From Mesodorylaimus sp. YZB2_4 (taxonomy: Eukaryota; Nematoda; Enoplea; Dorylaimida; Dorylaimidae), in assembly GCA_030248295.1 (NCBI GenBank), contig JASANH010001726.1, positions 62,001 to 126,000 of the forward strand: DNA of 64,000 nucleotides, in the 5' to 3' direction. The first letter of the stretch is position 1. Each line of letters begins with the position of its first letter. Made by a program: the position numbers and the translations under genes. Positions 1-64,000 of the stretch are shown in pieces. Under the pieces are notes generated by a model. It was not told the origin of the DNA and made no database searches. It was given only the letters and a program-made list of their open reading frames with translations.

Positions 1-1593
1 TTCTTCGAAATTGAACACACCGGCGTGGTCGTCGTCGAGAATCATGCACGTTGCCGAATAGGGTGCCACTAATTGAGCCAAAGGAGGCGAACCCAATTTG
101 GATGGATCCAATACCAGGCCATCTTTCGTTTTAACTCTTAAATTTTCTAAATGAATATAAAAATGTTCATCTTCTTCAAAAACGTCATCGTCGATAATTT
201 CGATGGGGATTTGTAATTGTAATATATTAGGTGTGAAAGTCAGTGTGCCCTGGGCGGGCATATAATCCGAGTTCGCATTCGCTGTGCCATCCTCTGTGCG
301 ATAATCGACCATGACAGTCAAATCGTCGGGTCCACCCTCACGGGCTACGTTTGCCGTAAATGTGCCTACGTTTTCCAAAACTGTATAATGTCCTGGATTG
401 AAAAAAACGCGACAAGTACGTTTTCTTGCTATTTCTTCTTCCATTTCGGCTTCGGTTTTATGTTTGTGAGGCAACACTTTATCCAAACGTTTCTTCACAA
501 TGTTGCCACCACCACCGATCATTTTTCTCGTTGCTGCTACTCGATAAAATGCACGGCTCTTTTTTGCTCTTGACAACATTTCATATTCAGCCATTTGTTG
601 TAACGCAGCTAAATCGCTATTTGGATGTTTTTTACGTAAATCGCGTAAAATTTCCAAATATTCTTGTCTGTGACGTTCATATTCGGCCATTGCTGGATCC
701 ACTGGCGCGCGACTGCCGCCCGCTTCGGCCGTTGCTAACAACTGATTATTGGCTCCATCGATAGCGGCCTTGCTAGATCTTCGTAATTCCAATTCCGTCT
801 CACCTTCGCCTTGTTTCTCGCCACCGACCAACACGCCTCGATGATCGCGTCGATATTTTTTGGATATGTATTTATAAACCAATAATTTCCTGTCAGCAAT
901 CCACGCCATGACGACGGTCAGAGGGAAAAAGAGGAAAGTAAGCAGTCCTTCCCACCAATCCACTTGATTCGGTGTGATGACGGCTAAAATTAAATATAAC
1001 CAAACGTAGGCGAAAATACTCCACGTAGCTGTGATAAAAAAAACGCGTAAATGCTTTTGCCGACGCGTTTGAGGTGATGGAATTACGTAAACGCAAATTG
1101 CAATGATCATAAACAGATTAAACGCTGCTGAGCCAACGATCGTATTCGGACCTAATTCACCAGCTTCGAAACGATTTCCGCATACTTCGATGATGGACAA
1201 TAAAATTTCGGGTGCACTCGAACCTAATGCCATCAAAGTTAAATTTGAAACTGTTTCATTCCATACTTTTATTGTAAAACTATATTTTTCACCAGTCGGT
1301 TTTGTGACTTTGATCACACGTTCTTGCGATGTAATCACTTCAATAGCGGCCATAAATCGATCGGCTAGGACGCTAACACCCAAGAAAAGGTAGGCTAATG
1401 ATAAAAAATATATAACCGCTCGACCGATCTTATCACCGAGAGCCAAATTTTCAGTTGGTCTCCACATAGGCACTATTAATCCATCTTTGCATTTTACTAA
1501 TTCGCCAGAACAATTACTTGCTTTTGTGCAAGTGAAATAAAAATTTTGTAAAATTATCAAAATTAAAATCGATGAAAATGGTTTTCTGATCAT
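1..1593 (-). CDS. Na+/Ca2+ exchanger (NCX/Calx family), N-terminal half, runs off the window
   Basis: Plasma-membrane antiporter that exchanges Na+ for Ca2+. The minus strand is open for 531 codons from ATG 1593 to the window edge. Residues 1-28 look like a signal peptide and membrane spans follow. The alpha-1 repeat (about 115-165) contains TLMALGSSAPEILLS and GPNTIVGSAAFNLF, the ion-binding signature. An XIP-like basic stretch KLLVYKYISKKYRRDHRG (about 236-253) opens the cytosolic loop. Calx-beta domain CBD1 (about 395-525) has FFNPGHYTVLEN, DYRTEDGTA, EIIDDDVFEEDEHF and ends in MILDDDHAGVF, all typical of the Ca2+ sensor. CBD2 and the alpha-2 repeat must lie beyond base 1. An in-frame stop upstream with no intervening ATG supports this start unless a further 5' exon exists. 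Family members are about 900 residues. One 1.6-kb exon for this half resembles the large early NCX exon of vertebrates. Confidence 0.96.
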   Translation of the reverse strand, partial: MIRKPFSSILILIILQNFYFTCTKASNCSGELVKCKDGLIVPMWRPTENLALGDKIGRAVIYFLSLAYLFLGVSVLADRFMAAIEVITSQERVIKVTKPTGEKYSFTIKVWNETVSNLTLMALGSSAPEILLSIIEVCGNRFEAGELGPNTIVGSAAFNLFMIIAICVYVIPSPQTRRQKHLRVFFITATWSIFAYVWLYLILAVITPNQVDWWEGLLTFLFFPLTVVMAWIADRKLLVYKYISKKYRRDHRGVLVGGEKQGEGETELELRRSSKAAIDGANNQLLATAEAGGSRAPVDPAMAEYERHRQEYLEILRDLRKKHPNSDLAALQQMAEYEMLSRAKKSRAFYRVAATRKMIGGGGNIVKKRLDKVLPHKHKTEAEMEEEIARKRTCRVFFNPGHYTVLENVGTFTANVAREGGPDDLTVMVDYRTEDGTANANSDYMPAQGTLTFTPNILQLQIPIEIIDDDVFEEDEHFYIHLENLRVKTKDGLVLDPSKLGSPPLAQLVAPYSATCMILDDDHAGVFNFEE

Positions 1594-3310
1594 GTTGGAC
1601 CTGATGATATTATGCCTCAAAACGTGGACCCTCTGTCATGCACCAACCGGGTACTCAAGGCCGTTGTGACGATTTGTGTATGCGGTCCTAAAATGAAAAT
1701 ATTTGGGCGTCAGTTGAACAGAATGGCATCGAAGCTGGACTAGTACAGAATAAATGTGATGGATGGTCTGGTCTGGCCTTTGAGTTAAACGGAGTTTAGA
1801 AGTGGAATAACATCGAAGCTAATGGAGGACTAGCTAGTTATTGAAAATGATAAATTCGATGAGAATCGAGTTCGTTATAAATTTTTCCCAAATACCTACA
1901 AAGAGTGATTCTTGAAAACGTTTGTGGGCAGAGTTAGGGTGAAAGTGATGAACTGTCAGTCTTGGTTTTATGACGTAGGCAGCGGTCCATGGGAAGGAAT
2001 GAGTAAAATTGAAATTGATGGAAGAAGATTCATAAAACTAAGCTCTAGAGAATAAAGAATAGGATTGGCAATTGTATTCAATTGGCTGGCGGGGTAAAAA
2101 TATTTTGAAGCAGAAGTCTTTTGAAATGTTCTGAATAATGAGGTGCATAAAAAAGTCTAGCGCGAATTTTTTGACTAAAAAGGCCTTTGTCTTTTGAATC
2201 AGAGAAAAAGAATAGCCACGTAGGTGATTCAATTCGTTACGACGAATGCTCATTAACTAATGGCCGCGAAGATCTTGACAAGAAAAAGTAACCGAGCGAA
2301 GACTCTTGAGATTATGCTGCGTAATCTTGAAGACAGAGCTATCTGAATCGATAATTCCAATCGGGCGTAGAAGCAAGATTAATTTAGAGACTTAGCAAAA
2401 GAAGATTGAGACACTTTGCTCGATTAAAGATTTAGAGATTCCAGTAGAAGGAAATCTGTTATTGGCAAAATTCCAAGTAACATCACCTCGGCAATTACAA
2501 TACGCTTAGCGAACCAGAATCGAATAAGGCACAAAGTCTAACAAACGCGGCTCCTCTTCGCTCTGGACTCATTCAGCCGTTACAAAACGGCCGTCGCCAT
2601 GGCCACGTCCAGGCTAGGAAGCACAAACGAGTCAGGAATCTTAACACTTCTACTGGTCGAACCAAAACATGCCTGCTGGTCGAGCTTACCGTTAGACTAG
2701 CCAGCTTTCTCTACCAGAATGTGTTTCGTGCCTGGTTTTTTCCTAATCAAATTTCTCCCTCTGTCCTTTAGTTTTGCTAAACTAAACTCATGGTATCGTT
2801 GGCCCAAACACGAAACGAAACCTGGAAGTGGCGAGATGGGCCAGGTTCTTATCGACTATGCGGCCGGAAACGGCGGGCTTCGATTGCCTAATGCACGCAG
2901 CGCAGGCAAGCGAGTGGGCAACCTGGAGACAAGCGTAGCTAAGAGATACACCTGGTCGAGCCGAGAGAGAATAAGGATTGTAACAAGAAATACACGCCTC
3001 GCTTTAAACACATATAAAAAAGATTGAGTGTCTAAAACAGATAAAACCAATTTAAAAAGAAGAATTCTTTCTCTATCCTACAGCTTAAGTGTGTTTAAAC
3101 TATTGCAGGGTGCTCGACGAAGGCAAAAACGTCTTTCCCTTGAAATGAACGTACTGACTGTAAGTCCTTGGAGTATGGCTGAAAAAATAGAAAGCGGTCT
3201 GCGCAAAGAAAGTGAAATTGGAAGAAGTAAGCTGGCGAGAAAAATGTAAAGACTGCGTCCAAATGAGAGCTGGTCTAATTTTTTACGTCAGAGTCAACTG
3301 TGACGACTAA
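1594..3310. other. 5' flank of the exchanger gene; no gene seen
   Basis: I see no protein family, RNA gene or clear repeat end here. The short open frames lack splice signals or recognisable domains. The promoter of the exchanger should lie just above 1593, but no clear core element stands out. Confidence 0.5.
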
Positions 3311-3640
3311 GCGGCCGCAATGGTGCAGCGGCTCGGCATTCGTTTCTCCGCATTGCCTGGTAGCGATTGGCTGGACTCGTCCAAGGTTCGATCCCCAGTG
3401 ATGGAGGTCGGTTTGCGAACCATCGCAGACCTCGCTAGGCTGTGCGGGACTCACCCGGTTCCGTCGAGGTGCTCTGAGTGGAGAGACGGAAGCCAGGGTT
3501 CATGGCCCACACTGCCTCCCTCCATCGTCTGAGGGAGCCAGTGTCTTGTCCTGGCTGTCCTCATGTGGAGATGCACCTAATAGGGACCCACAGAGGAACG
3601 CTGCCTAGAACGTTTGACTTGTGGCTGGGCCAAAAAAATA
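3311..3640 (+). repeat. tRNA-derived SINE, family A, copy 1 (best preserved)
   Basis: Begins GCGGCCGCAATGGTGCAGCG. It has a Pol III A box (TGGTGCAGCGG) and, about 70 bases on, a perfect B box (GGTTCGATCCC), then a body of about 250 bases and an A-rich tail ending near 3640. The body holds two related motifs, TCGAGGTGCTCTGAGTGGAG (about 3464) and a looser GTGGAGATGCACCTAATAGG (about 3567). Further copies lie at 15770-16103, 26404-26690, 41255-41660 and 49690-50065. Confidence 0.85.
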
Positions 3641-6600
3641 GTTAAAAAACCTATAATGACTAATCATGGTCGCGATGGTGGAAAAAAGTCAAAGTTCACT
3701 AGGGAATCAAAACGCAAACAAGTAACCTGTTACTCATACCACATATCATTAGAATGAAAAATTAGGTTCCAATGAATGCGCATTTGAGACATTGAGTTAA
3801 ACGGAGACACATTTTTTCTCGCTTGACATTAATTCCCCCCTCAGGACCAGCTTTTCGCAAATTAGTCAGTAATAGTAAACAAGCGAAGATAGGCGTGCAG
3901 GACTTCAGTTATCTTTGCTTCCATCTTTCCGCCACTCGCACTTAAAGAAAGATGCCAAAACAAAGGTGGAGAGATGAGAAAAAGAAAAAGTTTGAATTTT
4001 CTTCACTCGATGACTTCCTACGTATCGTCTAGTCTGTGCGGTCGCTTCTAGTGCTAGCGAGGGCACAAAGCGCGATAGCAAGGCTCTGGGAAGCTAGCGC
4101 GCGTAAAAAGTAAAGGCGCAAAACGTGAAGATGAGCAAAGAAACGGCGTCATTGCGATAAGTAAGCTAAACACGATCCTCAGCGGGGGCTTAGCTGCTTC
4201 TGTTAGCTGCGAATCTTGGTGCGTGCACGGCTTTTCTCGAAGGATTCGCCGCGACTGGTCGTTTTGAGTACCTTGCTTGTATAATAGAATCCAGTCGTAA
4301 AGCAGCTGCCGTCACCCCAGTTTCCGCCGCCTTCGTCCTAAATCCTAGCCCCAAAGACCACCGATGACAGCTGGCGCAAGCCAACCACAAACTGCGCTTA
4401 CCAGACTCGCTAAGAAACAAGGCAACGCGGTTAGTGTCGATTTTGTAAAATGGAAACCTCGATAGCAAAGACCCTTCGCCTTCCTCATTGTTATTCAGGA
4501 TGGACTTTTTCTTCGTTAGCTCCTTCCTCTTCGATCGCCCGATTTAAAATTAGCCATCTAGCTAGGTGCAATTCGTCAATTTCACATTGTGGTGGCATCG
4601 GAGAACTTGCGAGTGCCAAAACAAAGGCAGCCTTGGAGTCATTTCCGAACAGCAGGAAAGCTCTCCCCCCACACTATACCTATAGCAGATAAGAGTTATG
4701 CAAGGCTGCTTTACACTGCAGCCAGGTGCCCACACAAGGGAGTGACAAGCCCTATGATGATGAAGAGCAAAGGCAGTCGCCTTCGAAATGGACGACAGCT
4801 CCCACGCATCCCGTCGGGGTGCACTTGCATCGCGATGACATTACATCTGACAATACATGGACACTAACATTTTGATATTTTTCACATCGCATGACCTGTT
4901 CCTTCACAGAGAGCTATCACCAGCATCTAAAGCAATACCCATTAGCTACCCACGAGCCGACACAAAACAATGGCACGTCCCGTTCTTGTTCTCCTTTTCT
5001 CATGGCCGATACTCTGACACTCGTCAGGCACCCTCATTATCCTCTCTCTCGGATTAAGGCGAAGGAAATTATAGGCGCACATGGAGTTGCGCCTTGCACC
5101 AACGAGTATGGTTTCAAGAAGAAGTGTTGTCAAAAAAGGAAACAGCCACGGAAAAAAAACGACACTTACGCCTTTCGTCGATGAGGATTTCGTTCCCTCG
5201 CAATGTGTGTTGGCATAGAACGCAGCGTAAAGTGTGCTATTGAACAATGAGTTCCTACTCAACGATGAACATATATGGGCAGTCGTAAAAGTCTATATCC
5301 TCTTTGCCAGCTACTGTTCACTGGGGCACTAGCGCGCAACTGGGCGTTTGGTAGACGAATCGATAAAATAATGAAAAACTACTCTTTGCCCACAGTTGGA
5401 GTGTCTTGCGCGAATAACGAATGGACTAGCGTCTTCGCGTTGACACCCGCTTTCCAGTTGCGAATCGAAGACGATGCCGACTGACGACCGCCTTCGTTGT
5501 TTGCACCCCCTCCATATTCCTTACTAACACCAATTAGGGAAACCTACACCCGCATACTTAAATTTTATGAGCTAGATTCTGGTGTTTTCGTCAAATGATT
5601 TCAGAAAAACCAGTAGATAAATGTTAAAAAGGGATAGTTCAGATGCAATGAGGTTGAGAAAAGTAGCTCTCGATATTTCCCAACAAGGGACAGGCAATTA
5701 GGGAAAATTGAGGAACATTTGTCGAGTTAAAAAAAGAAACTGTTTGACATTTATTGCGTGGCTTGTCTTTCAAGCGTGTGAAAACAAATAAAAAAGTTTC
5801 TGACAGAATTCATGAAACACAGGTGCGAGTCTAGGTATGTCGAGTTACATAGCTGCACTCCTCTCCCGAAAAAAGGAAACAAATTAAAAAATGGAGATTG
5901 AAAATTTGAAGAGAACAAAGGAAAAAGACGGCAAATGGCAACAATTCGAAATTCGGGCATTATTCAAGCATATCAAAATTCAGGCGAATTTAAGGAGTTT
6001 ATTTTGTAAAAGATGCAACACATGGCTACAGAAATTTACAAAGATATGTCGCAATACGATGCAAAAACAAGATTTTACCTGCACAAAATTACAGTATCCC
6101 AAACATTGGTATAATGCACGGGAGACGATGCCACAATAAAGTGCACGCGGGGCGGAGGCCAAGGTGTTCAAGAGGGAAGAAGAAGCAGTTTGAAAGATTA
6201 TTTTTGGTTCCTCAAATCTGGTCGCTTGACTAGGAATTGTCGAAACGTCAAAGCGCTTTGACACTCATGCACCAGCTAGCTGGCCTAAAGTATATTCCAC
6301 GTAGCGGCCACTCACTCACTAGTCGATTGTTGACAAATGCTTGGCCGACTCGAGTATTAGAAAGCAAGCGTCGAGTGAGTACGCATACTCGGTCCAGTTT
6401 TATCTTCTACTTTATTCCCAACCGTTCTTCATATTCTCGAGGCAGAGAATCATTTTAGATACGCAATGCCGCCCGTCATCCACAAACCGACTGTACAGTT
6501 TACCTGCGCAAACGTGTTTCTCAATTTTCATTGCCACAAGGAGAAACTGTCACAACGTGGCCCGGTTAATAGTATTGATGAGTCAAGCCTTTTTTGGTTG

Positions 6601-9600
6601 CCCGAATGAATGAATGGAAAATTCAAATCACAAAGGCTCGACTGTGGATTCATTGAGGAAAGTACCGAGGAGACGATGAAAAGAACTTATTTTACAAAAT
6701 TCCTGGGGCTTTTAGTACTTTGGTCGTTTACTATGAGTGTCTTTTAAATACAATTTGCATGTTTGTACAGGAAAGTCGGCCGATAAATTGAAGAACTTCA
6801 ACCGTAAAGTCACGAATGTCGTATTTCTTAATGCTGTACATATGCTAAAAAGAGCACAGCATGGCTGAAAAATACAGTATTTGGCGCATCTATGCAACTT
6901 GCGATGCACTGGTGTAACAGTAAAATCAGTCACCCAGTTACATCTTTGAAGTGTTAAAATATTTTAAGGCCTGCAGATACCCACGCTTGTGCGTATAAAG
7001 AGTGACATACTTTGTCACAATGCGTAAAAAGCTAACTTGATTGCACGGCAATTGCTTTTCCTTCTGTCACACTTTTAAATTGATAATTTGAATGTGCATT
7101 TCCCGCTCTTTTCATGCAGCTTAGTTGTCAACCTACGACTCCATCGAAGAGACGAAGAGATTTACGCAGATATTGATCATGCGTGAAATCCAGCTCCCTT
7201 CCTCCAAAAAGCAGCCATTTCATTTCGATCGTGCAGCCGTTAAAAATTGAAGCTATGAAAAAGCAGCAAGTTTGAGTTTCTGGTGGTCATAAATCATTCA
7301 TCGTCAAAGCTGACACCAAAAAAAGGAGTTTTGAAATAGAAATCTGGCGACAGCTTGTTCGATTCCTAAATAAATGTTCTAAGCACTAAAGTCTATCACC
7401 TCTCTCAAAAAACTGATGGTGTTAAAAGATGATGCGGCGAAATTCAATTTTTCGAGAAAACTGGAAAACAAAAAAAATCGAAGTGTGACGGAAGGTCCTA
7501 CGTTTTTTTGGAGATTATTGATGACCCAATTTTAACGAACCCTTTCAAAAACTGCAGTAGATGTTTTTGATTAGCCGAAAACGTGTGAAAAACAGAAAAA
7601 TCCTTGGGAGATGGGAAGACTCGACTTCTTAAGCCACTCTAATTCGACTCGCCACACTGTTCGTTTATGCTGTACTTTTTGCGAAAATTGGTTTTAAAAA
7701 CGCGAAATTTTTTTTGAAAATACTGGATAAGGGAAGATGAGCATCGATGCTTGCAAGCAATATCGGAGTGAAAAAATTTTTCGTACCACGATATTTTCGC
7801 GAACATCTGAATTTTTCAAGTTTGGCTCTTCACGACTTTTGTAAAAATTTTTAGTATATACTGTTAAACGAGCGTGACTCAGCTGTGACGTCAAAGATCC
7901 TAGCGGGAAAAGTGACAGCTGTTTCAGCAGAAGACGGACGCCAGTCTTGTCAGCGATAAAGCATTTCTAGCGCAAAAAAACAGATGATATTGTTGAGGTA
8001 CAGTATCATAGATTACAAACAGCAAGACTTTAACTTATCCCATTCATCAAAATATGTTTGGACAAAATGGAGAGAAGGTAACTGACAGAGAGCACTAGTA
8101 GAATGCACAGCAGAAATGATGGAAAAACCCACTGCACAAAGAGATACCTGGAGCACAATATTCGCTAGGGCTGGATCCTACGAGGCATAGCAAGAAGTCG
8201 TCATGGACCAGAAGTCTGTACTCGTCACTTTGGGAACTGGTGACTTGTATCTCGGTGCATACATGTGGGACACAAAGGATTCAAACCAGCTCATTCAAAT
8301 TGTAGGAAGCCCCATCGATCTTTTTCACACATGCCGCAACCCTTAGCTTGACACTCGCAATGTCGTCGTCATTCGCTAGTCACCCTGCTCCACCCACTCT
8401 CCGCCCGCAGCAATGCAGTTACCATCGATTGGGTGGGTACACTGTACAGTATGTTTGTGGTGTCCAGCTTGTCTATTATTTGTTGACTATATTTATTCCA
8501 TTTCGTATATCCCATGGATTTTTACCCTTGAGAAGAATCGAATTTCTTTCTTCAAAATCGGTGTTCAGATTGAGAGCCATCGAGGGCACTCTGAATTGCA
8601 AATTTGGAGAGTCGAATAAGTTGTAGCCCAAAAATTTCAGTTTTGATGATAAATATCACCCAAGACAATCCCCCGCTCGCACCCAGAATCAAAACTTTCA
8701 TTGACTTTGGGAGTGTGAATTCTGTCGAGCTCTGTGCCCTCCATAATCTGGGACAAAATCTGTTGGCGCTTTGTTTTTTTCAATCCGATGTGCGTGTCAG
8801 TATGGCATCGGCATCGCCATCACGCATGACCCGTGAGCAAATGCAATGAAATTTTATCTCTCCGTTTTTGGCTGTTTAAAGAGTGAAACGCAAAACTCAA
8901 ATAGCTTCAACGAAACACTTGGAGAGGGATATAATCCTCAGTTGTCGTCACCCTGGAGCAATAGGTATTTGGGGGATCTAAGCGAGGGGTGTTCTAAGGG
9001 TTTTTAATGATCCAGCTTATCCAAGAATGCATGGCTTATTATTACGTCACTCAAAAAAGGCCACTGCAGTCGATTTTTTTAAAATTCCAAGGGCTAACCA
9101 TACCCCCTGACAAATCATTATTTGCACCTGCACCAGTCCATCGCTCTCAGGAAGACGAAAATGCTGTGAAATTTAAGTACGCGCCAACCAGCCTGTCAGC
9201 ACGCAGGTTCATGCTGGGATGGAGATGACCCAAAAAACTAATCACTATGAATAGAAGGCTATATTATTGATGCTCTTTTTACGATTAGATCCTGTGAAAA
9301 GAAAAAATCGAAATTTTAACAGATAGTTGAAAGAAGCTTCGCGGCGCTCAAAGCTTGGAGAAACGTCTCTTGCAACGGTTCGTGGGATAATCTGAGCTCA
9401 CAGGCATCATAGGTCGGCATCAGATTCAATGTTTATTCTTCCTCGCCACTTTATTTATATATATGATTCAAAATAAATGCTTTCCGTTTATCATAAACGT
9501 GAATTCCAGGCAGCCGTGTGGCATTCCCGCGCACACATGTCCAGTCAAACACAAGCCTGACTGTGGAGAGGCTGTTCGGCGCAAATTCAAATTTTACAGC

Positions 9601-10441
9601 ATTTTCAGGTTCCTGAGAGCGAGGCATGGGCTGGGTGCAAGAGTCAGGGTGTCCAAATGATTTGTCAGAGGATATATTTAGTTTGCCCTTGAAGCATGAA
9701 AAATTGATTTCAGTGCCTACTTACCTTATAAAAAGGTCTCTTTTCGTGAATGCTGCTATAAAAACAGTGCCGGAAGTTTGAGGGTGTGCTTATTCTAGTT
9801 TATAATCTGCAGCCGTCTGGAATCTTATAATCATTCAATCTAGGCCACCCCATCTAGTGTTTCCTGTAAGTGGAGTCCTGGCGGCCCTGGCGATGCTGCC
9901 TTCTAGTCCTTCTTTGTCGTCTAGAAGATTTTTCCAGGCAGTCTGTCTTTTGGTCTGTTTCTGGTGCGGTCACCCAGCAGGTGTTGTGTTAGAGCAAGCG
10001 ACACGTGCGACCTTCGCTCATGTGCTGGCGATTTCGGGCTGATCTTCCAAGCGAGCGGTCTAAGGTCTTTAATAGCCCGAACCTGTAAGAAATGCTTATT
10101 CCTGCTGAATATCGATCACTAAGTCACCCAATCCTACAACCCTTCAAGCGAGTATACCGCGCCTCCTAAGGGTGCCTGCAACTGTTCTGTGCACATACAC
10201 TAGCCTGGCAAATTGTCGAATGCACCCGGTCCTAGATGACCAAGCTGGCGAACAGTTCCACTGTCGATGGCGCAGTACAGACTCAGTCAACACTAGAGGA
10301 TCCTTTATGAAGAACAACAATGCACGACGATGTCCCAGAAGTCCTAGAACTTACCCACAGACAAATCCGCAAACAAACCAAGTATCTGCCCCGGAGTCAA
10401 CTCCTGGACTCTCCAGTATTGTAGTGGGTGGCCAGTTAAAG
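3641..10441. other. long gene-poor intergenic stretch
   Basis: No conserved protein, splice-linked exon set, tRNA or transposase could be supported in these 6.8 kb. The scattered 60-100 codon frames overlap in both strands, look random in composition and lack domain motifs. Old unrecognised repeats are likely but I see no matched ends. Confidence 0.45.
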
Positions 10442-11005
10442 CTATAATAGCACTGGGGGTAATCTTGAAGAAGGTGGGAGTGCTGTGATATGCAGTCCCC
10501 ATGTAAAATAAGGTTAGCATACTTCATTTTGCTCAGATCCGTATCATGATTTTAAAAAATGCGGTAATCGATTTTTTGGAGAAAGTTGAATAGCACGCAC
10601 TTCTTGCCGTTGAGCCGTTACAGTTCCAACAAAAAATGGGAGCGCTAGCATATGTAAACATATGCCACACTATTGTTGACCAAGATATATTCGGCCAAAG
10701 CGCTACTTTCTTTCAAAAGTCAAGTACGTTGTAAAATCTTAGAGAAACTAAAAAAGTTGCTCCCACCAATTTTTTTACTAATGCCAATGAAAATCGTTGC
10801 GGTCACAGTACTCTGCTATCCTGCGCATCAGAGGCAAAAGCGCGCGAAGTGCGTGCAATTCAACTTTCTCTGAAAATTCCATTTTCGCTTTTTTCAAAAT
10901 AATGATACGGATCTGATCAAAATGAAGAATGCTAACCTTATATTACATGGGACTGCATATCACAGCACTCTCACCTTCTTCAAGATTGCCTCCGTGCTAC
11001 TATAG
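10442..11005. mobile_element. non-autonomous DNA element with about 125-bp terminal inverted repeats, copy 1
   Basis: The left end (CTATAATAGCACTGG) and the reverse complement of the right end (CTATAGTAGCACGGA) match imperfectly for about 125 bases, including the shared words GTGCTGTGATATGCAGTCCC and CAGATCCGTATCAT. TA dinucleotides at both ends would suit a Tc1/mariner-type insertion. No transposase is encoded. A larger, inverted relative lies at 46908-47777. Confidence 0.75.
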
Positions 11006-11878
11006 TTTCAAGGCAACCAGATACGCTACTTTCTCCACAGGCCAAATACACCTACTGCAGAATGAACCAAAGGAACCGACGGCCGCAGATGCTAATCGAA
11101 GTCCCTGGCCAGCACCCGGCTCGCCCCCACACCTCTGCCAATAGGGAGGACAAATACGAAGGGTGGCTCCCCACAAATTCAGAATAACAGATGGAAAGAA
11201 TCGACTGGGAACAAGCCCCAATCTCTCCCGGCAGCCTGTTCTCATACTGCCCTGGCTCCTCCTTACCGAGCTTACTGCCCGAAGCCACAACCCCCAAGAG
11301 TTCCAGGCGTCCCCCCCCCCAAGCGGCAATGGTCACAACACAGGGTGACGTTTCACCCATGGGCTAAGTCAAAAGACCCGGTTGGCTGCCCTGGCGCAAA
11401 AGCTCCACCAGTCACTCCATCCTATAATACAGACAGAAAAAGTCTTACTAAAGTATTTTGGTCTCTTTGGTTTGTTTGCTCGCGTAGACCCGATGCTCTT
11501 GCTACATGCTAGCTCAAACCTACAAGGTTTTTCACTATCACTGGCCATGAGATGAATAGCTCGCGCATGCGGCGGGTCTTAAAAGACATCCAAGGCTAGA
11601 AACTGATGAAGGTGTGTTGTGCCCTCAAGAATTGATCTGAACTAAACACTGTTTGCTGAACCAGTTCACTGAGGTGGGGATACATTTGACATAGATCGAA
11701 ACGGCGACGACAAGAACTGTAGATAAGCAATTGCATGGGCATACACTAGCTTGTCTGAAGGAGCAGGTGACAGCAAGAGCGGGGAGTACGGGGACATGAA
11801 AGCCACACTAACATTGAGAGAATGTTAGTGTGTCCACCGAAGTAACAGCACTTTTCAGCTCGCTGTACTTCTAGTAGA
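11006..11878. other. 3' flank of GMP reductase
   Basis: A short C run lies near 11315. A perfect 12-bp stem with a 5-base loop at 804-832 of this kilobase is listed separately. No other gene is visible. Confidence 0.4.
11804..11832 (-). promoter_or_regulatory. perfect hairpin in the GMP reductase 3' flank
   Basis: CACACTAACATT (11804-11815) pairs perfectly with AATGTTAGTGTG (11821-11832) around a 5-base loop. It starts 47 bases after the stop codon of the minus-strand gene, so it would lie in the 3' UTR if the transcript extends that far. Its role is unknown. It could be a structural mRNA element or a small repeat scar. Confidence 0.45.
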
Positions 11879-14096
11879 TCACTTATTGTTAGTGGCCAAG
11901 TCGTTCATTTGTTGAGACACGCGAACAAAAGTTGTCACATTGCGTAGTTCTTGCAGTTTCCTTGCCCCAGTGTAAGAGCAAGTAGAACGTAGGCCGCCCA
12001 GAATGTTCTGCACAGTTTCCCGAATGTCACCTCGATATGGGATCTCGATAGTGAGACCTTCAATGGCGCGATGGCTGGCCACTTCGCCAGCGTACTTTTC
12101 CATCGAAGTCTGACTGGAAATACCATAAAATAGTTTCAACTTTTTCCCGTTCTTCTCGATAACTGGGCCGACAGTTTGATCGTGGCCAGCCAGTAGGCCG
12201 CCCAACATGACGAAATCGGCGCCAGCACCGAATGCCTTGGCCACATCGCCTGGGCATCTACAATTGGGGAAGGATGTTTCAGTGACCACTCCTTAGGCAC
12301 GATATTATAATCGATGCGAATAAGTCCACTGCATTGCATGTTGTCTTCTTATGCACGCGCTGAACAGTAACCTACCTGCATCCTCCATCACTGATAATGT
12401 GCCCTCTGAGTTCGTGCGCCACTTCAGCGCATTCTAAGACCGCCTGTAAGAAAAGATCGATCAACGTGCTTATTCACTGTCACTGGAACACACGTCTGAC
12501 CGACAGCTGCGGGTATCCGATTCCAGCAATCTCCCGTGTCGTACACACGCTGCCTGGCCCAATCCCTACCTGAAAAAAATTTACGTATTTGGACGTTTCT
12601 ATTTCCCGACAGAAAGTTAGGTTTTGTCTGATCAACGTCACATAAACTTCGAAAAATCCAGAACTCCATATAAGGACATTTGGGAATTGCGTAAAGCGGC
12701 AACGATTCCGGTTCCTATCCACCCATGTTAAGTTCGAAATCTCACATAGGCTCTCGACTCAAACAACACTGAGTTAGACCATAACTGGTTATAGAACCCC
12801 CACAAACAGTATTTATAGAAGAGCAAACAAACTGCCATGGCGATTGATCAGCGGGTCACATGCGTTATAAAAGGACTTTTTGAAGAAATACTGTGCTTGC
12901 TTGCATGTTTCAAAATAAACATGTGACGTTCAGCAGAGGAGTGCCAAGGCAGCCAAAAAAGTTAGAGCATGACCACTTAACGTCGTATTCGCATGCACAT
13001 TTTTGTGCGTGTGACTGTGAGTATGCGAGCTTTTCTGGGCTTACAGGTTTCTGCTTCGTGACATGTTTATGCTGCACGACTTAAAAAATGACACTCCCAC
13101 TTACAGCACAAGCAATAAAATGTCAGATAGAGTGCCCTTACTTCAATTAATTTGTGTTTTTCTGAACACGCCCAACGGAGTCTCCCCCATGATGCGAAAC
13201 AGAGGTGGCAGCTAACTTGGAGAGCTTTTCATGATCTTCCCAACCATTTTTGACAAAAGAGCGTGTTGTCTGCCCGAGGAAGAATTTTGCAGTAATCTCT
13301 GTGCTGTATGTACTCTGATCACTCTAAATTCCTTCCGCGTTTCGGGGAACATGCCCTTTTGTCATCAGTGGGTTCACAAGGTCGTGTACAGCGGTGCAAG
13401 AGCGGTGCCAGCTCCTGGCACGCAGGAACCAAAACATACAGCACGGGAATATTCGGGGAGAAAAAGGTTATAGTCATAGTGATTATGATAATGTACCCCA
13501 ATTAGAGTACCATTTCGAGCACTAGATTCAACGCAAAAATCGGTAAAGCATACCTTAACAATATCAGCCCCAGTTAGCATCAATTCCTCAACGAGATCAG
13601 GCGTAGCCACATTTCCAGTAATCAGTGTATGTTTGGGCCAAACCTCCCGCGCTCGCCTGACAAAATTGACAAAACTCTCCATGTATCCATTGGCCACATC
13701 CAGAAAAATAAATTGAATTTGTGGGAGTGTCTCGACGATCTTTTTTGCCTTTTGAAAGTCCTCGTCGCTTATTCCCAAACTCAGCCCAATATTCGACCAA
13801 ATGTGATGCGTGGGATCGCTGTATTCTTTGGACAAGTCGATCCAGTCGTCGAGCGAAGTGTGCTTGCACGCACTGGTGAACAGTTTGGACTGGGATAGGA
13901 CGCGCGCCATGTCAGTGGTGCCGATCGAGTCCATATTGGCCGCCATTATAGGGATGCCCCTGTAATTTTTTTTAGAAACACGAAATTCATACTCGCATTC
14001 CAGTTCAACTTCGGCTCGACTCCTGATCGTTGTTCGTCGTGGTCGGATAAGAACTTCCTTGAAATCTAATTTTAGGTCTGGTTCGATTGTAGGCAT
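11879..14096 (-). CDS. GMPR: GMP reductase, complete four-exon gene
   Basis: NADPH-dependent cytosolic enzyme converting GMP to IMP in purine salvage; a TIM-barrel relative of IMP dehydrogenase. Exons on the minus strand: 14096-13554, 12569-12501, 12443-12376 and 12257-11879. They join in frame into 352 residues (family about 345-348). Visible signatures are [15 protein letters not shown] at the N-terminus, [24 protein letters not shown], the catalytic-loop [11 protein letters not shown] with the active cysteine at about residue 190, [33 protein letters not shown] and [14 protein letters not shown]. The Met chosen (14096) begins [12 protein letters not shown], aligning with family starts; the open frame extends 16 codons upstream without homology. 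Introns are 984, 57 and 118 bp with GT-AG ends. CCAG lies 2 bases before the ATG, a possible splice acceptor. An Arg formed at the third junction replaces the usual Thr before CPGD. Confidence 0.96.
12570..13553 (-). other. intron 1 of GMP reductase
   Basis: A 984-bp GT-AG intron bounded by GTATGC at 13553 and TTTTTTTCAG before 12569. I see no nested gene or full repeat in it. Confidence 0.8.
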
Positions 14097-14521
14097 TTCT
14101 GGATATAGTAGCGAACGAAACCTGGATCGCGAACGAGAATGCAATCGTACGACTATTCAGTTGGATGAAAAGGGTGGGACGAATTCTTTCTGCCAAGTCT
14201 GTTCTGCCTTTTAGACAGTTCTGATGGATGAGGATCGAAGTATGTGTACTGATCGTACGGGTGGGGAAAGCCTGCGGGGCATATGTAGGCAGAGTACAGG
14301 TAGTGTACGAGATGTGACCAGCTATATGTAAATGTGTCAGTGCCAACTGCGGTATACACAGGATTAGCGCACGTGACACATGCAGTGTGAGTCCACTTAC
14401 TTTAGCACTTTGCGGCTGTACATCGACAGGGCTTTAAGGGTAGCCCCTATTATGGACATTGCTACTGTATGTACACTATGCAGTGTAGCATAGTCTATCT
14501 GCGAGTATGTTGCTCTGAAGG
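14097..14521. other. 5' flank of GMP reductase
   Basis: Likely holds the promoter and 5' UTR of the minus-strand gene. No core promoter motif is clear. Its last 8 bases (TCTGAAGG) are the left target duplication of the next element. Confidence 0.5.
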
Positions 14522-15443
14522 TAGACCACGGATCGGGTCGGGTTGGGTCGGCTCACTTTTTTGAAAGAACGGGTCAAATGGGTCAAGAATACAGCAATTT
14601 TGCAAGTTACAGTAATACCGTTAGGTTATAGAAACTTTTGCATATCTGTTCATCTCCAGGGATTTGCAGACTTTGCTTTATGCATGCATGCCTTGAATTG
14701 CCTCGTTTTCGTTCCGCCTAACTTCCAAGAATGTCAGGCAAATTGTCAGGTGTGACAATGACCATATTGCGTGACTATGAGAGAGTTTTCATCCCCTGGT
14801 TGGTTTTTTTGGTCTGTGAAGCAATAAAAAAGACCACCTAGAGGTTAAAACGAATCTGATAAATAGGTGGGACTAGCCATACTCTGAGATGGAATTGATG
14901 TGTAATTTTTAACAGGTCTATGAATATTCATAATCATATTTGATTCCTGAATATGACCAATAAGTTCTTGGGACCCGGCTGAAAAACCTGCTATAGCTTG
15001 TGCCCAATCCACAAAAAATGTGCATCAATAATAATCCCCGTACCACCATTCACGTTACCATCGCAAAACAGTTAGCTGTGATCAAAAGTCATAAGCACCC
15101 TGCATTCCTCCATCAGCTACAAAGGTTCTGACAGACAGGAGCTAGTGTCCACCACGTTGGGACTTCGTAAGCAGTGCCTTTTGTGAAGACTAGACTGGAT
15201 GCACACTCTAACGTGAGTTAATATATGTTTTTAGGTATTTCTTTGTTACCAGTAAACCTGATATGTCTCCATTGAAATATTTCCACACAGTCACCTTTAC
15301 AGCAAAGTCAGCACATGTTCAGAGGATTTGTGCAAACCTCAAGCGTCAAGAAACGTCAGCTGCTTATAACAAACTCGGATCAACCCGCCCCGAAATATCG
15401 AGTCAGGGAGGGTCGGGTTGAACCCGACTTGATCCAGTGTCTA
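14522..15443. mobile_element. non-autonomous hAT-like element with GGGTCGG-type subterminal words
   Basis: The element begins TAGACCACGGATCGGGTCGG and ends in the complement of TAGACACTGGATCAAGTCGG. It is flanked by 8-bp near-identical duplications, TCTGAAGG (14514-14521) and CCTGAAGG (15444-15451). Both ends carry repeated GGGTCGG/GGGTTGG words. Duplication length and end design match the hAT superfamily. The 922 bp interior encodes no transposase I can recognise. Confidence 0.72.
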
Positions 15444-15769
15444 CCTGAAGGTAATGGCTGATAACGGGGGGGGGGCAGCCCCTCCCATTACCTGCGAATG
15501 TTCGACCCGCGGCAAGGTGCATTTCTTTCGAAATGTGTCCTTGCGCGTGCCATTGAGTCATCGCGAATGATGTGGTAGAACAGGAACAGTATATTGAGTC
15601 ATATTATGGTACAAGCCGATCTGGAGAACTGTAGTATAAGGGCTGGGAGCAGAAAGTTTGGTGTACACTGGCGAATGTATACTACTGCAGAAATGATGGT
15701 TTTACCAAACGGATTTCTTGCCACTGTTTCGTTTGGGCCGCACTCGCACTACAGATTTTTTAGTCAAGC
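15444..15769. other. no gene seen
   Basis: Contains the right target duplication and a G-rich run (about 15464). Open frames across it continue into the reverse-oriented SINE and are not conserved. Confidence 0.4.
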
Positions 15770-16103
15770 TCGTTTTGCGTATAGCTGGCCAGCAGTCAAA
15801 CCTTGTAAGCAAGACTGTGACGGGACCAGCCCATATAGTGCGGCTGCACTAGGAGCACCTCCACGCGAGGGCATCTTGGCCTGGACACCTAATTCCAACC
15901 ACGATGGCGGGTGGGCTGCCCTGTCGGCGTCCGTCTCTCCACTCGGAGCACCTCGACAGAGTCACCCACGTCCTGGCGTGCAAACGCAGCGATGGTTTAT
16001 GGCTCGCAAAACCTCCATCACCGGGGATCGAACCCGGGACGAGTTCAGCCACTCTCCACAATGGAGAGACGATTGCCGAACCTGTCTGCGCCACCGCGGC
16101 CGC
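15770..16103 (-). repeat. tRNA-derived SINE, family A, copy 2
   Basis: On the minus strand it begins GCGGCCGCGGTGGCGCAGAC (A box TGGCGCAGACA, degenerate), then a perfect B box GGTTCGATCCC. The body includes TCGAGGTGCTCCGAGTGGAG and GTGGAGGTGCTCCTAGTG, and the 3' end is near 15770 at a TTGACTGCTGGCC-like sequence. Very similar to the copy at 3311. Confidence 0.82.
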
Positions 16104-17356
16104 ACCCCGGATTTCTGGTGCGAGAAGGGAAAAGGGGACTGAGATGATCAAAGTTATCTTTCTAATCAAAAGCAGGATTACCAAGAAAGTAGAGTATGTA
16201 GTATTTTCAAAGATATCTCTATTAGGATTTTCTGAATTTACATACCCTGGTCGGCACCAGCGTACTCAGATACCAGGTTCGCAGCAAAATAATGCCCTAG
16301 ATGCAGGTTCAGATTGCTCTGAAATTGCCCTAAATAAAACTCGACTTCCAGAAAAATGCAAAGGGCTCTAAAACCTGCCTTCCAAACATCAAAAATATCC
16401 TGCCAAACTACATATGTTGGTGAATTTGAATACTATAGCAGTATTCAAAGACGCCAAAACTTTCAATGCTTTATTGAGATCTCCACTCAGCTCCTCATCA
16501 TGGCAAAACACCCTTTGTAGCAGTGGTATTGTCGAGAGAGCAGGCAGAGTGCTAAAATCTCACGACGCCCTAAGAATGCCCTGAAAATCTCTGGTTACCC
16601 AAGAAAAGTCCTTGCCCGCCCTGACAGCTAAAACTGCCCAAGATTGGCATGCGCCTGGCAACTCTACATAGACAGGTAGAGTTGCAGAGAACTGACCTGA
16701 AGCACTCGTCACCAGTCCACTCCACAGTGCAGTCCCCTCAAAAGCCGGGCAGGCCAGCTGGCAGTGGAGTCGCATCAGTGAGAGCAGGAACGTCCTGCAT
16801 TGCGTCTAAAATTTGACATAACAAAACTCGACCTAATTTTTTCAACCCCAAACTAACCGAAACCAGTCATTTTTTAAATTGAACCGAACACAATTTTGGC
16901 TTACCAGAGTTTGGTTTTCGACCTACCCAACCCATGGACATAACTCACAACCCAAAACCTACCGGGTTCAATCAGTTGGTTCGAGACCAAATCCAGGACC
17001 TGGGCACAGGAACCGAAGAAGTTTACTTTGATGTTATTATTGTGCTGGGTGGTATGCTTGTTTTAAATATCACTTAAAATTTCACCAGCTCTCTTTATTC
17101 TTTATATCCAACAAAAAACAGGAAAATTTTAATTAAATTGCAAAACGGGATCAATTCTCTTACCCATACGATTTCTCGTAAGCTTCTGTCAATTCCTCTA
17201 TATGAGATTTAAAATTCAGACAAGCAACCCGTAGCATAAATGCCTCGAGAATGAAAGATTTATCAACAAGACATCGGTAAAGATTTTAAAAGATGCAAAT
17301 AATTTGCAATCTTACAATCTGAATACGAACCATAAGACAATCATAGAAGGCCGCTT
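16104..17356. other. intergenic, with AACC/GGTT-rich repeat at 16830-17000
   Basis: Mostly unremarkable. Between about 16830 and 17000 the words AACCGAA, ACCCAACCC and GGTTCGAGACC recur, resembling the word-rich element ends elsewhere in the window. Boundaries are not clear. At 17165-17270 the minus strand reads protein-like (…EELTEAYEKSYG, then a GTAAGAG donor) but in a frame I could not join to the adjacent gene. Confidence 0.35.
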
Positions 17357-17930
17357 TCAAAGAAAGATGGAATGGATGATTCCAAATCGTACGCTTTCTT
17401 CATCGTCATTTTCGTCCAGTTTCAAAGGAAGCTCGAGACTAAAAAAAAAATTTGATCTCGCAGATACGCAAAACTTGCACTTCAAGAAAAACCAGAGCTA
17501 ATACAGTTTTCCATAATCATAGCATAAATAAAAAAATTCACAGCCTTACCCGCTTTCCGGCAACGATTGCAATCTCCGCTTTCTTTCCATCATGCCCCAT
17601 GTTCTCACTTTTCGTCCGCTTCAATCCCTTCCACGTGCCAATCGATTGATTCCCGCAATCACCACCGCCTGATTCGTTCTTGAATAAGGGGCTCAGATTG
17701 ATCGGTTCTTGAAACAGTGAAAGATTTCTCAAAGCCGATGTTGGCGACGAAAACTGCGAAATGTGCACGTCATGTCCTTTCGATACTGGATCATCCAGAT
17801 GTTTCTGAACACAGTCGAGGCAAAGCCACTTCAAGCAAGTGCGGCAATGGCACGAGGACTTGCCAGAGCACGTGCAACAGAGGTGAATAAAATGGGCTGC
17901 GATCGTGGGAGACGGAATGCTATTGGTCAT
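17357..17930 (-). CDS. small B-box-type zinc-finger protein (two-exon model)
   Basis: Exon 1 (17930-17550) starts ATG at 17930, 9 bases after a TTTGTTTAG acceptor, which suggests a 5' UTR intron or trans-splice site. Residues about 19-52 fit the B-box 1 zinc pattern exactly: C-x2-C-x7-C-x2-C-x4-C-x2-C-x3-H-x8-H, within CHCRTCLKWLCLDCVQKH and SKGHDVH. Such domains mediate protein contacts in TRIM-type and related proteins. A strong donor CGG|GTAAGG ends the exon in phase 0. A proposed exon 2 (17497-17357, after TGTATTAG) stays open for 46 codons, ending LDENDDEESVRFGIIHSIFL then TGA. The total would be 173 residues. No RING or coiled coil is seen. Exon 2 is less certain, and protein-like text further downstream in shifted frames suggests extra exons or decay. 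Confidence 0.45.
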
Positions 17931-17949
17931 TTGGCTCGATCTAAACAAA

Positions 17950-19024
17950 GTATTTTAAGATTTTGCGTAGCTGGCAACGCTGCCGAATTTGTTGGGTCAG
18001 CGTGATATGCATCGAAAAGTACGACTTAGGAAACCCCGCGTCTGTTGTAGACAATGCACGAGACAGAAGAACTAGTGGGAGGTGCCTGAACTAAGAAGTT
18101 AGAACAAAGTGGCTCGAATGTGCGGGCCCTTTAAAAGATTGAAGTTCCGTGAGAACCTGAAAAGTTATCAAACATCAATAGCTATGGAACTTCCCATGCT
18201 ATCCTTCTAGAGCAAAGAAGAATCGTTCTAAACCTCGTACGACCGGCTTCAAGATCATACATGCCGACACCCTATAATAGCCTATAATCATTATAGGCTG
18301 ACCTTCAAAATTTTTGAAAATTTTGAAAAAAAGGCGGGGGATTGCGCAGTCGCGGCCGAGAAAATTTTTTTAAAAAATTCACTTTCATTCAGCTTTTGCC
18401 TGCTCTGGTGCGCATTAGGAATCATTGGTTGAAGGTGTTTTCGCCTCCGCTGCGCAATTGGTACTGTGTACTGGTAACGCGTGGTAATCACGTGCTTCTG
18501 TAATGACTGTAGTAAAAATTAACCGCACAGGTTCACCAAGAAATTACGGACTTAGGTGTCTGCGCATCAAAGACAGCGACGTTTTCATTCATTCATTGGA
18601 TTCCAGGCGCTAGGGGGCCATCGGGATGTCAGGGATGTTGCCCACTTATAGCACTGACTGATCCGACCCTCGACGTGAGTCCCGATCTCGATTTGGGTGA
18701 TCCGTTCAAGAAATGAGATATTTTTATGGATAAGGTTCCCAGCAGCCTGCCCCATATTTCCTTTCATCGCTGTCACTGTCCATCAAACCACTCCAAAAAC
18801 TCAGGAGCACTACCTTGCACCTAAAGCGGGATTCAATTCTGATTTTGGAGGAAAATTGGAGAAGTTTCAAATTGGATTTGGAATGACACATTTCCAGAGA
18901 GAAAGCGTAAAATTTTAGTTCCCAATTCGGCTGATGCAGCAGTCGAATCAAACTGAAGACTGAATGACCCATCATTACGGCGGATCAGTCGATGCTGGGA
19001 GCAATGCTGTTTCAAAAAGAATAT
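17950..19024. other. intergenic, no supported gene
   Basis: No domain-bearing frame or repeat boundary was found. The promoter of the B-box gene would be at the start of this stretch. Confidence 0.4.
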
Positions 19025-19165
19025 TTTCCTACAGGAGGAGGGGTCTGCTCAAGTGGACGTCCATTTTTAAGGGGGTCCAGGCGAAACGGATGAAAGGTGG
19101 ATAGGGGGAGGGGAGTCGAAAAAACGAATTTTTTGGTGGACGTCCTTTATGGATGGCCCCTTGCG
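19025..19165. mobile_element. fragment of a DNA element ending GGATGGCCCCTT
   Basis: G-rich sequence ending GTGGACGTCCTTTATGGATG then GCCCCTT. This resembles the right end of the element at 38962-40392 (GGTCGACCTTTATTGATGGCCCCTA), so it is probably a relative's terminus. It directly abuts the 30-bp tandem array. Confidence 0.5.
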
Positions 19166-19450
19166 CATCTAAAACAGCGAAATTTAGTGATTTTGAGCCA
19201 AAAATGGCAAAATTCAGTGATTGCTCGATAAAAAACAGCGAAATTTCGTGATTTTGAGCCAGAAACGGCAAAATTCAGTGATAGCGCATCAAAAACAGCG
19301 AAATTTAGGGATTGCGCATTGAAGACAGCGAAATTTAGTGATTTCGAGCCAAAAGTGACAAAATTCAATGATTGCGCATCGGAAACAGCAAAATTTAGGG
19401 ATTGCGCACAAAAAACAGCAAAATTTGGGGATTGCGCACCAATTTTGTCA
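19166..19450. repeat. 30-bp minisatellite, about nine units
   Basis: Diverged repeats alternate between two unit types: one with GATTTTGAGCCAAAAATGGC and AAATTCAGT, the other with GATTGCGCATCAAAAACAGC and AAATTTAGG. Because 30 is divisible by three, one minus-strand frame stays open with a repeated NFAVFDAQSL motif. I regard that frame as a by-product and not a gene. Confidence 0.85.
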
Positions 19451-20079
19451 GGGGGATTGCGCAATTATAGGCAAAAGCTCAGACCGTCGGCATGTATGTC
19501 AAGATTATTTATTAAAGGAAAAAAAATTGACTCAGTCAAGTTGCATCTGAAATTGTGCAAAAAACCTTGTCGTTAAGCCGTTGAAATTCGAGTTAAAAAA
19601 TAGCCAACTAGGAATTATGATCTGGAATTTTCCAGTCTTACCTAATCTGCTTACAGCTGGTGCTCTATCTAAGCATAGACAGTTAACAAGTTCGGGGAGG
19701 AAGTGGGTACGATCCAGGAAAACAGGATCATACATACAGGCCTTTAAAAGTATGCACATATTTTCCCAACGCTCGCAGGTTCTCCAGTCTCTGCATCTCA
19801 ATACCACAACAGAAGGAAAGCAAGACCAACTACAGACGGGGCAGGAGAAAAACAAATCAGAGGGACCTGCAACTCAACATCGCTGACTTTGTCTGCGGGG
19901 AGGGGGTCTGATCTTCTTCCGAGGGGGGAGGGGGGGTCGGCGACTTGGCAGCCCATTTTGGTTGCTTGTAAAAATTAAATTAAATTTTTTCCGCGAAAAT
20001 TTAAAGTTAGTTTGGGCCTTCCAAGGCAAAACATTGGGTCTTTTTTACTAAAAAAAAATGAAATTTTTCTTTTGGGGGC

Positions 20080-20440
20080 GGGGGCATGGGGTCAAAAATA
20101 GCAAAGGTACCTGCACAACCTCGCCGGGCGGGACAGAAGGGTCTTCGCCATGTAAAAAAATTTTCTTCTGCCAAAAATAGTGGGGGGGGCGAGGGGGTAA
20201 AAAACAGAACAGTTACCTGCACACCCTCGCCGGGGGGGACAGAGGGTGTCTAAAAAATGAGAAGGGTCCCCCCTTTACAAAATGTTTCCAACCTTTTTCA
20301 GGGGGGTCTTCGCCAAGTAAAAAAATTTTCTTCTGTCAAAAATAGTAGGGAGGGGGTCAATCACAGTAAAGCTACCTGCACACCCTTGCCGGGCGGAACA
20401 GGGTCCCCCCTTTACAAAAATTTTCCAAAATTTTTTTGGG
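20080..20440. repeat. G/C-rich tandem repeat, about 120-165-bp units
   Basis: Three successive blocks share ACCTGCACACCCTCGCCGGG, then GGACAGAGGG, GTCTTCGCCAAGTAAAAAAA and TTTTCTTCTGTCAAAAATAG. Units differ by indels. The blocks look like tandem duplication within a repeat. Confidence 0.7.
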
Positions 20441-20652
20441 GGGTCTACACTACCTTGGATACCCAGTCAGCGATGTTGCAAGGCAACGCACGAGAAGTTT
20501 TGTGTTCCCCCTTCAAAAAAGTTTTCCGATTTTATGTCCTCTACTATTTCTTAAGATTTTCAGCTCATATCCACACCCTGATACTAAGTTGGTCAAGCCA
20601 CACATATTTGGGCTCAGCGAAATTGCCAAGTTTGGAAAACATAATAAAATAC

Positions 20653-21089
20653 CTGATTTTGCGAGTTTCTTCCACATTGGTTTCTTTATTCTCCGTCTTG
20701 GCGTCTCCACCGAAGCACTGTTGCAGCATATCAGCGATTTCATCGGAAAAAATGTTGATACGGTCGATAAAATCTCCGCTGCCTTTGCTTGCGACGCCCT
20801 TGTGGAATTTACGTTGATGACGGCACATAGTGTCGCGTTTCGACGACGCGAATTCGCAATGGTGGCATTTGTATACCGTTTTTCCAGTGTGATAACTAGC
20901 ATGGTCAACGATATCCGTTGATCGCAGATTCGTTCCAGTTCCAGCAGTTACTACTTTCAGCACCGCCTGGCAAACTGCACATCGAGCGTGGCTGGCACGA
21001 CCAGACAATAACGTGGAACACAGCGTATACAGCTTTTTGCGGGCTTCTTTCCTTAAAAATGCAGCCAATAAGTCAGCATTAGTGACAGA
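20653..21089 (-). CDS. internal exon of a C2H2 zinc-finger protein
   Basis: Open exon between acceptor CTCCTGCTGTAG (before 21089) and donor CAG|GTATTT (after 20653). It holds 145 codons plus two bases. Finger 1 is CAVCQAVL with HASYH about 25 residues on. Finger 2 is YKCHHCEFASSKRDTMCRHQRKFH (C-x2-C-x12-H-x4-H). An acidic/helical tail with ADMLQQCFGGDAKTE follows. This arrangement, fingers then a CFG-containing tail, recurs in the neighbour at 22836-23207 and I associate it with nematode lineage-specific proteins. The role is probably nucleic-acid binding. The first and last exons were not found. If the ATTTTTAAG acceptor were used, the exon would start 36 bases later. Confidence 0.55.
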
Positions 21090-21416
21090 CTACAGCAGGA
21101 GATATTACCACCGACAGGACACCCTGGTACAGAGGTGCTTAAACAGATCGGTTCAAAAGAATGAATAAAAAGCCTTCTCACCTAGTCTTCTTACAGGTTT
21201 GTAATGTTTCTACTCATCCTAATCATACCCATCGCAGGTTCAAACTTAGTAAGGTAGGAGAGTGGGGTATATAATACTGTAATCAAATCCTGAGTCCTTA
21301 ACCTAAGAACACAAGACACTTTCTACTTTACGCGCAAAATCAGTGTATTTGAAGATATCCCATTTGGACAGGTGCAGCTCAGCCCAGAGGGTATCGGCTA
21401 TTGTATCGCGTTTGCG

Positions 21417-21731
21417 TTACCGCCGGTCTCTGTTAGCGCCGTTTCTCTGCCTGCCGGTTTTTCCACATACATTGTGGACAGTTTCGTCGCCGAAACAAAA
21501 GATATTCAGGCAGGAAGGCCCAAAAGCATAAGCACGAGACTGTTGTAGCTTTATTTGAGGGCCATGTTCTTCCGATAGATAAAATCGCGGCCAAAGGTTA
21601 CGTATAAGGTACGGGCATGACAAAAGGGCGGCAGCGATCAGGCTGGTTACAACAAAAACGGCGATAACAGGGTGATAGAAGAGACGGCGATACTGCCTAC
21701 CAGGCGCCTGCCAATTTAGTTCGAGCAACAT
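21417..21731 (-). CDS. possible type II membrane protein or 5' exon, unrecognised
   Basis: A 104-codon frame beginning MLLELNWQAPGRQYRR, with a strong hydrophobic span PVIAVFVVTSLIAAALLSCP at residues 21-40, then a hydrophilic region. A good donor (AAT|GTATGT) at about residue 88 would make it a first exon. The short basic N-terminus followed by one span suggests a type II anchor. No family was recognised and no downstream exon could be joined, so it may be spurious. Confidence 0.33.
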   Translation of the reverse strand: MLLELNWQAPGRQYRRLFYHPVIAVFVVTSLIAAALLSCPYLIRNLWPRFYLSEEHGPQIKLQQSRAYAFGPSCLNIFCFGDETVHNVCGKTGRQRNGANRDRR

Positions 21732-22039
21732 GCTCTGCCTACGAGATCTAATAAGGATCAGCTAATCGCTCAGTAAGTACTCGTAGAACCAAAAATATTC
21801 TGCTGCCGGAAAAGGTACTGTAGCATTCTAACCCCCGAGCTGCTCGTCTAGATCATTGAATTTAGCGTCAGTGTCATGCCTAATCCTATGCTTGTCACAG
21901 ACCTGAACTAATCCAAAACTTGAGTCCAATATCGTATGACGAGAACAGTGTTATAGCTAGGGGAGACATCTGGGATTTCGCGACGCGCCGACATGTTAGG
22001 GAGACACAGCTGGGGTCGGTCACCAACAGTGTCCTTCAC

Positions 22040-22440
22040 TGCACAAAAAACTGACCTGCTTAATGGATATTCCAGGATCTCGATCCTGATAACGTCAGAA
22101 TTTGACCCCTCCCGATCCCGACATTGAGGCATCGGGATTCTGCATATATATATGTGTGGGCACGCAAGGTACACTCTGATCCATCTCATTTGCGATTCAG
22201 CAGTAGCGATGAAGAGGCAACAAAAACATAAGCTCAAATCGATAATAATAATAGACCCTGCTGATTTGGCTAGCCTCGAAAATCACCCCATGAAAAAGCG
22301 CAAAGAAACCCTGGCTAGCTGACTACAAAGTGTGCTTTAATGAGGAAAATGGGCTTATGGGAAAAAAACAGAAAAATGCAAAAAATCCCGATCAGAATTG
22401 CCCTGATCCCGACCTATCTCTAAACTGCATTGAAAGCGAG
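22040..22440. mobile_element. DNA element with GATCCCGATC words; inverted relative at 39800-40010
   Basis: The left part has GGATCTCGATCC and CCTCCCGATCCCGAC, then GCATCGGGATTCTGCATATA and ATTCAGCAGTAGCGATGAAG. The same order appears reversed at 39800-40010. The right end is probably near AATTGCCCTGATCCCGACCT at about 22425. Interior frames are not coding. Confidence 0.55.
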
Positions 22441-22835
22441 GAACCTTGAAAGTAATTTAGATCATTTTCTGGAATAGTTAGATGTGGCCGACTTTGACAT
22501 GACGCTCCGCTTATATTTAGGATGTTTCATATTTTCACACATGAAACACACATCGTGATGTCTGGCTGTGCTACCAACTTGTGTCACCGCAAAAATACGA
22601 GGGCGTCTCCCTAAGCGATCAAATACCGACGAGAACAGCTAGTCAGCTATCAGCACAGTACCAACTTCGTCGGAATTTAAGAGTTGGAACAAGGAGTCGT
22701 TATCACCCCAGGGCACCTACAGGTATCACCAACGCATTGCCTGGCAGGGGGGAGCAGGGTGCGGGGGGGGGGGGCACACGCGTGGTCAGGAACGGTCGAC
22801 GATGAGCATACACTGAAGATACCCGCTTACTAGAC
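22441..22835. other. no gene seen; G run at 22760-22775
   Basis: Only a G homopolymer run stands out. The stop of the zinc-finger gene lies at the right edge. Confidence 0.4.
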
Positions 22836-23207
22836 TTACAGTGCATTATTCCCATCGGAGTTGTCATCATTTACAATAATAGTTTTCTCCAATTCTTCAT
22901 CGCCAAAACACCGCTCGACCAATGCTTCAATTGCACCTTTCTTTCCACGCGTAAGACCATTTTCAAAATGCAATCCGTGCCTATAGTGAATCTCAGCGTG
23001 AGATTTCATAATTTCTTGTGATAATTCCGATTTGGCCGGTGTCGATACTGCGTCACGATCATGATCCGACGAAATCAAGGACTGGCATAAATTGCAAAAT
23101 TGATAAATTGCTTTGGCTTCCATTTCATTCACAGACTTTCGGTCGATGACTTTTTCTTCACGACTCGTTTTCGTAAAAAAGTTAAATAAATCAAACTGTT
23201 TCAACAT
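22836..23207 (-). CDS. single-exon C2H2-like protein with CFG tail
   Basis: 123 residues from ATG 23207 (MLKQFDLFNFFTKTS) to TAA 22836. One zinc-finger-like site has a long loop: FCNLCQSL, then KSHAEIHYRHG. A helical segment GAIEALVERCFGDEELEK and an acidic C-terminus follow. The order (C-x2-C, H-x3-H, hydrophobic helix with CFG) parallels the exon at 20653-21089, so the two are likely paralogues that arose locally. The longer upstream frame uses no ATG and lacks homology. DNA or RNA binding is inferred from the finger only. Confidence 0.6.
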   Translation of the reverse strand: MLKQFDLFNFFTKTSREEKVIDRKSVNEMEAKAIYQFCNLCQSLISSDHDRDAVSTPAKSELSQEIMKSHAEIHYRHGLHFENGLTRGKKGAIEALVERCFGDEELEKTIIVNDDNSDGNNAL

Positions 23208-24005
23208 GGCGATAACAAAATCTACTTCACAAACACAAGGAGCTCGACAAGATAGAAACAACGGCTACAGAAGGAACCAGAAGAAAAGAAAGAAAAGAAA
23301 AACCATGAACTTTCTCTTCGGCGTTCTCTGCTCTGCGCGGCTGACGGGCACAAACAGTTTTGTTATAAGCAGATTAGCTAGTCGGTATATATTTTTGGCG
23401 CTAAATTAAATGAAGAAGCACTTGTGACCAATATTTTGTCTGCGTTTGCAAAGAGTGGCGGGGGTGTACAAACTTTCAGGCAGGTTCGAAGCCATACTAA
23501 TATTGGGCCTAATAATAAACGCCTTTGTACTGATGTGTGAAAGTTCTTGGATCACCCTCGAGCTGGACATGACGCTGGCTGTAATGATTTTCGCATATGC
23601 ATAATCGATCGTGAAACAGTCAGAATAAAAAAAAAGGGCAAAAAGTGAGTCCGAAAAATGGCATCTTTCGATGTGGGCACCCATATTTCACAAAACGTAG
23701 AGTCGGAGGTCGGCTACTCGTGTGGAGGGTTACAAGACGGTTGGATCGCATCAGGTCAGACCGGATATCGATCTGACGTGAGTTACAGGATTTTAAAGTG
23801 ATTATGCACGTGTGAGAGGGGGCGGGGAAATTATAATGCGCAGTATACGGTCCAAATAAGGCAGCCATATAGCATTAGTTCTCAGTTGATTCTCAGTATC
23901 TATTCTGTTTACAACCGATAAAAATCTGAAATTGTCTTCACTGAGGATGAGTCATTAGTGTTAAATGGCGATCCACAAATCACAATCTTCTAATTTCTAA
24001 ATACA
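23208..24005. other. intergenic between zinc-finger gene and mariner
   Basis: Short overlapping frames on both strands; none carries a motif or splice support. Confidence 0.4.
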
Positions 24006-24007
24006 TA

Positions 24008-25256
24008 CGGAGGGAGTCCAAAAAGTTCGTAGCTCGACTACATTCCGCATGAGCTGCAGCAGTGAAATTTGTACTCTACACTACCACACATCCCACTAGA
24101 ATCCCCACAAAAAATCACGCTGATCCATTCATGCGTTCTTGAGATATGGTCATCTATTTGGAATTGGGTCAGAGAAATTACAAATTTCGCGCATCAGTCT
24201 GTCATCAAGTTTTTAAAAAAGAAGGCTTGAAGCCCACAGAAATTAGCGATCGGATTGTCTTAGTGTATGGCAATGAGGCACCTAAATTGCCGTCAGTGAA
24301 AAAGCGGTCTGCTTTGCTCAAACATGGGGAAAATCGATTGAAGATGATCCAAGATCTGGACGACCAACTGAGGCGACACCGGCCAACAAATGTGATGTTG
24401 TGGCAAAGTTTCTCAAAGAAGGCCTTCGAAAAAGCGTTGCATACATAGCGGAGGAAATTAGCATTTCAGTGGGTAGCGTCGAAACAATTTTCCAAGAGAA
24501 ATTGAATTCATCCAGGGTCTGCGCGAGATGACCTGGCAAACGCGCGAAGAACTGTCAGAGTTCAAACGTCAATAGAGCTTTTTGGCAAGGATCGCGGAGG
24601 ACCCAGATGATTTTTATGAAAGAACGGTTGCCACTCTGAAGCCTGGATCAACCACTTTGATCTGAGTCAACAAAAAGGGTGCACATCCGCCAAAAAATTT
24701 CGCGTCCAGCAGTCATTGGGCGAGGTCATGGCAACAACTTTTTTAAAATTGAAACGGAATGCTAGTGATTGATTATATGCCAGTCAAGACCACAATCACT
24801 GGGCAATATTTTGCTGATGTTATTCGCCGATTGCGGGAAGAGATTAAAGCGAAACGGCGCGGGATGTTGAAAAAGGAGGTGCTGCTCCTGATTGACAATG
24901 CGCCCGTCCACAAAGCGCGCGTTGCTCAGGCTGCCATCGATGAATGCGGATTCGAACAAATCGCTCATCAACCGTACAGTCCAGACCTGGCACCCAGCGA
25001 TTATTACCTATTCGAAAAACCCAAAAAAAGTTCACGTGGCAAGAGATTTTCGAGTGATGAGGAAGTGAAAGCAGCGACTGAAGCGTTTTTTTGAGGGATG
25101 TGAGTAATGATTCTTTTTACGGGTATGCACGCGGTGCACCAAAGTTTAAACAAGCGCATGGGTCCCAGGGGATGTTATGTCGAAAAAAAATAGGCATGGC
25201 ACTGTACAGTTTCAATGAAAATGTGGTCAGGCTACGAACTTTTTGAACACCCCTCG
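24008..25256 (+). mobile_element. mariner transposon (DD34D), decayed
   Basis: The 1,249-bp element is flanked by TA (24006-24007 and 25257-25258). Its inverted repeats of about 27 bp are imperfect: left CGGAGGGAGTCCAAAAAGTT, right complement CGAGGGGTGTTCAAAAAGTT. This fits Tc1/mariner insertion at TA by a cut-and-paste transposase. Confidence 0.95.
24146..25094 (+). pseudogene. broken mariner transposase
   Basis: The N-terminal frame (24146-24448) reads as the helix-turn-helix region (FRASVCHQVFKKEGLKPTEI…). The C-terminal frame (24759-25094) has LLIDNAPVHKARVAQAAID and, 34 residues after the Asp, YSPDLAPSDYYLFEKPKK, the last two catalytic Asp of a DD34D triad. Between them the frame is interrupted by several stops and shifts (about 24449-24758). 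The part that should hold the first catalytic Asp looks deleted or unreadable. It cannot encode an active enzyme as it stands. Confidence 0.92.
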
Positions 25257-26169
25257 TATGTCTGTTATTCAGACGTTACGTAGGAAGCAACCGCAGAAAT
25301 GTGTATTTTGCAGGCGCTGGTTTAGAAAAAATATCTTGACGGACCCCGCTTTGGATCAGAGGCAAGGCAAGGCAAGGCGCTCTCTTGTGAGAGTCAGCCC
25401 GCAGTCGCACTACGAATCATTGTAAGAAACGATTCTGGAATTATTGTAGAGAACCATTCCCCCCTTTAAATCGCACCAAGCGGAGCAGAATTACCAAACA
25501 TAATTAATCCGTCTGCTAAGAAATGCCCCTTCGCCTGTGCGCAATCTGCAGTAGCAATCTCAGGGGGATGTATCTATCACGATGGGAAACGCTTCCGCAC
25601 GCAAATTATCTCTCGCATTAGCCGTTGTTTTTATCATAGCTTCTTCATCTGGTAGTCGGTGCTCCTCTTCCCATTTTGCAGTCAGCACGACCTCTCGTTA
25701 TTGCAATTGCACAATTTTTTCATTGAAAATAAGACCATAATCAGGAGGCGCGTACAAGACATATACCCTGTGTCAATGAACTTGCGTTAGCTGCGAAGAG
25801 TAGCTTTTCAGATGCCAAGCGTTAATTGTTCCGGGCTGTATCGAGACACGTATTGAACTTTTTGACACGCATGGATATGACATAACTTTTCCAAACAAAA
25901 TGTGCTAGCGGATATGCGTGGCCGTCTTTATTACTTTAGGATAGAACATCTTGCGCAAAAATATCTACTATGTTTGCTGGATTTCCACATCTTCCCCACC
26001 CCCCCCCCCCCCCCAGGTGCAGACATGCCCGTACTTATACAGTGTATGTGGGATTTTCATGCAATGTAATGAAAATGACAAAAAGGCTCCGCCATTTCAA
26101 ACCTAAGCATCGAGAATCGAGCGAGAACTAATTACCTGGTCGTACCAGAATGGAGAATTGATCTCAGGT
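25257..26169. other. intergenic, C run at about 25998-26015
   Basis: No gene found. A C homopolymer and a small GGCAAGGCAAGGCAAGGCG repeat (about 25360) are the only distinct features. Confidence 0.4.
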
Positions 26170-26223
26170 GAGAATCGTTCCAGAATTGATTCCCACTACG
26201 AGATCAATTCTGGAACGATTCTC
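26170..26223. repeat. perfect 21-bp inverted repeat (hairpin)
   Basis: GAGAATCGTTCCAGAATTGA plus T (26170-26190) is exactly complementary to 26203-26223 across a 12-base loop. GAACGATTC words recur in the next 80 bases (26255-26320), which suggests the end of a small word-rich element. Confidence 0.85.
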
Positions 26224-26403
26224 GCGAGAAGAGATGCAAAGTCGCACTAGAATGAGAACGATTCTACGGCGATAGTGCGACTGAGGGACGACTTCTCGAG
26301 AACGGTTCTAGAACCATTCGCGGACCTAGTGCGACCGCGGCCTCATTGTCATGGTTATGTCGGCACCTAAGCAAGTAAGTAGTGAACATGCCCTCAAGAG
26401 GCG

Positions 26404-26690
26404 AACCAGCCGCGGTGCAGTGAGAGACAGCGAGCGGCTTTGCCCGTCCTAGGTTCAATTCCCAGTGACAAACCCCTCGGTGACCATGCCGCGGGTGACT
26501 CACCCGGTACCCTAGAGGTGCTCCGAGTGGAGAGACGAGCCAAACGGGTAGGCAGTCTCGGCTGTCAAAACGCCGACAAGGATCACAGCCCACCTAGAAG
26601 ACAGCCCAACAAGTCGGTGCCTGGTCCTGGATGCCCCGGAGGAGTGGTGATGAGATGAAGGACCGTTTTAGGTGACAAAAATGTCTTCAA
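26404..26690 (+). repeat. tRNA-derived SINE, family A, copy 3 (degenerate head)
   Basis: GCCGCGGTGCAGTGAGAGAC replaces the head. The B box is GGTTCAATTCC, and the body keeps GAGGTGCTCCGAGTGGAGAG and GGATGCCCCGGAGGAG. More diverged than copies 1 and 2. Confidence 0.7.
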
Positions 26691-27248
26691 GCAGACACTG
26701 CTTCAATCTAAAAAAGCAGAAAATACCGCTCGGTTTTTATCTCTCCTAAATCCATCTTGTGCAAACCTGTGCCAAAAAAATCCTGTCCAAAATTGGGCTC
26801 AATTAGATCTGACCAGTTGCGAGCTACTGTACATACAGACAGGAAAAACAGGGGCCTCTGCGCGAGACCCTCGCTCGCACGCAAGGGAGCAAGCCGCCCT
26901 CTCTCCCTCCTTATTAAGGCAGCTTTAAACCTAGACCAGTTCTGTTTCCAAAAAGGATGTCTTCTGCTAGTACTCTCTTCTCACAACATGTCTTAAAATC
27001 GTCTGATTCGGTAACAGCCGATACCTGCATATCAAGTTGTAAGAAACCTAAGCAGCTTCTAATTAGAGCTAAAAATAATGAAACACAAAAATCATAAATT
27101 CGATGCGCAGGGTTCCTTTCCATGGACGAACAATATCAGAGATATACGTACTTTAAGTCCACCATAGAAAAAAAAATTATATAAATATGCTTCATATATT
27201 TAATTGTGCAAATATATTAAAGTGAACCATATTTTTGTAACCATTTTT
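26691..27248. other. 3' flank of the LRR gene, no gene seen
   Basis: AT-rich towards 27130-27240, the expected 3' UTR of the minus-strand LRR gene. No further coding signal. Confidence 0.45.
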
Positions 27249-28618
27249 CTAAGATTCGCAATCGCTCAGTTGCAAGCATAGGCCCTGAAAATTGTCGCAG
27301 TGCGTAAAATTAGCATCCGACAAATTATCCACTTGATTTCCAACAAAATCAACCACTCTCAGGTTTGAATTTTGGTCAAAGAGGCCATCTGGCAGATGTT
27401 TGATATTATTGCTGGTCATGTACAAATATTTCAGATTGGTCAAGGGATCGAATGCTCCTGCGTCCACTGTGGTGATATTATCCAAGCCAAGATGCAAATT
27501 TGTAACATTTCTCAAATTCTGGAGCATGGAAGTTTTTAACTGTCCAATATCGCAACCCATTATATCGATTGATTTCAATGACTTTGCAGAGGATTGAAGT
27601 AAATCATCCGGGCAATGCGGGCTTGGATCAAGATTGGAATCATTCCTATTCAGTTGCATAGACAGGCTCAATGTTTCTAAGTTTGTAAATTTCTTCGCCA
27701 ACTCGATGATTCTATTCGGCGGGTGACATTCGTTGACTTCGAACTCCACTATTTGATCTTTCAACGTTTCTAGAGCTTGTATGGTTTCTTTCGGAAGATA
27801 TAACTTATGAATTAAATGAATTTCTTTTAACTTCGGAGTATTTTCAAAAGTGTACTGAGCAATTGTTAGCTGAAAAAAAGTGTCACTCTTTGATTTTGGT
27901 TATAGCATAAACATTTTTCACTCACTTGTGCTAAGTCAGATTCTAAGTCTGAGCTGTCCGGAGTGTAAAATTCCACATGGAAGTTTTCCAAGATTGTGAA
28001 ATTTGCTAAACTTGTTTGGGTTATTGTGATATTTCCAGCAACGTATAAATGAAGCTGCTTGACTTGCGCTGCGAAACTACTGGCTGTGGCATTCGTACTG
28101 TTTCCTGTTGGTGTTCCGAAACGGGCGAAAGTGTAGGCGTCGGAGCTTAAAATTGCTAAAAAAACAAAAAATATCATTGAGTGCGTCTGACATTTGTTTT
28201 CAAAAATTGATTGATAATCTGAAAAATTTATCACCCGAAGAGGGATTCGAACCCTCTTGGATTACTGGAATTGTTGCCCAATGACAAAAAATGACTTAAA
28301 GTTACCTGCCGTTTGCTGCAAAATCTCAGCCAGGTTCCTACCATCAGTTCCGATTGCCGAACAATACATGTGGTCGATGGGATCAGATTGATTGACATAT
28401 TCAATAATTTCTCCAGTTTTTATATCAATGTCGATCCTTGGTTTGTATTGAATAGCGCATTGAATTTCTGTTTTCGCTTTGACTTTTTCTTCTGAAGAAC
28501 CTGCTTTAGCAAGTCCATGGTTAAAAATAAAAATAAATACAGTAGTGCATAGTAATACTGCAGACACCATTCTTGAAGGCACAGTCATGTGAGTCTGGTT
28601 GGCACTGGAGAAGTTCAT
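27249..28618 (-). CDS. secreted leucine-rich-repeat protein, three exons
   Basis: Exons 28618-28306, 28155-27926 and 27869-27249 join in phase into 387 residues. Introns are 150 and 56 bp, GT-AG. A signal peptide lies at about 16-38 (MVSAVLLCTTVFIFIFNHGLA). A Cys-bearing N-terminal part and several N-glycosylation sites (NSTNAT, NIT, NFT) follow. The C-terminal half carries leucine-rich repeats such as LRNVTNLHLGLDNITTVDAG, LTNLKYLYMTSNNIKHLPDG and SNLRVVDFVGNQVDNLSDA, with the LxxLxLxxNxI pattern. A Cys pair near the end (CLQLSDCES) may cap the array. No C-terminal membrane span is seen, so it is probably extracellular and soluble. LRR ectodomains bind proteins or microbial ligands; the partner here is unknown. 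The two upstream in-frame Mets leave the signal peptide somewhat N-extended; Met 17 would be the tighter start. Confidence 0.88.
28231..28290 (-). repeat. tRNA 3'-half remnant in LRR intron 1
   Basis: The minus strand shows a perfect T arm, GAGGG TTCGAAT CCCTC, containing a B box (GGTTCGAATCC), followed by an acceptor-like strand. No matching 5' acceptor half is found upstream, so it is not a whole tRNA gene. Probably a SINE or tRNA pseudogene fragment. Confidence 0.5.
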
Positions 28619-29676
28619 GACGTTCGTTTCGGCAGCATATGTTTTTCAGGTCCGGCTCGGAAACAAGAATGTGTATTGAGGGCATGAGCGACAGTCAAGA
28701 AGACAAAGGCCGAGGGGGACACTCATGAAAATTGGTGTATCTGATTAACTCCAGAGCAGGAATATTAAATCCGTTCGAAAAGGATGCGAATGCCGGATCC
28801 ATCATGAGGACACACTGCATGAGGAAGGGTTGTCAGGTACACTCTTGGCTAGGATATGACATGAATTTTCTCAATAGAAATTTTTGATGAGTTTCGATGT
28901 TGTGTGCGTAGAAATGAGGCAGATGCTGCTGTGTCATGACGCATATGATTTTGGACACGAAACTGCATCCATTTGTATTAAGGCTATTTTGAAACCACCA
29001 TCAAGCCTGTGCCGCAAGAGGGAACGCAGTGTCGAGCGCCTCCCGTTCCACAAGGCCTCTCCAACCCTAGTGGGATAAGGGAGTCACCCATCGCGCACAC
29101 AGCGTTCTCACAAGTTCAACAATGGTTCTTCCAAGAAAGCTTTGACAGACTTTTGACAACCACAGGTAATTAGCTAGAGGTGCAAGGGTGGCCCCACTTC
29201 TCGGTAAAGTGTCAAATCACACATTTTGCCTGTCAACTCACATGCATACATTTTACCATGCGTGTGGGCGCTTTACGGTAATCACGCTTTCTAGGAGGTC
29301 CAGCGACGAGGTGAACGGAGTGAAGCGACCTGGGGTCACTTTCACAGTCATCAAAGGACGTGTCTCAAATTTACAACGACCATCAACAGGCGCAGCCACA
29401 CAGACGCGCAATGTTAAGCGGGCAACTTTAACCGTCCATAACTCGACAAGAAATCAACAAAAAATGCACAAAATTTTGGGGATGAGCTACGTTTACCATG
29501 GCCAGTAATCGTCCAAAGTTCTGTTGGAAGTGGCTTAGCCGTTCTCGAGATCCAAAATGCACGTTTTGCTGTTCCAGAGATGATGACAGAAGATGACGGC
29601 GAAGTACTCAAGTCACGTCCACAGCAACAACCACTAAAGTTACAGACAAGAGCTGGTTTTTCTGAAAGCTGTCATA
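28619..29676. other. 5' flank of LRR gene, no other gene
   Basis: Should hold the LRR promoter. No conserved coding frame or repeat end could be defined. Confidence 0.4.
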
Positions 29677-30441
29677 TCAGAGGCCGTACCACAGAAAGCA
29701 AGTAGGGGGTACCTTTTGGTAAAGATAGGCCTACCTGGAGGTAGAGGCAGGGCTACCCTTACCTTACCAGTACCACAGAAAGAGCAGCTAGAGGGAGCCA
29801 AGTGGTAGAGGGGTGTCTACCCCTATCATTTGGCTACCCTGCTCTGGACCCGTACCACAGAAAACAGATAGAGGTAGGGCACTACCGTTTGGTAGAGGTA
29901 GGGGGTGCCAAAAGATAGGATTACTAATTGGTAACGGGTACAGGTAGAGACAGGCCTACCGCTACCACTAAATGCGGGTAGGGAAAAGATAGAACTACCT
30001 GATCTTTGCTGCCAGCAATCCATTACGTTTTTCTGTCAAGCTCCGCTAATAAGTCTGCACTTGGAAGGAAACAGGTTTTTCTACCTATTATCAGTGGCGG
30101 CAACACATAAAATAGCCATGGCTGCCGGGAAGAAAGGCTGACATCCTTCCGCATTGAAATAGGCCGACTACCTTATCCTACCCATTGTCCATCATCCTGT
30201 GCAGCCGTCTCATCTTTTGCGCGCTCTTTCGAATTGATTTCTTTGCCTACCTGTTGGCTACCCTCCTCTAGAGCAGGGTAGCCAAATGATAGGGGTAGAC
30301 ATCTACCTCTACCAGTTGGCTCCCTTTAGCTGCTCTTTCTGTGGTACTGGTAAGGGGGAGGATAGCCCTGTCTCTACCTCCAGGTAGGCCTATCTTTGCC
30401 AAAAGGTACCCCCTACCTGCTTTCTGTGGCACGGCCTCTGA
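29677..30441. mobile_element. foldback element, arms about 165 bp, ends CAGAGGCCGTACCACAG
   Basis: 29677-29845 is repeated in inverted form at 30270-30441. Ends read TCAGAGGCCGTACCACAGAA and its complement. The arms are full of GGTAG/CTACC words. It overlaps a second inverted pair (29846-30258 with 30442-30850), giving an interleaved arrangement: arm 1, arm 2, arm 1 inverted, arm 2 inverted. Confidence 0.85.
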
Positions 30442-30850
30442 AGGAGGGTGCCAACGGGTAGGGAAAGAAATCAATACGAAAGAGCGCGCAAAAGATGGGC
30501 CGGCTGCACAGGATGATAGACAATGGGCAGGATAAGGTAGTCGACCTATCTAAATGCGGAATGATGTCAGCCTTTCTCCATGGCTATTTTATGTGTTGCC
30601 GCCACTGATAATGGGTAGAAAAACCTGTTTCCTTCCAAGTGCAGACTTATTAGCGGAGTTAAACAGAAAACGTAATGGATTGCTGGCAGCAAAGATCAGG
30701 TAGTTCATCTTTTCCCTACCCGCATTTAGTGGTAGCAGTAGGCCTGTCTCTACCTCTACCCGTTACCAATTGGTAATCCTAACTTTTGGCACCCCCTACC
30801 TCTACCAAACGGCAGTGCCCTACCTCTATCTGCTTCTGTGGTACGGGTCC
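29846..30850. mobile_element. larger foldback pair, arms about 410 bp
   Basis: Starts GGACCCGTACCACAGAAAAC and ends in the complement. Both arms share GGCAGCAATCCATTACGTTT-like words, the TCAGTGGCGGCAACAC block and GCGCGCTCTTTCG. No coding capacity seen. The inner loop is occupied by the inverted arm of the 29677 element. Confidence 0.85.
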
Positions 30851-31430
30851 TGGCTGAAGACGCCAGTTTAGGAAACCCGTTCTCAGAGAGCTGGCTGTGG
30901 GCGATTCACCAGGAATTCAATTGTAGGTGGAAGTGGTGCCCTAGATTAGGAAAACTGATCCCAATTGCCAGTCGGGGCCCTCCATTGTTGCCCTCTATCA
31001 TCCGGAAACGCTGATTCTGGCGCAGGATGCCCTCGGCGGTGATGCTCTAGCAGCTACAAGTGAGGCCGTCAGATGGAACCTGCCATGAGAGTTAATCGCC
31101 TCACTCACTTCCGCACCCGTCATTATGACTGCTGGCTGGCAACTGGCAAAACCCATAGGAAATTGGGGTAGGAAGGGGGCCGAGCCCAAAAAAATTTTAA
31201 AATCTGTCCTCATATTGGCCACCTTCTACTCTAAGAAGTCAAGTCTAGAAGCGAAACGGGATATTGCAGGTGCAGTTGGACAGTACAAATTTGTGAAATT
31301 CTACGCTGTCGCCTCAGACAGCATGAGGCAAGGGACGATCACGTTAACTTAGTCCTAAACTTCTCCTCCCCTGTCCGTTTTTGCCCGAAATCCGTCAGCC
31401 CCTTTCTCCCTGACTGCGGGTGCTGTAAAA
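30851..31430. mobile_element. body of a repeat shared with 55350-56110
   Basis: CTGGCTGAAGACGCCAGTTT onward matches 55350-56110 in the same orientation over several hundred bases, with indels. Shared words include CGCAGGATGCCCTCGGCGGT and GAAGTCAAGTCTAGAAGCG. The 3' part of this copy is interrupted at about 31430 by another foldback arm. Confidence 0.8.
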
Positions 31431-31437
31431 AATAGAA

Positions 31438-31766
31438 CACATAAAACACATAAAAAAGCCACGGCTGCCGGGGAGAAAGGCTGACATCCTTCCGCATTCA
31501 GATAGGTCGACTACCTTATCCTACCTATTGTTTATCATCTTTTGCGCGCTCTTTCGTATTGATTTCTTTCCCTACACGTTGGCTACCCTCCTCTAGAGCA
31601 GGGTAGCCAAATGATAGGGGTAGACATCTACCTCTACCAGTTGGCTCCCTCTAGCTGCTCTTTCTGTGGTACTGGTAAGGGTGAGGATAGCCCTGTCTCT
31701 ACCTCCAGGTAGGCCTATCTTTGCCAAAAGGTACCCCCTACCTGCTTTCTGTGGTACGGCCTCAGA
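31438..31766. mobile_element. third copy of the CTACC-rich foldback arm
   Basis: Matches 30110-30441 in the same direction (CATCCTTCCGCATTCAGATA … TGCTTTCTGTGGTACGGCC). It sits between the body (30851-31430) and the end module (31780-32068) of another repeat, so it probably inserted into that repeat. Confidence 0.8.
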
Positions 31767-31779
31767 ATAGAACTAAGGC

Positions 31780-32068
31780 GTTTCAGTCAGGGTTGCCCCC
31801 ATCAACCTCTCACAAGCCAAATGAGCCGCGCTCCTATGTGGACAGAAGGTGGGTGGGGTCGAAACTTGCAAAAAACGTCGATGTGATGCATTGGCGGCCA
31901 GTCCAGTGGGGTGAAGCGTCGATCCTAGCTGCCTGCATGAAGACATGACTGGACGCCAGAGAAAAAATTTTGGCGGGAATCCAAAATCCCGATCCGGCCG
32001 ACCCACAGCTTGGGTCGGCTCCCCCAAACCGATCCGGCCCGGATCGGTGGGTCGGTCGATGCTGGCTA
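31780..32068. mobile_element. end module of the GTCGATGCTGG repeat family
   Basis: Reverse complement of 55030-55345. Ends in CCGATCCGGCCCGGATCGGT then GGGTCGGTCGATGCTGG. Shared internal words include CATGAAGACATGACTGGACG. No coding sequence. Confidence 0.8.
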
Positions 32069-34078
32069 GTACCCTCATGAATATACTAGGTCGTATTTTG
32101 GAGTAAGTTCGAAAGCTTGGAGTTTTGAAATACGATTGCCTTTTGTTACCTCGAACTTACTTGGAAACAGTGAGGACTTGCTGCAGTAAGCTAGCATCTG
32201 TCGTGACAGCACGAGTAATGAATGTGTGGCACCTACCCAGTGATACTGAAACAAGAAATTTAGCTTCTGTGCAGCCAGCATACTCATAGCTGTAGGCGTA
32301 CAGCCTTCTGCAATAGAACTAACGACCATCGGCCCTTGTGTTGTCATCTCTTTATCGCCTGCATGAAGTGGCTGAGGTAGGGGACGCCCTGTTACACTTT
32401 TTATTAGTGACAGTGTAGCAATTCTGTGTTGTCACAATATTTCTGTTAACGCGGCCGAGGGAGCCCAGCCAACCTCGTCTCGCCCTGCATTTGGTTCGAG
32501 TAGGGTGGCTGGGCTAACCTTTTCGTTGTCTGATGACAGAATTTTTTAGAAATATGGCTATGATGTGGGACAGGACTAGACGGTGCATGCTTCATTTGTT
32601 GGGACCATGGAGCACATGGGGCACAAGATCTCAAGCTCTATGTTTATGATATGATTAGATTCACAACCGGATTGGATCGGATTGGAAAAATTTCAGATCA
32701 TCGGATTAAAAAAGGAAGCATCCATGCCGAATATTGATCTCATTTATTACACAATATAAAAATGGAGTGAGTGAGAAAAATTGCGCGGTACTTCGTTGTT
32801 TGCCTACGGTTAATGCAGAAACTATAGATTGTCGGATCTGATGGCTCAGATCGGATGATCCGATCCGGATGGTGATTTTTCGGACCGAATATCTGATCCG
32901 AAGGGATGGGATCTGATCCGATCCGGCCGTGAGATTACATATTACATTTCAAGATACGGTATGAATCATGTATAATTCGACGATCGCGGATTTAGAAACA
33001 TTTTAGGCCAGTTGTTTTCCCACAAGAGGTTCGTAGCATGTGGATGCTCATGTGCCCACTATGTGTTACATTCAAAGATGGTCATCGAAATATTATGATC
33101 TCCCCAGAAATAATGTTTGCACACTACTGCACGTACAGACGCATTTAAAAGTTTTCATCAACTTTTAATCCAATCTGGTCTAAATCTTACTTCAATCAGA
33201 AATTCTTTCAATCCAGTCCAATCCATGCTTGTGGTAAGTAATGACCCTCAGTCAGACACAGAGCCCACAGGAACGTGAATCGCTCAGCCCGCCAGCCTCA
33301 ATGGGTGTGCTCTCAACACAGATATTCCTTGCAAGTCTTAGTTTTCAGCTTTTAAAATAGGCGCTCAGGGGCGTAAGCATTTATAACAAGAAGGCACCTT
33401 TCACCTAAAGACAGTACGAAAAAAAAGAATTGCGCAAACTTTGCTTGCTTGACGCAGGTTCCCACCCATTATGCATGTGTCAATAACGCGATTATTTCGC
33501 GCGGTTTTTTTTAAAAACTATCACAATTTTTCCAATAATTTATTAAGCCCAATTTTATCAAGAACCAGTCTCCAATTGAACTCGATTGTAAATCGCGCAT
33601 TCAAGCTCGAAAAGAATGGGTGCCAAGTAAGCCATTCGATGGTGCTTGTCTGTTTTTTCCAACTACTATAGGCACACTGGAAGTAATAATCTCACTTGGT
33701 GGCCTTTTTTGGCAATGCAAACTAAATTAAACTTACTTGTTGATTGTTTGAATTTGTAAAAGTTAGTTTGCCAGTCCAGCGTGTGAATATTAGCAAAGAC
33801 ACAGTTTCTATGCTCTACCACCACCTTTAATATACAGGGGTGCACGCATATGAACATTCAGTAGTAACCAGATATAGGCCACTCCGAAACCGCCATGCGA
33901 GAGGAATGCCTTTGCCTAGTACCCTCAGTTTTGACCTACTTCGAGTTCCTTTGGTACACATTCCAGCTGGCAGTGCTGCACTAGTCTTTATACAGGCAGT
34001 TATGTCTGTGAATGTCAGCAGCCTTCACTGTAACATCAAAATTCTGTTTTCTAGAGATTAAAAGAGAGATCGTCAAAA
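32069..34078. other. intergenic before the nucleoside hydrolase; GGATC-rich repeat at 32660-32940
   Basis: At 32660-32700 and 32830-32930 the words GGATCGGATTGG, GGATCTGATCC and GATCCGATCCGG recur, resembling the paired word arrays of the other elements; outer ends are not clear. No host gene was recognised in the rest. A TTTTCTAG acceptor-like site (34053-34054) lies 24 bases before the hydrolase ATG. Confidence 0.45.
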
Positions 34079-37000
34079 ATGAAATTCCTAATTGATACTG
34101 ATATGGGATTGGACGACGCTTGTGCACTCATATTGTCATTATCGCACCCAGAAGTCGAGGTGTTGGCGATAACTACAGTTTTCGGCAATGTACCTGTTAG
34201 GCAAGCTGTGGCGAACGCCAGCAGAATCAGGCGGCTTGTAAAACGTGAGCAAGTAAGTAAAACTGAAGTTTCAGCTAGTACAGTTCGCCGTATTTTGTCA
34301 AAACAGCAGAGGAAAACCTGTTTCGCTTAAAACCCCGAAAAACATACTGGAAATAAATTTTGTGTGTCAGTTCTGGACTAAAAAAGGATAATAAAGGCGA
34401 AAGGACAAAACTAGTTTCTAGAATTTTGACATTGTGAGCAAAAATCTCGAAAAATTTTGAGCTCCACGCGGCGTAACACAGCATTTCCTGTCATACTTCC
34501 TAACCTCACGATCACTCACGATAACTGCAGGGGCGTGCGCAGGATCGAATATTTTCTAGGTTGCCGTATGTTCAAGGTTGCCGACTAATGTATAAAGATA
34601 CGGGAGAGGTCAAACCCGTGCTAGGTTGCCGACCGATGGTCATCTACAGTAAATAAAGTATGATGCGCAAGTACATTTTCTGTTATGTTAGTTTATCGGA
34701 AACTGTGCGCACTGTTTCCAGAGCATCTGGAGCGCCACCACGCGGCCAATGCTGAAGGGGCGCGGTGGGACTGGTATCCGCGCCGCCCGATATCGCGTGG
34801 TGCTCTGTTGCACAGAGAAGCGCACTGTACCACATTAACATGGAACAGAGGCGCGGCGTTATGTGGCGTGGCGGCGTCTTCTTTTGAAAATTTTCCGGAA
34901 TTTTAGCTGAAAGTGTTTACGAAAGAAGAATACAAGTTATGGTGCAGTTCGATTTATTAATACAATTCGCAGACATCTTTTAATATGCTCGTTTGCGAAA
35001 GTCAAACTCACAATCAGCCTTATCATTTTTATTTGTGTCAATATATCCCCCCTTGGCGGGCCGGCAGAGTCCAAGGACTACCAACCATGCAGAGGGCTGG
35101 ACTGGAATACCAGAATGAGCGCGAGCTCCAGCTATAAATAAATGTGTTTGGTGTCTTATTGCCTGAGATTCTGCGTTATTGTCTGTTTTGAAAAATCTTT
35201 TGAATAGTGGGGATAAAAAGCTATGACGCTTGATCATGAATACGAAGGAACAGAGAGCTAAAGGGTGCATGTATTGATTTTGGATCAATTATGTGTGTAA
35301 AAATGGGCTTGAATGTCAAAAACGATATTTAGAATACATGTGGCCTGACTTTGCCAGTGTAGGTACGAATCAAAATGCAGTTAGCACAGTTCATATAGTT
35401 TTTATTTCGCGCCTATCGCGCCTCTTACTATTAGTTGGCAACCTAGGAAAGGTTTGACCTCTCCCGTACCCTTTTACATTAGTCGACAACCTTGGACATG
35501 CGGCAACCTAGCTGTAGGATACTACGGCAGGGTTTGAGGAGGGGTGCGAGGCGGGGGTGTGCACCCACCCCGCCCCGTGAAAAATTTAGGTTTTCAGGCA
35601 CCCAGACGTTGATTTTTCTCTATAACCCACCGTTCAAGCTTAATTAATTCTCACCACTTCAACCTTTGCACCAAGTGCCGAGTATGGGGAAAAATGTGTA
35701 CAGGTCACTTTTTCTGGGGAGGAGGGTTTATTTACACCCTTGCACACCCCCTGCGTACGCGCCTGAACTGCACGATCTGTGCTTTGAAGTCGAAGTCATA
35801 CGATACAATACAATAGTAGTAGACAATAGGTCGGTGCTACACAGAGCTACAGTACATCAGTTACTACTACTGTACAACTAGAAGGATCTAAAATGCGCCA
35901 ATTTTGTTTTTCTTCACAATCACCTGATTTTTCAAGAGAAACTTGCTTAGTGCACACTACAGCACACAGCAGCATCAAAAAGTGTCCTCTAGTCATTTTT
36001 AAAGACCTACAGTATATTTTCAAGCATATTCTGTGACATAGTGCTCACACGTAAGTGAAGTGACACCCGAATGGGGTCGACTGTAGGTAGCGTTGATAAC
36101 GTCACAGTTAACTGAATCTGAAACTGAATCTCCTCTCCAAACCGAATATAACTGTAATTGAATCTTCTAAGAATCAGTTAAATTCAGTTTTCAAATTACC
36201 GCGTTTTTAAAAATTAGTGATATGTTTCCGGATGTTCGTGCAGTTCTCAAGAGAAACGAGACGCAGCTAGACGAAGTGCTGGTTCGATCGCGAGTTATAG
36301 ATATTTTGTCACCCGTAAAAGCCCTAACTAGCCGCAAAAAATGGATCCGTTCGAATTTTGGTTTACATATACGGTAGAGAAACCTTGCCACATATTCACG
36401 AGGATTGTAGGGCTTTGTTCATTTAAAATGCTATCATTTAATGCCAGGTTAGTGTTGAGTGAAAGAGTTCTAAGCTAGGCGAGGCCCATGTTGAAAAGCA
36501 GCCAACATAATTAAAATATAATAAAAGTTACTTTATGAAAAAGGCTTTCTTCAATTTCAATCATTTTATTACAAACATTGTAAAGTTACATCTTCTTGAG
36601 CTTAGAAAGCTTTGCCAACCAGTAAGTTGAATTTAACATGCATATTCGATAATTCCTAAGTTCCTGGTCTGAAAGAAAGAAAGCTCTATTGAAAATTTTT
36701 GACCCTTCTGGCCAGCTGGTCAGCATTGGCCAGAGCCTAAAATCTTGCGGTTTTTTAAATTCTTGTGGCAAGGCGACAGAAAGTTGAGAAACACTAGCAA
36801 GGCTTTTCTGAACCCGCTGTTCAGGTCATTGGCTTTGGTTCCGTCTTCCAGCCTTCTAGTTCTGGGTTTCTTTGCCCAAAAGACCCGACGAAGCGGGAAA
36901 GTTTCTAAAAATTTGCATGACTTCGGCCGCTGACCATTGCTGAGTAGTTGGCCAAAGTAGCTGAATATTTTACGCAGAGCTTTCTTTTGCACCAAAAGAA

Positions 37001-40000
37001 ATTACACTCATTAACTATGACAAGCTCAAATTCGAACGGTTACAAGGCTCCCCTGTGAGCTGTTTGACATCGTAAATGCGAAAGAGTAGTTATTTGAATG
37101 GAGAACGGTGGAAATTTTTCTCGTCAAGTCTTCATATGTAGATGCGAAATTCTTTTTACGGAAAAACTGAAACAATCAGTTAAATTCAGTCAACTGAATC
37201 TTTTGAGATCCAGTTGACTGAAACTGAAAGTGAAACTGAATCTTTTCTCCGGAACTGTATCAACGCTAACTGTAGGGCAGATACATGTGACTGTCATCGC
37301 CTGAGATCAATTCCACAGTCAGTCAGTGCATGCAAACATGTCGACTTCACCTATTTTCCAAAATGGCCCTAATTTATGAATCTCAGAAAAAGTTTAGTGT
37401 TTATACTGTATCAGTATTCGAAATCAAGGATTAGCATAAAGGATTCGATAGCGTAGAGGACCCCAATCAGCAAAAATTCACCCAGTTACCTTTTTGATAC
37501 AGGAAATTGCAAATACATACTGAGACCATCAATATACAGCCCTAGTGGAGTTCTAGTACCTACCTGCCCTAAAAGTTCATTAGGAGATCTAGTCAAAAGT
37601 GTTGTCATTGTCAGTTAAGTAGCTCTGAAACCAGTCCTCTGTAGAGATATAGGAAGAGAGCACTGCCTACTCCATTAGAATTTTCCTCTATGTAGAACCC
37701 CTTCAATTTTCACACAGGTTCCGATTTATGCTGGCGCTAGTAAACCTCTTATTGCTCCGTCTATCGCCCCTGGATATCCCACCCATATTCACGGAAATGA
37801 TGGTCTTGGTGACATCCCAGACATATTTCCTGCAGCCATCGAATCCGATTCCGAATCTGCTGTGCAAGGGAAGACTGCAGCTCTAGCGATATTGGATATC
37901 GTGAGCCATAATCCAGGTATGCTTTGATGACTGCTGGAACTGTAGCATGCATTCCAGCGTGCAAAATTTCATGGCTGGGGTTTTCTTTTTGAAACAATAT
38001 TTTGTGAGAAAATTGTTTTGTGAAATAGAAATAGAATAAAAGAACAAGTCCCTTGCGGGAATCGAAGCGGGATTACTACGCAAGCGTACTAACCGTAACA
38101 GAAAAAAGGTTTTTTAGGGTGCACAATGATTTGTCTGGGTCCATTGACCAATTTGGCATTGGCTTTAAAGCTTGATCCAGCGCTATCCTCCAGAATGGGA
38201 CATGTGTATGTGATGGGCGGCAATATACATGGTAAGTGAACCCTCTCTCTTGTCATTTTACTATGCACACATGAGGTACAGGTGGTTATTTTAGAGACAG
38301 GGTGCTTAACTTTGTGAGGTCCTAGTAACTACTAACAAATTATGTTATCCCTATTTTTTCCATATTTTATCATTATCTATCCCTAGTTTTCTTCTTTTTC
38401 AGCTCGAGGTAATGCTCCTTCGATACAGACAGCTGAATTCAATTTTTTCTTGGATCCAGAAGCTGCACATATTGTCCTTTCTGAACTACAGTGCCCTATT
38501 ACAGCGCTGCCTTGGGAAACGTATTTGAAAGAATCATGCACACCCGTAAGTTCCTTCAGCATATGCTAAAAGCCACATTCGAATCTCAAAAGGCAGCTTT
38601 CTGTGATGGTCGACCTAGTATTGCCAAGCTTCAATTCTTGACTCCCACCCTCATTTTCATGTGACTTCGATGCATGTAGTGAAGAAAGGATTGTGCGATT
38701 CACCCTTACATTTAGCAAATGCCCATTTTCTGAAAACGGGTGGGCACACTGGCATATTCGAAATTTGGGGGTGAAGTCTTTCGGTCGGGGTATCTCACGA
38801 ACAGTACTATTTTTTACTCAGTGTGAGAGAAATTTTCAAGAATCCCCAATTGCGTAATTTTTTGAGTTCATTTTGAGATTTTTTGGATACTTCTAGAGCG
38901 AGTGGCAACAGAGACGTTGCTAATATCGCCTAAGGACTTGATTTTTATGTTTTTAAACAGATAGGGGCCATTCATAAAGGTCGACCGCAGCCTGGGGGGA
39001 GGCGGGGGGTAGCAAAAAAGTGGTCAGGTGCGGTCGGGGGAGGGGAAGGGGTAGCGGCCGATGGTCGACCGCAGCAAATTTTTAAACTTTTGATGACAAA
39101 AAACACCTTTTATCTTCACCAGTAGTGCGCGTTCAAACCTTCAAAACTTTTTGTCTTCTCTTCTCCTTGGTCGTTCATTCTCGATAATGCAATTTCGGGT
39201 TTATCAGGACTCTTATTTCCAACTGGAATAGCATCTGATCCGAAAAGGAAAAGTTGGGAGGCGGTGGCTCAGCTGGTTAAGGGCGTTAACCCGCCTTGCT
39301 GGCCGGCAGCCCTGACTGGGAGGCCGACGGGAGACGGCAGTTTAGTAGCTTGTCGCTGGTTTTGGACACGGCTTTGGGCGACTCCCCTGCCACTGTCAAA
39401 TGGCGCCCACCCAAAAGGTGTAGAATTGGGAAACCGTCCTCGAACACCAGTCGGGAAGGTCCCTAAGCTAAGCCCAAGCCCCCTCTCACCCAGTATGCCC
39501 TCGTGTGGAGGTGCTCCTAGTGAAGACACAGGGAGCCTGCCGTGAGAGCTGGTCACTTCTGGGGATAGGTCGGGATTGCCTTCCTCCAGGATCGCGATTG
39601 TTTGTTTGAAGTCGTACATTGTTTGCACATACGAAGGAGATGAGTCTATTTTCCTCACTAAAGCACACTTTGGTCATTCAGATTTTTTAAAGCTTTCTTC
39701 AGGTCGAGTTTCAGTCATTATAAATTAACTGAAGTCGACGAGTACATTCGCAGTTTCGATACGCGTCCAGCAAGGTCAGCCTAGGCTAAGTAAAATCAGT
39801 GTTGCTATCATTATCGATTTGAGTCGATGTTGCTGTTGCCTCTTCATCGCTACTGTTTCATAGCAGATATGATGGATCAGAGTGTACCTGCCATGCTTAC
39901 GCATATCATAATTATTAGCAGAATCCCGACGCCTCAATGTTAGGATCAGGATCAGGACTGGGAGGGGTCATCCCGATGGGATCGGGATCCCTAACGTTAG

Positions 40001-40850
40001 TCACCTCACAGCCTCGCTTATCAAATCATGACTGCTGGCCAGCTAATATGATTGGGAGTCCCATGGAGAACTTGGTCGACGTGGCCCAACCCCCAAAACT
40101 TTTTAAAAAATAAGGGGAAAAGTTGTGGGAAAAGTTTGTGGAGGCTTGTACAAAATAGAAATCCGCTCCATAAATCAAAAACGATTTGTCTTCGAAGGAG
40201 ATGGCATCTTGTCGAGCTCTAGAAACCATAAGATGAATCATTTTTCAAAACTGCGTTTGGAAGGGTGGGTATGGCTGAAGTGGTCGACCATTTGTGAGGG
40301 GGGTTCGCGAGAAGTGGTTGGCTCGAGGTCAGGGGGGGGGGGGGGTCAAAAAATCGAGATTTTTTGCGGTCGACCTTTATTGATGGCCCCTAAAGAAATT
40401 TTTGACTGCGTCACCATTCCTTCAATAATGCAGAATTTTTCATTTTTTTTTGTGGTCGACACTTACACAAGCCTTTCAATGGTATATGACGCTCCCTTGC
40501 AGTTTTAAGTCTTTTAGGCATTCATTGAAGCCTACACTCGAAATACAGCGACAGTCAAGGGCAGATTTGTCAGTGCAATTCTTAAAAACACGATGGCTAC
40601 CTTATCACAATTCGAGCCTTTCGGCCTGTGCGATGAAATGATAACTGCCATTGCAATCAATCCATCGATCGTTCAAGCGACTAAAAATAGATTTTATGCA
40701 ACTGTTGAATTACACGGATCTTTAACAAGAGGACAAGTTGTCTTGGATTATGGAAATTTTACCGGGAATAAGCCAAACGTCGAATTTGTGACTAAAGTTG
40801 ATATTAATCAAGCTGAACAGATGTTGCTGCGATCATTGATGGAAGATTGA
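34079..40850 (+). CDS. inosine-uridine preferring nucleoside hydrolase, five exons
   Basis: Hydrolyses the N-glycosidic bond of ribonucleosides to base plus ribose. Exons: 34079-34252, 37718-37916, 38118-38231, 38403-38545 and 40518-40850. All phases match and give 320 residues, the usual length. The N-terminus IDTDMGLDDACALIL carries the Ca2+-binding DxDxGxDD motif. Exon 2 has THIHGNDGLGDIP, exon 3 MICLGPLTNLALAL and VMGGN, exon 4 AEFNFFLDPEAAHIVL. Exon 5 has GLCDEMITAIAINPSIV (the CD motif gives the fourth metal Asp) and FYATVELHGSLTRGQVVLDY. Introns of 3465, 201, 171 and 1972 bp; the two large ones are packed with transposons. The acceptors TTCACACAG, TTTTTTAG, TTTTTCAG and TCTTTTAG are all clear. 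Metal-binding residues are intact, so it should be active. Vertebrates lack this enzyme. Confidence 0.95.
34556..35511. mobile_element. TIR element in hydrolase intron 1
   Basis: Ends are inverted repeats of about 78 bp: left CTAGGTTGCCGTATGTTCAA, right complement CTAGGTTGCCGCATGTCCAA. They continue through GGGAGAGGTCAAACC and a second CTAGGTTGCC. 956 bp with no transposase. I could not find a target duplication. Confidence 0.82.
35512..36087. other. hydrolase intron 1, between two elements
   Basis: A GC-rich patch at 35540-35580 and otherwise plain sequence. The last 8 bases are the target duplication ACTGTAGG of the next element. Confidence 0.4.
36088..37268. mobile_element. hAT-like element with AACTGAATCT words and exact 8-bp duplication
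   Basis: Begins TAGCGTTGATAACG and ends TGTATCAACGCTA. Exact duplications ACTGTAGG flank it (36080-36087, 37269-37276). Both ends carry repeated GAAACTGAATCT/AGTTAACTGAATC words. The TA(G)CG start fits the hAT YARNG terminus. It contains the foldback sequence 36535-37075. 1,181 bp, no transposase seen. A related end lies at 52925. Confidence 0.88.
36535..37075. repeat. internal foldback module, copy 1 of 3
   Basis: Inverted symmetry around about 36830: CTGGCCAGCTGGTCAGCATT (36711-36730) mirrors GACCATTGCTGAGTAGTTGG (36932-36951). GAAAGCTCTATTGAAAAT mirrors a TATTTTACGCAGAGCTTTC block. Diverged copies lie at 46180-46680 and 53120-53620. Confidence 0.7.
38040..38102 (-). repeat. tRNA-like remnant in hydrolase intron 2
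   Basis: The minus strand has a T-arm-like GCGGGA/TCCCGC pairing around GCTTCGATTCCCGC. The 5' half is not recognisable. Likely a SINE or tRNA pseudogene scrap. Confidence 0.3.
39255..39600 (+). repeat. tRNA-derived SINE, family B, copy 1
   Basis: Starts GTTGGGAGGCGGTGGCTCAG with an A-box-like TGGCTCAGCTGGTTAAGG. The body shares CACCAGTCGGGAAGGTCCC and ATGCCCTCGTGTGGAGGTGC with the copy at 48278. The second of these is also present in family A SINEs. The B box is not preserved. Confidence 0.72.
39800..40010. mobile_element. inverted relative of the 22040 element
   Basis: TGTTGCCTCTTCATCGCTAC, GAATCCCGACGCCTCAATGT and GGGAGGGGTCATCCCGATGG correspond in reverse order to 22040-22260. Ends ATCGGGATCCCTAACGTTAG. 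Confidence 0.65.
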
Positions 40851-41254
40851 TTTGTCACCGTGCTAAGAGAGATAGATGCTCTTTATATGTCCATTTTTTA
40901 CCTTTGCGGGTCTGTAATCGATAAACACACTCTGAATAACTCGATTCCTTCAAGTATAAATTGCTGTTAGAAAATGTTGTGCATTTACCAATGTTTGCTC
41001 GGAACATACATAAAACCCCAATAACAAAAACTTGAGAGTCTTAAAAAACGTCGTATACCTGTAAATCACTGTAAATTAGAAAAATATCCTTCACGCCAGA
41101 ATTCGGTCTCAAGGCTCAATCCAAAAATTTAAAGCAAAAGCACAGCAGAAAAAAAAACCTATCCAACAAGACAAAAAACCCCCCAAAGCCCAAGCGCTAT
41201 GTCAGAGAAGCAGTGCGTGGTCGAAATCCTTTTTTTTAAACTTTGCGGGCCAAA
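40851..41254. other. 3' flank of nucleoside hydrolase
   Basis: Expected 3' UTR. AATAAC and ACATAAAACCCCAATAAC stretches lie near 41000-41025, but no single clear polyadenylation signal is distinguished. No other gene. Confidence 0.4.
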
Positions 41255-41660
41255 ACCCGTTTTTGCCATTAGCCGCCCAGTAGTCAAACCTTCTAAGCAG
41301 AGCTGTGTGGGGACCAGCACGGACAGCAGCTTCCCTCTGCGTGTCTCCACTAGGAGCACCTCGACGCGAGGGCATCCTGGACAGGACACCGACTTCCTCG
41401 GACGATGGCGGGCGGGCTGTGAACCCTGTCGGTGTTCGACAGCCGAGACTGTCTCCTCGTTTGGCTTCCGTCTCTCCACTCGGAGCACCTCGACGGTACC
41501 GGGTGAGTCAACCGCGGCCTGGCGTGTAGGGTCAGCGAGGGTTTGTGGTTCGCAAACTGACCTCACTCACAGGAGATCGAACCCGGGACGAGTCCAGTCA
41601 CTCGCTCCCAAGCAATACAGAGAGACGACGAATGCCGAGCCATTGCACCACCGCGGCCAC
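41255..41660 (-). repeat. tRNA-derived SINE, family A, copy 4
   Basis: Minus strand: GTGGCCGCGGTGGTGCAATG head (A box TGGTGCAATGG), B box GGTTCGATCTCC, then CGAGGTGCTCCGAGTGGAGA and CGAGGTGCTCCTAGTGGAGA, and 3' GAAGGTTTGACTACTGGGCG. It includes the block TCGGCTGTCGAACACCGACA, also seen in copy 3 in related form. Confidence 0.8.
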
Positions 41661-41759
41661 ACATAGTCGAAATTCGAACTTGCAAAATCAGCGCGCAAGT
41701 TTAGGAAACCTTTCACTCACATATCAAGTTTGCATGTGGCCTGTTGAGTAAGCTGTCTG

Positions 41760-42500
41760 CATTTCCCATGCCAGGTGCGCACTACCAGCGAGCGTTCGAT
41801 CCTCGATTGGATAAATCATTTCGTGTGAATTGTCCCTTCGCTGTTGAGAACCTTCGATTTGGTTTTAGAGCTATTGACTGACCTGGACTGGTTCTCGATT
41901 TGCCTTGTGGCAGGGCGGCCAGTTCACCTGCTGTTTTGTGCCTGTTTGTGTGTGCCTTTGGTGGCCCTCTCACAATCAGTCGGAGTCGGGCCGCCATAGT
42001 AAACGGCCAACATCGACCGATCGACCGATCCGGCCAGATCGATCCGCCGATCGGAGGGGTGGATCGGCTCTTGATCCGATCCAGCTGCTGGATCGGCAAC
42101 TAATATTTTTCGCGCTTTATCTGCCCGGAAATGATAGAATGTGACCAACTATAACTGCAAAATCCCTTTTTTCTTTCAAATCAATGCTCAATCTAGCTTT
42201 TATGTGCTGCTCTCAACTCCTCTATGTCCTTTGGAGTGGTCTAACAGAGATGACAGCGAGGAATCATGGCAGGTCGGGGAGGACGCAGTGCCAAACACGT
42301 CATCCCCATCTATCTTCAATTTTTTGAGCGGATTGGCCGGATTTGTTTGGGATCGGGCAAATCCACACTCTGGATCGGATCGGGATTGAGATCCAGGCCT
42401 GCGGTCGGATCGGTCGATGCTGGGTGAACGGTCGCTCTCGTATCGCGTCCCCAGTCGGCCCTCTAGCGCGTGGGAGGGCGGCCAGTTCACGTGATCATTT
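41760..42500. mobile_element. rearranged member of the GTCGATGCTGG repeat family
   Basis: Contains AACATCGACCGATCGACCGA (about 42009), GATCGGTCGATGCTGG (about 42408) and two copies of GGGCGGCCAGTTCAC (41915, 42478). These words also occur, in other order, at 55030-56236. A GATCGATCCGCCGATC-type word array marks one end. Likely fragments of two nested copies. Confidence 0.55.
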
Positions 42501-42689
42501 GGTACTGTAAGTGAACATTAACTATTTTAGCAATGCCAACAGCCAAGTTTCCCCACAAAAAGTGCGTGCATTTTTAGGGAAATCGTCAAATAAGTGCATA
42601 AAATTTTATGTTGGAACATACGAGCATATAAAGCGGATGCCCATTTTTACATAAAATTTATACTGAGCGAGCATCAACATACATGGCCA

Positions 42690-44165
42690 GGTCCGATATT
42701 GGGTCCTAAAACCCAACACAACCCAACCCATTTTTTGGGGTTTTTTGGATTGGGTTGGGTTGGTTCGAGTTTTTACACAGGGTGGTTCTGGGCTGTGGAG
42801 GTTGACCTGTTTGAACCCAGCTCCCAAAAAACTGATTTTTCCACTTGGGGTAGCGTTTTGAGTCGGCATAGGCATGTGGTCGGTTGGCGGCCTTTTGAAG
42901 CCACTGCTCTGCTGTCTGTTGGTTTCGAATGGTTGACCTTTTATCCAAGCGAACCCAAAGAAAACCACTTTTCCACTTATTGTGCCTTATTCGTCAGCAG
43001 AAGCATGTGGTTGATTGGCACAGCGTTTTGAAGCCGCTGTTGTATGATGTCCATTGGTTTCGAGTCAACAGATCCTTGTGCGTCAAAAACGTACCCAGTG
43101 TCCCCAGCTAGTCTGATTCGACATGTCAGTCTGACTGTGACAGAATTGAGAAATCATCTGTCAGCAATGACATCCAGCGCTGACTTGATCTCTCGTTGAC
43201 TCTCAGTCAGAGATCAGGTCAGCAGGTCCTAATTTTGAAATTTTGAAATTTTGAAAGCTTGGTCGGTCAGAATCCATGAAGAAGCTTTTCGCTTGAGCGA
43301 GCGGCTTGAGCTTTCAGCTGGGCTTAAGAGTGTGATTTCTTGCCTTGAGGCGGATATTTCCTCCAAATTTATTCATAGTCTGCTGAGAATCATGTCTGTG
43401 AGAGGCCAATTTTGCAAAGATTTTGCCTCCAGCCCCTTCACTCCCCCCCCCCCCCCACTCGGGCGATTGGCGCTCATCCTAGAGCTCTAAATTATAGCAT
43501 ATTTATGCAAACATTTTGTTGGCCCCCTGAAGAGCCTGAAATCCTGCGTGCGCGCCTGAACTGACGTGAGCCCCACGGCTCTGTTGGCGTGTAAGTATGA
43601 TGACGGGTGACCAGCATCTCCCTGTTCGAGGAGCAGGGCTTGTAAGATTAGTGCCCTGGTGAAAATGGTCCCCCAGTTGGGGTCATGTTATCTGAAACTT
43701 ACAGCTCGAAAAGGGAATGGGCGTTGAGATGTGAGTAGGATAACTCTCAGGTCTCGGGTTGTTTTTGGAGGAGGCCAAAAGCCGAATGTGGAGGTGCAGT
43801 CAGATTACAGGTCATGCCACCAGAGCCGTGGGGAGGCCAGGAGAGACTCTTCCACTATCACAACTTCTTCAGGGAAGATTTTCGAGTAAAGCCACTATGA
43901 TGAGCCAATCGGTCAGGTCGCTTAGTAAAGAATGGTAGCATTTTCACAAAAAATGTGTGTCATACTGATAATATACTTCGCTGAGCAAAAGTGGTTTTTG
44001 GGGTTTTTGTCGATTTTTTTCAAAAATACCTGTTTTTATGGGTTGGAGTTGGGTTCACTAGCGAATCGGTTGGGTTTGACATTTTCAAAATGGGTTTGGG
44101 TTGAGTTCGACTTCAAAATTTTTTGGGTTGAGGTTGATTCGAACTGTGAACCCGTTGTAGGACCA
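42690..44165. mobile_element. element with GGGTTGGGTT-word ends
   Basis: Left end GGGTCCTAAAACCCAACACA followed by repeated CCCAACC/GGGTTGG words; right end repeated GGGTTGGGTT/GGGTTTGGGT then GTTGTAGGACC. The ends mirror each other loosely. A C run (43443-43456) and a triple ATTTTGAA repeat (43229-43250) lie inside. No transposase recognised. Confidence 0.55.
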
Positions 44166-44965
44166 GAATATATGGGCATAATAGGGATGTATCAGCGACA
44201 TCCATTGTATGCATGGTTCTCATGCAGTGGACGCGGCAAACATAAACGAGGTCAATAAGAGGTCGGCATAGCAGACGCGAACACGAACCGTATGCCCGTC
44301 AAGCATCCATTTCATCATCGAGAAGTAAGGTTTATGCATAAACTGCATGCTCCCTTAGCATACACTTTGTGTTGCGCGGCATAAAGTGGATGCTCTTAAA
44401 GCAAAAAGATTTTATAAAACTGACGATGAACATCCACTTCATGACTTGACAAAATTTTATTGACTTATTAAGGCGGCTCTTCTAATCATACTGTAAGGTA
44501 AAATGTGAGGGTGGACGAAAATAAAACGAGTCATTGTAATGAAGCTAACAAGTAGCTCAATGCGTTATCGATTTTGACGTTCTCATAGGGACTAAGTGAC
44601 AAAGAATATTCGTTCAGTGACGAGCGCAACAAGACAACGAGCGTTGTCAAGAGGTGACCAGGTGCTGCACAGTTGGTGGTAGCTTGCCAAAAGCAATGGA
44701 CGTCAGTCTTTATGTCGACTTTAAAAACCTCCTCTTTACTATCGCGAAAATTAGAGACAGCATCCAGTGTCCGTGAATAGGCAGTAGTGCCAATATGCAG
44801 TCTCCCTTTTGTGACTGTGATAATGCTGCTTTCAGCATTGGGTCCTCGCAGCAATTATCATTTAAACCTCCTTCATAGTGATTTTATAGGGAGCTCCCCC
44901 CTTCCGGCCTCCCGGTAGGCTCTGCGTCTAAGAAGAAAATTTATTTCCAGGTTCCCCGCAAAACC
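44166..44965. other. 5' flank of fucosyltransferase 1
   Basis: No gene seen. TTTATTTCCAG ends at 44950, 15 bases before the fucosyltransferase ATG, and is a good candidate for a 5' UTR intron or trans-splice acceptor. Confidence 0.45.
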
Positions 44966-46149
44966 ATGCGAACCAGAATAAGGGTATTTCTGCTAATTGT
45001 CGCAGTCGCTGCATTGTCGCTTGTTATAAATACTGGCTCCATTTTCCAGTCCGTCTTCGATAAGTTAAAAGGTTTGAAATCAGAGGCAAGTTTGCATCAC
45101 TTTTGATTCGCCTATTCCACGAACCACGATAAGATTCTTTTCAGGACAACGACACCGACATCGACTCGAATAAGACTGTCGTGATCCTGATGTGGACGGC
45201 GTGGTTCGGACGCGGGGTAGGACATAGTCGACTTACCGAATGTCCCGATCAAAACTGCTTCCTCACTCAAAATCGATCCATATTAAACGAAAGTGACGCA
45301 GTCGTGTTTCATTCTCGCGATATAAATTGGAACGATATTCCTAAGTACCGACGACCGGATCAAGATTTTGTCTTCTTCAACATGGAGCCTCCATATCGAA
45401 CGGGTGGCGACTTCACGGAAGAATGGCGAAAATATTATTTCAATCTAACAATGACCTATCGCCGCGACTCGGATGTGTACACCCCGTATGGCTACATCAC
45501 TAAACGCCGATCACCACTGCGATACGATCTCAAAGCTCTGGCAGCAAACAAAACCAAATCAGTGGCGTGGCTTGCTAGTAATTGCCATACACCGAGTGGG
45601 CGAGAATTGGTGGCGGAAAAATTGAAGAAACTCATAGGAGTCGATATTTACGGGGCCTGCGGCGATATGAAATGCGGCGATTGTGCGGATATTTTCGAAA
45701 AACAATATAAATTTTATTTGTCCTTCGAAAATAGCCCGTGCCAAGATTACATCTCCGAGAAGTTTTTCCAGCACATTTATCGATACATCGTGCCTGTGGT
45801 TTTGGAACGTCGACATTTCGTACATTTTTGTCCAGAATACAAAAAACCGTGGCTCATCGCCGCCGACGATTTTAAACACGCCAAAGAATTAGCTCGATAT
45901 CTGCAATACTTACATCAAAATGCGACGGCCTACTACGAATATCTCAGCTGGCACGAGCACTACGAGACGGCCATGTATTTGAATTCGGATACTGGATACA
46001 TGCCTCGACAACAGTGGTGCGACCTGTGCCGACGGGTACGGAATAAGCGGAAGAAACGAGTTGTCAGAAATGTGTATGAGTGGTGGTGGAACACTGGATG
46101 CGATACTTCACACAAATTCTTTCACGATTTCTCATGGAGCTGGCCATGA
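44966..46149 (+). CDS. GT10 alpha-1,3-fucosyltransferase, copy 1 (two exons)
   Basis: Golgi type II enzyme transferring fucose from GDP-fucose to N-acetylglucosamine in glycans. Exon 1 (44966-45085) encodes a short cytosolic tail and signal anchor, MRTRIRVFLLIVAVAALSLV. Exon 2 (45145-46149) encodes the catalytic domain. Total 374 residues, phase 0 junction. The 59-bp intron begins GC (GAG|GCAAGT) and ends TTTTCAG; the only nearby GT would break the frame. Signatures: VVFHSRDINWND (acceptor side), MTYRRDSDVYTPYG, WLASNCHTPSGRELV, and the GDP-fucose motif FYLSFENSPCQDYISEKFF followed by VPVVL and paired C-terminal Cys (WCDLCRRV). All GT10 landmarks are intact, so it is probably functional. Paralogue at 50992. 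Codons are more GC-rich than in copy 2. Confidence 0.95.
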
Positions 46150-46179
46150 GGAGCAGGTTGCAGAGTGGATCCTTTTAGT

Positions 46180-46680
46180 CACTGCAAATATCACAAAATG
46201 TTTATTTTGAGCTTACAAGGGAACATTCCCAACCGTCAAGTTGAATTTGACAAAACCAAAAATTGTAATTTGCTGCTAAGATGCACAAGAAAGCTCTATG
46301 CAAAATATCAGAGGCGTCTGGCCAACTGGTCAGCAGCGGTCAGCGTCCAAAGTCCCGCGGATATTCGAATTTTTGTGTGATAAGGAGCCTGATCGTTGAG
46401 AAAAACACGCGCGGCTCTTTCCAAACTTCGCATTTGGGTTCAAGACTTTGAGTTTAGGCTTCCAGCATACAGGCTTTGGGGTTTTTTCAAAAAAGTCCAA
46501 ATGAGTTCAGATTTCGCAAGACTTTTGGTGCTGACCACCACTTAACAAGGGTCAGACTCCGCTGATACTTTGCACAGAGCTTTCTTTTGCACCTTGGCAG
46601 CAAATTACAATTTTTGGTTTTGTCAAGTTTGACTTAACAGTAATTGGCGATGTTCCTTTGTTAGTTTCATTTTGACGGCT
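46180..46680. repeat. foldback module, copy 2 of 3
   Basis: GAAAGCTCTATGCAAAATAT and CTGGCCAACTGGTCAGCAGC mirror TGCACAGAGCTTTC and GGTGCTGACCACCACTTAAC-type blocks in the right half. AAACCAAAAATTGTAATTTG mirrors CAAATTACAATTTTTGGTTT. It starts about 30 bases after the fucosyltransferase stop. Confidence 0.72.
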
Positions 46681-46907
46681 GAAAGGCCATGGTTTGGCTA
46701 CTTGCCCAATTGTGATGCAAATCGCTTATTCGCTGATTGTTTTAAAAACAGTTATAAAGTGTTAAAAAACATGAAGTCCGTGCGTGGGAGAGACCAACGT
46801 CAGTCGGATTGACGCTCCCTCCACGTGTATGCAGAAGTCACCGTGATCGCTGGAAATTTTGTTAGCTGAAAATAGAGTAAGTTCTTTACTTCCTCTCTCT
46901 TTGAAGC

Positions 46908-47777
46908 TATACTACACATAGCACGGGGGAACCTTAAAAAAGGTGAAAGTGCTGTGATATGCAGTCCAATGTGAAATACCGTTGGCATGCTTCATTTTGA
47001 TCAGATCCGTTTCATCATTTTAAAAAATGCGAAAATGGAATTTTCAGAGAAAGTTGAATTGCACGCACTTCGCGCGCTTTTGCCTCTGATGCGCAGGATA
47101 GCAGAGTACTGTAACCGCAACGATTTTCATTGACATCAGTAAAAAAAATTGGTGGGAGCTATTTTTTTTAGTTTCTTCAAGATTTTGCAACGTACTTGAT
47201 CTTATAGGTGACTTTTGAAAGAAAGTAGCGCTTTGGCCGAATATATCTTGGTCAACAATAGTGTGGCATATGTTTACATTTGCTAACGCTCCCATTTTTT
47301 GTTGGAACTGTAACGGCTCAATGGCAAGAAGATGAACCTTTAGACAATAAACTAAAAAGGAGAGGCGCGACAATTTTTGTTGACGACTGACAAATAATAC
47401 AGTACAAATAATTAAAGCTAATAGAAAATTTTGGAAATGCAGAAAAATCAAAGCAAATGTATTCCTCTTCTAAAGCATGTAAGTACTGAAAATTTTCAAT
47501 TTGTGGCACACTTTTTGCCAACTTTCGTGCAAATTTTATTCCATAAGATCGATTATGCTGTTGAGTCTCGAAGACAGAAGATGAAAAATAGTTCCCACCT
47601 TTTTTTATCAATGTCGCTTAAAATCATTGCGGTTACAGTACTCTGCTATCCTGCGCTTCAGAGGGAAAAGCGCGCGAAGTGCGTGCAATTCCATTTAGGC
47701 ATTTTTTAAAATAATGATACGGATCTGAGCAAATTGAAGTATGCCAACCTTATTTTACACGGTGACTGCATTACTTG
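46908..47777. mobile_element. TIR element, copy 2 (longer, inverted relative to 10442)
   Basis: CACGGGGGAACCTTAAAAAA, GTGCTGTGATATGCAGTCC and TGCGCAGGATAGCAGAGTAC match the complement of 10600-11005. Its right part (47580-47777) repeats the end module in opposite direction. The interior is expanded by an additional inverted segment. Right terminus truncated at about 47777. Confidence 0.75.
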
Positions 47778-47999
47778 CGTCTTTACTCGAAAGTGTCCCC
47801 TGGAAAGACAAAATTTCAATGGGGTCCAGACAGAGACTAAAGGGGACCGTTTTCAAGACAGACTCTACCGTACTGTCCAAAATATGAGTGCGTTGGTGCG
47901 TGTGTGTTTGAGTGATCCCAGGCTCTGCTTGGTTTGATTTGTGCGGTTGGTTGAATAAACGATTGGTGTTTTTTCTTGCATACCCTCATGATCAGTCAT

Positions 48000-48277
48000 C
48001 GAATCAAGACCACGATTGCAGGAGAAAGGAAGGGGGAGAGGATTGGCAAAAAGTGGTAAGCTCCTACCGGGGTGAGGGGGAAGGGCGGTAGGCAGCCAGC
48101 GGTCGACAGCAGCAACCTTTTAAATTTTTAATAACAAGAAACAGCTAGTAGTGCGCGCTCAAGCCCCGAAACCTTTTTGTCCTCTCTTCTCTTCGGGCGT
48201 TCTTTCTCTATAATGGAATTTCGAGTTCATCAAGGCCTTTATTTCTAACTGGAATGGCATTCTGAAGGATAATGTTG
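48000..48277. repeat. sequence shared with 38985-39254 upstream of the SINE B copies
   Basis: AGTAGTGCGCGCTCAAGC, CTTTTTGTCCTCTCTTCTCT and CTAACTGGAATGGCAT match the stretch before the SINE at 39255. Both loci therefore share a larger element, with the SINE as part of it or inserted in an ancestor. Confidence 0.65.
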
Positions 48278-48590
48278 GGAGGGAGTGGCTCAGCTGGTTA
48301 AGGCGCTGGTCTCTGCTCAGGTCCCTGGCTTTAGGGCAGCAGTTCTATTGCGACTGAAGATGACGGCTTAGTGCCAGTCGCTGGTCTTGTACACCAGGAT
48401 CTGGGTGACTCCCGCGGTACTGTCAAGTGGCGGACGCCCAAAGAGTGAAGAATTGCGGAAACTGGCCCCTCGAACACCAGTCGGGAAGGTCCCTTCCTTC
48501 TCGTCCCAGGACGAGTGCTGGCACAGGGTGCCCTCGTGTGGAGTGCTCCCAGTGGAGACACACAAAGAATCTCTTTAAGCCAATTTTAAA
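48278..48590 (+). repeat. tRNA-derived SINE, family B, copy 2
   Basis: GTTGGGAGGGAGTGGCTCAG head with TGGCTCAGCTGGTTAAGGCG; body GTACACCAGGATCTGGGTGA, CACCAGTCGGGAAGGTCCC and TGCCCTCGTGTGGAGTGCTC. Very like the copy at 39255. Confidence 0.72.
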
Positions 48591-48837
48591 GAAATTTTTG
48601 AAACCTCATTGGTGACTTTTCATGGCCGCCAGTGGGAAATAATTTTCTGCAGAACCCTGATTTTATGTGCAGTAATAAATACTCATCGACTAATTTGACC
48701 CTAGGAACCGGAAGGAACCTTAGGAAGCGTTTCGGATTAGGTCACTTTACCCTATGATCGCCCAACTATGCGATAACAAAAATTTTTTTTCGAAATCTTG
48801 CATGATTCTATGTATAGATTTTAAAGGGAGCAAAATC

Positions 48838-48947
48838 ATGCACTTTGGGTCGGGTCGGGTCGGGCCCGGGTCGGGCCGACCCAGGATCTGGGTCGGGTCG
48901 GGTCGGGTCGGAAGTGTTAGGCCTGGGTCGGCCGATGCTGGCCAGTT
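48838..48947. mobile_element. short GGGTCGG word array ending in CCGATGCTGG
   Basis: About nine GGGTCGG-type words are packed here, then GGGTCGGCCGATGCTGGCC, the terminus of the family at 55030-56236. Probably a solo end or tiny internally deleted copy. Confidence 0.6.
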
Positions 48948-49007
48948 TCCCTTAAAATAGTTTCAGTATTTATTGTTTTCTTATCCTCTATCATCATATT
49001 TCTTCAG

Positions 49008-49108
49008 GGTAACGTAGTGCGCGGTCCAGCAGCCTGCCCATGGATGTTTTCGATGCAAGAAGATGGTAAAGAAGTGGGAACATATGGTCATCCAGTGAGT
49101 TGCAGTAG
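49008..49108 (+). CDS. orphan coding-like exon, unrecognised
   Basis: A strong acceptor (CATATTTCTTCAG) is followed by an open exon reading GNVVRGPAACPWMFSMQEDG then KEVGTYGHP. Two donors are possible: CCA|GTGAGT after 49094 (87 bases, phase 0) or TAG|GTGAGT after 49108. The residue mix and splice sites look real. I recognise no family and could not join neighbouring exons; one weak candidate follows at about 49177 after GATTTTCAG. It may be one exon of a long-intron gene or a relic. Confidence 0.35.
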
Positions 49109-49689
49109 GTGAGTAAGCATTACTGTATTTCACATTTTGTCACTGCTATCACTCTTGCAACGGCTACAGATTTTCAGACTGAACAGCAATCAATTCACCT
49201 TCGTCCCAATATCAAGTCTAGCCCGATCCACTACCATCACAGTGCCCAGTCGTCGGTGCAATCCTGTATAATAACATACTTAAAAAACCTCCAAACAAAG
49301 GAAGGTAAATGTTTCCGCGTGAACATTACGGGCAGTTGTATAAAGCGATCTGAGGAAACATGACTCATAAGTGCCTAATTCACTAGCATCAAATCGTTAA
49401 TATTCCTCCTACAACTTTATTTCGTAATGAAAGCAGTTGTTGATGAAGGCTGCGACTGGATTATCGCTTATTGCCCAAGAAAACAGCTGGCACATGTGCG
49501 AAGTGCAGTTCTAGGCGTCCAAGAAAAAGTTGAAACTGCGACACCAAGTTTGATCACCTAATTGATGAAACCTATTCAGAAATTCAGCACCGGGTAAACA
49601 AATACCGCTCTTTCCAACTATGCCATTTTTATCGCCTTTCGTTGCAAACTGAAATTACTATGCTGCAATAAAGTCAGAGAAGTCCGCAT

Positions 49690-50065
49690 TTTTTTGTCCG
49701 CCACTGTAATTGGTAGCGAGCGAGTAGACTCGTCTCAAGTTGAATTCCCGGCGAGGGAGGTCGGTTTGTAAGCTGTAAACCCCGACTGACCTTGTACGCC
49801 AGGCTGTGGGTGGCTCGTCCGGTACCGTCGATGTGCTCCGAGTCTGAAACCAAGCGACGAGACTGTCTCGGCTCTGCAGCACTGAGGGTTCACAGACCCC
49901 CCCCCCCCCGGCCATCGTTCGCCGATGCCGATGTCTGTCCATTATGCCCTCGCCCGGAGGTGCTCTTTGTGGAGCAGACTGTGTGGCTGCTGTGAGTGCT
50001 GGTCCTCGCACAGTCGAACTTCGAAGATTTGACTGCCGGCCGCCTAGGCAAAAAAGGGCTTCAGC
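49690..50065 (+). repeat. tRNA-derived SINE, family A, copy 5 (old)
   Basis: Degenerate head (GTCCGCCACTGTAATTGGTA), altered B box (AGTTGAATTCC). The body keeps GGGAGGTCGGTTTG, GATGTGCTCCGAGT, GCCCTCGCCCGGAGGTGCTC and 3' GATTTGACTGCCGGCC. A C run lies at 49896-49909. Confidence 0.72.
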
Positions 50066-50991
50066 CCAAAAAACTACCTACTTCACCAGACTAGGTTTTC
50101 GTTGCTGCAAATTAAAGCATGTCTGGAAGATGCTACAGTCATGTGCTGGAATGCAACTTCATTGTTCCTGAAAACTAGCAGAATGTTTGACTGCTTCTCA
50201 AGTTATAGGCCTGCCAAAGTCTGTTATCACTGTGGGACTGGTTGACTTCTGCTCACGTCAGTAGTTACCAGAATCTCTGAGTCCTATTCGCTCCTTACTG
50301 AAGTTCTGGATAGCTTTCGCATTCACACTCAACTTATGGTACCTATGCTTCTTTCAAACCCAAACGGCTACAACCCTCGGCTAGATAACCATGGCGAGTG
50401 AAAGCTCATCGTCGGGTCAGCTTATGTCACGTTCCCCCTGGAGAGCATGGTCACTGCTCTATTTATCAGTAGCATTAGAGGACGTGAGTGTTCTGACCTC
50501 ACAGCAAGTCGCGGCATCATCATTTCACGATATCCTTACAAAGTTCAATTCCTTCCAGTCTACTTTGCGTGATCATATTTCTACCCCTTTCCGGCCTTAT
50601 TTCCATAGTGAGCAAATATTTGACATGTTACAAATATCAGCTCTCACGATCAGACCACTCGTCGCTCCTAATGCACCTAATCAAAGGCATATAATTTTCA
50701 ATACGTACTAGTACCATGTGTCATTCCACAAACTTCAAACTCGAGAAGAGAGATTTGATGATCGTATTATTTCCGCCCCTGTTATCCATTTTTAGTTCAT
50801 TATTTAGATATAGAAGACTTTCAATAAGGCTTTCCTAGCTCGCATCCAGTGTCCATTTTTCTTTTGAGTCCTTAGCGACGAAAGAGGACACCTGCTGAAC
50901 ACGACTCGTCCTGCTATGACTACTGCTATCTCATGCCTCACTAACTGCAAGCAACCAGAATCTGGTTCACTTCTGTCCATTCCATTTTGAA
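50066..50991. other. 5' flank of fucosyltransferase 2
   Basis: No host gene was recognised. A 106-codon frame at 50391-50711 has no motif and no splice context. Confidence 0.4.
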
Positions 50992-52293
50992 ATGAGCAAA
51001 AATTTTATGCGATACATTATTTTTCCCTCGATTAATCAGTCACCGTATTATATTCTTATTTTTCTTCTTTTAGTATCAGCCCTCCGTCAATGGCACACTG
51101 AACTTTTAACAAGCTCGTCATCGATTAGCAAGTTTTTTCAAATTAAACCATATCGAATTAATTTTACGAATTCTCAAAAGAATTATTTACGAAGGGAAAA
51201 TGATTTACTAGCTATCGAAAGTAACCAAAATTTTATTGAAGATTCAATTACAATATTGAGATGGACAAAATTTTTTGGTGAAAATTTTGAGAGTGAGGAT
51301 CTTCAATGTGATGATCTTAAACAAAAGTGTATCGTCAGCAATGATCGATCGATAAGTGATCACATCGATGCCATTGTATTCCATGCTCCAGATATAAAAT
51401 GGAGTGACTTACCACCGCATCGACAGTCGACCCAATATTATGTGTTCTTTGCGTGGGAATCGCCTTATCACACGAGAAATCAATTGAATAAAGAATGGAA
51501 AAAATCTTATTTCAATTTAACAATGACCTATCGCCAGGATTCCAGCAATTTCGCACCTTATGGGCGTGTGATAGGACGACGATCTCCCTTGAGATCTGAT
51601 TTGCGAGATCTGATTAAGAACAAGGCTCGCCCGATAGCCTGGCTGGTAAGTAACTGCCACACACCGTCCAAAAGAGAGTTGTTGGTGGTCGCCATACGAC
51701 GTTACATGCCCGTGGACATATTTGGAAAATGTGGTCGATATAAATGCATGAAAGACACGAGTGAGCAGTCCGATAATCCAAAAAAGTGTGGTCATATTAT
51801 TGAACAAAAGTATAAATTTTATCTGGCATTTGAAAATAGTCTTTGCAAAGATTACGTGACAGAAAAATTCTTTCGAAGGATACAGAGATATGTGGTGCCG
51901 ATAGTTTTAGAAAGGCAGAATTATATGAATTTGTGTCCTGAATACAAAAAGCCTTGGTTTATTGCCGTTGATGATTTTAGAAATTTGGAAGATTTAATTA
52001 AATATTTGCTGTATTTGGATTCGAACAATACTGCCTATTACGAGTATTTGAGATGGCACGAAGATTACGAAACGGTTGTGCATGTCAATTCGGACACGAG
52101 GGCTATGTCGCAGGACCACTGGTGCGGTTTGTGCAGGACTGTAGCGAAGAAAGAGAAAAGGATCCTGAAAGATATTGATAGTTGGTGGAACCAACAGGTG
52201 TGCAATTTAGGGGCGAAAATGTGTTTAAGATCAGATTTGGTCATTACGGTTCTGATATGCTGGACATGGTTTAATTGTGGAATAGCAAGCTGA
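50992..52293 (+). CDS. GT10 alpha-1,3-fucosyltransferase, copy 2 (intronless)
   Basis: 433 residues in one exon. N-terminal anchor SPYYILIFLLLVSALRQW (about 17-34), then a longer stem than copy 1. Catalytic landmarks: IVFHAPDIKWSDLPPHR, NLTMTYRQDSSNFAPYG, WLVSNCHTPSKRELL, YKFYLAFENSLCKDYVTEKF, VPIVLERQNY and WCGLCRTV. About half of the residues match copy 1 in the catalytic domain by eye. In the acceptor-side motif the Arg of HxRD in copy 1 is Pro (HAPD), which may alter acceptor use. A hydrophobic C-terminal extension, LVITVLICWTWFNCGIAS, is absent from copy 1. Codons are AT-rich. The lack of the intron found in copy 1 could reflect retrocopying or intron loss. Confidence 0.93.
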   Translation: MSKNFMRYIIFPSINQSPYYILIFLLLVSALRQWHTELLTSSSSISKFFQIKPYRINFTNSQKNYLRRENDLLAIESNQNFIEDSITILRWTKFFGENFESEDLQCDDLKQKCIVSNDRSISDHIDAIVFHAPDIKWSDLPPHRQSTQYYVFFAWESPYHTRNQLNKEWKKSYFNLTMTYRQDSSNFAPYGRVIGRRSPLRSDLRDLIKNKARPIAWLVSNCHTPSKRELLVVAIRRYMPVDIFGKCGRYKCMKDTSEQSDNPKKCGHIIEQKYKFYLAFENSLCKDYVTEKFFRRIQRYVVPIVLERQNYMNLCPEYKKPWFIAVDDFRNLEDLIKYLLYLDSNNTAYYEYLRWHEDYETVVHVNSDTRAMSQDHWCGLCRTVAKKEKRILKDIDSWWNQQVCNLGAKMCLRSDLVITVLICWTWFNCGIAS

Positions 52294-52566
52294 AGGTAGT
52301 GTAAGCTCTCATTTTAAACTCGTCATATGACATAAAATCCACTCGACACAATGTTTTACTCAAAAAGCGCACGATGAGTCAGATAAGCTGGATAATTTTT
52401 GTATTTACCTTTTCACTTCCATCAAAACATCAAAATATGGGGATGTTTGGGCGGCCTTCGTAAAAACTCATACAAAAAGAGGCATGGAAGCAAGCAAACA
52501 GAGGATACGATCAAGCATTCTTGTCCAACGCGGTTTACCTCCAGCCCTCTCTGAGCATACCAGTTA

Positions 52567-52726
52567 TAGTGTTAGAAATGACCTCAAGGTCAAGGTCAGA
52601 ATTCTGTCAAAACCCTGATTGACCGACCCCTGGTCAAAGTCAAGGTCAAGGTCAAAAAAATTTTTGGGGTCTGCTCAAGGTCAGGCTCAGGTCAGACAGT
52701 GAAAAACCCAGGTCATTGGAACACTA
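52567..52726. mobile_element. 160-bp hAT-like mini-element with AAGGTCA words
   Basis: Left end TAGTGTTAGAAATGACCT, right end the complement of TAGTGTTCCAATGACCT. It is flanked by ACCAGTTA (52559-52566) and AACAGTTA (52727-52734), an 8-bp duplication with one mismatch. Inside are five TCAAGGTCA sites (starts 52584, 52590, 52640, 52646, 52675). Nothing coding. Confidence 0.82.
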
Positions 52727-52924
52727 AACAGTTATCATAAAAGAGCGGATGCCTCATGGGTTGCAGCCGAAGCGTTGACTGCAATAAACAAGGCACTTCA
52801 CTGCTTCCCATGATCACATGCACCTGGAATATTAGCTCAGATTGGTCCGTGCCATTTACTGTATGGCAAGTGAATCGTATCGTATTCATTACGGTTGGTG
52901 AAAATATTTACTTGATTTGAATTA

Positions 52925-53620
52925 GCGTTGATACAGTTTTGGAAAAAAGATTCCGTCTCAGTTTCAGTTAACTCGATCTTAAAACATTGAGTTAACTCAG
53001 TTTAACTAAATGGTTTTGTTTTTCTGTCAAAAATTTTTTCGTGTCCAAATATGAACGCTTAGCGAACAGAAATATTCACTTTTCGTCATTCAGATACCGC
53101 CTTTTTGCATGTAAGGCTCCAAACAGTTCACAAAGAACCCTTGTCGGCCATGTCGAACTTGACACAATGAAGGATTGTTATTTGTATCAGTGCAAAAGAA
53201 TGTTCTCTGCAAAATCTTGGGCCCGTCTGACCAACTGGTCAGCAGTGGTGCGCCTGAAATCCTGCGCATTTTTTAAAGTCACCCTTCTCTGTCGGTGACC
53301 GAAACCCGAGTGTTAGAACAGCAGCTCAACGCCTAGAACCTGAAAACCGATCTTTAGAAAAAACCTTGTAAGTTTTTTCAATACTCTGTCTTGTCACAGG
53401 AATTCAAAAACTTGCAGGACTTTAGCCTCTGACCATTGCTGACCAGATGGCCAGACGGGTTCAATATTTTGCAAATAACTTGCCTTTATACCAGGGAAAA
53501 AATTACAGGCATTGATTATGCCACGTTCGAACTGACAGTCGCCAAGGCTCCCTCAGAAAAAGAAGATGCAACTTTAACAGTTGCCCTATAAAATGATTGA
53601 AATAATGAAAACTCTATTTT
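52925..53620. mobile_element. relative of the 36088 hAT-like element, with foldback module copy 3
   Basis: Left end TAGCGTTGATACAGTTTTGG, then CAGTTTCAGTTAACTCGATC words. The interior has CTGACCAACTGGTCAGCAGT mirrored by GACCATTGCTGACCAGATGG. The right side GAAGATGCAACTTTAACAGT and AAAATGATTGAAATAATGAA mirrors 36540-36595. The right terminus is missing or unrecognisable. Confidence 0.72.
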
Positions 53621-54807
53621 TCATACAGTATTTGAATTCTGCTGATTCCTTTTTGAACATGGAGGCCGCTTCGGAAACTCTTTCAATCAGCGTAATAGGA
53701 GCTGATAAGCCACTGCAATATTGCAAAGATGCGGAAATTATCTACACCGCCTGCGGCATTTTGTACAACTTCAATTCTGGTTCCAATTGCCAACGCATGA
53801 TCGATTTTTTTCCCTGCCATTCGCAATGCTGGCTTGCGAGAAAAGGCGCCTTACCAGGCTGGAAGTGGCTGATACAGCCACAATACCTTGCGCCAATGAA
53901 GCCAATTTTGATATGCGCAAATGGGAAGAGATAGGGATGGCTAGGCCACGGATGGATGGCAAATGCAAGCAAGCACTAGGCTGGCACACAGTAGTCCACG
54001 CAGGTGGGCTGGTAGGTTACTGGACGAGTAAGATAACTGCAATAGCACAAGACTCACAATCAGCAGGGGCCAGTTTCACAATGCGATCCTAATTTTAGGA
54101 CGGGTACGAATTAAGGGCTTTGTTCAGGACAGCAACTTGGGACAACGCTGAGACACCAATTTAGGACGTGTCACAATATCTGTCCCAGAGGTGTCTTATC
54201 CGTAGATTTGGGCGTGTCCTATGACAGGTCTTACCTTGTTTCACAGTAAAAAAGGATGACTTAATACATTTTAGCAGACCACAAAATTTAATGCTGGAAA
54301 TACATACGCACCTGGAAATCAACCAAAGGCTTACGATGAGGAAACGAAATTTAAGCAGGTGTATGCACGACTGATCTCAGCAACCGTGAAGACAATTGCA
54401 ATTTTCGCGAGTGGTAGAACAGAATTTTCTCGACATATCCGCAAAATAGACTCGTTTTGCAAAGACGTAGATGGTAATTGGAGATTCGGGCGGGGCCATG
54501 TACGCGGGCCTTGACTGAATTTACAGTACCAATGGGTCGAACGAAATCCGGACGCTAGCGACAACGACGGCGCAAAAATTCAGCATTACTCCCATAATAC
54601 TCTTTCAACACTTTTTTGGAAATCCAACTTTCAGCCCAGTTGGTTTTTTGGTTGGTCGGGTCATACGTGCGACTACAAGTAGCCTCGGTCAGCATGCGAA
54701 GGTGTGCAGTGAGAGCAAGGGGGACGATCTTCCTTCGGGCAAGGGGGGCGGGGGTGCTGCATTTACACTCAACGAAGTTTGAGTGAGCCGCTAGCTTTCC
54801 TTATTTC
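53621..54807. other. intergenic; possible old transposase scrap at 53640-53830
   Basis: One frame reads PLQYCKDAEIIYTACGILYN, which faintly resembles the C-terminal part of PIF/Harbinger transposases, but nothing around it supports this. TTAGGAC words recur at 54095-54240. No gene called. Confidence 0.3.
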
Positions 54808-54885
54808 GTGGCCCTGATAGCTCAGTGGTTCGGCATTGGGGTAGGTGGCATGATGACCGATCAAGCTCTATTCCTTAGAGTAAAA
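54808..54885 (+). repeat. tRNA-like sequence (SINE head or tRNA pseudogene)
   Basis: GGCCCTGATAGCTCAGTGGT has a good A box (TAGCTCAGTGG). The B-box position holds only GATCAAGCTCTATTCC, so it is degenerate. Not a functional tRNA. Confidence 0.4.
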
Positions 54886-55029
54886 AAGTGAGGTTACTTT
54901 AATTTAGATAATGCTTTAATTCGATGCTGCATAAAGTAAAAACCGTAGCGAGAGGTGTTCTTTCCAAAACAACTCACCATGCACTAAAATTTTAGAGTAT
55001 GTCACAGTAGTACCACAACCCGCATCTGT

Positions 55030-56236
55030 CCCAGCATCGACCGACCCGCCGAACCGACCCAACGATCCGGATCGGATCGGGTTGGGGGAACCGACACAAG
55101 CTGTGGGTCGGCCGGATCGAAATTTTTAATTCCCGCCAAAATTTTTTTCTCTGGCGTCCAGTCATGTCTTCATGCAGGCAGCTAGGATCGACACTTCAAC
55201 CCACTGGACTGGCCGCCCATGCATGACATGGACGTTTTTTGCAAGTTCCGACTCCACCCACCTTCTGTCCACATAGGAGCGCGGCTCATTTGGCTTGTGA
55301 GAGGTTGATGGGGGGCAGCCCTGACTGAACCGCCTTAATTCTAATCTGGCTGAAGACGTCAGTTTAGGAAACCCGTTCTCAGAGAACTGGCTGTGCGCGA
55401 TTCACCAGGACTTCAATTGGAGGTGGAAGTGGTTGTGAACTGGCCGCCCTGCCACGCGATAGAGGGCAACCGCTTACTAAGGCGGCCCGACCCCCAACTA
55501 AAAAAAAAAGGCCCCCCAAAGCCACAAAAAAAAACAGGAAAAAAACAGCAGGTTAGTATCAATGCAATCAAGAACCAGCCCAGGACAAACCCAAGGCCAT
55601 GAGCAAACTGGTCCTAATTGCCAGTCGGGACCATCCGTTCTTGCCCTCTTTCATCCGGATACGCCGATTCTGGCGCAGGATGCCCTCGGCGGTGATGCTC
55701 CAGCTTGGAGCTGCTCCGCTGGCCTCACTTGGCCAGCAGAGCCTCCAAGTGAGGCCGTCAGAGGGAGCCTGTCATGGGAGTTGATCGCCTCACACACTGC
55801 CGAACCCGTCATTATGACTGCTGGCTGGCAGCTGGCAACCCATAGGAACTTGGGGTAGGTGGGGGGCCAAGCCCAGAAAAATTTAAAAGCTGTCCTCATA
55901 CCGGCCACCTTCTACTCTAAGAAGTCAAGTCCAGAAGCGAAACGGGATATTGCAGGTGCTGTTGGACAGTAAAAATTTGTGAAACTCTACGCTGTCGCCT
56001 CAGACAGCATGAGGCAAGGGACGATCACGTTAACTTATTCCTAAACTTCTCCTTCCCTGTCCGTTTTTGCCCGAAGTCCGTCAGCCCCTTCCTCCCTGAC
56101 TGCGGGTGTCTGTTATCGATGGTTCTTTATCGAAGAAAGAAAGTGCATACAACGTTGGGTCGGGTGGATCGGGTCGGTTCTGGATCGGGTCGGGTCGGTT
56201 TAGTGACCTCACACCCGGGTCGGTCGATGCTAGCAT
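55030..56236. mobile_element. most complete copy of the GTCGATGCTGG repeat family
   Basis: Left end CAGCATCGACCGACCCGCCG, right end complement TAGCATCGACCGACCCGGG. Both ends are dense in GGATCGGGTCGG words. Flanks GCATCTGT (just outside the left CC) and GCATCTGG (after the right end) look like a near-exact 8-bp duplication. The body 55350-56110 matches 30851-31430, and its left module matches 31780-32068 inverted. No open transposase frame; A/K-rich text at about 55500 is low complexity. Confidence 0.75.
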
Positions 56237-56654
56237 CTGGGTATCTTACGACAGGGCTCAAAACCATAGGGCCTCTGCGGGTCATGAACTAACATTTGCG
56301 GCAATGCTTCAACGCACTCTTCTTTGTAATTCTTAGTTTCATCGAACATTGCGGGTCTATTCGTGCTGCTTATGGACAGAAACCCAGTACGAAATTTAGA
56401 CGATAAGAAAGTTGACACAACGTTACTCACAATCAGTCGCACGCTATCAAAAGTTCGTTTGCGTATGCAGGGCGTATGACATAGACTCGAGTTTGAGTAA
56501 TGTAAGCACTGCCCGGCCCATGAACGCTTACGCCAAACCATTTTTAGTCTCACTCATCGTCAGTCACACTGAGCTAAGCTAAGAAAATTTGGCAAGAATT
56601 TTTCTTTCTGCATTTATTTGAGTAAATTAGAATATTAACTCGACTATTGTGAAT
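56237..56654. other. 5' flank of the two-span membrane protein gene
   Basis: Likely promoter region. No repeat or coding frame with support. Confidence 0.4.
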
Positions 56655-58525
56655 ATGACTGGTCAAGCGAGTTTTATCGTGTAAGTAAAAATTTTACTCT
56701 GATTAACACAAGTTATTTGCGTCATTAAGTCATCCAGTAGAATATCATTTCAACATTTTAAGAGGGAAGCTTTTCTACACTTCATTGGTTAGACACAATT
56801 TTCGTAAAACACAAGATGGGCCCCTACGCCAACAAAATTGAGTGATATCAAGTGACGCGTACCAGCCTCGCTGGGATGCACCTTCTTCGAAAGGCTTACA
56901 GTATATTTGACAGGCCTCCTGGAGTGATGGGAGGAATCAGGCGCTTCTGCGGTTTTTCGAAAAATACTAATCTGGGATCTTGATCTCCTATGACCAATTA
57001 GCTCAATTCTTTACCCTCAAAATACTACCCCTATCATGGTCCGTTCTGAGTACTCACTCTGGTTGTCTTGTCATAATTTTTCCTTCCCTATCATTTTCTG
57101 TTTCTAACACTGAAAAAATGTATACCAGTAATTTTAGGGCCAACATACCAGTGCAGAGGGTATCAACGGAACTTTCGTCAAGTGACCTGTTGGAAATCGT
57201 ATGAGCCCAAGTATAAGCCTCGTGTCGCACCCCTTTTAAATCTTTAGCCGCAGAGTGATGAGTGGCCATTTACAGTATCCGAAATGGTTTTGGAGCATGG
57301 CTAACCATAATTATGAGGGTGAAAGCCCATGCTGTGACTGCATGTCCCCGACGATTACGTCATTAGCTGCTCAGCATTAGGTTGTGTCAGTGTCATATCA
57401 CATGATGCAGACCATAGGCTAGCAGTACTGCATGGATATTGGCCATGTTCAAGTTATGCAGCACATAACATATCCTACAGTATATGTGACTACACATACA
57501 GTACATGCTGATCGTGAGACTGGGGTAAAATAGGACAGGGTTATGCCATCCAGTAACATATTGGACCATTAGCGGTGCCATTGGATACCTTGTCCGTGTT
57601 TCAATCCTACACACACATGACGCATTTCACAAACCCCTTTTACTTTGAATGAGTGGAATCGCACATTTGACTTCAAATGAATCCTACACCCAATGTGGAA
57701 GGCCTTAGTATATAATACATATATAAACTTTAGTCTCACTTGCAGTAATTCCACAATGCTGTAAGAGGAAAATTTTTCTGACAAATGGGTCCAGTGCCTC
57801 AGAACCTCTCTCTCAAATGACCAACATTCGAGCAACCGTACTCAAATTTGAATGACCTTGTCAGAACATATAAGCTAAATAAGCGTACGAAAACTAAAAA
57901 AGTTTATCTTAGGCAAAAAAGCATGCAGCTTCCACTTATATCTTGCCAAACTTGCGACGCTGCACTTTTAGGGTGACTATTCTCGGAGTAGTGTGCATGT
58001 TGGCTGGGATTGGCCTGATCATTAGCGGTGCCATTGGATTGTACGATTCTCTGGATGGATCTAATGTAAAACTTGCCTGTTTCTTGACAACCTCTGCCGT
58101 GTACTGCGATAGACTGCCTTTAGGGCGCGTCATGGGCCCTGCTATGGGCTGGAATCGGTCTCGAATTGGTGGGAAGTGCACTATTCGCGGTGGCCAGACG
58201 TATCCGCTGGCACTACTATATGAGCCACCACCACAACCACCACCATGACTTCCATCGCCCCACTGTCGTAGCCAATGTGGAATACATGACCCCGACGAGC
58301 GGATATGCCTATTCTCCACAAGCATACAGCGTGCAGGGGTAAACACTCAGGAAGCAATCTTGAGAGGAAAATTCGAAAATTAAGTTTTCTAGATACTCTG
58401 GCCAGCCATTACAAGTGCCACCGTCAGCAGCATTCGCTTCTCCTGTATACGCCGGTGGTCCACCAAGTTACGCGGCGCCTCCACCAATGAGCCAAGCCCC
58501 ACCAGCGTATGAAGCACCAAAGTAA
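56655..58525 (+). CDS. small two-span membrane protein with proline-rich PPxY tail, four exons
   Basis: Assembled by splice sites: 56655-56680, 57972-58065, 58124-58338, 58393-58525; introns 1291, 58 and 54 bp, all GT-AG, every phase matching. 155 residues. The first exon encodes only MTGQASFIV. Span 1 is about 8-31 (VTILGVVCMLAGIGLIISGA), span 2 about 43-64 (SWALLWAGIGLELVGSALFA), joined by a short loop IGLYDSLDGSNGA. A His-rich stretch YYMSHHHNHHHDFH follows span 2. The tail has tyrosine sites (VEYMTPTSGYAYSPQAY) and ends in PPSYAAPPPMSQAPPAYEAPK with two PPxY motifs, which bind WW domains such as those of NEDD4-type ubiquitin ligases. I do not recognise the family. The layout recalls small endosomal/vesicle proteins recruited by WW partners; this is inference. 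No single frame longer than one exon reveals it. Confidence 0.8.
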
Positions 58526-58700
58526 CGGCTGTGATGACAAAGCGGGAATGATGATTCTTGTACAACTTTCTAGTCAATATCGTTCATCAATGCCATTTTC
58601 AGGAAACTTGCAATCTGCAGTCTCACCTCAACAACACATGATCTAAGAAAGCAAATAATTTACACTAGCCTACCGAAGCACATTCTGGTACACAGTTTCC

Positions 58701-61634
58701 TCATAACCTCCTCGCTTTTCGTGGCCTCGGACCTTTCTCTTTTAATTCGGTACCATCGGTCAATGAAACGATATTGACCCCAGTGGCTGACATACCTTGA
58801 ACACACGACATGCGCCCAGGACCCAGACCGCGTAGAATGACGCGCACATGAGTCAAGCCACGACGAAGGCATTTACTGCCAGCCGATACACCCACCGTCT
58901 GACCAGCCACTTCACTTTTCTTTTTGCAATTTTTAAATCCCTCGATACTGGCTGATGTGCGAAATAACTCGACACCTTTGTAATCGACGGCTGCTACTTT
59001 CGTGTTGTTCTTGGATAGGAAGATACGAATTTCGGGTAATTCCGCGTAAGGTACGCCACCGAACTGTTCACGCAATGTTTCCAAAGTTGGGTAAGAAGCA
59101 GCCTACAAAAAGATAAACGTTGTCTACGTACGAACAGAAAATCTTTTATTGCATTTTGTACTGAAGAAAATTCTGTAAAGCCTAGACAAAGTTTTGCATT
59201 TTGCATTATTCTCTATCCACCCAAAAGGGCGGGTATTCAAAGCAGTGAATGAGGAGCACACCACTGATGTTTTACAGAGTACAGTAATGGGGTAGGCACC
59301 AGGCACGATCTGCGGAACACGTGCTCGATGTGCTAATCATGTATACACGAATGTGTTGGGGATTGTTCGAACGAAAACACGGCCGCATGTCCTTCGATTA
59401 AAAAATACTTCCCTAAAGTTTGAGCGACAGCAAACTGCAGCTGAAAAAATCTTCCATATACACCTCACACAAAGCCTTATTGAAATGGATATCAATATGT
59501 AACAACTCGGCTGCCAGTCGACCCTCTTCCGAGATCTGAGAACGTAACCCGTCGGGTAGCGTTCGTTCGGGATCATTATTTTCGGGATCGGTATCGGGAT
59601 CGGGACTCGCTCAATCCCGACCGGGATCGGGACAGGATCGGGATTTCGTGAAGAGAGCGCTTTTCATTGGCTATAGATGACCTACAACCCACCCTGAGTA
59701 GCCAGCAAATTAAAAGCCACAAATTCCCTTTCCTTGGATAATTTTTAGTGCAGTATTTATCATTGCATTTAAAATCAGGCAAGCGAAAAATCAGTTACAA
59801 ATTAGCAAACAAATCCCCTCCTTCTCCTCTATCAATTCAATCATCCGCCAAGGTCTCTATATTTCCCCCTCTGAAATATTTTGATGGCCATGACCATCTG
59901 AGTCAGTGTCAAGCAGAATGTCGCCAGCTTCTGCAGCAGACCCACCATCTAATGATGGCAAATGCGGGCTGTTACTGTATCCAACTGGGCGCAAATCGTA
60001 CATCAGAAAAAGCAGGACTTGTGCATTTTATGGGAGTAGTTTCATCTGATCATGCCATTATCACCCCTACAGCTCGTTTCCCATACACCAGCCCCATTCC
60101 CTGTTGCAATAAAAACATTCTATCACCACAATATTCAGTCCCCAATCCCGAACACTTTTTATCGGGATCGGGTTCGGGAGGGGCAATCCCGACCGGGATT
60201 GGGATCGGGACCGGGATCCCGAACGAACGCTACCGTCGGGGCGAGGTTTCAGCGATAGATCAGCTCAAAAGACTAGTTGCTCTGGGTGCATGGAACGGGC
60301 CCTTTCACCGCCCACCCCTTCGGTAACAGCGCCTTTTATGAACACCCCTCTCATCATTGTCGCGGTGAACACCCTCCCTCCTTGTTACTGAATTAGCGTT
60401 CGTTCAGGATCCTGATTCCGGTCGGGATTACCCCTTCGAAAACCCGATCACGAAAAAAAGTGGACGGGATTTGAGGCTGAATGTTGTGGAGATAAAAAGT
60501 CTTTATTGCAACAGGGAACTGGACTGGTGTATGGAAAACTAGCTGTAGGGGCGAAAATGGCATGATCGAATGAGACTACTACCATAAAATGCAGAAGTCC
60601 TGCTTTTCCATATCTGCTTCATCATCTGCAGCAAGCTGACAACATTCTGATGGGCACTGACACAGATGATCATGGCGATCAGAATGTTTCAGAAGGGAAA
60701 TACAGACTTTGGCGGATGATTGAATAAATAGAGGGGAAGGAAGAGATTTGTTAGCTAATTTGTAATGGATTCTCCGCTTTCTTTGCTTGCCTGATTTTGA
60801 GCGCAATAAATACTGCAGTAAACATTATCTAGGAGAGGGGATCTTTGGCTTTTTATTTGCTGGGTACTAAGGCTGGGTTGTGGGTCATCTACAGCGAATG
60901 AAAAAAGCTCTCTAGAAATCTAGATTCCGGTCCCGAACGAACGCTATTGTGGATCCATCAGACGCTCCGTCGAACGGAACTCTTAGCGGCTTTCTAGAAC
61001 AGTTGCACCAATCGCACGTGCAGGTTTCAGGTTCACTGTGATTGCGGCACCATGTCGACTGCTTTTTCCAAGTCCAACAAATCCGATGTCTTTGCGCGCT
61101 GCTTCTCTGCAGACCTCTTCCCCTGGGCGAGCGACGCCGCTTCTGAATTGACGCTGCTTGCAAAAGACCCTCCCACAAGAACTGACGCCCTCTATAGGAG
61201 GAACTTACTCTTGTATCAACAAATTCAAAGGCTTTTTCTCCAGCCACACCTTCCGACACTTCGCCCACACCAGCTCTATGCGATCGTTTATCTTTATCCA
61301 CCCCCGCCCGAACCATTTTTACTGGAGCTCCGGCGAAATATGACTTCAAATTCGCAGCGCTACTTTTTTCCGACTCGTCAACGTCAACATCGGTGCTCTT
61401 TGATGGTTTTGCAGGGGCCACTGCTGGTTTTCCCACTGGTTTTTTCACTGCGATTTCGCTGATAACATTCTTCACAAGATCGTCTTTCGAAGTCGTCGAC
61501 GAATCTTCGCCAAACCGGCGAAATCCAAGTATTAACTGCGAAGCTGCGTTAGAAGGTGACTTGACAAAATTTGACTGGAACTTCGGCGAAATCCGGAGAA
61601 CAGAAAGAGCAGCATAGAGAGAACGAGATAACAT
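58701..61634 (-). CDS. MRPS11: mitochondrial small-subunit ribosomal protein uS11m, two exons
   Basis: Component of the mitoribosome small-subunit platform. Exon 1 (61634-61209) encodes an N-terminal mitochondrial targeting-type sequence (MLSRSLYAALSVLRISPKF) and a poorly conserved Lys/Ala/Ser-rich linker. It ends FEFVDTR|GTAAGT. Exon 2 (59102-58701), after TCTTTTTGTAG, encodes the uS11 fold: YAELPEIRIFLSKNNTKVAA, TSASIEGFKNCKKKSEVAGQ, GLTHVRVILRGLGPGRMS, VNIVSLTDGT and the C-terminal PRPRKARRL. Junction phase 0, total 275 residues, longer than the human protein (194) because of the linker. The longer frame running past the donor in exon 1 is intronic. The 2,106-bp intron holds two inverted TEs and a coding-like fragment (60957-61190). 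Confidence 0.92.
59557..60232. mobile_element. hAT-like element with GGGATCGGGATC words and exact 8-bp duplication
   Basis: Begins TAGCGTTCGTTCGGGATC and ends in the exact complement GATCCCGAACGAACGCTA. Exact duplications CCGTCGGG flank it (59549-59556, 60233-60240). Both ends carry many CGGGATCGGGAT words. 676 bp, lying in the uS11m intron, no transposase. Confidence 0.92.
60394..60946. mobile_element. second copy of the TAGCGTTCGTT element, inverted
   Basis: Ends TAGCGTTCGTTCAGGATC and GGTCCCGAACGAACGCTA. The interior (about 60580-60830) is the reverse complement of 59740-60060, e.g. AGTATTTATTGCGCTCAAAA against the complement side. Flanks TACTGAAT and TTGTGGAT match at only 5 of 8 positions, so the duplication is decayed or absent. 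Confidence 0.85.
60957..61190 (-). pseudogene. coding-like fragment related to 62565-63284, unidentified
   Basis: Minus-strand frame reads DIGFVGLGKSSRHGAAITVN then LKPARAIGATVLESR and a stop. The same text in diverged form occurs at 63284-63140 (LDLGNSRRAATVTVNMGG) and 62620-62565 (RAIGATVMKAEKSSVRWSV). The copy here is continuous, whereas the other is split by about 530 bases. A one-base indel before the end gives this copy an earlier stop. Family not recognised. Confidence 0.4.
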
Positions 61635-62080
61635 TTCAGCTTTCGAACCAAAAATTTGAAGCAAAAATTAACACCAGCTGAAAGTAAAAATTTCGAGTGT
61701 CCCCCGTCGAAATGGTTTGTATGTTTTAGCGCCTGCAGCAGACTAAGGACCTCAAGTGAGTCCGGGCGTTAGATCAAGCAGCGCGAAATTTAAAACTGCG
61801 AGATAATTATTATCCATCTATAAGCCATTACGTAGATCATGGCTGACTTGTTGTTACATTATTATTGATTGAAAACGTTACGGGACCTAAGTAAGTGTTG
61901 GGCTGAACATACTGAAAACTTGGCTCTCTGAATCGACTTAAAAATGGATGTACCCGCATTGCATCGTACTTATCAACTTATGTATCAAGTGACTCGGCCG
62001 TGTATCGTGCATGTACGGGGGAAGATGAAGTATGAAGAACAATGGCTTATCCGTATCGTGTCGTCCTGTTTATTACGACA
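61635..62080. other. 5' flank of uS11m, no gene seen
   Basis: Likely promoter of the ribosomal protein gene. A short plus-strand frame (61944 onward) is judged a shadow of the RT-like fragment. Confidence 0.4.
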
Positions 62081-62212
62081 TCATCCACTGTTAGAAGCCG
62101 TCGGTCTGTCCAGATTTATTTTCATGCCGTGTTTCGCGATGCGATCTTTCCATTTTTGCAGCAGCTTTTGAAGACCGCTGTGGGTTCTGTGACCGCGCAC
62201 AGCACCACAGGG
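62081..62212 (-). pseudogene. fragment of a LINE-type reverse transcriptase
   Basis: One minus-strand frame reads GLQKLLQKWKDRIAKHGMKI then NLDRP before a stop. This matches the palm-region spacing of non-LTR reverse transcriptases (LQxLLxxWxxRLxxxGMKINxxKT). The YADD core and flanking regions are not found, so it is a short dead remnant. Confidence 0.4.
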
Positions 62213-62318
62213 AAGAGCGAAGAGGAGGGTCCATGAATGTTTATGCTGTATGTAGACGTGAGACGATAAGGCATCGACGTCTCACATTCATAAGCATAAG
62301 CACAAGCTAGGACTTATC

Positions 62319-62396
62319 GGGGTCGTGGCCTAGCGGCGTCTTCTCCTCACGCTGGGTGCGCACTTACAGGGGGGAGGTTCGACTCCCGCATCGGCA
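62319..62396 (+). repeat. tRNA-like sequence with good A and B boxes
   Basis: GGGGTCGTGGCCTAGCGGCG has A box TGGCCTAGCGG; the T arm GGGAGGTTCGACTCCC is perfect (B box GGTTCGACTCC). The acceptor stem and anticodon arm do not pair well, so I read it as a SINE head or tRNA pseudogene and not a tRNA gene. It could still be transcribed by Pol III. Confidence 0.45.
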
Positions 62397-62564
62397 CAAA
62401 ATGATTGCCAAATATGTGTTCCTTATCCCTCCAGTGCGCTGTATAATGCTTGGCTATGGATAAAGTATGACATGACACGACATGACATGACACGATGATG
62501 CACAGTATGAAGAGCAGTGGTAAGCGGTGAGCCTCGGCTGCCACACTCATTGATACTGAATCCA

Positions 62565-63284
62565 TCAGACACTCCATCGAACTGAACTCTTCTCAGCTTT
62601 CATAACAGTTGCACCAATCGCACGTAGTAAAATTCTGCATCGGATTTTGGCATCCCCGTGAAACCTAGCGCAAGCGGGGTTCGAGAGACAGCAGCCTGTT
62701 ACGCCTGCGATGCAGAGAAGGATGATATCGATCACATGGTCATCACCCGCCCCCGCTCTGATGCAGTGTGGCAAGAATGTGCTACCACGTTCTGAACATA
62801 GCGAGACCATAAGCTTAGTTTGGGCAAATGTCATTTAATATGTGAATTTGTGCAGCCTGTTCACCCTCCTGATTTACGTATAAAAGACATCATCGTGCTG
62901 TGGGTGAAGTACTACTTGTATGTAAAAAGGAGGGATGGAGTATTTGCTATGTCCGGCATTGCTTTCAATGCGGTGCTGAAACGCTTCCTCTTTGATCAGC
63001 GGCACGTCGCCAAGTGTAAGGGCAAGGCAGAACTCTTTGAGAAGCTGTGGTCAGCGTATATCTAAAGTGCATCATTCCCACTTTCCTTTTCTTTATGTTC
63101 TGTGTTTTTCTAATAAACGAAAAATAAAAAACCTATCACACTTACCTCCCATGTTCACTGTGACGGTGGCCGCTCGTCTACTGTTTCCCAAGTCCAAGAA
63201 GGGCATGTGCACGGGCTCATTTTTCCCAAAGTACAATTCCGCCATCAGGCAGGCCGCGTGCACCGCATCTGTGATACCATTCAC
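62565..63284 (-). pseudogene. second, split copy of the unidentified coding-like sequence
   Basis: The part nearest 63284 reads DAVHAACLMAELYFGKNEPV then HMPFLDLGNSRRAATVTVNM and meets a GGAG|GTAAGT donor at about 63150, after a TATCACAG acceptor at about 63269. The C-terminal part at 62620-62565 reads RAIGATVMKAEKSSVRWSV. I could not find an acceptor that joins them in frame. It may be a real gene with an unusual junction or a decayed one. Confidence 0.35.
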
Positions 63285-63447
63285 GAGTCAGCATTGGTTT
63301 AAAGTGATTGACGCTTGGTGCGGATGCTGGCTATCGAACTCTGCCATTGTTGAACGTCGACTGCAACAGTTCCAGCGATGCTGACGGCAGCGGCTTGTGT
63401 TTTTGCACTTTCTGCCTTTCGATACGTTCGGTCATGCTCCCTGGTAG

Positions 63448-63520
63448 TCATGATATGGATATCCATATCTACATATATCAAGGTCTAATGAATATTCATA
63501 TCTTTCGAGATATGAATATT
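63448..63520. repeat. AT-rich palindromes
   Basis: GATATGGATATCCATATC (about 63452) is self-complementary. AATATTCATATCT (63491-63503) pairs perfectly with AGATATGAATATT (63508-63520) around a TTCG tetraloop. Short GATAT words recur, resembling the word-rich ends of other elements. Confidence 0.7.
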
Positions 63521-64000
63521 ATATCAATATCTATCTTTTGAGGGCTGAAATATGCATTCGAGATACATTTGAGATTTGAAAATCGCGCGGAAATCGGAAG
63601 TGCACCGATATGTGACCCGCTTGGATTCATGGTATGAATTTTTAGTATTTTCAAATATTAGAAATACCATTTCGTGCAATCGGTATGTTGGCAAAGGCGG
63701 GTTTATTGACAGACTCCCAGCCGAGCCAATCAAGCCGCCTCAATGAGATGGCTGGTCGTGAGCTGAGCGCAGCCGAGGTTTTTAACGTTTTCTTTACATT
63801 GAATTTGCAGCTAATGCTGCTCGGATGTGTGCTGCAGTGACACTGACTTGGCGCTCGTGCGCCTCATCTGTGGGGCTGAAAACGTGCAAGAATCCCGCAG
63901 CGCCTGCATACTATACGTGGTGTTGCTGATACTGACATCCACGGAAAGTGAGTACACACAACTACACGGCATTCTACCAAAATAAGCCAAAGCTGCGTCA
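63521..64000. other. window end, no supported gene
   Basis: TTTGCAG at about 63811 and AAG|TGAGTA at about 63950 could bound a plus-strand exon, but no frame stays open between them. Confidence 0.3.

Follow-up and report, generated by a model that had tools for sequence, protein, structure and literature searches.

hAT-like transposons of a Mesodorylaimus genome and the probable word-by-word recoding of subterminal words among sister families

Based on the comparison of transposon ends, flanks and encoded proteins, we have found in the genome of the nematode Mesodorylaimus sp. YZB2_4 families of insertions flanked by 8-bp duplications (TSDs), with short words crowded at their ends; in one group, family E, a single base switches at homologous words of the left end, and the base of the first word matches between the two ends of an element. 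We consider it probable that these are hAT transposons whose subterminal words are bound by BED zinc fingers and have been recoded word by word among the E sisters. The window analysed here is a stretch of 64,000 nucleotides (contig JASANH010001726.1, positions 62,001 to 126,000), and its features are collected in Table 1.

Results

An initial annotation had reported four elements with matched ends and 8-bp duplications, and all four lie at the positions it gave (the first elements of families A, B, C and D in Table 1). The duplication is exact for 36088-37268 and 59557-60232 and agrees at 7 of 8 positions for 14522-15443 and 52567-52726. A blind TIR and TSD scan of the whole window returned 23 candidates, including three of these four; 14522-15443 was missed because its TIR is shorter than the 7-bp seed. 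Others among the candidates resemble chance, and therefore a single copy proves little.

Table 1. Positions of transposon features in the window
Feature	Position	Strand	Details
Family E-like end	18909..18998	-	terminus at 18998 with one mismatch
Family A element, 922 bp	14522..15443		terminus TAGACCACGGATC/TAGACACTGGATC; words GGGTC; TSD TCTGAAGG/CCTGAAGG
Family E-C end	31960..32065	-	terminus at 32065
Additional hAT-like element, 272 bp	32661..32932		terminus TCACAACCGGATTGG/TCACGGCCGGATCGG; words around CCGAT
Family B element, 1181 bp	36088..37268		terminus TAGCGTTGAT; words AACTGA(ATCT); TSD ACTGTAGG, exact
Family E-T element, 417 bp	42007..42423		terminus CCA(A/G)CATCGACC; words CCGAT; TSD GTAAACGG/GTGAACGG (7/8)
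Family E-C end	48838..48941	-	GGGTC words; terminus at 48941 with one mismatch
Family C element, 160 bp	52567..52726		terminus TAGTGTT; words AAGGTCA; TSD ACCAGTTA/AACAGTTA
Family B terminus, solitary	52923..52936	+	terminus only
Family E-C element, 1203 bp	55031..56233		mostly CCGAC, both ends; flanks CATCTGTC/CATCTGGG (6/8)
Family D element, 676 bp	59557..60232		terminus TAGCGTTCGTTCGG; words GGGATC; TSD CCGTCGGG, exact
Second family D element	60394..60946		beside 59557..60232, inverted; without TSD

Families A, B and D each comprise multiple inserted copies flanked by 8-bp duplications. When the window copy is counted and the best TSD among fuzzy termini is taken at each fetched locus, at least 7 of 8 positions match in 19 of 30 loci for A (with stricter termini), 18 of 30 for B and 7 of 8 for D. 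Family C is likely to be of the same kind, with such a TSD in 3 of 7 other copies, a weaker result than for A, B, D and E; in the last, 15 of 22 end pairs have one and 7 have none. All copy numbers are lower bounds, 40 of the 606-705 candidates having been scored in each family search. With looser termini, A gave 18 of 30 loci, one of which (L022) is a false terminus. The TSD sequences differ from site to site in A, B, D and E. The Ac-like hAT group prefers targets of the form nTnnnnAn; among 64 TSDs taken with their complements, T stands at position 2 with a frequency of 0.46, a figure without a shuffled control, and A at position 7 has the same frequency because of the counting with complements.

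The hAT terminal consensus is YARNG. The suggestion that the four termini approach it holds for B (TAGCG), C (TAGTG) and D (TAGCG), but not for A, where TAGAC departs at the fifth base; the E terminus, CCAGC, lies outside the consensus.

Seven further word-rich ends had been listed as carrying other words. At least three of them (42000, 48838 and 55030) belong instead to one family, E, which had not been separated. The listed end at 32660 is the additional element of 32661..32932, known here from its window copy, with a TSD (GATTAGAT/GATTACAT) matching at 7 of 8 positions. For 22040, 29677 and 42690 an end-pair search in the window gave no pair, and partner ends for 48838..48941, 31960..32065 and 18909..18998 were likewise sought in the window and not found. 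The blind scan does list pairs within the 29677 region; these track the nested inverted repeats of the region itself.

The dense clusters of words described inside the ends are borne out by counts for A, B, D and E. In the outer 100 bp of their ends the words of these families occur at 31-100 per kb, and elsewhere in the window at 0.2-1.4 per kb. At 0-50 bp from the end, GGGTC reaches 73 per kb in A (3 in mid-element), AACTGA 59 per kb in B (0.3) and GGGATC 67 per kb in D (0), while in the remaining window the A, B and D words occur at 0.24-1.15 per kb; the crowding spans the outer 100-150 bp. Elements of A, B, D and E show it at both ends, and those of D and E in deleted and transposase-encoding copies alike.

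Such words might be ordinary microsatellites grown by slippage in transposon ends and without a binding role. The A arrays do vary in length, the longest perfect GGGTC run being 1-6 units per locus (30 loci, flanks included), and the window holds a single TRF array with a 5-bp unit (48847-48911). However, the words sit on both strands with spacers between them and crowd towards both ends in A, B, D and E, which is not the uninterrupted, end-independent array of a microsatellite, and in D the longest perfect GGGATC run is 1-2 units (8 loci). Slippage, moreover, does not account for a base common to the separate arrays of the two ends, nor for changes in homologous interspersed words whose spacers are unchanged. 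We therefore hold this explanation to be improbable.

The words are not, as had been proposed, private to each family. A shares CCGAC with E-C, since GGGTC is CCGAC on the opposite strand, and the D words are CCCGAT repeats, with a CCGAT core in common with E-T and the 32661 element. The related idea that words diverge while the terminal frame is kept stands for the E sisters, where one base of the word is concerned.

The E terminus CCAGCATCGACC has 1,217 matches in the genome, against 30 for the reversed control. A first word could be read at 791 of these ends (none in the reversed controls), and the base after its CCGA is T at 474, C at 249, A at 64 and G at 4. In all 22 E pairs the two ends share this base (17 TT, 5 CC). 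Few lineages, and not 22 events, lie behind these pairs. A majority-word test over 58 bp per end gave a weak signal, with agreement in 14 of 20 pairs against a shuffled mean of 10.1 (P 0.042), two of the 22 pairs having been dropped for want of words; the majority word is too noisy in 58 bp, and the first-word base was therefore used instead.

Tallies of CCGAN within 150 bp of both ends separate the sisters. The transposase-bearing E-C copy L069 has A1/C19/G0/T4, that is 19 CCGAC in 24 words, and its E-A counterpart L070 has A24/C0/G0/T0, all 24 words being CCGAA; in the window, the E-T element has A0/C1/G0/T11 and the E-C element of 55031-56233 has A1/C9/G0/T4. In one pair of E-C and E-T left ends, picked as best-aligned after the ends had been inspected, 3 of 47 positions differ, and all three are the base after CCGA. 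L070 carries A at these three positions; its end has 11 differences from the E-C end, and therefore 8 outside the three word bases. The switch is incomplete: CCGAT is usually retained in E-C left ends, CCGAA is often retained on both sides in E ends, and GACCC is the second word in 9 of 14 E-T right ends. In the right ends of the sisters the spacers differ too. These alignments consist of hand-picked rows grouped by first-word base, each side having 8 rows for C, 14 for T and 1 for A, with degraded or unclear ends excluded, for example 06_5, 07, 15_3, 19 and w18998 on the left and 07, 11_5, 12_5 and 19_5 on the right.

The words may be bound and the C, T or A nevertheless reflect neutral drift or mutational bias in founders (for instance C to T decay), with a relaxed CCGAN-binding BED finger serving all sisters. 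This would accord with the transition that distinguishes the left-end words of E-C and E-T, with the mixed words persisting in both, and with three of the four bases being covered by the families. Against it, the E-A differences at the three word positions compared above are transversions, and E-A is uniform in its words; the CpG of CCGA, where decay would be most likely, is retained; neutral change would be expected to strike spacers and words equally; and G after CCGA is nearly missing. We judge drift unlikely, although it is the strongest of the competing explanations.

As the initial annotation had advised, autonomous copies were sought, and for D and E the search yielded transposase-encoding copies that carry the ends of the family. 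Six loci were fetched (L069-L074), and four yielded copies with exact TSDs: L071 (D; ATTCAGAA, with TAGCGTTCGTTCGG at both ends), L074 (D; GTCTATAA), L069 (E-C; TCCTTAGG, with CCAGCATCGACCGA at both ends) and L070 (E-A; AGCCTAAA, with ends CCAGC and CAAGC). The D element of 59557..60232 is an internally deleted relative of L071 and L074. The C-terminal hAT dimerisation domain (PF05699) scores over the cut-off in the ORFs of L069, L070, L071 and L072 and at the L074 place; with 150 of 171 candidates scored, it has at least 94 genomic matches, and none in 14 control genomes. A zf-BED domain over the cut-off is present in L069 and L070 once the upstream exon has been joined with the exon that follows. 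The transposases of D, E-C and E-A are thus established by the hAT domain, and the BED finger for E-C and E-A alone. With L070 as sole query, the best solved relative is Hermes (8edg; E 5.5e-15, residues 129-610).

The E-C and E-A transposases are 51% identical, E-A being represented by the protein of one copy, and between E and D transposases the identity is about 31%. The BED fingers of E-C and E-A share 25 of 50 residues, a divergence not above that of the rest of the proteins. At the DNA level, the alignable segments of these two transposons (E up to 1e-5) are limited to coding parts and 41 terminal bp (83%). Searched against solved structures, the L070 finger gave ZBED2 (E 0.55) and chance matches, Hermes being absent. 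By-eye counting back from the zinc-ligand histidine puts NNSS in E-C and SPTP in E-A at the Hermes contact positions; this contrast proves nothing, because the fingers are identical at 25 of 50 residues.

For A, B and C, the search for transposase partners was limited to the six transposase loci, and the termini of these families are absent from all six. L072 has an intact 607-aa E-like ORF, yet no end pair within 6.5 kb, and the end-pair search for L073 was likewise empty. No transposase-encoding E-T copy was found, and comparison by eye of terminus and hAT-domain places, among the matches listed, gave no additional copy.

The shared frame could also have arisen by convergence, or by end capture through recombination of unrelated elements, instead of by divergence of sisters. 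The termini of A, D, E and the 32661 element differ and their words are related, as capture might produce. However, E-C and E-A share both ends and related transposases, and D, more distant in its protein, has other ends; in the three known cases (E-C, E-A and D), ends thus track transposase relatedness. Such an origin seems very improbable, slightly more so than slippage.

Discussion

The elements are best read as hAT DNA transposons, mostly non-autonomous copies. Their N-terminal BED zinc finger would bind the subterminal words and join both ends for excision. The sisters E-C, E-T and E-A appear to keep one terminal frame (CCAGCATCGACC and spacers), within which most CCGAN words at both ends would differ by sister in the base after CCGA (C, T or A). 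This base may set recognition specificity, and its word-by-word switch would leave the sisters less able to mobilise one another's copies. The driver may have been escape from cross-mobilisation by non-autonomous copies.

The Hermes element (PMC10368747) resembles E in its hAT transposase sequence and BED finger, and the present families in its 8-bp target site and in its short subterminal repeats concentrated near both ends; its repeats, however, are AAGT-like and scattered, whereas those described here are dense arrays of 5-6 bp words, one base apart between sisters. For Herves, and for Tag1, Ac and Tol2 cited in the same study, a repeated subterminal motif is reported to suffice for binding, and single-base variants of different affinity to occur inside one element (PMC3143072). 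Those variants coexist within one element, whereas here one variant dominates both ends family-wide. The CGGBP and hAT-19 work (PMC8097297) describes BED-type hAT proteins of widely diverging specificities, several per genome, with protein motifs matching the subterminal regions of transposons. That work concerns protein motifs across species, and ours the DNA side, at homologous ends in one genome. Three terminal sequences had no occurrence in the open-access literature searched, and in open-access titles and abstract openings no case was recognised of sister hAT families with recoded subterminal repeats.

The joint change of recognition in a transposase and its many end sites poses an open problem, since all copies of each site must follow. 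As far as sequence comparison can suggest, we see an even chance that the E ends form a natural allelic series of the recognition code, an ancestral end having been recoded in place, word by word and at both ends of the element, to the C, T and A versions of CCGAN, with the specificity of the BED finger shifting, the sisters becoming isolated and the deleted copies following each new word. The E sisters offer a clean system, which combines related BED fingers with matched end DNA and supplies hundreds of ends within a single genome. A short code table that pairs the base after CCGA with BED residues might be drawn from it, for orthogonal hAT vectors in laboratory work. If this reading is true, sister hAT families would have become isolated while coexisting in one genome.

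Divergence of the end words in the E group

From the end alignments, the word counts and a 41-bp noncoding match, we infer that the hAT-like E group keeps its terminal frame while the base following CCGA in its subterminal words shifts; the sister families E-C, E-T and E-A are named after that base (see table). The terminus CCAGCATCGACC has 611+606 matches in the genome (145 Mb in 1,067 contigs, the window being part of contig C41) versus 20+10 for the reversed pattern, and with at most one mismatch it bounds two window elements and three solitary window ends. The initial annotation had given separate words to the ends at 42000, 48838 and 55030; since all carry this terminus, they belong to one family, E. 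Four first-word forms, CCGATCC (474 ends), CCGACCC (249), CCGAACC (64) and CCGAGCC (4), cover 791 of the 1,217 terminus matches. In a sample of 22 convergent pairs within 4 kb (from the first 100 places listed; 80-bp ends fetched), 15 have 8-bp target site duplications (TSDs) matching at 7 or more positions, and the first-word base is equal at both ends in all 22 (17 TT, 5 CC), an agreement expected once in 26,334 under random pairing, although the elements descend from a small number of lineages and hence are non-independent. Convergent neighbours within 4 kb share this base in 19 of 21 cases (places listed, contigs C1-C23), and one of the two discordant pairs has a further terminus between its members (C8:113523). 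Majority-word agreement between ends is marginal (14/20, P 0.042).

The best-aligned E-C/E-T left-end pair, picked after the ends had been inspected, differs only at positions 15, 23 and 37 of 47, each being the base after CCGA; L070, the E-A transposase locus, has A at all three and 11 differences in total. In a larger alignment of hand-picked left ends (8 E-C and 14 E-T rows, grouped by first-word base), the majority base before column 53 (zero-based) differs only at columns 14 and 36. The column 14 difference arises by construction, since rows were grouped on that base; independent of the grouping are column 36 (C in 7/8 E-C rows, T in 10/14 E-T rows) and column 22 (C in 3/3 E-C rows reaching it, T in 6/6 E-T rows). 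At the right ends the spacers differ as well, and the noncoding DNA of the E-C and E-A transposase-encoding elements aligns only over 41 terminal bp (83%). The switch is incomplete: certain word positions retain another base in both families, and GACCC is the second word in 9 of 14 E-T right ends. CCGAN words also occur under differing termini in A, D, E and the 32661 element, so the word is not private to one family and the proposal that each family has its own is not borne out.

Features of the hAT-like families, with the base after CCGA counted over CCGAN words in 150 bp of both ends
Feature	Location	Word base	Observation
Family A element	window 14522-15443		word GGGTC
Family B element	window 36088-37268		word AACTGA
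Family C element	window 52567-52726		word AAGGTCA
Family D element	window 59557-60232		word GGGATC
E-T element	window 42007-42423	A0/C1/G0/T11	
E-C element	window 55031-56233	A1/C9/G0/T4	
E solitary ends	window 48941, 32065, 18998		
E-C transposase locus	L069	A1/C19/G0/T4	
E-A transposase locus	L070	A24/C0/G0/T0	
D transposase locus	L071	A3/C3/G0/T9	
Intact hAT ORF	L072:1762-3582 (G000:C25:104500-111000)		607 aa, BED-like exon upstream
Word-rich region	window 22040-22450		CCCGATC words like those of D; no TAGCGTT terminus pair there
End-like cluster	window 42690-42770		CCAACCC/GGGTTGG words; partner end not detected
Nested inverted repeats	window 29677-31766		large; arms 87-135 nt, 90-96% complementary, GGTAG/CTACC-rich; TIR+TSD pairs detected fall within them

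Families A to D

By inspection, the ORFs of the window presumably include a GMP reductase-like gene as well as alpha-1,3-fucosyltransferase-like genes, so the DNA is probably of animal origin. The window holds all four elements A-D where the initial annotation had placed them, with TSDs exact in two and matching at 7/8 in two. A blind scan of the 64 kb for 7-bp inverted ends and 8-bp TSDs gave 23 candidates, several chance-like in appearance, so that evidence from further copies was required. Among the 40 candidates scored per family out of 606-705, on which these ranges rest, copies are 94-98% identical to the window element for D, 86-95% for C, mostly 77-81% for B and about 69-76% for A. TSDs matching at 7/8 or better flank 7 of 8 D, 18 of 30 B and 19 of 30 A fetched loci (window copies counted in) and 3 of 7 C copies (window copy left out); A, B and D are thus certainly insertions, and C is likely one. 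Two D elements adjoin in inverted orientation (window 59557-60946), 84% complementary over 176 bp, with a TSD at the first only.

In TSD-bearing copies, the outermost 50 bp and the next 50 bp of the ends have word densities of 73 and 63/kb for A (GGGTC, 19 elements), 59 and 57/kb for B (AACTGA, 18) and 67 and 31/kb for D (GGGATC, 7), falling to 0-3/kb in element middles and 0-4/kb in outside flanks; elsewhere in the window the densities of these three words and of the E word are 0.24-1.4/kb. The words of A, B and D are therefore a property of element ends.

Transposase loci

At least 94 places in the genome match the hAT dimerisation domain, and 14 control genomes gave no match (150 of 171 candidates scored). 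In a blind search, exact TSDs and matched ends flank the ORF in four of six fetched loci (L069, L070, L071, L074). With TAGCGTTCGTTC and GGGATC words at their ends, L071 and L074 are transposase-encoding forms of D, and alignment of the 676-bp window D element to L071 marks it as a relative with an internal deletion. At L071:2453-2455, immediately before the long reading frame of the D transposase, lies a TAG that may belong to a splice acceptor or act as a stop in this particular copy. L069 and L070 terminate in CCAGCATCGACC, unlike D, and have zf-BED in upstream exons; PF05699 scores above cut-off in the ORFs of L069, L070, L071 and L072, and Hermes is the closest solved relative of the L070 transposase. 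The L069 and L070 transposases are 51% identical, each about 31% to that of D; the E-C and E-A BED fingers (25/50 identical) speak neither for nor against a change of specificity. No E-T transposase was found among the fetched hAT-domain loci. The L072 ORF is 47-53% identical to the E transposases, and a search around it found no end pair or TSD; it may be a gene adopted by the host, or a transposon copy whose ends were lost.

Relation to known hAT systems

Hermes BED domains bind subterminal AAGT repeats, with base contacts by residues 63-67 and 70 (PMC10368747); a motif has been described for Herves, and Tag1 motifs are cited whose single-base variants differ in affinity (PMC3143072); and hAT-derived BED proteins have diverse specificities, their distinct motifs in coelacanth numbering eight or more (PMC8097297). 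Repeated subterminal sites and diverse BED specificity are thus already known, and we therefore file the E families with the known hAT type. Sister hAT families of one genome whose homologous ends are recoded at one word base found no precedent in the accessible text of an open-access literature search. Judged from its sequences, the E group would represent an unusually clean divergence series among hAT families.
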